Under the pieces are notes generated by a model. The model made no database searches. It had not been told where the DNA came from and saw nothing but the letters and a program-made list of their open reading frames with translations. Positions 1 to 64,000 of a DNA stretch of 64,000 nt are shown piece by piece (within the stretch, counting starts at the first letter, position 1; every line of letters begins with the position of its first letter). Both the position numbers and the translations under genes were made by a program. Source of the DNA: Xestospongia bergquistia (taxonomy: Eukaryota; Porifera; Demospongiae; Haplosclerida; Petrosiidae). The stretch covers positions 508,501 to 572,500 of the forward strand of contig OZ014418.1 in NCBI GenBank assembly GCA_963965975.1, in the 5' to 3' direction.

Positions 1-3000
1 CTTCCAACTGATCAGAAACCAACTGAACAAATTACACTTTCAAAAACTGACATCAGTCAGAACCTACCCAAATTAACTCTTCAGAAACCAAACAATATCA
101 CAAAAAAAATGGTCAGACCTATTACTTTACTACCAATAACACCATCAAAAAAGACTTCATTACCTCAAGTAGGTATTTTATTTTTTTAAGTTTTACTTAC
201 AGTCTTTATATCATAAGGCTTTGATGAGTACCAGTAAAACTAGCAATGAGAAAACACCAACAGTAGTCTTGTCTTCTAGTGATGATGGTAAGAGCGACTA
301 CAATTAGAATATAATATAATTTTTAATTTTGTAGAGTCTAGCTCAGAAAGTGAAATAGAGACAGTGAAACCTCTCCAGTGTCCTCCTCCACCATTAAAAG
401 ATATTCCTCATAGTTTACCATCTCCATCTCACGAACCTTCCATGCTGGGTCTTGAAAAGTCTCCACAAGATGTTAACAAAGAACCAGAAACCAATGACAT
501 TGTAAAGAGTATTCTTTTAAGAGGGACAGTCGACAAGGAGATAGATACTAAGACAAATTTACAATCTCATTCTGTTTCGGTAAATAAAACATCTCAAAAT
601 CATAGAACAGCTAGTTCAAAAGTAATTCAAGTGATACCATCAATACCACCAACTTCTCCCGTTAGTGCTATAGCAACTGCAGCTGGAAGAGAACATGAAA
701 AGAGTCTTAATCATGTCTCATTGCCACTTTCCTCAGCTAGTACTGGAGATGAAAATATAAAGAAAAGAGTTAGTAATTCTTCTTTGTCATCATCGTCTTC
801 ATCTCAGCCTTCTCAAGACAAGAAAAAGCAAAAAAGGAGACGAAAGAAATCAGAAAACTCCAAAAGAACTATGAAATCAACTAAGCAGCTAATAAAACCT
901 CTATCTAATACACCACATCGTGGTCCAGCTGAAAATATAACAACCAGTAATGATTCAGACACAGATGAAGAAAGTAGAGATACATTTGATCCTAGTACGT
1001 TAATAAAATAACTATAAATATAAACTCTATATGTGTTATAATTTTATATAGATTTTAAACCTGGTCGACTAACTCTACAACCACAATGTGAGTTTAAAAT
1101 AATATAGTTTTTATCTTTACTTTAACTTCAGTCAGACAACCTCTTAATTTTAACCCTATAACACACCAGTCAGATCTTATTTCACAGACAAATATGACTC
1201 ATCAGTTCTTTCCACCCATTCCATATCCACAACAACAAACTCCTCCACAACTTCCAGGTTACTATGACAACCAGGCTTCATCAGTTTATTTGACTGGTGT
1301 AAGACAACTAGATGAACGCAACAGAGTGCCTTTAAGGAGAGACAATCAATATTTGAGCAACCATGAAATACATTTATGTGCAATGGAAGGTGTCAAGTCC
1401 TCGTATATGAAGAAACTAGTCAGTTGTGCATGATAATCATGTGATAGTCACATTAAATTTTTTTAGGTCATGAAATATGGTGTGGATCACAGAGACCATG
1501 GTGGACGTACTCCTCTTATGTATGCAGTCTTAGGAAATCAACCAAAGATGTGTGAGGTTAGAGACAAACTTTAAAATTATCTTAACATTTTCTGTATCAA
1601 TTTAGTTATTAATTCAGATGGAAGCTGACATCAATTTAATGGATGACTCAAATCATACAGCACTGCTTTGGGCAGTCTATCAAGCTAAACCTGAGGTCAC
1701 AAAAGTGTTACTAAAGTCTGTATTTAAACAGTCTTACTGTGTACATTTATAGTAATACATTGTAGGAATGGAGCAAATGTTCATATATGTGATCCACAAA
1801 ATAGATCTGTCTTTCATTGGGCCATGAAAACGCCCAATATAGCTTGCTTGAAAAATCTGTCTAAGTATGCTACATTTGGCATTGAAAACAAACCAGTCAG
1901 TTATAGTCTCAATGAATTAAATTGTCCATTAATATATATCACTATTTTTAGGATGATGAAGGTCTTGTCCCATTACATTGGGCAGTGATGTGTGAACAAC
2001 CACAACACATACAGATACTTTTGAACTCTGTACCATCTTCTGAAGTTAACTCTCAAGATTTAAAAGGACGTACACCTTTAAACTATGCTGTCCTTACTTA
2101 CTCTCCAATATGCATTAAAGTAAGATGGTTATAACACGGTATTATTCTAACTAATAATGAACAGGCTATACTAGATAGTCATCCACTTGCAGTTAATTTC
2201 AAGGACATCAAAGGAAGGACACCTCTGCATTATGCTTGTGCTGAAAGCTCTGCAGATTGTGTCCGAGCTTTATTAGCTTGTAAAAGGTAGAGATACTTTG
2301 ACATTTCCAGATGATCCTGCTAATAACTCACATTATATAGTTGTGATCTTCATGCAACTGATAATCTTGGTACAACTCCTCTTCATTGGGCATCTGCGGC
2401 CAATCAGCCTGGTATTGTACAACTATTACTAAGGTATAAAAACTTATACTGTTGTAATTGATAAATGACTTTATTTGTCTGAACAACTAAAGATCATAAT
2501 TTGAGCTCTGTAACTCTAGAATCATCTTTAAAACAGCATTATGGCTTCTTCCAACTCTCCAGTCTTCTGACTTGACGAGAAGTAGTCCTTCATAGCAACA
2601 ATTGTACCATCACAAATTTGTGATCTTTTTTTATTAGTTGTTCAGACAAAAATAAAATCTGCTGTATCATTTATCAAGTATTACTAATCCAACTAAGAAA
2701 TTTGTAATAATTTATTGTCATTGTTATGATGTTATTATACAGACGTGGAGCTGATCGTGAGCAAAGAGATAACAATAACGAAAAACCAAGTGATCATGCT
2801 CACAAGAGAGGACATTTTGAGTGTGTAAAGATATTAGAAAATTATGGTTTACAAAGACCCAGTTCAGCTTGGTCCATTGCTTCTCAGGTCAGTAAATGCA
2901 AAAAATATTTTATATTATTTATTTCAACTGGTACTTCTTTATCCTAAGTTTTCAATTCATCCACCAACTCCTCCTGAACTTGACCAACATGGCCACATTC

Positions 3001-3423
3001 CGATGAGAAGGCCCCCTCAACAATCTCATTTTTCTCTCTCCACTGGAAATTCCCTGACATCACTGGATCGGTTACCAGCTGATGGAGAAGAGGAGCCTGC
3101 TGAACAGACACCAACAAGAGAGCAAGCAAGAGGTAATAACTGAGTGGTTGGAACAATCTCTTTGGATGATTTTTAATATTATGTTCATATATTTTTCAGG
3201 AGGTACTGTTACTGATGATAGAAATAGCTGTAATGATGAAATACAACAAATGACAGCAGAACAGCAGACAATGGTAAATTTTTGAAATGTTTGGTAAAAG
3301 ATTTTTGTAATAATTTTATAGAATATGTCATGGCGACATACATTGGTACAATGGTTTAGATCTTGCGCTGGTGTCACTAATATTGTTGTACCTACAGCTG
3401 GTGATGATGACAATAATCACTAG
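1..3423 (+). CDS. Ankyrin-repeat protein with Ser/Pro-rich N-terminal region (5' end missing)
   Basis: Fifteen exons join in a consistent frame to give about 817 visible residues: 1-168, 203-287, 335-994, 1052-1087, 1132-1418, 1467-1556, 1606-1715, 1766-1895, 1952-2119, 2165-2286, 2341-2433, 2743-2887, 2949-3132, 3200-3273 and 3322-3423. The start lies off the window. The N-terminal part is low-complexity Ser/Thr/Lys/Pro sequence with a basic run (QDKKKQKRRRKKSENSKR), a likely nuclear signal. From about 1390 come seven or more ankyrin repeats, recognisable by GRTPLMYAV, GLVPLHWAV, GRTPLNYAV, GRTPLHYAC and GTTPLHWAS; a Pro/Ser-rich tail follows. The repeats imply a protein-binding scaffold. 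I cannot assign orthology; an ANKRD-type adaptor is a guess. The 309-bp intron at 2434-2742 is unusually long for this locus and holds no recognisable feature. Confidence 0.85.
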
Positions 3424-3724
3424 ATTAGGAATACTGCTGTTCTCCTACAAATTTTTATAGTTGTTTTTTTCTATCTTAATTAAACAACAAAAAAGTGGAA
3501 TTAAATTACCAATTAACATTATATTGGTATCAGTACTATGTGCTAACTGTAGTATCAATAAATCCAGGTTCCCAAGGCTGTTTATTTCATTCCTATTATT
3601 TTGTAACTGTTTAAGCATAGGAAGTCAGTGATTGAGGGAATTCCCCTTCTTCTCGTAGGTGTGTCTACAATCACTCAGGAGATACACAAATCATACTATT
3701 TAATTCTACCAGTATAGCTTTGTT
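3424..3724. other. Intergenic spacer between ankyrin and MSK genes
   Basis: About 300 bp holding the ankyrin gene 3' end and the MSK 5' leader. No gene, tRNA or repeat is seen. Confidence 0.6.
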
Positions 3725-6714
<2,990 letters not shown>

Positions 6715-6851
6715 TGAGAAATGTTTCACTTTTAAAGTGTTGTATTTTTAATGATATTTATTTTTTAAAGTCTTTTTAATTATATCATCAGATAACAACT
6801 AAAAGTGAATGATTTGACACTTGATCTTCAGACTTGATGTTAGCTTGGTTG

Positions 6852-8458
6852 TCATGACGATGGTGTATGAGACAATTGATTTGCTGCTGTTTTTTCGTGA
6901 AGGGATAATTTCTTTAATTTAAGATAAAGAACAGGAGCAAAGGCATCATCAGAGTGAATAATTATTTCAGATTCTTCACTGCATAAGATTAAAAAAAACT
7001 GTTACTATTAATAGTAACACCTTAATGTTACTATTATTAGTAACAACGGTAATTTACCTACATCTTAATTCTTTTATTAAAGAGAGGACAATCTAAAGTG
7101 AATGTCTCATATTCTCCTCCTTCTCCACAAACATTGATACCATATTTCTCTTTCTACAAGATTATCATATAAACAGTAAAGAGGCAGGATTCTTACCAGT
7201 AAGATGAGATGAGGTTGTATTTCTTGAAGAGTTAGACCCAAATGAACTTGTGACAAACCTGCATGAAAAGAAAGGGAATGTAATAAGGGGCGGAGTTAAA
7301 TAAACATACCTATTGAGGCTACTTTGATAAGGATAGCTTGAATACCATTATCAATCATTTCTTGTAGCAATTCAGTTTGTTCTCTGTGCCAGAGATATGC
7401 CAGACATTGAAGGTTCAATCTTTGGCAGCTGGAAGAACAAACAGAGATAAATCAATTGATAATAGCTATAATTACACATTCTCCACTCTGACTCTCTGAT
7501 AATCAGAAAAGATAGCACCAACGGACACACCCTCTATTTTGAGCTCATCCTAAAAAAATGGAATATGTTCTATATACATTTAATACATGTACATAATTTA
7601 CATGTATATGTACATGTAACTGAGCCATTTAATAACTATACATATAAAGAGGATATCCTGTTATAATTAATTAAGTTAGGCATACGCAAGGGATTCCATA
7701 ATAACAATGTTCGAAATGTCCCATAATGTCTAATCCCATAATGTCTAAAGGTGATAACCAAGTGTTAATGAATTGATTGTAGTTAGCTATCTAATCTGAA
7801 AAACTATAACTAAAAATCCAATGAAACAACACAGTGTCTAATTGAAAAAATGTATGATTCAATGTTTAGTTAACTGATATAACACTTTCTAGCTATCTAA
7901 TCTATTATAGTACTAAAGTCTATTGGTCTTGAAATACTCTTTGTTGTATTAACACCTCAGTTATCACCTTTAGACATTCTGGGAATGTTCTTACTTTTAT
8001 TCTTGAGAGTAATGCTCTTAAATCTTCAACTTCGTCACCTTCCTTTTCTTCATATGACAGTGATGTTTGCTGAGTTCTTCCGTGGGTTGTACCCACATAG
8101 AGAGGTACACCCATAGCTTCGGCATACAAAGCCACACCCTCATGACCTACACTTTGATACATCATACTGTCCTGTTCCTCTGTAATTAAACAAATCATTG
8201 TAACTGTTATCAGATGTTCTACATACCTCCAGTGTGTGGTTTGAGATGTGCAAGAGCTACAATAGAGTGCCCTAGGGCATCACACTTCATTAAATTATAA
8301 CAACTGTCTTTACCACCGCTGCAATAACGAAATAACAAACAATAATAGTACGGAACACGTGGACTACTGAGCAGGTCTTGGTACTACTAAACTCTAAGGA
8401 GAAAAAGGGTGGGAAAGAGAGAGCTGTCAACTTACCTCACTAATCCAACCACTCTCAT
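6852..8458 (-). CDS. DPH6: Diphthine--ammonia ligase (diphthamide biosynthesis, final step)
   Basis: Read on the minus strand from ATG at 8458, with first exons 8458-8436, 8318-8227 and 8179-7995, further exons between 7548 and 7070, and a last exon ending in TGA at 6852-6854. The protein begins [16 protein letters not shown], the SGGKDS PP-loop that binds ATP in this amidotransferase family. It continues with [39 protein letters not shown] and [17 protein letters not shown], all DPH6 signatures. The enzyme amidates diphthine on eEF2 to diphthamide, using ATP and ammonia. The intron at 7549-7994 is about 445 bp, unusually long here, and carries a MITE-like element abutting exon 3. The start codon lies only 75 bp from the oppositely oriented channel gene. 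Confidence 0.93.
7733..7984. mobile_element. MITE-like element with about 25-bp terminal inverted repeats in a DPH6 intron
   Basis: The left end near 7733-7757 reads TCCCATAATGTCTAAAGGTG then ATAA, and the right end near 7960-7984 is its near-perfect reverse complement. A second copy of the left motif lies just upstream (about 7719-7733), giving a short tandem start. There is no coding capacity. The same termini and interior occur at 17707-17911 and 18126-18303 inside a GTPBP intron. No clear target-site duplication could be fixed by eye, so the family is unassigned. Confidence 0.6.
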
Positions 8459-8533
8459 TTTTTCTAGCAATAATTGGTAAGGAATAGCCGCCTAATGTAT
8501 AATTCATGATATCTCTATTATTAGCATAAAGTC
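8459..8533. promoter_or_regulatory. Shared divergent promoter DPH6 / Slo1-like channel
   Basis: Only 75 bp separate the start codon of DPH6 (minus) from that of the channel gene (plus), so both 5' control regions must overlap here. No TATA box is evident. Confidence 0.6.
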
Positions 8534-11500
8534 ATGAATCTAGTAGAAAGAAACTACAGCAGTGTATGCTACTCTCACTTAGGATGGTGGCCTTTTTTGA
8601 CCTTCTCTGTTGGACTGTATCTAACTGGTTTAGCTGTTCTACTTAGCTTTACTTTTGTTCTACGACAGGGGTTAGCAAAATGGTTATTTAATTTTAGAAT
8701 GCAATTCCGCAGGAAATTAACCAATCTTATTGTTCCTCTCGACACTATGGCAGGAAAAATTATGTTTACTGTTACTTTAACTGCTAATATGGCCTACATT
8801 GCATTTGCATTGTTTCGTACCACGAAACCAGTCTTTGTCTGTGTTACCATGGTAACAACATTGATTTTTCTCATGGAATTGATGGTGACATTAATTTTAT
8901 TGGTGTATTCAATAATGCGTCTGTTAGCAGCCAGTAATCCTCTAATTCACTGGTTTTCATTACTCAATATTGTTGATATCTTAACATTGATTCATCCATT
9001 TATTTCTCTTTGTGTTGGATACGATTGGTTGGGTCTGAGAACACTGCGGTTTCTTTGGCTTACAGAAACAGCTAGACTCCTTAAAATCCTGCCTTGTACA
9101 AATTCAGAAGATATCGTAAAGGTTGGTAATATTTTGTGTCGATTTCTTGGAATGTGGTTAGCTGCTAGTGGACTTATTCAACTTTTTGAGTGTTCTGGAG
9201 ATCCGTGGGACATCAGCCAGCAACCTCTCACTTTCTGGACAAGTGCCTATTTTACTATAGTAACCCTATCCACTGTAGGATATGGTGACATCACTTTGAC
9301 AACAGCGTGTGGTAGGATCTTTGTTACTTTCTTTATAATATCTGGAATGGTCATATATGCTATGGCCATTCCAACTTTGTTAGATATCATCCTAAGCTAT
9401 TATCGCACTTCTCAGTTTCGTCGACACAACTTAGCTCCTCAACTAGGACAGCTGCTAATTGTGTGTGGCCACATAACAGCACAGAGTGTCAACAGTTTCT
9501 TAAAAGAGCTCCTACATCCTGACAAGGAAGACAAACAAACCTACGTCCTCTTTTTACATCCACAGTATCCTTCACAAGAACTACGACAAGTTCTTAAAAG
9601 GTACTATACCAGGGTTCAATATTTCATGGGATCTCCACTGTCAACTAAAGATTTGTATGCGTCTCATCTACACGAGGCAAAGACCTTAGTTGTATTGGCA
9701 AATCGCCAGTCATTAGACTATTTAGATGAAGATAGAGCCAACATATTGCGAGTAGTGTCTGTAAAGAATACCTATACATCAACTGTTGTTATTCTTCAGC
9801 TGTTAAGTCATTACAGTAAGGATATGTTAGCTAGTGTTCCTGGGTGGAACCCCTCCAGTGATGTTGTTATCTGTCTGAATGAACTCAAGATGAGTATTTT
9901 AGCTCAGACTTGTGTGACACCTGGATTTTGTACTTTTATTTCAAATTTGTTCTTTGCCACTACTTTACTTCAAATGAGAACGTGTACTTCAATGCAGTTG
10001 TCATGGCGACAACTTTATATCACTGGGGCATGCAATGAAATTTATTCAGCTCCCTTGTCACAAACTTTTATTGGATTAAAAGTTAGTCGAGTTGCTTGCA
10101 TTTGTTTTGAGAAACTTGGTCTGACATTACTTGCTGTGGGGCACAAGGACTCTCACCTGTTCACTACTCAAGTAATCCAGGAATGTGCCGTGGGCTATTT
10201 TATGGCTGACAAAGCGCAAGATGTACTGCTTGCTCAGATTTATTGCCGTCAATGTCACAGTGAGATTACTAATCGAAGATGCATAAGAGCTTGTTCTTGT
10301 AAACCATCTCCACATCTAATCTCTCCAACATTTTCTTTTAATCCTTTACCTATCACTTCTACACCACTCCCTCGTCCTATTTCTCACAGCTACCTTTCCT
10401 CGTATGGAACTCCACCCCCTAATATAGAGAACCCATGTCTTCCTCCTTGTCCGTTACGTGATCACATAGTGGTTTGTATATTTACAAGTGATCAATCAAA
10501 AATAACTGGATTGTCTTGTTTTCTTAAACCATTGCGTTCTCTTTCTTCATTACCTATTGTCATTGTTACACATCCCAACTACTTCAGGAAGGAGTGGTGT
10601 ACTCTATCTGACCACACCCAGATCTATTGTGTTCCCGGCAGTCCACTAGACTGGGAGTGTCTTCAACAAGCTAGCATTGAGAACAGTAAGATATGTGTAA
10701 TATTAACTGCACCAATATCTTTGAAGGAAAGCAGGTAAGATTTATTTATAAAATGTTCATTATAATCAAAAACTTTGCTTTACACAGTGAATGTGGTATC
10801 AGAGACAAAGAGGCCATCCTTTGTGCTCTAAAACTGCGCCATCAACTAGGAGATAAGGTTACCATAGTAACAGATTTAGCAGTTGAGAGTCACATTCATT
10901 TATTGGACACTCATCCTCATTCTAGTAAGTTGACCTTTGAACTTATTAATAGATACATCTTAAACTCTGGACCTTTAGACTTCCATTAGTAAATCTTTCA
11001 TCATATCCCATCTGGTACCATAGAAACTACATGTACTTCAGTTTAATACATGCAGGTTGACATAACATTGGCACATGAATGATTTCTTTTGCTTACATTC
11101 TTGTGGTATGGGGGTCTCTACATTAGACATACTTCACTGTAAACATTGGATAATATTAGCCATTACAGTAATGTCACTCCTCTCTCTCTCTCCTCAGATC
11201 AACCAGCCTACTTAGCTGAACCATTTGCTTGTGGACAGGCATTTATTTCTTCTGTCTTTGATTCTCTTACTACAGTCACATTTCACAGTCCAGGCATAAT
11301 CTACTTGTTAGAATCATTATTAGGGACTTTACCACAAGACAACCAGAGATCAAAGTGTGGCATTATGATTGAACTACCAATAAATGCAACTTATCACTTT
11401 GTTGATAATTTCTATGGTAATTTGTATCACTATATGGCTGACCAAGGTTTGCTGTGCATTGGTATTCATCGTCAATTGTATCCAGGCTCTTGTCATCGTT

Positions 11501-11574
11501 ACATTATCACTGCGCCAAATAGTGACTTAATATTGTTACATAATGACATATTATTGGCTCTCAAATTGGCTTGA
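8534..11574 (+). CDS. Slo1/BK-type potassium channel alpha subunit, divergent
   Basis: Three exons (8534-10734, 10788-10924, 11198-11574) give 904 aa; vertebrate Slo1 is about 1,100-1,200. An S0-like segment (GWWPFLTF) is followed by membrane segments S1-S4, the pore filter STVGYGD after SGDPW, S6, then two RCK domains: RCK1 with VVCGHIT-like IVCGHITAQS, RCK2 with DHIVVCIF and EPFACGQAF. The haem-binding-type CxxCH of Slo1 is present as CRQCH, and acidic residues of the RCK1 site (LDYLDED) are kept. Two oddities are seen. The third S4 arginine is Trp (GLRTLRFLWL). The calcium-bowl acidic run before the EPFACG element is absent; the exon join reads LLDTHPHSNQPAYLAEPFAC. Function is inferred as a K+ channel with altered voltage/Ca2+ gating. 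Slo3-like divergence is an alternative. Confidence 0.88.
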
Positions 11575-12372
11575 GTGACCAGCTGCAACAGTTTACTATT
11601 AATAACAGTATAAATTGATCACTATAGACAGGGTCATCCTGACATTGTTTTCATGATTGACATATTTAAATTGAGAATGATAACTTGGTAATAGCAAATG
11701 AAAAATTCATAAGTTTTATAATACATTTTTCACATGTATAACATAATTATATATAATATATATATAATGTGTAATAATATTAAAAAAAATTAAAATTTGT
11801 TCTTGTTCAATAACACACACACACACGCACATATCAGTTCTGTTCTCACTTAACAAAAATATCACTTAATAATTATAATAAAAAAAAGACAAAAGAGGCT
11901 GGACAACAAATGACAATAGAACCAATTAATAATAATAATAATAATAATAATGACGATGATGTATTATTGATATAGTATGCCAATGCATGACATTTTTAAC
12001 CCCTCAAGAAGAGGGAGGAAATTGTGATGGATATGGTGGGTGTGATAGTTGTGATAGAGTGATGAAGTGTTGTAGAGTCGACAGTGACATGATAGTGATA
12101 TTCAATATCATCAAGTAATGGGTTGTTCTCATTTATGACTAATAAGGGGACTTGTGATTTTTTAAAAAAAACAAGGAAACGAAAAAGGGTTTATGATATA
12201 ATTTTGAACAAAAGAAGTGATTGAAAAATATTTTGTATAATTTTAATCTTACAAGTAGATGAAAAGAGGGAGAGGAAATAGCGAAGAAATGACTCGTACA
12301 CATTCAATTCATTTTATATTAATTTTTATAATACATCTAATTTTAAAATTTAATATTAAACAAAAAAACTTT
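11575..12372. other. AT-rich intergenic region with simple repeats
   Basis: Convergent 3' flanks of the channel and SERTA genes. It contains an AC run (about 11813-11830), an AAT run (about 11926-11951), several T/A homopolymers and a TATA-rich stretch near 11750-11770. No coding potential or RNA gene is seen. Confidence 0.6.
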
Positions 12373-13386
12373 TCAAGTCATCAACAAACTCACGATTCTA
12401 TCGATCTCGTCGAGATTGTCCACTTCTGATAGGTCTGTTGATAAAGGTGAAGAACTATTAGAAGAACTACCAGTGCCATTCTCTGTACCACCGGAAGAAA
12501 CACCACTGCTGCTACTGGCACTAGCACTTTCTGTAGCAGTGTCATTGGACTCCAAAGGGTTAATATAGGTTTCCAATGCACAAGAGGAAATAGAGAGAGA
12601 GGATGGAGTAGGGTTACGAGGGGTCTCAGCAACAGGAGGAAAACTTAGTGCAGTACGAGCGTCAAAATCGTAAAGGGAAACGTCTACGTTAGCAAAGTCA
12701 ATAGGGGACAAAGAAGAAGTTGATTCGTCAGAAGAAAGATCATCTGTTTTACTTGAAGGAGAAGAGGAGTGATTTGAAGAAATTGGAAGAGAGTTTGGAC
12801 GTATTTTTTTAGTTTTGTTTTTTTTAGTTTCATTCTCTAATACTTCATCTTCTGATAATGATGGTCTAGTTTCTGTGCTTCTTTTACCAGCTGTTAAACC
12901 TTCATTTGTATTGGGCTTGTCCTCCAAAGGAAAGGGAGAGAGAGGAGAGAGCAAAGGGATGTCAAAGTCTTCAGATTCTACCTCTGTGCAGCCTAAACTT
13001 GGTATTGTACAGGAATTAAGTAGCGGACTATGACTAGAGAAAGGACTGCTGTCGAGACGAGGTACTTTAACAGGAGTAGGTGGAGACACAGGAGAGGATA
13101 TCAGCCCATGGCTAAATGTATTGACTAGAAATGAATCTTGTGATTGGTTGTCAAAAAGTCCAAATTCATCGCTAACATCGAACCTCATCATATGCATCTG
13201 TAATGCTCTCAAAGCATTGTTGATTAATACAAATCTTAGGAGGCGTGGCTCAATACCATATTTAGCTTGTTCTTCCTGTAGTTTGTGGACAGAGAGTTCT
13301 AAAAGGGATTGTTGCTGGCGTTCTAAATCTAGAGAGTTTTCTCCAAGACAGCAGTGTTTTCGTTTAACACCACACTGCATTACCAT
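12373..13386 (-). CDS. SERTA-domain transcriptional co-regulator
   Basis: A single coding exon of 337 aa starts at ATG 13386 on the minus strand and ends with TGA at 12373-12375. Near residues 24-68 is a SERTA motif: QQSLLELSVHKLQ followed by EPRLLRFVLINNALRALQ. The long middle is Ser/Pro/Thr/acidic and low in complexity. The last residues (EVDNLDEIDRIVSLLMT) match the acidic C-terminal transactivation motif of SERTAD/TRIP-Br proteins. Known family members bind CDK4, PP2A or PHD-bromodomain proteins and modulate E2F-driven transcription. A TTTTAG acceptor lies just 5' of the start, so the mRNA probably has a non-coding first exon near 14.3 kb. Orthology to one vertebrate SERTAD or CDCA4 is unresolved. 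Confidence 0.85.
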   Translation of the reverse strand: MVMQCGVKRKHCCLGENSLDLERQQQSLLELSVHKLQEEQAKYGIEPRLLRFVLINNALRALQMHMMRFDVSDEFGLFDNQSQDSFLVNTFSHGLISSPVSPPTPVKVPRLDSSPFSSHSPLLNSCTIPSLGCTEVESEDFDIPLLSPLSPFPLEDKPNTNEGLTAGKRSTETRPSLSEDEVLENETKKNKTKKIRPNSLPISSNHSSSPSSKTDDLSSDESTSSLSPIDFANVDVSLYDFDARTALSFPPVAETPRNPTPSSLSISSCALETYINPLESNDTATESASASSSSGVSSGGTENGTGSSSNSSSPLSTDLSEVDNLDEIDRIVSLLMT

Positions 13387-13401
13387 TGATGAATCTTACT
13401 A

Positions 13402-14291
13402 AAATGAAAGAGAGAGAAGTGAACATCTGTTAACATTAATCACATAGCACACAAACTGAAGACAAGATAACAAGACGTTACATAAACTACTTCATTGATA
13501 CTTACATTCAATAGGTGGTACTAATTAATCAGTATAGATGACATATTAGAGTCATCAACTAAATAATGGCTGTCAGATGTTTAAAATTTTAAATTTTGAA
13601 TAAAGCAACACAACAACATCATGATCTAGGAGGCTTCTAGTTGTATAAAGAATGATAGTGTTGCCTGTATTTGTTAAATAGTGCTACTATGTATATCTAA
13701 GGGGATTTCCAGGAACCCGCCAAATATGGTCATGTGTATTGACTATATTTGGTCTGTAGTGAAATCTTTGATGCTATGTACAGTGAACTAAGATTGAACT
13801 CTGGTAGAGGGAATATTACTGTATTGCTAATATATTAGTGACAGCAAGAGGACAAACAGACAAGTACAGGAATTAAAAAATTAGTTTATAATATCCTTGA
13901 CTGCTTCCTGTGGTAGAAGTCAAGAATGATCTCATTCTTATAATAAATCGCACCTATGCTTTGTAGTTGGCGGATAATTATTATAATATAATAATATAAT
14001 GTCTGGTTTGATAGGACCAACTGCTAGTACAACTATCGACACTAGTAAATATAATCACCCGTACCAACGCACTTTGTAAATGACCTCCTCCCACTAACAC
14101 AATGCTGTTATAATATTTTCAACACAAACGCATATACACACACACTCAAGACGAAAGCCTTTCAATGTCCAAAACAGTAATCGAACAAGGTCAAAACTCT
14201 GTCGGCTTTATTTTAGCAAGATCAGCGAGTGTTTGTAGTTGCGCTTTCAACACTTCACTCCGCCTCTTGAAATACATTTAATAAAGCTTAC
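13402..14291. other. Probable 5'-UTR intron of the SERTA gene
   Basis: About 890 bp, AT-rich, without coding exons, tRNA or repeats that I can recognise; bounded by plausible minus-strand donor and acceptor. Confidence 0.35.
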
Positions 14292-14480
14292 CTTTTAGTA
14301 TGAAGAGCGGTAACACTTGAAATGATAAATATCAACTGGAGGGGGCATCAGTAAGGAAGACGAACAAAAGTTCTGATGATACTACAACAGATCGGCAATC
14401 TTGCACAACCAGTGAACACAAGCGCTGAGCTGTCTTTCTGTGTTAAAGAGCGTACACAACTTGCTTAGCTTCGGAAGGTA
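14292..14480 (-). other. Probable non-coding 5' exon of the SERTA gene (upper limit approximate)
   Basis: On the minus strand a consensus donor (AAAAG followed by GTAAGC) ends at 14292 and can splice to the TTTTAG acceptor immediately 5' of the SERTA start near 13400. The rest of 13387-14291 has no convincing coding sequence. The 5' limit is a guess. Confidence 0.35.
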
Positions 14481-14594
14481 GCTCTTCACTGATGTGGTTT
14501 CCTGGAATGCGCGATTACTGGGAAGGAAGTGACGCCATGTGGGGAGACCCCGAGTTTGCAGAGCTTGTTATTTCGGATCATAAAAAAAACTGTA

Positions 14595-16409
14595 ATGGCT
14601 GCTGTGAAAATCAATAACGGGAGAGAGTGGAAACAATTACTAAGCAGCGTAGACACTATCTTGTGTGACTGTGATGGTGCGTAAGCAATGATAAAAAATT
14701 AGCTTGCAGGGTCCATAGACTACACCTACTTCTTGACAGTGCTATATTATACACTTGACAAGACCCTCCCTCTCTTAATACTTTTAGGAGTGCTATGGGT
14801 TGGGAATGCTGAACCAGTCCCTGGGGCAAAAGAAGCACTTGCCTTCATTCGCAGTATGGTGGGTGGTTGATTATAATGTTTTTCTTAAGTTCTGCTTGGG
14901 TGTATTTGATTGATAAGTCCCACTCTCAATTTAAATTGCAAAGCAACTTAATATTAATAGTTTCTCGTATAGGGCAAGAAAGTCTGTTTTATTACAAACA
15001 ACAGCAGCAAATCGAGAGCAGAACATTTGAAAAAGATCCATCAGTTAGGGTTTGAAGCATACGAGGTAAAACAAAATGAATAATTTTAAATCAAATATTC
15101 ATAGGTTAATTGTCAATCATATGTAACTATGAATATCATTATAACAATCTCTTAATAGGTGTTTTAAAATATTGATTTAATACTTAAGGTATTGACTATA
15201 TCTGTGCCAACATAGTTAGTATTTTGTTTTAATACTTTTGAGCCAATGTTTACATTAGGTATTGACTATTTGTTTATAACAAACAATAACTCAAGAGTTG
15301 TGGTTAGAGTATGTATTTTGTTCAATAATTATTTATAACAAAGTGACATTGTTTCTGCAGCTGCTGACAATTATACTATTTTCCATAATTAGAGTGGGTG
15401 TTAAAACCTCATTAATAATTAAGTTATTTCAGACACACACACCCTTTTTTCTTGTCTTTTAGAATGAAGTTTATCACAGTGGATATGTTGCAGCATACTA
15501 TCTTAAACATTTTGCAAAGTATAGTGGGAAAGTCTATCTGATGGGTGTGTCTGGTACCAAGTGTGAACTGGAATCAATGGGGTTTACATGTATAGGCACT
15601 GGACCTGATCCTATTGAAGGTACCATGGATGACTGGCTTAATCTACAATTAGATACTGATGTAAGTTGAGATACTTTTTCTATAATGTCATTTTGGACAA
15701 TGTTATTTAGGTGGGAGCAGTCGTGGTTGGTTATGACCATCACATTAGTTATATGAAACTAATACGAGCGTCTTCATACCTCACTAATCCTGACTGTTTA
15801 TTCATTGCTACTAATGAAGACTCCAAACTTCCCACTTCTAAACAGAACATAAGAATAGCAGGTACTATAATAACTCATATTACAACCTTTTAAGTTATTA
15901 AAATGGTTTTTGTAGTGTGGTCACAAATTGGTTTTTATATATCAGCCAATGGGAGTTTGATTGTGTGATTTGTAATCTCACCCCTCAGGCACGGGAAGCA
16001 TTGTATCAGCTGTTCGTGTTGCAGCTGAAAGAGAGCCGATTGTAGTAGGCAAGCCATGGTCACCTATGTTTGATTGTATAGCTCAGAAGTAAGATGATAT
16101 GTGTAAGTATGTGTTATCATATGTCACTTGTTTATTATAGTATTGATCTTAATCCTGCTAGAACTTTAATGATTGGTGATAGGTATGTAAACTATATTAA
16201 CAGCATTTGGCATTCCATCCATCCATTCATCTCAATGTATATTCAGGTTGGATACAGATATCCTTTTTGGACGACACAACAAATTGAAAACTCTTTTAGT
16301 ATTAACAGGAATACAGTGTGAAACTGATCTTTCTTCCTGTCCTGAAAACCAAATTCCAGACTATTATACTGACTCAATAGCTGACATCCTTTCTATAGAA
16401 GAACAGTAA
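14595..16409 (+). CDS. PGP: Phosphoglycolate / glycerol-3-phosphate phosphatase (HAD family)
   Basis: Eight exons (14595-14676, 14788-14858, 14973-15065, 15463-15660, 15711-15861, 15989-16088, 16141-16182, 16247-16409) give 299 aa, close to the usual 300-320. HAD motif I is DCDGVLW with the nucleophile Asp, motif II FITNNSSKSRAEHLKK, motif III the lysine in VGKPW, motif IV MIGDRLDTDILFG. The substrate-cap stretch GAVVVGYDHHISYMKL matches animal PGP. The enzyme hydrolyses 2-phosphoglycolate and glycerol-3-phosphate in the cytosol. The related pyridoxal phosphatase PDXP is the alternative; motif wording and the C-terminal VPDYYTDSIADIL-like end favour PGP. Confidence 0.92.
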
Positions 16410-16683
16410 CAATGTACTTTGAACTATTTATTGATGGGATAATAGCTAGATATGTGGACACACACATAATGTAAACTGCTGTAGGAAATCTTGTGCAAAC
16501 ATTGTGCAAGGAGGCTATTAATGATATTCATAGCGTTAATTATTTTATGATAAACCAATCAATTTTAAAAAAATGAGGGGTGTGTCTAGTGAAATTCAAG
16601 CCAAAATGAGTATTTGAAAGATAGTTACGTTTCTTTTCAATTTAGACAAGATCTCTGGAAGACTGTGACTAAGAAAGGCGGTC

Positions 16684-19600
16684 ATGGATCCTTTATTAGA
16701 TCTGTTTAGCAATGAAGATGGAAATGAGAAGAAAGACAGTCTTCCACCTGAGGTGAATTCTTTTTCCACTCTTGTAAATAGTAATTATTTTGAATTCTCA
16801 TTTGATATAGATTGAGGAAGGCAATGTTGAGTACAAACTAAAGTTACTCAATCCGAGTACATCTCGTTTTGAGCACTTAGTCACACAAATGAAGTGGCGT
16901 TTACAGGAGGGCAGAGGCGAGGCAATCTACGAGATTGGTGTCGCTGACTCTGGAGTTCTGACAGGACTGAACGAAGAAGAACTAAGAATATCACTAGATA
17001 CTCTGAATCGAATGGCCCAGAGGTAAATTATTATTATCTAAAGTAATAAGAGTTATATATCTGTTTATGAAAACAGTCACTTTAGATAACCATCTTTTAC
17101 TAGTAACATTAGATGCATCATTAAGTGTATTGTTGCATGTGTCTGGGTGGAGTTATTTAAGTGGTGTATATACAGTGTGTTTTGTCTGTCACTTTAGACT
17201 TGGAGCTACTGCTACTGTTCTTCGAAAGAGGGAAGTAATTCAGGCTGGTCCTGAGCAACGATGGGTAGCAGAAGTCCTTGTGCGCAAAGTCCCTGATGAC
17301 CAACAGGTAAAATTTTAGTGTCGTCATAGAAACACCTGTTGTTAATTAGTTGCAATAATAATCAACATAATTATAAGCAGCTGGTTCTGCTAGTCTCATC
17401 CCCAGACTGCTGGTGTGGTAGTCTAGGGATGAGACTGAACTTTGCAGCTGTAAACAACTATTTTATTCCTTGTACAGTTCCTTGATATACGGCTAGCTGT
17501 CTTGGGTAACATGGAAGCTGGTAAGAGTACGCTATTAGGGGTTCTTACTCAAGGAGAACTTGATAATGGGCGAGGCAAAGCTCGGTTGAATTTATTTAGA
17601 CATCTTCATGAAATCCAGTCTGGACGTACATCATCTATATCACACGAGATAATGGGCCTCACATCTCAAGGACAGGTAGCTCCTTTAATTATATCTATTT
17701 GGAAATGTCCCAGAATGTCTAATCCCAAAATGTCTAATCCCAGAATGTCTAACAGGTGATAAACTTTGCACGCTACATTTACATACATTCTTAGTTAACT
17801 GATATAACACTTTCTAGCTATCTAATCTATTATAGTACTAAAGTCTATTGGTCTTGAAATACTCTTTGTTATATTAACACCTCAGTTATCACCTTTAGAC
17901 ATTTTGGGAATGTTCTTACTTTTATTCTTGAGAGTAATGCTCTTAAATCTTTAACTTTGTCACCTTCCTTTCTTCATATGACAGTGATGTTTGCTGAGTT
18001 CTTCCATGGGTTGTACCCACATGGAGAGGTACACTCATAGCTTTGGCATACAAAGCCACACCCTCATGACCTACACTTTGATACATCATACTGTACCTGT
18101 TCCTCTGTAATTAAACAAATCATTGTAACTAAAAATCAAATGAAACAACTCAATGTCTAATTGAAGAAATGTATGATTCAATGTTTAGTTAACTGATATA
18201 ACACTTTCTAGCTATCTAATCTATTATAGTACTAAAGTCTTGCTCTTGAAATACTCTTTGTTATATTAACACCTCAGTTATCACCTTTAGACATTCTGGG
18301 AATAACTCATTTATTTTTCTGTCAATATTTTTTTAGGTTGTTAATTATTTAACTCATGGTAGTGCTGAAGAAATATGCGAAGCATCAGCTAAACTTATAA
18401 CATTCATTGATCTTGCTGGTCATCACAAGTATTTGAAAACAACAGTATTTGGTCTAACAGCTCGTAGGCCAGATCTAGCCATGTTAGTTGTTGGAGCTAA
18501 TTCAGGTGTAGGTGAGGTATCATTCTCTTTATAAATACATTTTATTTTCATCATCAACAATTAATAGTTTACAACTATCATTTTACCGTCTATCAGATAT
18601 TTTTAAATCTGAAAACTTAGGAATAAATTATTAAAAAACCGCGCAATATTAGCATTGCCAAGGTAGAAAGCTTATTGCAATGAAGGGGATGTAGCTCAGC
18701 GGTAGAGCGCTTGCTTCGCATGTAAGAGGCCCCGGGTTCGATTCCCGGCATCTCCACGCCTTTTTTTTTTGCTTTTTGTACTTTAATAGTAAACATTCTT
18801 TTTCCTATTTAGTGGGTACAACTTGTGAACATTTAGGATTTTGTGTTGCTCTACGACTACCAATGTTTGTAGTAGTCAGTAAAATCGACTTGTGTTCTAA
18901 AGAACAAGTTGACACTGTCGTAAAACAGCTGGAAGAAGTATTGACAAATCCCGGCTGTAACAAAGTACCAAGGCTAGTCAAAACTGAGAATGATGTTTAT
19001 GCTATAGCGCAGAAAATTAGTGAAAACAGGTATTTAATTGAGTGTTTTCATCAATTGCTATATCTAATGTATTTCTTAGCATATGTCCTATATTTTTAGT
19101 ATCTAATGTTACTGGACAAAACCTAGAGTTGATCACCAAGTTTCTCAATGCTGTTCCCAAACAACACCCACACCATCAACTGGAACAGCGACAACTTGAG
19201 TTCTTAGTTGATGTAATATACAATATACCGGAAGTAGGGACTGTAGTTGGTGGTACTCTAACAAGGTAAGATATATCGGAGGATTTAGTAACTAATAATG
19301 CTTTGCTGGTTATCAGTGGTACAATCAGAGAGGGAGATAAGGTACAAGTTGGTCCAAATGAGGAGTGTAAGTTTAAAGTGACCGAAGTCTCTTCAATTCA
19401 TCGCTATCGTTCCCCATGTCGTCTTGTGAAAGCAGGCCAGGCAGCAACATTAGCTTTGAAGGATATCGACAGATCTATTGTTAGAAAGGTATTGTCTCCT
19501 TATCAGTGAATGAATGGATAAACAGATAGATAAATGGATGAATAGTTTGATCTTTAAACTGATACAAACTCTTTTTAGGGTACAGTTCTTCTTGCTCCTC

Positions 19601-20170
19601 AAGTTCAACCTTTAGAGATAGCCAAGAGTTGTTGGAAATTTGTCGCTCATGTTTTTTTATTACATCACACTGGGTCAGGAGTAAAGAAAGGATTTCAAAC
19701 AATGCTCTATGTGGCATCAGCCATGCAGACAGCCATTGTTGATATAATAGAAGGAAATGAAGTATGTAGAAACATGTGATGGAATTAGTTACAACTTGAC
19801 TTTGTAAATATTGTTTGTCTAACTTAACAGACAGAACAGTAACTGTCTCACTTTACATTCTACAAATAATTAGAATAACTTTAGTAGTATAACTAATACT
19901 CTATATCAATTTGCATTACCAAATTTGATAATTCTAATACTATCATTTCTTTCTTCCTCTATATACTAGGATTGTTTACTACAAGGACAAAAAGCTTGTG
20001 TCCATTTTCGATTCCAGAGACATCCAGAGTTTTTAAGAATTGGTTGGAGAATTTTATTCCGTAACGAACGAACACGAGGTATGGGAGAAATCAAGAGATT
20101 ACTTACTGCTGACGATGAGTGTCCACCACCTGTAGAAGTGACTATACTACCATCTTCGATAGATAGATAG
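16684..20170 (+). CDS. GTPBP1/GTPBP2-type translational GTPase
   Basis: Ten exons (16684-16752, 16811-17022, 17198-17306, 17478-17675, 18337-18511, 18813-19029, 19080-19265, 19317-19488, 19579-19761, 19970-20170) give 573 aa. G-motifs are visible: G1 [13 protein letters not shown]3 [16 protein letters not shown]4 SKID, followed by domain II (VGTVVGGTL) and domain III beta-barrels as in EF-Tu-like GTPases. The wording is that of the GTPBP1/2 subfamily, whose members associate with elongating ribosomes and exosome-linked mRNA decay. Human GTPBP1 and GTPBP2 cannot be separated here. The intron at 17676-18336 holds a displaced DPH6 exon-3 copy with MITE ends, and the intron at 18512-18812 holds a tRNA-Ala gene. 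Confidence 0.92.
17707..17911. mobile_element. MITE-like element, GTPBP-intron copy
   Basis: Three tandem TCCCAGAATGTCTAA-type units at 17707-17752 lead into AGGTGATAA. The inverted terminus TTATCACCTTTAGACATTTT sits at about 17887-17906. Interior sequence from 17791 matches the DPH6-intron element from 7865 onward. Confidence 0.55.
17920..18104 (-). pseudogene. Displaced, frameshifted copy of DPH6 exon 3
   Basis: This stretch matches DPH6 exon 3 (7995-8179) nearly base for base, in the same orientation relative to the plus strand and so antisense to the host GTPBP gene. It carries a 1-base loss (CCTTCCTTTCTTC versus CCTTCCTTTTCTTC) and a 1-base gain (CTGTACCTG versus CTGTCCTG), so it is not a usable exon. 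Flanking DPH6 intron sequence was copied too, from 17791 to 18130. Confidence 0.85.
18126..18303. repeat. Second copy of DPH6-intron / MITE sequence
   Basis: It matches 7807-7983 of the DPH6 intron and joins the previous block at a shared TAACT. It ends in the same TTATCACCTTTAGACATTCT terminus. Confidence 0.7.
18685..18756 (+). tRNA. tRNA-Ala (anticodon CGC)
   Basis: A 72-nt cloverleaf: acceptor GGGGATG pairs with CATCTCC and discriminator A; D-arm GTAGCTCAGCGGTAGAGC; anticodon stem CTTGC/GTAAG around loop TTCGCAT, anticodon CGC at 18717-18719; T-arm CCGGGTTCGATTCCCGG. The G3:U70 wobble pair, the alanine identity element, is present. No intron and no encoded CCA. It sits in the sense orientation inside a GTPBP intron and is followed by ten T residues. 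Confidence 0.96.
18761..18770 (+). terminator. RNA polymerase III T-run terminator of tRNA-Ala
   Basis: Ten consecutive T residues begin 5 nt after the tRNA 3' end. Confidence 0.85.
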
Positions 20171-20290
20171 AGCACTTTATAATATTTTATACACAAAATA
20201 TATATGAGTTATTATTAGAAGCCATTAACTTAAAATGTCTGATCAACTAACTATAAAACTACTCTCATTCTCCTTCCTATAATTATTATA

Positions 20291-21130
20291 TCATGTAGGT
20301 CTTAATACTTCTATATCTTGAGGTGCATCAGTCACAAGATCTGGCCGAGATGGATACATTACTAATAACTTGTCTGCTTCGTCAACAACCTTTACTTGTT
20401 CTACGATAAGTTCACGTGGACCTTGATATGTACTAAGGGGTGTGGCCACAGGAGGAAGTGGAGAGGCCTGTGAGGGAAAATGATGATACCAGATGACAAT
20501 TAATTTATTGACTACTTCTAGAATGGGTGGAGCTGAATTTGATCTCAAACCAATTCTAATCATACTAAATAGAAGGGTATCCATTGCTGTTTTAGCATCT
20601 GCTAAACTTGTTGATGATGTCACTTCAATAAGGATGTCTCTAGTTAGTTCAGTTATCTGAGAGAGAGAAGGAGAGTAATGGTTAATCTGACAAAGAAAAT
20701 GTCATTTACTTTGGATGTTTCAGAGTTAGTAAGAGGAGGTAACGAAATAACTGTGCCACTGTTATCCACAAGATGTACCATCTGGGTTGGATCAACCATG
20801 GGCAAAAACCTATGTAGAAAATATTAAATTTAGTAAGAATAATTTTAATACTTACTTGCTAATTTGAGCAGCTGCCATGTCAATGCTGTAAGGTTTATGA
20901 CCTCCTCGTGATTGGTCTGGTTTGTTCTTGTTCACGTAAGACAGGAATTGTCTGGCAGTTGTAACTTGACTCCAACCGAGAGGTTGGAAGTTAATTTTTT
21001 CAGCCATACGACAGTTATAAGTAAGAGGGAGGGTAACTGAACTGAGAGAGTGAGTTGCTATGGTAGCTAATCTTCTTCTCTTGCAAACAGTCTCATGAAG
21101 TTTTGTCTTGAGAGAGAGAGAGAGAGAAAG

Positions 21131-21181
<51 letters not shown>

Positions 21182-22378
21182 GAGAGAGAGAGAGAGCCAT
21201 GTTATAGTGACCTCAATTAATGTGAGGGTACTAGATTTACAATTACTATAGTTTCTAGTAAGGATAATAGCATGGGACTTTACCTATTGGTCTATAAAAG
21301 GATATATGTAATCACAAATAGAGACATATCTGTCATGTTCAAACATACTTTCTATATGATCTCATACCTGTAGTGTTATAAACATCCTATAAGTATCCTC
21401 TTCAGACAATGTTAGATTTCTTACTACAGCACATACCAAATATGGTCGTATTTGACGGGCAATATTCATTGATTTCACAACAACATATTGTGATGGTCGT
21501 ACTACTCTAATTGTTAATTTAGTTTGAGAAAATTCAACTTGAACTTCATCTTCTCCACTTTCATCTTCTTGGGGTGTGGCAACTCCACCCTTCTTCTTTT
21601 TTCCTTTCCCTTTCACTGCTTTGGGAGCTTTAGAACCAAGATAGTCAAGGACAGCCTTGGGCTTGGTGGCACCAAACTGTCCTAGTATTTTAACAAGTCG
21701 TTTGTCTTGTAGAGGGTTGTCTTCAAATAACATTGTCTTTAACTTGGTACACTGGGACATCTCATGAGGTAAGGACAAAAGGGCGTTGTGTGTCATCTCT
21801 AGTGTCTTAAGTGCAGTCATGTGACCTATATCGCCAGATAATATCTCCACATCATTATAAGGAGCTATTAATTCAGCTAGATTAGGACTTTTGTACACAA
21901 ACTGTGGTAAGACTGTTAGTTCGTTACTAGCTATATTAATATGTTGTAAAGATGGAAATGGTATTTCCTCATCGTTAGATGGAAAAGAATCGTTTGTTAA
22001 TTTGTTGTTGCCAAGTAACAATTTTTGAAGTGACATTAACTGGTACAGTCCTTGTGGGAGGAGCTTGATGTGATTGTGGGAGACGTCTAATAAACGTAGT
22101 TTGGTGAGTGATCCCACCTCTTCTGGGAGGCTCTCTAGTCCATTGTGGGTTAAAATTAGCTCCAAAAGGTAATTTAATTGATTGACGAGGGGGTTCATTT
22201 CCTTCATGTTCAAAAAGCCTGACAAACGAAGGTGATTTAACCCTCGGACTTTAAATAAAGTCTCATCTTGCCATGTTTCTATGGCAACTGCATCTTTCTC
22301 TTCATAAGCTTCTCTCTTGACTGTAAGCTCTCTTTTTCCGGCAGTAGCTGCCTCTTTGAAGAGACCACTCCAAGCCAT
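20291..22378 (-). CDS. LRRC47: Leucine-rich repeat protein with B3/B4 domain, LRRC47
   Basis: Four exons on the minus strand (22378-21368, 21106-20856, 20809-20710, 20656-20291) give 575 aa, close to human LRRC47. The N-terminal half has six or more leucine-rich repeats (LLELILTHNGLESLPEEVG, LRLLDVSHNHIKLLPQGL). A basic linker KGKGKKKKGG follows, then a B3/B4-like domain as in the PheRS beta subunit (IRPYLVCAVVRNL, ETVCKRRRLATIATH, YNCR, KPYSIDMAAAQ). In humans LRRC47 is associated with eEF2/ribosome function; its biochemical role is poorly defined. The start at 22378 is chosen because it has the ATAATGGC context; an in-frame ATG at 22405 would add nine residues. Confidence 0.9.
21110..21196. 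repeat. (GA)n/(CT)n microsatellite forming a splice-acceptor pyrimidine tract
   Basis: About 87 bp of nearly pure GA, reading (CT)n on the coding strand and ending directly at the acceptor CAAG of LRRC47 exon 2 at 21106. Confidence 0.9.
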
Positions 22379-22498
22379 TATGGATGAGAATGGATTGAGT
22401 CTCAATGTTGCAATAGCATACCACGTGACACTGCCGGTAATTTGGCGGGAAATAAAAGAAAGGTGGTACTAAAGACTAACAGCTGGTCACTTACCATA
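22379..22498. promoter_or_regulatory. Shared divergent promoter LRRC47 / MCM5
   Basis: 120 bp between the two opposed start codons; no TATA box. GGCGGGAA at about 22444-22451 resembles an E2F site (TTTGGCGGGAA), which would fit a replication gene such as MCM5. Confidence 0.55.
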
Positions 22499-25665
<3,167 letters not shown>

Positions 25666-25757
25666 GTACATCTCTCTATGATGATTTAACTTCATTTTGT
25701 TTAAGAACAAATAAATAAACAAAAAGATCAATATTAAAAAAATTTAATCAGTTACTC

Positions 25758-30735
<4,978 letters not shown>

Positions 30736-31090
30736 GATCGAGTGAGACCTATCAGAAATCCATGAAAAATCAGTAGGTGTGGTCTATAAGATAAAAACAC
30801 AACAATATGAGTTATTTTTTCTCTTTATACTCACTTCAGTCCAACAATTTTCAGACATGGTTGCAGCAAATATAAGAGCTCTGAGACTTTCTAGCAATTA
30901 GAATTTTATTTATCTACTGCTACAATATCAATAGGTCGCTGTGATCATGACGTTCGAAGGACGTTGCACTTTGCAGTGCAGCAATGATGAAACGTACTTA
31001 CAGCGTTTCTAGCTCCGCCATGTGCAAGTGACGTCATCACTCAGAACACGTGTTATTGTGTGAGGGTGTGAGAAGTGATCAAGAGAAAGA
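30736..31090. promoter_or_regulatory. Divergent promoter region ICE1 / RBM8A
   Basis: 355 bp between opposed start codons. It contains a CACGTG-like ACACGTGTT (near 31046) and TGACGTCA-like GTGACGTCATC at about 31028-31038, a candidate CREB/ATF site. The 5' leaders of both genes probably lie inside. Confidence 0.5.
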
Positions 31091-31604
31091 ATGGCGGCGG
31101 GTATTACAGACTATCCTATGGACGATTCTGTAGAGAAAGTCAAATCAGCAGCTAGAATGAGGAAAGGGCGAGGATTTGGTGATCAAGACAGAGACTATGA
31201 AAAACTACAATACGAATCTATTGAGAGTACTGAAGGTCCTGGACCTATGAGGTTAGATTAAGCCTTTTAGAGGCGTGGCTAGCCACACCCACTAATATTC
31301 CCACTATAGATCTATTGAAGGTTGGATCCTGTTTGTGACGGGTGTTCATGAAGAAGCTCAAGAAGACGAAATTATGGATAAGTTCTCCGAGTTTGGTGAA
31401 GTTAAAAACATTCATGTTAATTTAGACCGTCGTACTGGGTTTCTTAAAGGTTATACATTAGTTGAATATGAGACTTATAAAGAGGCTCAACAAGCTATAT
31501 CTTCACTCAATGGATCGGAGTTACTGGGACAGACTATCCAAGTAGACTGGGCTTTTATTAAACACCCCAAGAGTGCTAGAAGATCGTTAGGAGGTGGGCG
31601 GTAA
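31091..31604 (+). CDS. RBM8A: Exon junction complex RNA-binding protein Y14
   Basis: Two exons (31091-31251, 31310-31604) give 151 aa, against 174 in human. After an acidic/basic N-terminus (KGRGFGDQ) the RRM shows RNP2 [12 protein letters not shown] and RNP1-like [19 protein letters not shown], then [13 protein letters not shown], all diagnostic of Y14. A short basic Arg/Ser/Gly tail ends the protein. Y14 pairs with MAGOH in the exon junction complex laid down 20-24 nt upstream of spliced junctions, affecting mRNA export, localisation and decay. The intron is 58 bp. Confidence 0.95.
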
Positions 31605-31807
31605 CCACTTAGTTGAGTATCTTATTATTAATTAACTCTCTATCTTTCGTCAACTTGGTACCTATTATATATAATAATAATTAACTACTATTTGTTAAAA
31701 TATAATGACATTTTTTCTAACATTTTTGAAATGTCTAAAAACTAACTTTTTGTGTAAGATTTACGGAGCTGAAGTCCCGTAAACTTATTGCCCACGTGGT
31801 GAAAAGC

Positions 31808-33169
31808 ATGGGAAGGAAGAAAAGAATAGCAAGAAAAAATAACTCTAAGACAGCAGATATTGACTGCGATGATGAGAGCAAACTAGAAAAATGGGATGTG
31901 AATAAAGAAGGATTTTATAAAGACGAAATAGATACTTGGCACGATGAGAAAGAACAGCTTCTGTTAAACTCTACGGGAGACCAACCATTAAAGCCAGCTA
32001 GCTACTCTGAAAATGATGAATCTGACGAGGAAGTATTGGCGCTGAAACTATCTGATAGTGAAGAAGAAGAGGAAGAGAGTGACAATGATGAAGGAGGAGA
32101 TAAAGATTTAGGGCCATCAGATCGAGCTTGGGGTCAACGTAAGGAAGCATTTTATGATACTGATTATATTGATGGTCAAGGAGATGACTCGTCTGATGAT
32201 CTGTTAGCTGAAGAAGAAGAACGTGAAGCGCTTACGTTACAACGTCGTATGATCGACACACTTCATGATCAGGATTTTGGTCTAGAGAGCTTGCCTGCTA
32301 TAAATGAGACTCTTCCAGAATCACCTGACAAAAAAAGGACCATAAATATACCACAAGAACCATTGTTGCTAAGCAAGGAAGAACGGTTTGTCTTGATACA
32401 AGAGGAGTGGCCTGAATTTCTCGAACTCCATAGTGATTTCATGTCTAAAACACAGCACATGACAAAGTCACTATATCCATTGATTAAAATATTAAGAACA
32501 CATCCTAAACTTATCTCAAATGATGGTTCTACTTTATTAAGACAATTAATGAACCTGCATCATTTATATTGTGCTAACGTACTCTTCTATTTGACACTAC
32601 GTGCCAGTCAGGCATCTGTAGAGGAACACCCTGTTATTCAAAGAATAATTCAATTGAGAGAACTTTTTGGACAGCTGGAAACACAGTTGCCAGAAAACGC
32701 TAAAGAGCTGCTAGAGAATGCTGTAGCTACCTTTGTAGATAAGAGTGATTTAGATCCGGAGATAGGAGTAAGAAAGAAAGGTGGGGCTAAACGAAAGAGA
32801 GATGATCATCCTGGTGTTGAAACTGCCAGTGATCCTTTTGAATATTATCTAAAAGTAAAGAGAATAAAAGAGGCAAAAAAAGCTAAGACCAAGAGTTTCC
32901 AAGAAGAACTGTCTGATGTGGAATACATCGAGGAGGAGGATGGAGAAGAAAAAAGAGCAATAACTTACCAAATAGCTCGTAATAAAGGGTTAACCCCAAA
33001 ACGCAAGAAGGAGCAAAGAAATCCAAGAGTCAAACATCGTAAGAAATTTGAAAAAGCACTTGGTAAATATAAACATGTTGTACGTCCAGTGGAGAGGGAG
33101 ATAGTTCGATATGGAGGGGAAAAAGGAGGTATAAGATCTCGTGTAGCAAGGAGTGTGAAAATAAAATAA
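31808..33169 (+). CDS. UTP3: Small-subunit processome protein UTP3/SAS10
   Basis: A single exon of 453 aa, starting at ATG 31808 (MGRKKRIARKN); no upstream ATG is in frame. Features in order: basic N-terminus, acidic low-complexity stretch (DSEEEEEESDNDEGG), a central Sas10/Utp3/C1D domain (WPEFLELHSDF, HLYCANVLFYLTLRA), and a C-terminal Sas10 domain (NPRVKHRKKFEKALGKYK, RYGGEKGGIRSRVARS). It acts in the nucleolus with the U3 snoRNP in early 18S rRNA processing. The lack of introns is notable in this intron-rich neighbourhood but is also seen for UTP3 elsewhere. Confidence 0.92.
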   Translation: MGRKKRIARKNNSKTADIDCDDESKLEKWDVNKEGFYKDEIDTWHDEKEQLLLNSTGDQPLKPASYSENDESDEEVLALKLSDSEEEEEESDNDEGGDKDLGPSDRAWGQRKEAFYDTDYIDGQGDDSSDDLLAEEEEREALTLQRRMIDTLHDQDFGLESLPAINETLPESPDKKRTINIPQEPLLLSKEERFVLIQEEWPEFLELHSDFMSKTQHMTKSLYPLIKILRTHPKLISNDGSTLLRQLMNLHHLYCANVLFYLTLRASQASVEEHPVIQRIIQLRELFGQLETQLPENAKELLENAVATFVDKSDLDPEIGVRKKGGAKRKRDDHPGVETASDPFEYYLKVKRIKEAKKAKTKSFQEELSDVEYIEEEDGEEKRAITYQIARNKGLTPKRKKEQRNPRVKHRKKFEKALGKYKHVVRPVEREIVRYGGEKGGIRSRVARSVKIK

Positions 33170-33654
33170 GAAAATTTAATCTAAAAATGTATTACCTTTT
33201 AATTTAGTAAACAAAAAAATTTTTTTTTGAAAATAAACGTCGTCATGGATTCCCTATAACTACATTAAATTGTAAAAATAGAAGTCATACCCTATGCTCT
33301 CAAATTCTTGAACAAAGTATTATATTTTGTATGAACTTTGACCTGTACTAGTGTACTCTCACAGAATGCTCATACCTACTGCAATGTTACCTCTGTCTCA
33401 TTTCAAGCACAGGACTTCTACAACTATTGCCTCATTGTTTTTATCACAGTCAGCATACAACAAGGTTTCATTTTTTTGGTTTTTTGAGTCAGCATTTTGT
33501 GTCTATGCAGGCATTTTGCCAACAAGGATTAGCCAACAAAAGGTTATAAATAACCAGCTGCATTTTGCACCATTTCCAACTCAAAAGGATAATATAATTT
33601 TAAAAAAACTATCTATTAAAAAGGAACAAAGTTTAAACTGTTGCCATGACAACA
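33170..33654. other. Convergent intergenic region UTP3 / ARMT1
   Basis: About 485 bp of 3' flank for two convergent genes. A 114-residue open frame on the plus strand (33351-33695) overlaps the ARMT1 3' end and has no family resemblance, so it is not called. Confidence 0.5.
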
Positions 33655-35172
33655 TCAAACTAGTGCAACTTGTAATACAGCAAATTGTCCCTTGATCATC
33701 CAGTCTTTGCTTTCTTGAGCAGCTCGAGCTGCTGCTCCTTCAGGAAGACCAGCAACCAAGTCAGCTTTTAAAGTTCTCAAAGCTGCCACATTGGATGGTT
33801 GGAAATTTTGCAGTGCAGACTTGAAATTTTCCATATAACTCCAATTACGATCACTGATAAGTTTGCGATAATTGAGATCCCCTTTGAAGATGATAAGTTG
33901 TGATTTTGAAAGGGCAGAGTAAAGATCAGGTGCAATAGTCTTCATTGCTGTATACTCATAGCATGTTGTCCAAAATGGATGATCAATGATAACCATTGTA
34001 CCTTTTGCTATACGTTCTAACCAAAGTTGACCTAATGATTTCAATGCAGGATTATCAGAGGTAGAAAGTTGTTCCAGGATCCAATTGATGTCTTTACGAG
34101 TAGCATCAGAGATAAACCAAGGTATTTGTTTGCAGTAGAATGTCACATTGTCAGCCAAACCTGATGCTAACAGCCATTCAGCTAGACAGAAATCAGAGAA
34201 CAACTCAAATCCAGCGTTGTCAATAACAAATGCTATCTCTCTTTTCTCATTTGGTTTTCGTGGTGTGTTGAGAAGATCCCAAAGCAATTGGGAGTGGTCT
34301 GATAGAACATACGGCTTCAGCTGGTCACATTGCAACTGATAATTCATATCGTATGTATCCATGGTAACAGCCATTGATAAGTCAATCTTGTTACCCCATA
34401 GGCAAAGCTAATAGAAAGAACTGAAGTGTCTGAATAATTGACATATTATTTACCAGTAGAAATTGTTCAAATGCTGCCTTTATTAAAGATGGCTTCTGAA
34501 CAAACTCTAACAGCTGAAGACCTATGACTTTCATTTGCTCCAAAGACTCTATTAATGAACGTTCTTTTTGTACTTGAAAAGGATCATAATCAATCAAACA
34601 TGGCCTTATAAAAATATATATAATAATTACATTAATAAATGGGGTAGACCCTGAACTCACTCCATTTTAATTAGTTCCATGACTTTACGATACATGTAAC
34701 ATTCAAAGAACAACCAAGATACCGCATACCAGTGTGGCTCCTTGCCTAACTTTTTACGATACACATCAAACACAAAATTCCATTCCTTGACATCATCTCC
34801 AGTTACTATTGGAGTCATTGGTTTGTCAGTCTGCATACAATAACGGAGTTCTGATAATTTTGCTAGTACAGACTGCACTGCTTTTGTGCCATCCTAAAAA
34901 AATTAACAGAGAATTAAATTACTATTAGTTTATCTGATCACCTCTCCGTGTTTTTGTTGAGCAATTGGATGATATCGATGTAGAGTATCGATAATTTGAG
35001 TGAGGACACGAGGAAGACGTTCTCTCAATGTTAATGAACCAAAAGTTCTATTGTGAGGTGGAGGGGTGTACATAGAATGTTATAACGGATGGCCGCCTTA
35101 CCCTTCATATTTTCCAGACAATCTTTTACCGACGGGGTAGCCTGTAGTGTGTGTCAAACCTGAATGTTCCAT
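33655..35172 (-). CDS. ARMT1: Damage-control phosphatase ARMT1 (DUF89 family)
   Basis: Minus-strand gene of about five exons, ATG at 35172 (MEHSGLTHTTGYPVGKRLSG), stop TGA at 33655-33657. Recognisable stretches: LPRVLTQIIDTLHRY, LQTDKP-type MQTDKPMTP, ECYMYRKVMELI, SLWGNK-type LWGNKIDLS, then the DUF89 catalytic core FVIDNAGFELFSDFCLAEW (metal/phosphate-binding Asp-Asn), IPWFISDAT and LIIFKGDLNYRKLISDR. The family hydrolyses damaged phosphometabolites such as fructose-1-phosphate with Mn/Ni; a protein-glutamate methyltransferase activity has also been reported for human ARMT1. The divergent partner NAA80 begins 66 bp away. Confidence 0.93.
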
Positions 35173-35238
35173 CTTTCTGTGAAAGAGACAAGTTATTAGG
35201 GGGCAAACGAGAGGGGGGAGTGGCTAGCAGCGTGGATA
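35173..35238. promoter_or_regulatory. Shared divergent promoter ARMT1 / NAA80
   Basis: 66 bp between opposed start codons, the shortest gap in the window. No TATA box. Confidence 0.5.
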
Positions 35239-36034
35239 ATGACTGAATTGAAGGTAATAGGTTTACACTGTAGACCAGATCTGTTAGAATCTGCAGCTGT
35301 ACTCCTCAACAGAGAATGGCCTAGATCTTTAGAGGCAAGGTATTAGTCTGATAGACTACGTATTATTGAGTCTATTATAGGAAACACTCTATCAAAGAGA
35401 GCTGTCCTGAATTACCCCTTTCATTGCTGTTAATTAATGATAATGATGAAGTTATCGGTCATGTTAGAGTATTAAAAGTTGCAGCTGATAAGGACAGTAC
35501 AAAAGCAGGATTGATTGAATCATTAGTGATAGCATCCAAAATGAGGAGGCAGGGTCTAGGACGAAGGCTTATGGAAGCTGCTGAGGAACATGTCAAAGGG
35601 TATGACAGTCTAAATATAGTAACACAAAAATGACATCATAATGATGTCATCACTTGTCTAGGTTAGGTTATTTAAGGATGCATTTATCAACACATGATCA
35701 GCATGTCTTTTATCGTCGTATTGGGTACCAAGAGAGTACACCTGTAGATGCTGTGAGGAAATGTACTGTTATAATTCCAGAGAAACAAGTAAGTTTCTTC
35801 TGTTTATATTATTATTTACATGACTTGTAGACTGAGTCTGAAGTTACGGATCCTATTTCTGAGACTTTAATTACAGAAACAGAACCTAACAACACTAGTG
35901 ACAAAAATGTTCCATTACCACTTGTAGGTCCACCTCCTTTAGCCCCGCCCCCTCCAGCTCCACCCCCACCACCAGCAAACACAATCAAATTAGATCAAAA
36001 CACCACGATTAAGTGGTATATTAAATATTTATAA
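35239..36034 (+). CDS. NAA80: Actin N-terminal acetyltransferase
   Basis: Four exons (35239-35339, 35381-35599, 35662-35788, 35831-36034) give 216 aa. The N-terminus CRPDLLESAAVLLNREWPRS matches the NAA80-specific beginning of the fold. The GNAT acetyl-CoA loop is RRQGLGRRLMEAAE, followed by LRMHLSTHDQHVFYRRIGY. A polyproline tract (PPPLAPPPPAPPPPPA) is at the C-terminus; NAA80 uses such tracts to bind profilin-actin. The enzyme acetylates the processed acidic N-terminus of actin. Order of loop and tract differs slightly from human, where the proline tract also lies C-terminal to the GNAT motif. Confidence 0.88.
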
Positions 36035-36158
36035 GCAAATAAGATACTAAGTGATAATACCTAATGAAATAAAATATCAAATACTAAGTGATAATGTCTA
36101 ATGAAATAAAATAAAAAATCAAATTCTAAGTGATAATGTCCAATGTCCAATATGTGGT

Positions 36159-37406
36159 TCAACTAAAAGACAAGAACACATGAAGATAAAGGGGCTTTCG
36201 TGTAAATGCTGATACTTCTTGATGAGTCAAATCAACAGGTTTCTTATAGCTAAACAATAAATAGATATAATTTGTGACTATGGTGATAATTGATGCAACA
36301 TTATATGTTGTCATGGCAACTCACAGTTCAAGAGCTAATGGTCCTGGTTTCAATTCATCTTGTTCCAATAATGAATAGCATTTGATGCTAGTTCTTCTTT
36401 TGCTTGGTTTGTAGTGTTTTAATTCTAAGAAGATAGCAAATCCTATGGAAAAGGAGTAGCATTGGAATAGAATATTAGGACTGAAATGTAAAGGATTAGG
36501 AATGAGGATAAAGGGATTAGAATTAGAATGGAAATGTCATGAGATAGACTTTTCAATTTACCAGTGGGTAGTTGAATAACAGGTGTTTTTAATTTAACAG
36601 ATGAATTGAATATTATGTAATTTTTAACAAAATTTGAGGAGTACGGAATCTCCATTTCATCTTCAATAGGAATTCCTTTAGCATCTAGAGGATGACGTCA
36701 TTAACATGTACATTTATATGTTCTGATACTGACCTCTGACGGTTACACAAATGAAAGGTTGGAAATATTTATCGGGATTTTTGATGCCAATTTTCTCAAT
36801 AGTAATAGTTAAAGAGGATGGACCAGATAAAGCCCCTATTATTATTGAAATAATTAATTAATTAATTATTCATTGGTTACCAGAGCTTTCTGGTTTTGGT
36901 CCTTTCCCCAACAATATACTCTTCAACACTAAATGATGTCGTAATGATGTAATGTGATGTTATAATGATCTAATGATTCTCTACCTATTGTGATTCGTTC
37001 AATTTGCTCTTGGCTCTGCCTATCAAAGGTTGAGATATCTTGTATTGCGACAGCCTCCTGACGTAGTTCCTTTTGTGCTTGTTGAAAATATTTCTATATT
37101 GTTAATAAAGATGGCTTTTAGTAACATTTGTGCAGTATTAATGTGTCAATGTACCTTCTCATGTTCATTGAAGACGTCAGACTCGTTGTCCATCATCGTT
37201 CTCATCTGGCGTGAAATTCTGTGAAAAAATTAAAATTATATTAATATATTATATTTTTTCTACTTGGTATATTGTCCAGCTGCTTCCACCACCTGACCCC
37301 ATTTTCTCATTTCACTAGCTTCATCTAAAAAGGCAAGCCAACTGTTAACGTGCCTAGCTTTCTCCATTGAACAAGGTGTTGTAATGAACTCCTCCTGGTC
37401 AGCCAT
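36159..37406 (-). CDS. AIDA: Axin interactor, dorsalization-associated protein
   Basis: Minus-strand gene of about eight exons, ATG at 37406 (MADQEEFITTPCSMEKARHV), stop TGA at 36159-36161. The N-terminal helical part contains WGQVVEAAGQYTK. The C-terminal C2-like domain shows LTITIEKIGIKN, FQPFICVTVRD, FLELKHYKPSKRRTSIKCYS, LKPGPLALELYKKPVDL and RKPLYLHVF, all closely matching animal AIDA. In vertebrates AIDA binds axin and blocks axin-driven JNK signalling; the C2 domain binds membranes. It shares an 86-bp divergent promoter with the first TrpRS. Confidence 0.88.
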
Positions 37407-37492
37407 AATGGCGAGGTTCTAAACAATAAAGTGGGTGGGGCTTGTATTGAGACTTACACAACGTGACCGTTAATACAATAGGGCATAGTGAA
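37407..37492. promoter_or_regulatory. Shared divergent promoter AIDA / TrpRS copy 1
   Basis: 86 bp between opposed start codons. Its sequence is unlike the upstream regions of TrpRS copies 2, 3 and 5, which resemble each other. Confidence 0.55.
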
Positions 37493-39029
37493 ATGGCCGA
37501 CAGTACAGATACTAAAGAACAGGTAGTCACTCCATGGACTGCACATGCAGCTGAAGGAGCTAACACTATTGACTATGATAAGCTCATTGGTAACTTTATT
37601 TGTAATATACCTTCAGTATCATGTGATATTTCTCCTATAGTGCAGTTTGGTAGTCAAAGAATTGATCAATCTTTATTGGATCGTATTGAGGCTGTGACAA
37701 AGAAACCTCCTCATCACTTCTTACGTCGAAAGATTTTCTTCTCACATAGGTAAAATATTACATTCAAAATAGTTTCCATTAACTCTGTCCAATTTTAGGG
37801 ATGTACCTGATATTTTAGATGCTTATGAAAAAAACAAGCCATTTTTCTTGTACACTGGACGTGGTCCATCTTCTGAGTCCATGCATCTTGGTCATCTTAT
37901 TCCATTCCTATTCACTAAGTAAGACTCATTCCTATAGCCTCTTATAATATATAAACTCAAACTTCATATCAGATACCTACAAGATGTATTTGACGTACCA
38001 CTGGTAATTCAAATGACGGATGATGAGAAATTCCTGTGGAGAGAACTGACTCTTGAAGAAGCTAACCGACTAGCATATGAAAATGCTAAAGATATTATTG
38101 CCTGTGGTTTTGATGTTAATAAGACTTTCATCTTTTCCAACTTAGATTACATGAGGTAACAAAATATAATGTTTTATTTCTAATTTTTGATTGATTTGTT
38201 ATAGCTCATGTCCTAATTTTTATCGCAATGTTGTAAGCATACAGAAGTGTGTCACTTGTAACCAAGCTAAGGGTATCTTTGGTTTTCAAGACACAGACTG
38301 TATTGGTTAGTAGACTATCTACCATATTACTTAATCTTATGATTTACAGGCAAGATGGCTTTTCCTGCTGTCCAGGCTGCTCCATCATTCAGTACTACAT
38401 TTCCAGATATTTTTGGTAGCAATAAAGATATTCGTTGTCTTATTCCATGTGCCATTGATCAGGTAATCAATATTTAATGTGTATCCCAGTTTATCATTAT
38501 GAAAACAGGATCCTTATTTCCGCATGACTAGAGATGTTGCACCACGACTTGGATTCCACAAACCAGCACTTCTTCATTCCTCATTTTTCCCAGCACTCCA
38601 AGGTCCCCAGTCCAAGATGTCAGCCAGTGACCCAACTTCTTCTATCTTTTTAACTGATTCTCCTGATGACATTAAGCACAAAATAAACAAATATGCCTTC
38701 TCAGGTGGACGTGATACCAAAGAGGAACATCAGAAGTATGGAGGCAACACTGAAATTGATGTCTCGTATCAATATTTGACCTTCTTTATGGAAGACGATG
38801 CACGTCTTGCAGAAATAAAACAGGTAAAACCAGTTTTAATAACTAGTTTTAATACCATGTTTAGCAATATGAGAGTGGTGAGATGCTTACTGGTCAGTTG
38901 AAGAAGGAGCTTATAACTGTCTTACAAAATCTTGTCGGAGAACATCAAGCTCGACGTGTTAATGTCACTATGGAAGTTGTTAAGCAGTTTATGACTCCAC
39001 GATCTTTGAACTTCCGAAAGGCAGAATAA
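37493..39029 (+). CDS. WARS1: Cytoplasmic tryptophanyl-tRNA synthetase, copy 1
   Basis: Eight exons (37493-37589, 37641-37749, 37799-37918, 37973-38155, 38205-38305, 38350-38462, 38509-38823, 38865-39029) give 400 aa. Class I signatures are the HIGH-like [13 protein letters not shown] and KMSAS in [14 protein letters not shown]. Residues that bind tryptophan in human TrpRS are kept: Tyr in LYTGRGP and Gln, Thr and Glu in [10 protein letters not shown]. There is no N-terminal WHEP domain; the protein starts [20 protein letters not shown], resembling the human mini form. It charges tRNA-Trp with tryptophan. This copy has PPHHF where others have PIHHF, and its own promoter facing AIDA. It is probably the founder. 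Intron 1 is 51 nt and open in frame. Confidence 0.95.
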
Positions 39030-39406
39030 TGTCCAAAGGATAGGAAGGGACTTTAGCGTGTTTATAATATTAATATCATGTAATCAATTTTCTTAAGTTT
39101 TTATAATAAATTGAATTGTTTTTTCATATTACATGTTCAGGCTCAAAAAACAGTTAGAATCAAATCTTATATAATGAATTCATTGTTAAAAATGAAGTGT
39201 TTGTAGAATACGATATTTTCATTCAATAGATATTGAGTTGAGCTTTAAATATTTCATTTTTGGTGTTCAACACAATATGTTAAAAGCTTTAAACAACGAA
39301 CTTTCTGGCTTTAATAGGTGGGGTTTCAAGAAAGGTGGGTGGCGAAGTTGGTATAAAGCAGCGCTGCGACGATTTCCCCAGAACGCAACTGAACCGTCAA
39401 ACTGAA
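39030..39406 (+). repeat. TrpRS inter-copy spacer 1
   Basis: 377 bp, nearly identical to 40945-41323 and 48045-48429. It holds the upstream copy's polyadenylation signal (AATAAA at about 39105) and the downstream copy's leader, with a TATA-like GTATAAAGC about 55 bp before the ATG. Confidence 0.85.
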
Positions 39407-40944
39407 ATGGCTGAGCCTGCGACTACAGACACTAAAGAACAGGTAGTCACTCCATGGACTGCACATGCAGCTGAAGGAGCTAACACTATTGACTATGATA
39501 AACTCATAGGTAACGTTATTTGTAATAGAACTTCAGTATCATATTTCTCCTATAGTGCAGTTTGGTAGTCAAAGAATTGATCAATCTTTATTGGATCGTA
39601 TTGAGGCTGTGACAAAGAAACCTATTCATCATTTCTTACGTCGAAAGATTTTCTTCTCACATAGGTAAAATATTACATTCAAAATAGTTTCCATTAACTC
39701 TGTCCAATTTTAGGGATGTACCTGATATTTTAGATGCTTATGAAAAAAACAAGCCATTTTTCTTGTACACTGGACGTGGTCCATCTTCTGAGTCCATGCA
39801 TCTTGGTCATCTTATTCCATTCCTATTCACTAAGTAAGACTCATTCCTATAGCCTCTTATAATATATAAACTCAAACTTCATATCAGATACCTACAAGAT
39901 GTATTTGATGTACCACTGGTAATTCAAATGACGGATGATGAGAAATTCCTGTGGAGGGAACTGACTCTTGAAGAAGCTAACCGACTTGCATATGAAAATG
40001 CTAAAGATATTATTGCCTGTGGTTTTGATGTTAATAAGACTTTCATCTTTTCCAACTTAGATTACATGAGGTAACAAAATATAATGTTTTATTTCTAATT
40101 TTTGATTGATTTGTTATAGCTCATGTCCAAATTTTTATCGCAATGTTGTAAGCATACAGAAATGTGTCACTTGTAACCAAGCTAAGGGTATCTTTGGTTT
40201 TCAAGACACAGACTGTATTGGTTAGTAGACTATCTACCATATTACTTAATCTTATGATTTACAGGCAAGATGGCTTTTCCTGCTGTCCAGGCTGCTCCAT
40301 CATTCAGTACTACATTTCCAGATATTTTTGGTAGCAATAAAGATATTCGTTGTCTTATTCCATGTGCCATTGATCAGGTAATCAATATTTAATGTGTATC
40401 CCAGTTTATCATTATGACAACAGGATCCTTATTTCCGCATGACTAGAGATGTTGCACCACGACTTGGATTCCACAAACCAGCACTTCTTCATTCCTCATT
40501 TTTCCCAGCACTCCAAGGTCCCCAGTCCAAGATGTCAGCCAGTGACCCAACCTCTTCTATCTTTTTAACTGATTCTCCTGATGACATTAAGCACAAAATA
40601 AACAAATATGCCTTCTCAGGTGGACGTGATACCAAAGAGGAACATCAGAAGTATGGAGGCAACACTGAAATTGATATCTCGTATCAATATTTGACCTTCT
40701 TCATGGAAGACGATGCACGTCTTGCAGAAATAAAACAGGTAAAACCAGTTTTAATAACTAGTTTTAATACCATGTTTAGCAATATGAGAGTGGTGAGATG
40801 CTTACTGGTCAGTTGAAGAAGGAGCTTATAACTGTCTTACAAAATCTTGTCGGAGAACATCAAGCTCGACGTGTTAATGTCACTATGGAAGTTGTTAAGC
40901 AGTTTATGACTCCACGATCTTTGAACTTCCGAAAGGCAGAATAA
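39407..40944 (+). CDS. WARS1: Cytoplasmic tryptophanyl-tRNA synthetase, copy 2
   Basis: Same eight-exon structure as copy 1, offset by about 1,914 bp and nearly identical including introns. It starts [17 protein letters not shown]. Intron 1 is shortened by 5 nt and still has GT/AG ends. HIGH-like MHLGHL and KMSAS are intact, and no frameshift or premature stop is seen in the spliced frame. The few coding differences from copy 1 include PIHHF and one Ile for Val (EIDISYQY). Confidence 0.93.
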
Positions 40945-41323
40945 TGTCCAAAGGATAGGAAGGGACTTTAGCATGTTTATAATGTTAATATCATGTAATC
41001 AATTTTCTTAAGTTTTTATAATAAATTGAATTGTTTTTTCGTATTACATGTTCAGGCTCAAAAAAAGTTAGAACCAAATCTCATATAATGAATTCATTGT
41101 TATAATGAAGTGTTTGTAGAATACAATATATTCATTCAATAGATATTGAGTTGAGCTTTAAATATTTCATTTTTGGTGTTCAACACAATATGTTAAAAGC
41201 TTTAAACCACGAACTTTCTGGCTTTAATAGGTGGGGTTTCAAGAAAGGTGGGTGGCGAAGTTGGTATAAAGCACCGCTGCGACGATTTCCCCAGAACGCA
41301 ACTGAACCGTCAACCAAACTGAA
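40945..41323 (+). repeat. TrpRS inter-copy spacer 2
   Basis: 379 bp, nearly identical to the spacer at 39030-39406; it includes a polyadenylation signal and the TATA-like TATAAAGC before copy 3. Confidence 0.85.
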
Positions 41324-42861
41324 ATGGCTGAGCCTGCGACTACAGATACTAAAGAACAGGTAGTCACTCCATGGACTGCACATGCAGCTGAAGGAGCTAA
41401 CACTATTGACTATGATAAACTCATAGGTAACGTTATTTGTAATATACCTTCAGTATCATGTGATATTTCTCCTATAGTGCAGTTTGGTAGTCAAAGAATT
41501 GATCAATCTTTATTGGATCGTATTGAGGCTGTGACAAAGAAACCTATTCATCATTTCTTGCGTCGAAAGATTTTCTTCTCACATAGGTAAAATATTACAT
41601 TCAAAATAGTTTCCATTAACTCTGTCCAATTTTAGGGATGTACCTGATATTTTAGATGCTTATGAAAAAAACAAGCCATTTTTCTTGTACACTGGACGTG
41701 GTCCATCTTCTGAGTCTATGCATCTTGGTCATCTTATTCCATTCCTATTCACTAAGTAAGACTCATTCCTAATAGCCTCTTAAACTCAAACTTCATATCA
41801 GATACCTACAAGATGTATTTGATGTACCATTGGTAATTCAAATGACGGATGATGAGAAATTCCTGTGGAGGGAACTGACTCTTGAAGAAGCTAACCGACT
41901 TGCATATGAAAATGCTAAAGATATTATTGCCTGTGGTTTTGATGTTAATAAGACTTTCATCTTTTCCAACTTAGATTACATGAGGTAACAAAATATAATG
42001 TTTTATTTCTAATTTTTGATTGATTTGTTATAGCTCATGTCCAAATTTTTATCGCAATGTTGTAAGCATACAGAAATGTGTCACTTGTAACCAAGCTAAG
42101 GGTATCTTTGGTTTTCAAGACACAGACTGTATTGGTTAGTAGACTATCTACCATATTACTTAACAATCTTATGATTTACAGGCAAGATGGCTTTTCCTGC
42201 TGTCCAGGCTGCTCCATCATTCAGTACTACATTTCCAGATATTTTTGGTAGCAATAAAGATATTCGTTGTCTTATTCCATGTGCCATTGATCAGGTAATC
42301 AATATTTAATGTGTATCCCAGTTTATCATTATGACAACAGGATCCTTATTTCCGCATGACTAGAGATGTTGCACCACGACTTGGATTCCACAAACCAGCA
42401 CTTCTTCATTCCTCATTTTTCCCAGCACTCCAAGGTCCCCAGTCCAAGATGTCGGCCAGTGACCCAACTTCTTCTATCTTTTTAACTGATTCTCCTGATG
42501 ACATTAAACACAAAGTAAACAAATATGCCTTCTCAGGTGGACGTGATACCAAAGAGGAACATCAGAAGTATGGAGGCAACACTGAAATTGATGTCTCATA
42601 TCAATATTTGACCTTCTTTATGGAAGACGATGCACGTCTTGCAGAAATAAAACAGGTAAAACCAGTTTTAATAACTAGTTTTAATACCATGTTTAGCAAT
42701 ATGAGAGTGGTGAGATGTTTACTGGTCAGTTGAAGGAGGAACTTATAACTGTCTTACAAAATCTTGTCGGAGGACATCAAGCTCGACGTGCTAATGTCAC
42801 TATGGAAGTTGTTAAGCAGTTTATGACTCCACGATCTTTGAACTTCCGACAGGCAGAATAA
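41324..42861 (+). CDS. WARS1: Cytoplasmic tryptophanyl-tRNA synthetase, copy 3
   Basis: Intact eight-exon copy starting [12 protein letters not shown]. The last exon differs from copies 1, 2 and 4: [10 protein letters not shown] and a terminal FRQAE, shared only with copy 5. Intron 1 is 51 nt without an in-frame stop. Its 3' flank is the long spacer leading to IDO_A, whereas copies 1, 2 and 4 run into another TrpRS. KMSAS, MHLGHL and tryptophan-pocket residues are all kept. Confidence 0.93.
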
Positions 42862-44216
42862 TGCACATGAATTCTATTTTGATGACTTTAGTGTGCTTTG
42901 TTAGTATTATGGTGTAACCAATTGTTTAAAAAATGATGATAAATACATATTGTAATTTAAAGCTCAATAATGTCTAAAAACACATGCAAAACAGTCCAAT
43001 TTATTATTTATGAGATTACCCAAATATCCTCCCTTTTCTTGGAATTGTTTGTAAAACAAACTAACTGTGAATACTTTGTTAATAGTACCTGACCTCAAAG
43101 ACTATTATAGTATTACTATATTTGCTAAAACGATCAATTTAGTAGTGTGATTGTCACATGCCACATGTTATGATATTTCTAACAACTGCATGGCATGAAT
43201 ATACAAGTAAGTGGGTTGTCTAATTTTATCCTGTTCCCACGTATAGTGATCACATATATAGGTAACAAAGGACATTTACTAAAGACCTTAGACCACAGTT
43301 AACTTGATTTACCACTTGATGCTGTGGTAAGTCAAACTATAGCTATACAAATAGAGTAGTTATATGTTGTATTAGAAACTTTATAAGGTTACCAATCTTA
43401 TAATCAGTATAGTGAAATGATGTATTAGTCTATTTGAAAGTACATGGGAAAACAGACTGGAGACAATAGTAGTTACTAATGATTCACTGACCACAAGATG
43501 ACATGTTAACAAAATGATAACAAAGAAGCTTTTATTATTATATAACTTTGACACCAGTTTATTCAGGTGTTCAGCGCCATGGTGTCTGTGGTAGTGTTAT
43601 GCACAGGCCCACTTTGCTCTATCATCTTTCTTAGAATAAACATGAATATTATCAATGTACTTTTAAGGTATATGTGACCGCTACTACCAGTTGAATTGCT
43701 GACCATTAACAATAACTAATGTTAAAGTTATTCTCAGTAACAAAGGGTCTATAGAGCCAATACGATTTCCTTGTTGTATATATTATGTTGAAGCTTCTAG
43801 ATAATTTAACTAGTACCGAGGAGAACAATAGACATATTAATTATCTTGGAATTAACGTAGTAATTGTGTCATTCCACAATCAAGTTAGCAAATAATTAAA
43901 ACAAGGACATGATGCGATATGTTGTAATGCCATGAGTGAATGTCATATTTCAATACTAACTGATAATATAAAGCTTCCATGGCCACCTAATCTATTGAGC
44001 TAGCTAGATCCTTCTCTTTGCTGATGAGCTAGAAGGCTCTGCAAGGGTGCAAGTGGCCTATGTAACAAAAATTTTGCATCGCTGGGCTGGCGCCGCTCAT
44101 GATTATATAACAACGTCAAAATTATTTCTAATAATATTCACGATAATTTCGGTCAATTATAGTCTATAAAAATAAAAGTGCAGACGCTTACTAACCAGTA
44201 CCAGCAAGCTCGATCG
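42862..44216 (+). repeat. Long spacer, copy 1 (TrpRS3 to IDO_A)
   Basis: About 1.35 kb of non-coding sequence, homologous end to end with the outer parts of 49977-53165. Shared blocks include the TrpRS 3' flank, a GACACCAGTTTATTCAGGTG block (about 43551) and the IDO promoter with GCATCGCTGGGCTGGC. No coding sequence or RNA gene was found. Confidence 0.85.
44165..44170 (+). promoter_or_regulatory. TATA box of IDO_A
   Basis: TATAAA lies 47-52 bp upstream of the ATG, within a stretch (GTCTATAAAAATAAAAGTGC) repeated before IDO_C. Confidence 0.55.
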
Positions 44217-45503
44217 ATGGATTTAGATTCCATCGAAATCTCCTCTCATTCTGGCTTCTTATTAAGCAAGCCGCTATTACCAAGACTTCCGGATCACTAT
44301 GAACCATGGGAGACTATTATTGTTAAACTACCACAGCTGCTACTGATCACGGAAAAACCGAAATTAAGAGATGAAATCAAGGAACTTCCTCTTCTTCCTG
44401 TCTCAGATAGCTTGTTACCAACTGAGCAACATTGGCAAAGAGCATATTGTGTGTTGACCTTTCTCTCTCAAGGCTATTTATGGGAGAGAGGGGAAAGTGG
44501 GACAGTTGATCGTCTCCCTCAACAACTAGCTATCCCATGGCATGAGACAGCATCTAGATGTGGTCTACCTCCAGTAATTACATATGCTAGTGCAGTCTTG
44601 TGGAACTGGGGTTTGAAAGATCCTGATGGACCAATTTCGTTTGATAACTTACGCACCATATTTTCCTTCACAGGTGATCGTAGTGAAGAATGGTTTTATC
44701 TTGTTCATCAGGGAATTGAGCTAGAAGCTGCAGTTGGAGTGAAGGCAGCTGTTGATTGTCTAAGAGCTGTAAAAGTTGAACATCCAGATATTGATTGTAT
44801 TATACAATGTCTTAACAAGGTTACTGAGAGTATCAAAAATATGGTGTCATTTTTATCAAAAATGCAGGATGAATGCAAGCCTGACTTTTTTTTCAACATA
44901 ATGCGTCCATTTCTAGCTGGTAGTAAGAATTTAGTTGCATTCTCTGGTGGTCTAATATTTGAAGGAGTTGATACTGAGCCTAAAAAGTTTATTGGTGGCA
45001 GTGCTGCACAAAGTTCTACACTCCCAGTATTTGATATCTTACTGGGAGTAGAACATAATGGAACTGATGATAAAGAATTTCTAGACATGCAAAAATGGCA
45101 CATGCCACGTTCACATCGTCAGTTCCTCCTAGCTTTGTCCCTCCAGCCCTCTCTGAGAGAGTACGTTCAGCATCATAGATCTAATGAGGTCTTAGTAACA
45201 GCCTATAACAGCTGTATTAAAGAATTGAGTCACTTTCGTAGTCAACACATCAATTTAATAACGCAGTATATTGTAATTCCAGCTCAGAGACAAAAAGAAA
45301 AGAATCAAGGTACTAAAGTAGGAGCATCAGCTACTCAAGGTTTGTCTACTACTGAAGACATGAAAGGAGCATCAGCTACTCATGGAAAAAGTGAGGAGAA
45401 AAAAGGAGAGGGTACATTGGCTGAGCGTGGAACTGGTGGGACTCCTTTTATGGTGTTTTTGAAGGCAGTTCGTGATGATACACTTCGTTGTGAGATTAAA
45501 TAA
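44217..45503 (+). CDS. IDO: Indoleamine 2,3-dioxygenase-like, IDO_A (long-loop type)
   Basis: Intronless, 428 aa, starting at ATG 44217 (MDLDSIEISSHSGF). It oxidises L-tryptophan to N-formylkynurenine if the family assignment holds. Conserved elements: haem-ligand His300 in MPRSHRQFLLAL (human His346), Arg230 in NIMRPFLAG (human Arg231) with preceding Phe residues, GGSAAQSS in the active-site loop, and the C-terminal GTGGTPFMVFLKAVR. Position 164, aligned with human Ser167, is His (FYLVHQG). Between YIVIPAQRQ and GTGG, the segment matching the JK loop, it has one full GLSTTEDMKGASAT unit plus a partial one. It has a TATA box and AATAAA about 37 bp after the stop. Enzyme activity is not proven by sequence. 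Confidence 0.9.
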   Translation: MDLDSIEISSHSGFLLSKPLLPRLPDHYEPWETIIVKLPQLLLITEKPKLRDEIKELPLLPVSDSLLPTEQHWQRAYCVLTFLSQGYLWERGESGTVDRLPQQLAIPWHETASRCGLPPVITYASAVLWNWGLKDPDGPISFDNLRTIFSFTGDRSEEWFYLVHQGIELEAAVGVKAAVDCLRAVKVEHPDIDCIIQCLNKVTESIKNMVSFLSKMQDECKPDFFFNIMRPFLAGSKNLVAFSGGLIFEGVDTEPKKFIGGSAAQSSTLPVFDILLGVEHNGTDDKEFLDMQKWHMPRSHRQFLLALSLQPSLREYVQHHRSNEVLVTAYNSCIKELSHFRSQHINLITQYIVIPAQRQKEKNQGTKVGASATQGLSTTEDMKGASATHGKSEEKKGEGTLAERGTGGTPFMVFLKAVRDDTLRCEIK

Positions 45504-45760
45504 GTCAATGTTTTAGTAACTATAGCTGCTGTTATTCCCAATAAAAATTTTAATTAAAGGCTGTTTTTGTGGATATTATATATTTTGTATGCTGTATAAT
45601 TGTTATAAATTTAATTATTATCAATGCCATTGCTAATTGGAAAAGTGCAGTCGTATTCCACGTATAGCCAGCCCCACCCCTTAGCAGAGTGGATCAGCTG
45701 AGCTCCGCCAAAAACAACCTTGGGGTCACGAGGTGTGTCGGAGGCGTTGTCGTTCAGAAA
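45504..45760 (+). other. IDO_A 3' flank and psiIDO_B promoter region
   Basis: 257 bp including AATAAA near 45539 and a GC-rich block (CCAGCCCCACCCCTTAGCAG) repeated upstream of IDO_D and psiIDO_F. Confidence 0.6.
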
Positions 45761-46680
45761 ATGGATCTATTATCTTTTAACTCTTTTTCTCATTCAGCTT
45801 TTTTACCTGAAGAGCCGCCATTATCAAGACTCCTAGATCACTATGAACAATGGGAGACCATTATTGATGTACTACCTCAGCTATTGAAAGAGTGGAAATT
45901 AAGAGATAAAATCAAGGAACTTCCTCTTCTTTCTCTCTCAGATAGCTGGTTACCAACTGAACGACATTGGCAAATAGCATATTGTGTGTTGACCTTTCTC
46001 TCTCAAGGCTATTTATGGGAGAGAGGAGAGAGTGGGACAGTTAGTATCCTCCCTCGACAACTAGCTATCCCATGGTGGGAAGTATCAGCAGATGTGGTCT
46101 ACCTCCTGTTGGGACCTATACTAGTACAGTACTATGGAATTGGAGCCTAAAAGATCCCAGCTGTTCTATTTCATTTGATAACTTACGTACCATGTTCTCT
46201 TTCACAGGTACCATTGATTGCTTAACTGCTGTAGTGAATGAAGATAACAATTGTATTGTACAAAGTCTTAATACAGTTGCTGAGACTACCAAAAAGATGT
46301 TGTCAATTTTAGAAAGAATGTACGATGAATGTGATCCTGATACTTTTTATAAGCGTGTCCGTCCATTTCAAGCTGGTAGTAAAAATTTAGTTGCATTCTC
46401 TGGTGGTCTAATATTTGAAGGAGTTGATACTGAGCCTAAAAAGTTTATTGGTGGCAGTGCTGGACAAAGTTCTACACTTCCAGTATTTGATATCTTATTG
46501 GGAGTAGAACATCATGGAACTGATTAAGAATTTCTAGATCTGCAGAGGTGGCACATGCCACGTTCACATCGTCAGTTCCTCCTAGCTTTGTCACTCCAAC
46601 CCTCTCTGAGAGAATATGTCCAGTGTCATAGAACTAATGAAGTATTAGTAACAGCTTATAACAGCTGTATCAAAGAATTG
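45761..46680 (+). pseudogene. psiIDO_B, truncated into TrpRS copy 4
   Basis: Begins ATGGATCTATTATC like IDO_D and is its closest relative. Four lesions are seen: a 1-base loss at GTATCAGCAGATG (IDO_D has GCAAGATG), loss of about 75 bp covering the distal haem-pocket segment (46206-46212 joins GGTAC to TTGATTGC), a stop at GGAACTGATTAAG, and truncation at 46670-46680, where the sequence switches to TrpRS exon 2. The haem-ligand region MPRSHRQF is still readable downstream of the stop. Confidence 0.9.
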
Positions 46681-48044
46681 ATCAATCTTTATTGAATCGT
46701 ATTGAGGCTGTGACAAAGAAACCTATTCATCATTTCTTATGTCGAAAGATTTTCTTCTCACATAGGTAAAATATTACATTCAAAATAGTTTCCATTAACT
46801 CTGTCCAATTTTAGGGATGTACCTGATATTTTAGATGCTTATGAAAAAAACAAGCCATTTTTCTTGTACACTGGACGTGGTCCATCTTCTGAGTCTATGC
46901 ATCTTGGTCATCTTATTCCATTCCTATTCACTAAGTAAGACTCATTCCTATAGCCTCTTATAATATATAAACTCAAACTTCATAACAGATACCTACAAGA
47001 TGTATTTGATGTACCACTTGTAATTCAAATGACGGATGATGAGAAATTCTTATGGAGGGAACTGACTCTTGAAGAAGCTAACCGACTTGCATATGAAAAT
47101 GCTAAAGATATTATTGCCTGTGGTTTTGATGTTAATAAGACTTTCATCTTTTCCAACTTAGATTACATGAGGTAACAAAATATAATGTTTTATTTCTAAT
47201 TTTTGATTGATTTGTTATAGCTCATGTCCTAATTTTTATCGCAATGTTGTAAGCATACAGAAATGTGTCACTTGCAACCAAGCTAAGGGTATCTTTGGTT
47301 TTCAAGACACAGACTGTATTGGTTAGTAAACTATCTATCATATTACTTAATCTTATGATTTACAGGCAATATGGCTTTTCCTGCTGTCCAGGCTGCTCCA
47401 TCATTCAGTACTACATTTCCAGATATTTTTGGTAGCAATAAAGATATTCGTTGTCTTATTCCATGTGCCATTGATCAGGTAATCAATATTTAATGTGTAT
47501 CCCAGTTTATCATTATGACAACAGGATCCTTATTTCCGCATGACTAGAGATGTTGCACCACGACTTGGATTCCACAAACCAGCACTTCTTCATTCCTCAT
47601 TTTTCCCAGCACTCCAAGGTCCCCAGTCCAAGATGTCAGCCAGTGACCCAACCTCTTCTATCTTTTTAACTGATTCTCCTGATGACATTAAACACAAAAT
47701 AAACAAATATGCTTTCTCAGGTGGACGTGATACCAAAGAGGAACATCAGAAGTATGGAGGCAACACTGAAATTGATGTCTCGTATCAATATTTGACCTTC
47801 TTCATGGAAGACGATGCAACTCTTGCAAAATAAAACAGGTAAAACCAGTTTTAATAACTATTTTTAATACCATGTTTAGCAATATGAGAGTGGTGAGATG
47901 CTTACTGGTCAGTTGAAGAAGGAGCTTATAACTGTCTTACAAAATCTTGTCGGAGAACATCAAGCTCGACGTGTTAATGTCACTATGGAAGTTGTTAAGC
48001 AGTTTATGACTCCACGATCTTTGAACTTCCGAAAGGCAGAATAA
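46670..48044 (+). pseudogene. psiTrpRS copy 4 (5'-truncated, frameshifted)
   Basis: It lacks the promoter, exon 1 and the first part of exon 2; the sequence begins inside exon 2 at CAAAGAATTGATCAATC. Introns and splice sites are otherwise kept. A 1-base loss at GATGCAACTCTTGCAAAATA (about 47814-47832) causes a stop right after DDATLAK. Other changes are Asp to Asn (SLLNRIE) and Lys to Asn (GNMAF). KMSAS is intact but cannot rescue the product. No start codon or promoter of its own is seen. Confidence 0.9.
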
Positions 48045-48429
48045 TGTCCAAAGGATAGGAAGGGACTTTAGCATGTTTATAATGTTAATATCATGTAATC
48101 AATTTTCTTAAGTTTTTATAATAAATTGAATTGTTTTTTCATATTACATGTTCAGGCTCAAAAAACAGTTAGAAAAAATCTTATATAATGAATTCATTGT
48201 TAAAAATGAAGTGTTTGTAGAATACAATATATTCATTTTAATAGATATTGAGTTGAGCTTTAAATATTTTATTTTTGGTGTTCAACACAATAATTATGTT
48301 AAAAGCTTTAAACCACGAACTTTCTGGCTTCAATAGGTGGGGTTTCAAGAAAGGTGGGTGGCGAAGTTGGTATAAAGCAGCGCTGCGACGATTTCCCCAG
48401 AACGCAACTGAACCGTCAACCAAACTGAA
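48045..48429 (+). repeat. TrpRS inter-copy spacer 3
   Basis: 385 bp, nearly identical to spacers 1 and 2, with a small insertion (AATTATG) near 48292; it supplies the promoter for copy 5. Confidence 0.85.
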
Positions 48430-49976
48430 ATGGCTGAGCCTGCGACTACAGACACTAAAGAACAGGTAGTCACTCCATGGACTGCACATGCAGCTGAAGG
48501 AGCTAACACTATTGACTATGATAAACTCATAGGTAACGTTATTTCTAAATAGACCTTCAGTATCATGTGATATTTCTCCTATAGTGCAGTTTGGTAGTCA
48601 AAGAATTGATCAATCTTTATTGGATCGTATTGAGGCTGTGACAAAGAAACCTATTCATCATTTCTTACGTCGAAAGATTTTCTTCTCACATAGGTAAAAT
48701 ATTACATTCAAAATAGTTTCCATTAACTTTGTCCAATTTTAGGGATGTACCTGATATTTTAGATGCTTATGAAAAAAACAAGCCATTTTTCTTGTACACC
48801 GGACGTGGTCCATCTTCTGAGTCTATGCATCTTGGTCATCTTATTCCATTCCTATTCACTAAGTAAGACTCATTCCTATAGCCTCTTACAGTATATAAAC
48901 TCAAACTTCATATCAGATACCTACAAGATGTATTTGATGTACCACTGGTAATTCAAATGACAGATGATGAGAAATTCCTGTGGAGAGAACTGACTCTTGA
49001 AGAAGCTAACCGACTAGCATATGAAAATGCTAAAGATATTATTGCCTGTGGTTTTGATGTTAATAAGACTTTCATCTTTTCCAACTTAGATTACATGAGG
49101 TAACAAAATATAATGTTTTATTTCTAATTTTTGATTGATTTGTTATAGCTCATGTCCAAATTTTTATCGCAATGTTGTAAGCATACAGAAGTGTGTCACT
49201 TGTAACCAAGCTAAGGGTATCTTTGGTTTTCAAGACACAGACTGTATTGGTTAGTAGACTATCTATCATATTACTTAACAATCTTATGATTTACAGGCAA
49301 GATGGCTTTTCCTGCTGTCCAGGCTGCTCCATCATTCAGTACTACATTTCCAGATATTTTTGGTAGCAATAAAGATATTCGTTGTCTTATTCCATGTGCC
49401 ATTGATCAGGTAATCAATATTTAATTTGTGTCCCAGTTTATCATTATGACAACAGGATCCTTATTTCCGCATGACTAGAGATGTTGCACCACGACTTGGA
49501 TTCCACAAACCAGCACTTCTTCATTCCTCATTTTTCCCAGCACTCCAAGGTCCCCAGTCCAAGATGTCAGCCAGTGACCCAACCTCTTCTATCTTTTTAA
49601 CTGATTCTCCTGATGACATTAAGCACAAAGTAAACAAATATGCCTTCTCAGGTGGACGTGACACCAAAGAGGAACATCAGAAGTATGGAGGCAACACTGA
49701 AATTGATGTCTCGTATCAATATTTGACCTTCTTCATGGAAGACGATGCACGTCTTGCAGAAATAAAACAGGTAAAACCAGTTTTAATAACTAGTTTTAAT
49801 ACCATGTTTAGCAATATGAGAGTGGTGAGATGTTTACTGGTCAGTTGAAGGAGGAACTTATAACTGTCTTACAAAATCTTGTCGGAGGACATCAAGCTCG
49901 ACGTGCTAATGTCACTATGGAAGTTGTTAAGCAGTTTATGACTCCACGATCTTTGAACTTCCGACAGGCAGAATAA
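48430..49976 (+). CDS. WARS1: Cytoplasmic tryptophanyl-tRNA synthetase, copy 5
   Basis: Intact eight-exon copy starting [12 protein letters not shown]. Intron 1 (GTAACGTTATTTCTAAATAG start) is 52 nt and contains an early in-frame stop, so it must be spliced. The last exon carries the copy-3 variants [10 protein letters not shown] and FRQAE, and the 3' flank is homologous to that of copy 3, so copies 3 and 5 belong to the same larger duplicated block. HIGH-like MHLGHL, KMSAS and the tryptophan-pocket residues are all kept. Confidence 0.93.
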
Positions 49977-50906
49977 TGCACATGAATTCTATTTTAATGA
50001 CTTTATTGTGTTTTGTTAGTATTATGGTGTAACCAATTGTTTAAAAAATGATGATAAATACATATTGTAATTTAAAGCTCAATAATGTCTAAAATGCAAA
50101 ACAGTCCAATTTATTATTTATGAGATTACCCAAATATCCTCCCTTTTCTTGGAATTGTTAGTAAAACAAACTAACTGTGAATACTTTGTTAATAGTATCT
50201 GACCTCAAAGACTATTATAGTATTGTTATATTTGCTAAAACGATCAATTTAATAGTGTGATTGTCACATGCCACATGTTATGATATTTTCTAACAACTGC
50301 ATGGCATGAATATACAAGTAAGTTGGTTGTCTAATTTTATCCTGTTCCCATGTATAGTGATCACATATATAGGTAACAAAGAACTTATATCGCTTTTACT
50401 AAAGACCTTAGACCACAGTTAACTTGATTTATCACTTGATGCTGTGGTAAGTCAAACTATAGCTATACAAATAGAGTAGTTATATATTGTATTAGAAACT
50501 TTATAAGATTACCTGTCTAATAATCAGCATAGTGAAACTTATGGCATTCTGCATGATTATCAAAATAATCATATACCAAGAATACAAGGGAAATATATTA
50601 TGGTTTAAGCTTGTATCTTGTCATCATTCAATTGTAAGAATGCCTAAAGATGTAACAGTTTAAGTATTAGGAATATGGATTTGTATTATGCTATGAAGTA
50701 TAACAGTAATACTAGCTAGTCCTTTAGACACACTAATCTGCTTTAAATATTGTATTCAGTAGTGGCTTTGTATATGTGTATTGTGAATTGAGTTATATAG
50801 CATTAGTAATCTTTATGTGTTATCATTGTGTCATTAGAAATAACTATACATTGTGTTTTTTATAGTGATCATTTACTATTCTTTATATTACATATACAAA
50901 TATATA

Positions 50907-51139
50907 CACTGTAAAAAATAATATGTCATTTTAACAATTAGTTTCTACTTTACATTAGTGGATTACTATGGAATGTAGAATTTACATGAATTACTCATTG
51001 TATACTTTGTTGGTATATAAAAGAACAACTTGCCAACAAGTTACGTAGTGAGCAATACACAAGAATTCTATATTCCATAGTAATTAATCCATTAGGGCTA
51101 CAAATTAGTTGTTAAAATGACATATTAATTTTTACAGTG
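50907..51139. mobile_element. MITE with long terminal inverted repeats and TA duplication
   Basis: The left end CACTGTAAAAAATAATATGT and the continuing ~75 bp are mirrored by the right end ...TTAATTTTTACAGTG. Both ends are flanked by TA. About 233 bp, non-autonomous, no coding sequence. It is absent from the homologous spacer at 42862-44216. The TA target and CACTG start suggest a Tc1/mariner-like source. Confidence 0.75.
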
Positions 51140-51444
51140 TAGTATAGACATTTGTGTCATATCAATAGCCTCTGATGTATTAGTCTATTTGAAAGTGCAT
51201 GTGAAAACAGACCGGAAACAATAGTAGTTACTAATGATTCAACGCCCACAAGATGACATGTTAACAAAATGATAACAAAAGAAACTTTTATTATTATATA
51301 TACAAGAAATCATAAACCTCAATTCACTATTTAATACTACTATAGTAGAATATGTACAACTTCATACTCATTTAATTTGACATAAGTATTAATTATATCC
51401 ATGTGTATCATTCAGTCTATACTATTAAATGCATATACTATAAT

Positions 51445-51475
51445 AAAGTAATATTACTATTAGTAATATTACTTT
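51445..51475. repeat. Perfect short hairpin
   Basis: AAAGTAATATTACT, a 3-nt spacer, then its exact reverse complement AGTAATATTACTTT. No T-run terminator or RNA gene context; probably incidental AT-rich palindrome. Confidence 0.6.
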
Positions 51476-53111
51476 ACTCTATTACTGATAATTTTGACAC
51501 CAGGTGTCTGTGGTGCCATCGTGTCTGCGGACAAGAATAACTTTCCCTGTAGGCTGGCACTATATTGTTATCAGTTCTTACATATCCTAATTTAGGCATG
51601 TTTCGTTAACTTAGCAGTTACTCATGTGACCACTGTGGGCATGTATCATAATTTTCCCTATACGCACTAGGCAGATGTTATCCATAATTATTATAAGGTC
51701 ATAGTGGGAATGTTTCATTTACTTAGCAATTCCTCTGACTACCACTTTTCTTAGAAAAATACCACCATTCAATGCACTTGTAAGGTATACATGACCACTG
51801 TATTGACTAACATTTACTAGAAAGAAAAGTAAAACTATAAAACATGATTAGAATTGTAAGAATTAAATATTGTTAAAACAACTTTCACAAGTTGGTCATT
51901 AAACTGTTTAGATATTGGTTTGTGGAAGTATATTGCTAATTAAAATAAATATGGAAAGTGCTTCTGACAAAGAACTTAAGCAAAAAGTATAATTTACTAT
52001 ACTTAACCTCATTCCACTACTTAATAATCTGATCTATATTTTACATTTGGTGTTTATATATATACTTCCAAGTTGTCTAATATTAATATATTATGCTTAA
52101 AAGTTGTAAATTTACCTCTTAATATTACATGTTATCTATCAATGATAATATATATATACAAAATAAAGAGCTTAAAGGAATTGTACAGCTGTATAAAGGA
52201 CTAAATAGTAACACCAGAATACCGAATCTGTTTACTCACTAAGGACAATAGTAAAATACAATAATAAACTGCATGTATTTCTGATATGTTGTTTATGCCC
52301 AGCTGATACAATTCCTTTAAATATCTACTATTAACAGTCTCCGTGTTATGATTTAGGATATGCACTTCAGACTCATTTGATTTGACATGAGCATGTGTAC
52401 CATTCAATCTATAGAGGATAGTAAATTTTAAAAAATTATTGGCAAACTAATCATAACTTTGACACCAGTTTATTCAGGTGTTCAGCGCCATGGTGTCTGT
52501 GGTAGTGTTATGCACAGGCCCACTTTGCTCTATCATTTTTCTTAAAATAAACATGAATATTATCAATGTACTTTTAAGGTATATGTGACCACTACTAAGG
52601 GAAAAATATGTGACCGCTACTACCAGTTGAATTGCTGACCATTAACAATAACTAATGTTAAAGTTAATCTCATCAGTAACAAAGGGTCTATAGAGCCTCC
52701 CTATTGTATACATTAAGTTGAAACTTCTACATAATTTAACTAGTACCAAGGAGAACAGTAGACATATCTTAGAATTAACTTAGTAATTGTGTCATTCCAC
52801 AATCATTATATGTAAGTTAGCAAATAATTAAAACAAGGATTTGATGCGATATGTTGTAATGCCATGAGTGAATGTCAAACTTCAATATTAACTGATAATA
52901 TAAAGCTTCCATGGCCTCCTAATCTATTGAACTAGCTAAATACTTCTCTCTGTTGATGGGCTAGAAAGGTCTGCAAGTGGCCTATGTAACAAAACGTTTT
53001 GCATCGCTAGGCTAGCACCGCTCATGATTAAACAATGTCAAATCCTTTTTAATAGTAGTTAATAATATTCACGATAATTTCGCTCAATTATATTAATATT
53101 CATACGTAGTC

Positions 53112-53117
53112 TATAAA
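53112..53117 (+). promoter_or_regulatory. TATA box of IDO_C
   Basis: TATAAA about 50 bp upstream of the ATG, in the same context as the IDO_A TATA box. Confidence 0.55.
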
Positions 53118-53165
53118 AATAAAAGTGCAGACGTTATTACTAACCAGCACTAGCAAGCTCGATCG

Positions 53166-54416
53166 ATGGATTCACATTTAGCTTCTTTCGAAATCTCCTC
53201 TCGTTCTGGCTTCTTATTAAGAGAGCCACTATTATCAAGACTTCCGGATCACTATGAACAATGGGAGACTATTATTGATGTACTACCTCACCTATTGAAA
53301 GAATGGAAATTAAGAGATAAAATCAAGGAACTTCCTCTTCTTCCTGTCTCAGATAGCTGGTTACCAACTGAACGACATTGGCAAAGAGCATATTGTGTGT
53401 TGACCTTTCTCTCTCAAGGCTATTTATGGGAGAGAGGAGAAAGTGGGACAGTTAATACCCTCCCTCGACAACTAGCTATCCCATGGTATGAAACATCATT
53501 TAGATGTGGTCTACCTCCAGTACTTACATATGCTAGTGTAGTCTTGTGGAACTGGAGTTTGAAAGATCCCGATGGACAAATTTCGTTTGATAACTTACAC
53601 ACCATATTTTCCTTCACTGGTGATCGCAGTGAAGAATGGTTTTATCTTGTTCATCAGGGAATTGAGCTAGAAGCTACAGTTGGAGTGAAGGCAGCTGTTG
53701 ATTGTCTAAAAGCTGTAGCACATCAAGATAACAATTGTATTATACAATACCTTAACAATGTTACTGAGAGTATCAAAAATATGGTGTCATTTTTATCAAA
53801 AATGCAGGATGAATGCGAGCCTGACTTTTTTTTCAACATAATGCGTCCTTTTCTAGCTGGTAGTAAGAATTTAGTTGCATTCTCTGGTGGTCTAATATTT
53901 GAAGGAGTTGATACTGAGCCTAAAAAGTTCATTGGTGGTAGTGCTGCACAAAGTTCTACACTCCCAGTATTTGATATCTTACTGGGAGTAGAACATCATG
54001 GAACTGATGATAAAGAATTTCTAGACATGCAAAAATGGCACATGCCACGTTCACATCGTCAGTTCCTCCTAGCTTTGTCACTCCAACCCTCTCTGAGAAA
54101 GTATATCCAGTGTCACAAGACTGATGAGGCATTAGTAACAGCTTATAACAGCTGTATCAAAGAATTGGGTCACTTTCGTAGTCAACACATCAATTTAATA
54201 ACACGGTATATTGTAATTCCAGCTCAGAAACAAAAAGAAAAAAATCAAGTTGGTTTGTCTACTAACGAAGAGATGAAAGGAGCATCAGCTACTCATGGAA
54301 AAAGTGAGGAGAAAAAAGGAGAAGGTACATTGGCTGAGCGTGGAACTGGTGGGGCACATTTTATGGTGTTTTTGAAGGCAGTTCGTGATGATACACTTCG
54401 TTGTGAGATTAAATAA
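53166..54416 (+). CDS. IDO: Indoleamine 2,3-dioxygenase-like, IDO_C (long-loop type)
   Basis: Intronless, 416 aa, ATG at 53166 (MDSHLASFEISSRSGF). It is the counterpart of IDO_A in the duplicated block, with the same promoter, 5' end and 3' flank. Haem-ligand motif MPRSHRQF, Arg in NIMRPFLAG, GGSAAQSS and GTGGAHFMVF are present. The Ser167-equivalent is His (FYLVHQG). The JK-loop-like insert is a single GLSTNEEMKGASATH unit. Reading frame intact. Confidence 0.9.
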   Translation: MDSHLASFEISSRSGFLLREPLLSRLPDHYEQWETIIDVLPHLLKEWKLRDKIKELPLLPVSDSWLPTERHWQRAYCVLTFLSQGYLWERGESGTVNTLPRQLAIPWYETSFRCGLPPVLTYASVVLWNWSLKDPDGQISFDNLHTIFSFTGDRSEEWFYLVHQGIELEATVGVKAAVDCLKAVAHQDNNCIIQYLNNVTESIKNMVSFLSKMQDECEPDFFFNIMRPFLAGSKNLVAFSGGLIFEGVDTEPKKFIGGSAAQSSTLPVFDILLGVEHHGTDDKEFLDMQKWHMPRSHRQFLLALSLQPSLRKYIQCHKTDEALVTAYNSCIKELGHFRSQHINLITRYIVIPAQKQKEKNQVGLSTNEEMKGASATHGKSEEKKGEGTLAERGTGGAHFMVFLKAVRDDTLRCEIK

Positions 54417-54664
54417 GTCAATGTTTTAGTAACTATAGCTGCTGTTATTCCCAATAAAAATTTTAATTAAAGGCTGTTTTTGTGTATATTATATATTTTG
54501 TATGCTGTATAATTGTTATAAATTTAATTATTATCAATGACATTGCTAATTGGAAAAGTGCAGTCGTATTCCACGTATAGCCAGCCCCACCCCTTAGCAG
54601 AGTGAGCTCCGCCAAAAACAACCTTGGGGTCACGAGGTGTGTCGGAGGCGTTGTCGTTCAGAAA
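54417..54664 (+). other. IDO_C 3' flank and IDO_D promoter region
   Basis: 248 bp, near-copy of 45504-45760 with AATAAA near 54451 and the CCAGCCCCACCCCTTAGCAG block. No TATA box. Confidence 0.6.
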
Positions 54665-55834
54665 ATGGATCTATTATCTTTTAACTCTTTTTCTCATTCA
54701 GCTTTTTTACCTGAAGAGCCGCCATTATCAAGACTCCTAGATCACTATGAACAATGGGAGACCATTATTGATGTACTACCTCAGCTATTGAAAGAGTGGA
54801 AATTAAGAGATAAAATCAAGGAACTTCCTCTTCTTTCTGTCTCAGATAGCTGGTTACCAACTGAACTACATTGGCAAAGAGCATATTGTGTTTTGACCTT
54901 TCTCTCTCAAGGCTATTTATGGGAGAGAGGAGAGAGTGGGACAGTTAGTATCCTCCCTCAACAACTAGCTATCCCATGGTGGGAAGTATCAGCAAGATGT
55001 GGTCTACCTCCTGTTGGGACTTATACTAGTACAGTACTGTGGAATTGGAGCCTAAAAGATCCCAGCTGTTCTATTTCATTTGATAACGTACGTACCATGT
55101 TCTCTTTCACAGGTACTCGATCTGAAGAATGGTTCTATCTTGTTCCATTGGGTATTGAACTAGAAGCTATAGCAGGAGTAAAGGCAACTGTTGATTGCTT
55201 AACAGCTGTAGTGAATGAAGATAACAATTGTATTGTACAAAGTCTTAATACAGTTGCTGAGACTACCAAAAAGATGTTGTCAATTTTAGAGAAAATGTAC
55301 GATGAATGTGATCCTGATACTTTTTATAAACGTGTCCGTCCATTTCAAGCTGGTAGTAAGAATTTAGTTGCATTCTCTGGTGGTCTAATATTTGAAGGAG
55401 TTGATACTGAGCCTAAAAAGTTTGTTGGTGCCAGTGCTGGGCAAAGTTCTACACTTCCAGTATTTGATATCTTATTGGGAGTAGAACATCATGGAACTGA
55501 TAAAGAATTTCTAGATCTGCAGAGGTGGCACATGCCACGTTCACATCGTCAGTTCCTCCTAGCTTTGTCACTCCAACCCTCTCTGAGAGAGTATGTCCAG
55601 TGTAATAGAACTAATGAGGTCTTAGTAACAGCCTATAACAACTGTATTAAAGAATTGGGTCACTTTCGTAGTCAACACATTATATTAGTAACACGATATA
55701 TTGTGGGTCCTGCCAATAAGCAAAACATAGAGAGGAAAGAAGGCACATTAGCTACTCGTGGAACAGGTGGATCAGATTTCATGGTGTTTTTGAAAAATGT
55801 TCGTGATGATACAATGCATTGTATAATGGAATAG
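54665..55834 (+). CDS. IDO: Indoleamine 2,3-dioxygenase-like, IDO_D (short-loop type)
   Basis: Intronless, 389 aa, ATG at 54665 (MDLLSFNSFSHSAF). It is the intact counterpart of psiIDO_B. It keeps MPRSHRQF (haem ligand), VRPFQAG (Arg), GASAGQSS and GTGGSDFMVFLKNVR. The short loop (GPANKQNIERKEGTLATR) is about the length of the human one. It is the most divergent of the intact copies in the distal pocket, where the Ser167-equivalent is Pro (FYLVPLGIELEA), and it may differ in activity. Confidence 0.88.
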   Translation: MDLLSFNSFSHSAFLPEEPPLSRLLDHYEQWETIIDVLPQLLKEWKLRDKIKELPLLSVSDSWLPTELHWQRAYCVLTFLSQGYLWERGESGTVSILPQQLAIPWWEVSARCGLPPVGTYTSTVLWNWSLKDPSCSISFDNVRTMFSFTGTRSEEWFYLVPLGIELEAIAGVKATVDCLTAVVNEDNNCIVQSLNTVAETTKKMLSILEKMYDECDPDTFYKRVRPFQAGSKNLVAFSGGLIFEGVDTEPKKFVGASAGQSSTLPVFDILLGVEHHGTDKEFLDLQRWHMPRSHRQFLLALSLQPSLREYVQCNRTNEVLVTAYNNCIKELGHFRSQHIILVTRYIVGPANKQNIERKEGTLATRGTGGSDFMVFLKNVRDDTMHCIME

Positions 55835-55967
55835 AGAAATTTTTATTGTTTTTGTAACGTTTAGATTTTATTACGCGTATAATAATTATTATTGTCTTGT
55901 AAATGAAATTATTACTCTGAATAACTTTATAACTAACGATTATTTTAAGAATGTGGTCTTATCAGTC

Positions 55968-57203
55968 ATGCATTCGATTGAACTTTCTTCCTTCAATATC
56001 ACTCATACCGGTTTCTTACCTCAAGAGCCACTGTTATCAAGACTTCTGGATCACTATGAACAATGGGAGACTATTATTGATGTACTACCTCAACTATTGA
56101 AAGAATTGAAATTAAGAGATAAAATCAAGGAACTTCCTCTTCTTCCTGTCTCAGATAGCTGGTTACCAACTGAGCAACATTGGCAAAGAGCATATTGTGT
56201 GTTGACCTTTCTCTCTCAAGGCTATTTATGGGAGAGAGGAGAAAGTGGGACAGTTGATACTCTCCCTCGACAACTAGCTATCCCATGGTATGAAACATCG
56301 TTTAGATGTGGTCTACCTCCAGTACTTACATATGCTAGTGTAGTCTTGTGGAACTGGAGTTTGAAAGATCCTAATGGACAAATTTCGTTTGATAACCTAC
56401 ATACCATATTTTCCTTCACTGGTGATCGTAGTGAAGAATGGTTTTATCTTGTTCATCAGGGAATTGAGCTAGAAGCTACAGTTGGAGTGAAGGCAGCTGT
56501 TGATTGTCTAAAAGCTGTAGCACATCAAGATAACAATTGTATCATTCAAAACCTTAACAATGTTACTGAGTGTATCAAAAATATGGTATCGTTTTTATCA
56601 AAAATGCAGGATGAATGTGAGCCTGACTTTTTTTTCAATAAAATGCGTCCATTTCTAGCTGGTAGTAAGAATTTAGTTGCATTCTCTGGTGGTCTAATAT
56701 TTGAAGGAGTTGATACTGATCCTAAAAAGTTTATTGGTGGCAGTGCTGCACAAAGTTCTACACTCCCAGTATTTGATATCTTACTGGGAGTAGAACATCG
56801 TGGAACTGATGATAAAGAATTTCTAGACATGCAAAAATGGCACATGCCACGTTCACATCGTCAGTTCCTCCTAGCTTTGTCACTCCAACCCTCTCTGAGA
56901 GAGTATGTCCAGTGTCACAAGACTGATGAGGCATTAGTAACAGCCTATAACAGCTGTATTAAAGAATTGAGTCACTTTCGTAGTCAACACATCAATTTAA
57001 TAACACGGTATATTGTACTTCCAGCTCAGAGACAAAAAGAAAAGAATCAAGTTGGTTTGTCTACGATGAAAGGAGAATCAGCTACTCATGGAAAAATTGA
57101 GGAGAAAAAAGGAGAGGGTACATTGGCTGAGCGTGGAACTGGTGGAGCACCTTTTATGGTGTTTTTGAAGGCAGTTCGTGATGATACACTTCGTTATATA
57201 TGA
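55968..57203 (+). CDS. IDO: Indoleamine 2,3-dioxygenase-like, IDO_E (long-loop type)
   Basis: Intronless, 411 aa, ATG at 55968 (MHSIELSSFNITHTGF). Haem ligand (MPRSHRQF), Arg (KMRPFLAG) and GGSAAQSS are conserved, with His in the distal position. The loop has a shortened GLSTMKGESATHGK unit. The C-terminus is altered: CGTTATATATGA ends the frame as RYI, while relatives end R(C/Y)EIK, so an inserted ATAT shortens the tail by two residues. Otherwise intact. Confidence 0.88.
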   Translation: MHSIELSSFNITHTGFLPQEPLLSRLLDHYEQWETIIDVLPQLLKELKLRDKIKELPLLPVSDSWLPTEQHWQRAYCVLTFLSQGYLWERGESGTVDTLPRQLAIPWYETSFRCGLPPVLTYASVVLWNWSLKDPNGQISFDNLHTIFSFTGDRSEEWFYLVHQGIELEATVGVKAAVDCLKAVAHQDNNCIIQNLNNVTECIKNMVSFLSKMQDECEPDFFFNKMRPFLAGSKNLVAFSGGLIFEGVDTDPKKFIGGSAAQSSTLPVFDILLGVEHRGTDDKEFLDMQKWHMPRSHRQFLLALSLQPSLREYVQCHKTDEALVTAYNSCIKELSHFRSQHINLITRYIVLPAQRQKEKNQVGLSTMKGESATHGKIEEKKGEGTLAERGTGGAPFMVFLKAVRDDTLRYI

Positions 57204-57454
57204 GATTAAATAAGTCAATGTTTTAGTAACTATAGCTGCTGTTATTCCCAATAAAAATTTTAATTAAAGACTGTTTTTGTGGATATTAGATATTTTGTAA
57301 TTGTTATAAATTTAATTATTATCAATGCCATTGCTAATTGGAAAATGTGTAGTCGTATTCCACGTATAGCCAGCCCCACCCCTTGGCAAAGTGGATCAGC
57401 TGAGCTCCGCCAAAAACGACCTTGAGGTCACGAGGTGTGTCGGAGGCGTTGTCA
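57204..57454 (+). other. IDO_E 3' flank / psiIDO_F promoter remnant
   Basis: About 250 bp; contains AATAAA near 57250 and the CCAGCCCCACCCCTTGGCAA block, a variant of the IDO_D upstream region. Confidence 0.55.
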
Positions 57455-58618
57455 TTGATCTATTATCTTTTAACACTTTTTCTCATTCCTTTTTTAGCCG
57501 CCATTATCAAAACTTCCGGATCACTATGAACAATGGGAGACTATTATTGATGTACTACCTCACCTACTGAAAGAATGGAAATTAAGAGATAAAATCAAGG
57601 AACTTCTTCTTCTTGCTGTCTCAGATAGCTGGTTACCAACTGAACGACATTATTGGCAAAGAGCATATTGTGTGTTGACCTTTCTCTCTCAAGGCTATTT
57701 ATGGGAGAGAGGAGAAGGTGGGACAGTTAGTACTCTCCCTCAACAACTAGCTATCCCATGGTATGAAACAGCATCTAGATGTGGTCTACCTCCAGTAATT
57801 ACATATTCTAGTGCAGTCTTGTGGAACTGGAGTTTGAAAGATCCTGATGGACCAATTTCATTTAATAACTTACACACCATATTTTCCTTCACTGGTGATC
57901 ATAGTGAAGAATGGTTTTATCTTGTTCATCAGGGCATTGAGCTCAAAAGCTGCAGTTGGAGTGAAGGCAGCTGTTGATTGTCTAAGAGCTGTAGCACATC
58001 AAGATAACAATCGTATTATACAATACCTTAACAATGTTACTGAGAGTATCAAAAATATGGTGTCATTTTTTTCAAAAATGTACAATGAATGCAAACCTGA
58101 TTTCTTCTACAACAAAATGCGTCCATATCAAGCTGGTAGTAAGAATTTAGTTGCATTCTCTCAAAGTTCTACACTTCCAGTATTTGATATACTACTGGGA
58201 GTAGAACATCATGGAACTGATGAAGAATTTCTAGATCTGCAGAGGTGGCACATGCCACGTTCACATCGTCAGTTCCTCCTAGCTTTGTCACTCTAACCCT
58301 CTTCTGAGAGAGTATATCCACCATCATAGAACTAATGAGGTCTTAGTAACAGCCTATAACAGGTGTATTAAAGAATTGGGTCACTTTCGCAGTGAACACA
58401 TCAAGTTGATAACACGGTATATTGTAATTCCAGCTCAGAGACAAAAAGAAAAGAATCAAGTTGGTTTGTCTACGATGAAAGGAGAATCAGCTACTCATGG
58501 AAAAATTGAGGAGAAAAAAGGAAAGGGTACATTGGCTGAGCGTGGAACTGGTGGAGCACCTTTTATGGTGTTTTTGAAGGCAGTTCGTGATGATACACTT
58601 CATTATGAGATTAAATAA
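57455..58618 (+). pseudogene. psiIDO_F (long-loop type)
   Basis: The start codon present in IDO_D is lost (GTTGTCATTGATC replaces the ATG-containing stretch). A frameshift occurs at GAGCTCAAAAGCTGC (about 57940). About 63 bp are missing at GCATTCTCTCAAAGTTC (about 58156), deleting the active-site GGL...GGSA segment, and TCACTCTAACCC creates a stop. The 5' end is IDO_D-like and the 3' end long-loop, so the copy is a mosaic. Confidence 0.9.
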
Positions 58619-58799
58619 GTCAATGTTTTAGTAACTATAGCTGCTGTTATTCCCAATAAAAATTTAATTAAAGGTTGTTTTGTGTATATTAGATATTTTG
58701 TATGCTATATAATTGTTATAAATGAAATTTTTATCAATGACATTACTAATTGGAAAGGGGCTTTGAGGTATGAAAGTAGGCATTTTGCTCCTCCTATTT

Positions 58800-59036
58800 A
58801 GAGGTATGTCCAGTGTAATAGAACTAATGAGGTCTTAGTAACAGCCTTATCAGCTGTATCAAAGAATTGGATCACTTTCATAGTCAAAATATTGCATTAG
58901 TAACATGATATATTGTGAGTCCTGCCAATAAGCTAAACTTAGAGAGGAAAGTTGGTACATTGGCTACTAGTGGAACAGGTGGATTGGTGTTTTTTAAAAA
59001 TGGTTCATGATGATACAATGCATTGTATGATTGAAT
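58800..59036 (+). pseudogene. 3' fragment of a short-loop IDO
   Basis: It starts at GAGGTATGTCCAGTG (just after the haem-ligand region) and runs to the C-terminal coding end, with indels (GCCTTATCAGC) and degraded loop and GTGG motifs. No start codon; about 235 bp. Confidence 0.8.
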
Positions 59037-59198
59037 TGTTTATTGTTTTTGTAATATTTAGATTTTATTATGTTTAATTTTTATGTTGTTATCTGTATAA
59101 TAATAATTATTGTCCAGTAATGTTAATTATACTATGTCTGAATAACTAATATAATGTATAATACAATTATATTACGAGTGGGAGGTGTCATCATTGTT

Positions 59199-60377
59199 AT
59201 GCATTCAATTGAACTTTCTTCCTTCAATATCTCCCATACCGGTTTCTTACCTCAAGAGCCGCCATTATCAAGACTCCTAGATCACTATGAACAATGGGAG
59301 ACCATTATTGATGTACTACCTCAGCTACTGAAAGAATGGAAATTAAGAGATAAAATCAAGGAACTTCCTCTCCTTCCTGTCTCAGATAGCTGGTTACCAA
59401 CTGAACAACATTGGCAAAGAGCATATTGTGTGTTGACCTTACTCTCTCAAGGCTATTTATGGGAGAGAGGAGAAGGTGGGACAGTTAATAGTCTTCCTCT
59501 ACAACTAGCTATCCCATGGCATGAAACAGCATCTAGATGTGGTCTACCTCCAGTACTTACATATGCTAGTGCAGTCTTGTGGAACTGGAGTTTGAAAGAT
59601 CCTGATGAACCAATTTCATTTAATAACTTACACACCATATTTTCCTTCACTGGTGATCGTAGTGAAGAATGGTTTTATCTTGTTCATCAGGGCATTGAGC
59701 TAGAAGCTGCAGTTGGAGTGAAGGCAGCTGTTGATTGTCTAACAGCTGTAGCACATCAAGATAGTGATTGTATTATAAAATGTCTTAACAAAGTTACTGA
59801 GAGTATCAAAAACATGTTACTGACTTTACAGAGAATGTATGATGAATGCAAACCTGATTTCTTCTACAACAAAATGCGTCCATTTCAAGCTGGTAGTAAG
59901 AATTTAGTTGCATTCTCTGGTGGTCTAATATTTGAAGGAGTTGATACTGAGCCTAAAAAGTTTATTGGTGGCAGTGCTGCACAAAGTTCTACACTCCCAG
60001 TATTTGATATCTTACTGGGAGTAGAACATCATGGAACTGATGATAAAGAATTTCTAGACACGCAAAAATGGCATATGCCACGTTCACATCGTCAGTTCCT
60101 GCTAGCTTTGTCACTCCAGCCCTCTCTGAGAGAGTACGTTCAGCATCATAGATCTAATGAGGTCTTAGTTACAGCCTATAACAACTGTATTAAAGAATTG
60201 GGTCACTTTCGTAGTCAACACATTATATTAGTAACACGATATATTGTGGGTCCTGCCAATAAGCAAAACATAGAGAGGAAAGAAGGTACATTAGCTACTC
60301 GTGGAACAGGTGGATCAGATTTCATGGTGTTTTTGAAAAATGTTCGTGATGATACAATGCATTGTATGATTGAATAG
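59199..60377 (+). CDS. IDO: Indoleamine 2,3-dioxygenase-like, IDO_G (short-loop type)
   Basis: Intronless, 392 aa. The start at 59199 (MHSIELSSFNISHTGF) is chosen by analogy with IDO_E and IDO_H; an in-frame ATG at 59154 would add 15 residues. The N-terminal half resembles E and H, while the C-terminal end (GPANKQNIERKEGTLATRGT) resembles IDO_D, consistent with exchange between copies. Conserved: MPRSHRQF, KMRPFQAG, GGSAAQSS. Distal position His. Confidence 0.9.
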   Translation: MHSIELSSFNISHTGFLPQEPPLSRLLDHYEQWETIIDVLPQLLKEWKLRDKIKELPLLPVSDSWLPTEQHWQRAYCVLTLLSQGYLWERGEGGTVNSLPLQLAIPWHETASRCGLPPVLTYASAVLWNWSLKDPDEPISFNNLHTIFSFTGDRSEEWFYLVHQGIELEAAVGVKAAVDCLTAVAHQDSDCIIKCLNKVTESIKNMLLTLQRMYDECKPDFFYNKMRPFQAGSKNLVAFSGGLIFEGVDTEPKKFIGGSAAQSSTLPVFDILLGVEHHGTDDKEFLDTQKWHMPRSHRQFLLALSLQPSLREYVQHHRSNEVLVTAYNNCIKELGHFRSQHIILVTRYIVGPANKQNIERKEGTLATRGTGGSDFMVFLKNVRDDTMHCMIE

Positions 60378-60518
60378 AAAAATTTTTATTGTTTTTGTTA
60401 ATGTTTAGATCTTATTTTTTTCTTCTTATCTGTATAATATTATTGTCTAGTAAATAAAGTTATTACTAAAAAATAACTTTATAACTAAGTTATTTTAAGA
60501 ATGTAGTCTTCATCAGTC

Positions 60519-61991
60519 ATGCATTCAATTGAACTTTCTTCCTTCAATATCTCCCATACCGGTTTCTTACCTCAAGAGCCACTATTATCAAGACTTCCGG
60601 ATCACTATGAACAATGGGAGACTATTATTGATGTACTACCTCAGCTACTGAAAGAATGGAAATTAAGAGATAAAATCAAGGAACTTCCTCTCCTTCCTGT
60701 CTCAGATAGCTGGTTACCAACTGAACGACATTGGCAAAGAGCATATTGTGTGTTGACCTTTCTCTCTCAAGGCTATTTATGGGAGAGAGGAGAAGGTGGG
60801 ACAGTTAGTACTCTCCCTCAACAACTAGCTATCCCATGGTGTGAAACAGCATCTAGATGTGGTCTACCTCCAGTAATTACATATGCTAGTGCAGTCTTGT
60901 GGAACTGGAGTTTGAAAGATCCTGATGAACCAATTTCATTTAATAACTTACACACCATATTTTCCTTCACTGGTGATCGTAGTGAAGAATGGTTTTATCT
61001 TGTTCATCAGGGCATTGAGCTAGAAGCCGCAGTTGGAGTGAAGGCAGCTGTTGATTGTCTAAGAGCTGTAGCACATCAAGATAACAATCGTATTATACAA
61101 TACCTTAACAATGTTACTGAGAGTATCCAAAATATGGTGTCATTTTTTTCAAAAATGTACAATGAATGCAAACCTGATTTCTTCTACAACAAAATGCGTC
61201 CATTTCAAGCTGGTAGTAAGAATTTAGTTGCATTCTCTGGTGGTGTAATATTTGAAGGAGTTGATACTGAGCCTAAAAAGTTCATTGGTGTCAGCGCTGC
61301 ACAAAGTTCTACAATTCCAGTATTTGATATATTACTGGGAGTAAAACATCATGGAACTGATGAAGAATTTCTAGATCTGCAGAGGTGGCACATGCAACGC
61401 TCACATCGTCAGTTCCTCCTAGCTTTGTCACTCCAACCCTCTCTGAGAGAGTATATCCACCATCATAGAAGTAATGAAGTATTAGTAACAGCCTATAACA
61501 GCTGTATTAAAGAGTTGGTTCACTTTCGTAGTGAACACATCAAGTTAATAACACGGTATATTGTAATTCCAGCTCAGAGACAAAAAAAAAAGAATCAAGT
61601 TGGTTTGTCTACTACTGAAGACATGAAAGGAGCATCAGCTACTCAAGGTTTGTCTACTACTGAAGACATGAAAGGAGCATCAGCTACTCAAGGTTTATCT
61701 ACTACTGAAGACATGAAAGGAGCATCAGCTACTCAAGGTTTGTCTACTACTGAAGACATGAAAGGAGCATCAGCTACTCAAGGTTTGTCTACTACTGAAG
61801 ACATGAAAGGAGCATCAGCTACTCAAGGTTTGTCTACTACTGAAGACATGAAAGGAGCATCAGCTACTCATGGAAAAAGTGAGGAGAAAAAAGGAGAGGG
61901 TACATTGGCTGAGCGTGGAACTGGTGGAACACCTTTTATGAAGTTTCTGAAGGCAGTTCGTGATGATACACTTCGTTATGAGATTAAATAA
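60519..61991 (+). CDS. IDO: Indoleamine 2,3-dioxygenase-like, IDO_H with expanded loop
   Basis: Intronless, 490 aa, ATG at 60519 (MHSIELSSFNISHTGF). The catalytic elements are QRSHRQF (haem-ligand His; the preceding Pro is Gln), KMRPFQAG and a changed GVSAAQSS. Six tandem 15-residue units (GLSTTEDMKGASATQ) sit in the segment matching the JK loop, making this the longest copy. The frame is intact across the repeats, and the C-terminal GTGGTPFMKFLKAVR is kept. Confidence 0.9.
   Translation: MHSIELSSFNISHTGFLPQEPLLSRLPDHYEQWETIIDVLPQLLKEWKLRDKIKELPLLPVSDSWLPTERHWQRAYCVLTFLSQGYLWERGEGGTVSTLPQQLAIPWCETASRCGLPPVITYASAVLWNWSLKDPDEPISFNNLHTIFSFTGDRSEEWFYLVHQGIELEAAVGVKAAVDCLRAVAHQDNNRIIQYLNNVTESIQNMVSFFSKMYNECKPDFFYNKMRPFQAGSKNLVAFSGGVIFEGVDTEPKKFIGVSAAQSSTIPVFDILLGVKHHGTDEEFLDLQRWHMQRSHRQFLLALSLQPSLREYIHHHRSNEVLVTAYNSCIKELVHFRSEHIKLITRYIVIPAQRQKKKNQVGLSTTEDMKGASATQGLSTTEDMKGASATQGLSTTEDMKGASATQGLSTTEDMKGASATQGLSTTEDMKGASATQGLSTTEDMKGASATHGKSEEKKGEGTLAERGTGGTPFMKFLKAVRDDTLRYEIK
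61602..61871 (+). repeat. Six 45-bp coding tandem repeats in IDO_H
   Basis: Unit GGTTTGTCTACTACTGAAGA and the following 25 nt, six copies, almost identical (one G-to-A change in unit 3; the last ends in His instead of Gln). IDO_A has one unit plus a partial. Confidence 0.97.
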
Positions 61992-62277
61992 GTCAATGTT
62001 TTAGTAACTATAGCTGCTGTTATTCCCAATAAAAAATTTTAATTAAAGGCTGTTTTGTGTATATTAGATATTTTGTATGCTATATAATTGTTATAAATTT
62101 AATTATTATCAAAGTCGTTGCTAATTGGAAAGGGACTTTGATGTATGAAAGTAGGTACTTGCTCCTCCTATTTAGAGGTATGTAGGTATCAGGCAGTAAT
62201 GTTAATTATGCTATGTCTGAATAACTAATATAATGTATAATACAATTATATTACGAGTGGGAGGTGTCATCATTGTT
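61992..62277 (+). other. IDO_H 3' flank / psiIDO_I promoter region
   Basis: 286 bp; AATAAA near 62029, and a block (TTGCTCCTCCTATTTAGAGG) also found at 58785-58804. Confidence 0.55.
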
Positions 62278-63447
62278 ATGCATTCAATTGAACTTTCTTC
62301 CTTCAATATCTCCCATACCGGTTTCTTACCTCAAGAGCCGCAATTATCAAGACTTCCGGATCGCTATGAACAATGGGAGACCATTATTGATGTACTACCT
62401 CACCTATTGAAAGAATGGAAATTAAGAGATAAAATCAAGGAACTTCCTCTCCTTCCTGTCTCAGATAGCTGGTTACCAACTGAACAACATTGGCAAAGAG
62501 CATATTGTGTGTTGACCTTACTCTCTCAAGGCTATTTATGGGAGAGAGGAGAAAGTGGGACAGTTGACACCCTCCCTCAACAACTAGCTATCCCATGGTA
62601 TGAAACATCGTTTAGATGTGGTCTACCTCCAGTAATTACATATGCTAGTGCAGTCTTGTGGAACTGGAGTTTGAAAGATCCTGATGAACCAATTTCATTT
62701 AATAACTTACACACCATATTTTCCTTCACTGGTGATCGTAGCAAAGAATGGTTTTATCTTGTTCATCAGGGCATTGAGCTAGAACCTACAGTTAGAGTGA
62801 AGGCAGCTGTTGATTGTCTAAAAGCTGTAGCACATCAAGATAACAATTGTATTGTACAATGTCTTAACAAAGTTGCTGAGGGTATCAAAAATATGGTGTC
62901 ATATTTGGTGAGAATGTATGATGAATGCAAGCCTGATTTCTTCTACAACAAAATGTGTCTATATCAAGCTGGTAGCAATAATTTAATTGCACTCTCTGGT
63001 GTTCTAATATTAGAAGGAGTTGATACTGACCCTAAAAAGTTTATTGGTGGCAGTGCTACACAAAGTCTACACTCCCTGAATTTTATATCTTACTGGGAGT
63101 AGAACATCATGGAACTGATGATAAAGAATTTCTAGACATGCAAAAATGGCACATGCCATGTTCACATTGTCAGTTCCTTGTCACTCCAACCCTCTCTGAG
63201 AGAGTATGTTCAGCATCATAGATCTAATGAGGTCTTAGTAACAATCTATAACAACTGTATTAAAGAATTGGGTCACTTTCGTAGTCAACACATTATATTA
63301 GTAACACGATATATTGTGGGTCCTGCCAATAAGCAAAACATAGAGAGGAAAGAAGGTACATTAGCTACTTGTGGAACAGGTGGATAAAATTTCATGGTGT
63401 TTTTGAAAAATGTTCGTGATGATACACTTCACTGTATAATTACATAA
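62278..63447 (+). pseudogene. psiIDO_I (short-loop type)
   Basis: Begins with an intact MHSIELSSFN start. Lesions: 1-base loss at CACAAAGTCTACACTC (about 63060), loss of about 7 bp at CAGTTCCTTGTCACTCC, Arg-to-Cys next to the haem ligand (SHCQF) and in MRP (KMCLYQAG), and a stop at GGTGGATAAAATTTC just after the GTGG motif. Loss of the Arg231-equivalent plus frameshifts indicate a non-functional copy. Confidence 0.88.
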
Positions 63448-63542
63448 GTTGCTATGGCAACAACAACGTATAATGCTAATATTTTATTTACTAGACAATA
63501 ATATTATACATTGATTTTTTTGCTTTGATAAAGCTTTCTTGA

Positions 63543-64000
63543 TTAGTATTCTTTCTTCCAATCAATGACATATTTAAGAGGACAATTGGAGAGGTACCTT
63601 GATATTTGATCAGTGACCAGTTCTGCTAACTGTTAATAAAGAGAATTAAATAAATCATTTGACTAACAGAATATTACTGACTTCATCAACTTGACCAACA
63701 GCAGATACATGTGGAGTAATAGTCACCTAATAATATATTATAAGATATTACAGAACAAAAGTATAACTTACTCCTGGAAGGTCCCACAGTTCACTGGTTG
63801 GTGGGAGGGGCTCTGTTTCAAACACATCAAGGATTGCACCACTTAACCATCCAGCTCTATATATAATAATTATTAATAATAATGTTGTCATGACAACAGA
63901 CCTCATAGCTTTTAATATACTAGCTTCATCTGTAACATCACCTCTTCCAACATTAATAAATACTGACTTCTGTATTATCAGAGATAAATAAAATGGATGG
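63543..64000 (-). CDS. D-2-hydroxyacid dehydrogenase, C-terminal part (5' end off window)
   Basis: Four minus-strand exons are visible, ending in TAA at 63543-63545. Read in order: KSVFINVGRGDVTDEASILK, then AGWLSGAILDVFETEPLPP, VTITPHVSAVGQVDE, and LAELVTDQISRYLSNCPLKY. The catalytic Glu (ETEPLP) and His (TPHVSA) of the D-isomer-specific 2-hydroxyacid dehydrogenase family are present, as is the NAD-domain end (NVGRGDV). Likely a glyoxylate/hydroxypyruvate reductase-like enzyme; the substrate cannot be fixed from this part. It is convergent with the IDO array. Confidence 0.85.

What the first reader, a model, noticed from the sequence alone, without database searches (positions are those of the whole stretch)
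37493..63447. Co-amplified gene cluster of IDO-like dioxygenases interleaved with tryptophanyl-tRNA synthetases
Five TrpRS units and ten IDO units (six intact) are mixed in one tandem array, and one block containing both families was duplicated as a unit. In mammals IDO1 and WARS1 lie apart but are co-induced by interferon-gamma; TrpRS is thought to spare IDO-expressing cells from their own tryptophan depletion. Physical linkage plus co-amplification in a probable sponge suggests a stand-alone tryptophan-control module: deprivation of invaders or symbionts, kynurenine signalling, or dosage coupling. I know of no description of such a cluster. The functional link is inference.
Basis: partly seen in the sequence, partly recalled or inferred. 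Interest (0 to 1): 0.95.

Follow-up and report, generated by a model that had tools for sequence, protein, structure and literature searches.

The report
Sponge tryptophan-breakdown and tryptophan-charging gene cluster
In what is almost certainly a sponge chromosome, the genes that destroy the amino acid tryptophan and the genes that load tryptophan for protein synthesis sit mixed in one repeatedly duplicated cluster, and related sequences, probably from other sponges, seem to carry the same two genes together, which suggests an old physical link between burning and using tryptophan.

Summary
Window 37493-63447 holds five cytosolic-type TrpRS units (four intact, one truncated and frameshifted) and ten intronless animal-type IDO units (six intact), head-to-tail on the plus strand. 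A TrpRS-TrpRS-IDO-IDO block was duplicated as a unit; the copies meet where a cut IDO joins a cut TrpRS. The source is most likely a demosponge (TrpRS 85% identical to Amphimedon).

Two results go further. (1) In the 146-Mb assembly all 15 IDO matches and all 37 TrpRS matches found lie in this array, and no TDO match was found: it looks like the only source of cytosolic TrpRS and of Trp dioxygenase. KMO and a kynureninase-like gene are tandemly amplified elsewhere, and the only 3-HAO match lies 39 kb away.

Most likely: a high-capacity Trp-to-kynurenine locus whose linked TrpRS dosage protects translation. Activity, co-expression and purpose are inferred; no shared promoter motif was found; the relatives' contigs could not be read. 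Neutral linkage remains the main rival.

The parts
37493..39029 (+). T1, intact cytosolic-type TrpRS gene, 8 exons, 400 aa; own start of exon 1 and 5' flank
39407..40944 (+). T2, intact TrpRS gene, 402 aa
41324..42861 (+). T3, intact TrpRS gene, 402 aa; protein identical to T5
44217..45503 (+). I1, intact intronless IDO, 428 aa
45752..46681 (+). I2, truncated and frameshifted IDO, sister of I4
46670..46681 (+). junction of the duplicated blocks: truncated IDO joined to TrpRS exon 2; the two matches overlap by 12 bp, and I4 and T2 share nine bases there
46670..48044 (+). T4, TrpRS pseudogene (no exon 1, start of exon 2 missing, frameshift in exon 7)
48430..49976 (+). T5, intact TrpRS gene, 402 aa
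53166..54416 (+). I3, intact intronless IDO, 416 aa
54665..55834 (+). I4, intact intronless IDO, 389 aa; most divergent intact copy, Pro at position 167
55968..57203 (+). I5, intact intronless IDO, 411 aa
57507..58615 (+). I6, broken IDO (three pieces in three frames)
58790..59035 (+). I7, C-terminal IDO remnant
59199..60377 (+). I8, intact intronless IDO, 392 aa
60519..61991 (+). I9, intact intronless IDO, 490 aa, with a loop stretched by a 45-bp repeat
62293..63441 (+). I10, broken IDO
39569..46681 (+). duplicated block, copy A (T2 from exon 2, T3, I1, I2)
46670..55834 (+). duplicated block, copy B (T4, T5, I3, I4), with a stretch between about 50.5 and 52.4 kb that is largely absent from copy A and AT-rich

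Best explanation
This is a tryptophan-allocation locus of a demosponge. An intronless animal-type IDO gene and the housekeeping cytosolic TrpRS gene were already linked in an ancestor of many sponges; in this species both were amplified in tandem, partly as one block. SHOWN: gene content, intact frames, pairwise dN/dS well below 1, IDO fold and catalytic residues, TrpRS signature residues, no other cytosolic-TrpRS, IDO or TDO match in the assembly, tandem KMO genes. SHOWN WITH LESS CERTAINTY: tandem kynureninase-like genes; conserved linkage, which rests on equal contig lengths, and the sponge origin of those contigs. INFERRED: the IDOs convert Trp to N-formylkynurenine at high capacity and feed an amplified kynurenine branch; because this drains Trp, raised dosage (and perhaps shared chromatin) of TrpRS keeps tRNA-Trp charged when Trp is low; selection on that balance keeps the genes together. 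Whether the purpose is metabolite production, tissue clearance or starving microbes is open.
For: All 15 IDO and all 37 TrpRS matches found in the 146-Mb assembly lie in the array; TDO 0 matches. The PF00579 search also finds synthetase exons on C4 and C14, so intron-split relatives are visible; AlaRS gave two places 116 kb apart on C14, no head-to-tail array. 11 of the 20 non-own IDO rows P0010-P0030 share an exact contig length and source with a TrpRS exon row, five contigs being 3,892-31,228 bp; shifted-length control for lengths over 3 kb: mean 0.12, maximum 2. Linked IDOs fall on both main branches of the sponge-like IDO group, 8 on one (support 89/81) and 3 on the branch with the window copies (99/97). 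dN/dS 0.30-0.46 for IDO pairs, 0-0.23 for TrpRS pairs. Proximal His and Phe226 kept in 32 of 32 non-vertebrate rows, Arg231 in 30 of 32. Fold matches to human IDO2 and IDO1, query TM 0.83-0.86 in the 50 rows listed. KMO: five single-frame genes (one tested against PDB); kynureninase-like: five units.
Against: None of six motifs tried occurs in the 250 bp upstream of any of ten intact genes, and the best words of 8-10 bases are shared by only 2 of 4 TrpRS and 2 of 6 IDO upstreams. No expression data. IDO copies are older (dS 0.12-0.45) than TrpRS copies (0.03-0.07), so most IDO gains came without TrpRS gains, unless conversion homogenised TrpRS. 10 of the 20 best TrpRS rows do not match an IDO contig. 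No named sponge (Amphimedon, Halichondria, Oscarella, Corticium all have TrpRS) is among the 120 listed of 495 IDO hits, so the pair may be lost there. Window IDOs carry His or Pro, not Ser, at position 167, so activity is not assured.
Confidence: 0.5

Rival explanations
1. Neutral linkage: an IDO retrocopy landed beside TrpRS in an early sponge and stayed there by inertia; the locus is prone to unequal exchange, so TrpRS copies were carried along, without functional coupling.
For: IDO copies are intronless while TrpRS has seven introns; the block junction lies inside two genes at a short shared word and leaves a broken copy of each; four of ten IDO and one of five TrpRS are dead; no shared promoter motif.
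Against: Linkage spans both main IDO branches, with IDO identities down to 50% between linked contigs, long for chance adjacency; extra TrpRS copies are intact with dN/dS of at most 0.23; KMO and a kynureninase-like gene are amplified at other places.
Confidence: 0.3
2. Anti-microbial starvation module: induced IDO depletes Trp around or inside cells to restrain microbes, TrpRS spares the host, as with interferon-gamma in mammals.
For: IDO family, fold and residues. [quoted passage not shown] IDO is upregulated during reproduction in the sponge Geodia macandrewii together with immune genes (passages of PMC12153309).
Against: Downstream enzymes are amplified too, which starvation does not need. 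[quoted passage not shown] No interferon-type motif in 250 bp upstream.
Confidence: 0.2
3. Effector-metabolite pathway: the amplified IDO, KMO and kynureninase-like enzymes make kynurenines up to quinolinate as ecological or tissue-clearance signals; TrpRS is a bystander.
For: In Suberites domuncula the HAD (3-HAO) gene is induced and quinolinic acid attracts grazing gastropods to dying tissue (passages of PMC3210614); the only 3-HAO match of this genome lies 39 kb from the array.
Against: Does not explain TrpRS amplification or the apparent conserved linkage; the 3-HAO neighbourhood is one case found after the fact.
Confidence: 0.3
4. Assembly artefact: the array is a false expansion of one IDO and one TrpRS gene.
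For: TrpRS copies are 97-99% identical in exons and introns.
Against: Copies differ in exons, introns and flanks, IDO copies by up to about 20%; the array sits in a 7.6-Mb contig; contigs of 6,008 and 784,151 bp from another source carry two and three related IDOs.
Confidence: 0.03

Closest known systems
Mammalian IDO1/WARS1 axis (co-induced by interferon-gamma)
   Same: Same two enzyme families, proposed same logic of degrading Trp while keeping it for translation (PMC11346423, abstract and section 10, for the co-induction).
   Different: Here they are interleaved and co-amplified, IDO is intronless, and no interferon-type motif was found.
Vertebrate IDO1-IDO2 tandem pair
   Same: Neighbouring IDO paralogues; [quoted passage not shown]
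   Different: Two copies, no TrpRS between them as far as I recall; here ten with TrpRS.
Sponge kynurenine pathway, HAD of Suberites domuncula
   Same: Kynurenine pathway used as an inducible system in a demosponge (PMC3210614, passages).
   Different: That work concerns 3-HAO and quinolinate; no IDO array and no TrpRS in the passages seen.
Self-resistance aminoacyl-tRNA synthetases inside microbial antibiotic clusters (recalled)
   Same: A synthetase copy placed next to the genes that threaten its amino acid.
   Different: There it is a second, drug-resistant synthetase; here the copies appear to be the only cytosolic enzyme. Recalled, not tested.

Membership tests
Indoleamine 2,3-dioxygenase (PF01231) | Profile match over the whole domain | tested here: met
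   Six complete copies E 7.4e-117 to 2.6e-121
Indoleamine 2,3-dioxygenase (PF01231) | IDO fold | tested here: met
   One copy tested, I3: pLDDT 89.4, best PDB matches IDO2 and IDO1, E 1.0e-30
Indoleamine 2,3-dioxygenase (PF01231) | Proximal heme His346 and substrate residues F226, R231 (human numbering recalled) | tested here: met
   His and F226 in 32 of 32, R231 in 30 of 32 non-vertebrate rows; present in all six intact window copies
Indoleamine 2,3-dioxygenase (PF01231) | Dioxygenase activity on Trp with useful affinity | not testable with these tools
   Position 167 is His in five and Pro in one of the six intact copies; in human IDO1 a Ser167 to Thr change raises Km (passage of PMC11593294)
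Cytosolic eukaryotic TrpRS (WARS1 type) | Full-length homology to cytosolic TrpRS with class I signatures | tested here: met
   T1: E 3.7e-192 to PDB 2quh; HLGH and KMSAS present in the four intact copies (signatures recalled)
Cytosolic eukaryotic TrpRS (WARS1 type) | N-terminal WHEP domain of vertebrate WARS1 | tested here: not met
   T1 residue 3 aligns with chain residue 76 of 2quh, so nothing is left for it; the named sponge rows list PF00579 only, many vertebrate rows add PF00458
IDO/WARS co-induced defence axis | Co-induction by an immune signal | not testable with these tools
   No expression data; no ISRE, GAS or NF-kB consensus (motifs recalled) within 250 bp upstream of ten genes
Conserved metabolic gene cluster in animals | Linkage kept in distant relatives | tested here: inconclusive
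   11 shared contig lengths against a control mean of 0.12, but the contigs are unnamed and were not read, and no control gene pair could be run

The most novel reading that the evidence does not exclude
IDO and the housekeeping TrpRS form an ancestral sponge gene pair, kept together across deep splits because degradation and charging of tryptophan must be balanced: an interferon-free forerunner of, or convergent parallel to, the mammalian IDO1/WARS1 axis, which this species scaled up as a unit together with the rest of its kynurenine pathway.
Probability: 0.35. Interest if true: 0.9.

Novelty: new variant of a known kind. Interest (0 to 1): 0.8.

Why it matters
In mammals the coupling of IDO and TrpRS is treated as a product of interferon signalling. 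If the two genes are physically linked through sponges, the coupling would predate interferon or have arisen twice, and it can be tested directly: this species offers a natural array in which dosage of a destroying and a using enzyme for the same amino acid has been co-amplified. It would also be one of few animal loci (as far as I know) in which a catabolic enzyme and its cognate synthetase form a conserved cluster, and it points to an amplified kynurenine pathway in a sponge.

Tried and rejected
Search for the locus outside animals: alignment A2 gave no confirmed relative in GTDB genomes (7 pattern stretches, 0 confirmed) or in viral contigs (14 stretches, 0 confirmed); with two short patterns each, this only says that no close copy of this IDO type was found there. 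Loss of enzyme function as in IDO-derived myoglobins (recalled): not favoured, because the substrate residues are kept. Shared promoter: none found. Co-divergence of IDO and TrpRS exon in the 11 linked contigs: rank correlation 0.11, p 0.43 (linear 0.31), so no support; the exon is very conserved and IDO paralogues may be mixed. General tandem inflation of synthetases in this assembly: AlaRS (PF01411) gave 12 exon matches in two places 116 kb apart on C14, and the non-C8 places of PF00579, on C4 and C14, are not arrays (their identity was not tested). The kynureninase assignment is modest: exon hits lie below the family's whole-protein cut-off, and the same search rang in 9 of 14 control genomes but over the cut-off in only 2; one peptide matches PDB kynureninases at E 0.003 and the other matched nothing. 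For PF01494 only 19 of 44 candidates were scored, so the KMO count is a lower bound.

The shifted-length control over all lengths has mean 0.49 and maximum 4; short contigs are therefore weak evidence, and all 11 matches are above 3 kb. Genome searches go exon by exon and the assembly's completeness is not given, so absence of TDO or of a further TrpRS means not found at that sensitivity.

Rows dropped before counts: 82 of 120 listed IDO rows were entered (38 rows with named vertebrate records or without contig were left out) and 111 of 120 TrpRS rows (9 rows had no contig length); one search listed 120 of 495 hits and 120 of 843. The tree used 34 of the 120 listed proteins and the six intact window copies. 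Alignment A1 used 34 of those 120 (two of them, P0003 and P0006, are window copies) plus I3.
Full report
WHAT IS THERE. The stretch 37493-63447 carries, head-to-tail on the plus strand, the order T1 T2 T3 I1 I2* T4* T5 I3 I4 I5 I6* I7* I8 I9 I10* (T = TrpRS, I = IDO, * = broken). T1, T2, T3 and T5 each splice from 8 exons into a complete TrpRS of 400 or 402 residues; T3 and T5 encode the same protein with 14 synonymous differences. T4 begins inside exon 2 and has a frame-breaking base loss in exon 7. The six intact IDOs are single open frames of 389-490 residues; four others are truncated or broken. IDO copies have no introns, whereas TrpRS has seven, 41-54 bp long in T1.

HOW IT GREW. The stretch 39569-43417 matches 46670-50537 at 97.4%, and 43542-46211 matches 52453-55116 at 89.6%. 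I2 with its upstream spacer is 97.7% identical to I4 with its spacer, at most 87.6% to the other copies compared, and I1 is closest to I3 (93.0%). So an ordered T-T-I-I block was duplicated. The two copies meet at 46670-46681, where a cut IDO runs into TrpRS exon 2; I4 and T2 share nine bases there. TrpRS copies are young (dS 0.03-0.07, introns 97-99% identical), IDO copies older (dS 0.12-0.45). Three IDO rows (P0004, P0007, P0009) share one contig length, 784,151; P0009 pairs with I4 in the tree (100/98), while P0004 and P0007 fall among the other window types, so at least two IDO types predate that split.

WHAT THE PROTEINS ARE. The six intact IDOs match PF01231 at E 7.4e-117 or better. Among the 120 listed of 495 hits, the nearest rows that name an organism are vertebrate IDO1 and IDO2 at 36-39% identity. 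The I3 model (pLDDT 89.4, pTM 0.87) is closest to IDO2 and IDO1 structures. The proximal His, Phe226 and Tyr126 are invariant in 32 non-vertebrate rows and Arg231 is kept in 30 of 32 (human numbering recalled). Position 167 varies: His 9, Ser 16, Pro 6, Asp 1; of the 11 linked relatives 8 have Ser and 3 Pro. Human IDO1 has Ser and a change to Thr raises Km (passage of PMC11593294), while a solved human S167H mutant still holds Trp (PDB 6cxu title). T1 matches a solved cytosolic TrpRS end to end apart from that protein's N-terminal extension (E 3.7e-192). dN/dS is 0.30-0.46 between IDO copies and 0-0.23 between TrpRS copies, as expected under purifying selection.

THE GENOME AROUND IT. The window lies at C8:508501-572500 of a 146.46-Mb assembly in 21 contigs of unstated completeness. 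All 15 IDO matches and all 37 TrpRS matches found lie in the array; TDO gave none. The broader PF00579 search found the five array copies plus places on C4 and C14, presumably TyrRS and mitochondrial TrpRS (identity not tested), which shows that intron-split synthetases are visible. As a control, AlaRS gave two places 116 kb apart, no array. The array therefore seems to be the only source of cytosolic TrpRS and of Trp dioxygenase. The only 3-HAO match is at C8:506093-506592 on the other strand, 2 kb outside the window and 39 kb from T1; by my arithmetic one gene lands within 40 kb of the array with a chance near 0.0005, but I looked after the fact. Five single-frame genes of 451-469 residues (stop to stop) look like KMO (the one compared with PDB: E 2.8e-133), four in tandem on C3 and one on C15. 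A kynureninase-like gene is repeated five times on C2 (the assignment is modest).

CONSERVED LINKAGE. The protein database gives the length of the longest contig that carries each protein. Shifting the lengths by 1-200 bases either way gives a mean of 0.12 and a maximum of 2 coincidences for lengths over 3 kb. Of the 20 non-own IDO rows P0010-P0030, 11 match; of the 20 best TrpRS rows, 10 match, and one more lower down. Five contigs are at most 31 kb, so the genes must be close there; in the longer contigs distance is unknown. The window's own TrpRS exons are not listed, so a missing match means little. In the tree the linked IDOs occupy both main branches of the sponge-like group, one of them with moderate support (89/81). 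The contigs bear no organism names: sponge origin is inferred from the IDO tree and from the TrpRS exons, 9 of 11 of which are 82-93% identical to the window's; the other two (73 and 77%) are no closer than many unlinked rows. For comparison, full-length TrpRS is 85% identical in Amphimedon and 78% in Halichondria.

HOW IT MOST LIKELY WORKS. Trp either goes to kynurenine (IDO) or onto tRNA (TrpRS). Amplified IDO followed by amplified KMO and probably kynureninase makes a strong sink; more TrpRS keeps translation supplied. [quoted passage not shown] In sponges, IDO rises in Geodia macandrewii during reproduction (passages of PMC12153309), and in Suberites the kynurenine enzyme HAD is induced in dying tissue, where quinolinate attracts grazers (passages of PMC3210614). 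Sponge IDO homologues have been noted before without evidence of conserved function (passages of PMC9857879). I hold functional coupling at about 0.5, neutral linkage at 0.3.

WHAT SPEAKS AGAINST. No common promoter element, no expression data, most IDO gains without TrpRS gains, no IDO from a named sponge in the 120 listed rows, substituted position 167 in the window copies, no correlation between IDO and TrpRS-exon divergence across the linked contigs, and a linkage argument that rests on contig lengths, not on reading the contigs.

LITERATURE. Among the rows listed by searches (open-licence PMC; listings only, cut at 8-20 rows) no title or abstract start describes an IDO-TrpRS gene cluster; subscription papers and preprints are not covered.

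Noticed in passing
L022 and L023 (C3:1669627-1685502), L024 (C15:519601-520545): Five single-frame kynurenine 3-monooxygenase-like genes, four in tandem; one of the five compared with PDB.
   Followed up: partly
L025-L027 (C2:4931368-4952456): Five-fold tandem of a kynureninase-like gene with introns, one unit inverted.
   Followed up: partly
L017, C8:506093-506592 (just left of window position 1): The only 3-hydroxyanthranilate dioxygenase match of the genome lies 39 kb from the IDO-TrpRS array.
   Followed up: partly
window 61602-61870: A 45-bp repeat, six copies, stretches the loop of I9 before the GTGG motif to 117 residues against 18-51 in the other five intact copies; this corresponds to the JK loop of human IDO1 (from memory).
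   Followed up: no
window 50538-52450: AT-rich stretch largely absent from the first block, with an imperfect inverted repeat at 50901-51146, possibly a transposon remnant.
   Followed up: no
window 26687-29879, minus strand: Two long open frames (299 and 762 aa) without Pfam match; a 69-bp tandem repeat at 29051-29503.
   Followed up: no
window 8525-10735, 12376-13395, 21365-22468, 31739-33166, 33658-34407: Neighbours: BK potassium channel, SERTA protein, leucine-rich repeat protein, Sas10/Utp3, ARMT1-like phosphatase.
   Followed up: no
P0254/P0259 and P0263/P0281/P0288: The sponges Oscarella lobularis and Corticium candelabrum also have two and three TrpRS proteins on contigs of one length each (one Corticium row is an isoform), so TrpRS duplication may be common in sponges.
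   Followed up: no
C14:4008325-4011767 and C14:4127653-4156367: Two AlaRS places 116 kb apart, the second spread over 29 kb with long introns, unlike the compact TrpRS genes.
   Followed up: no
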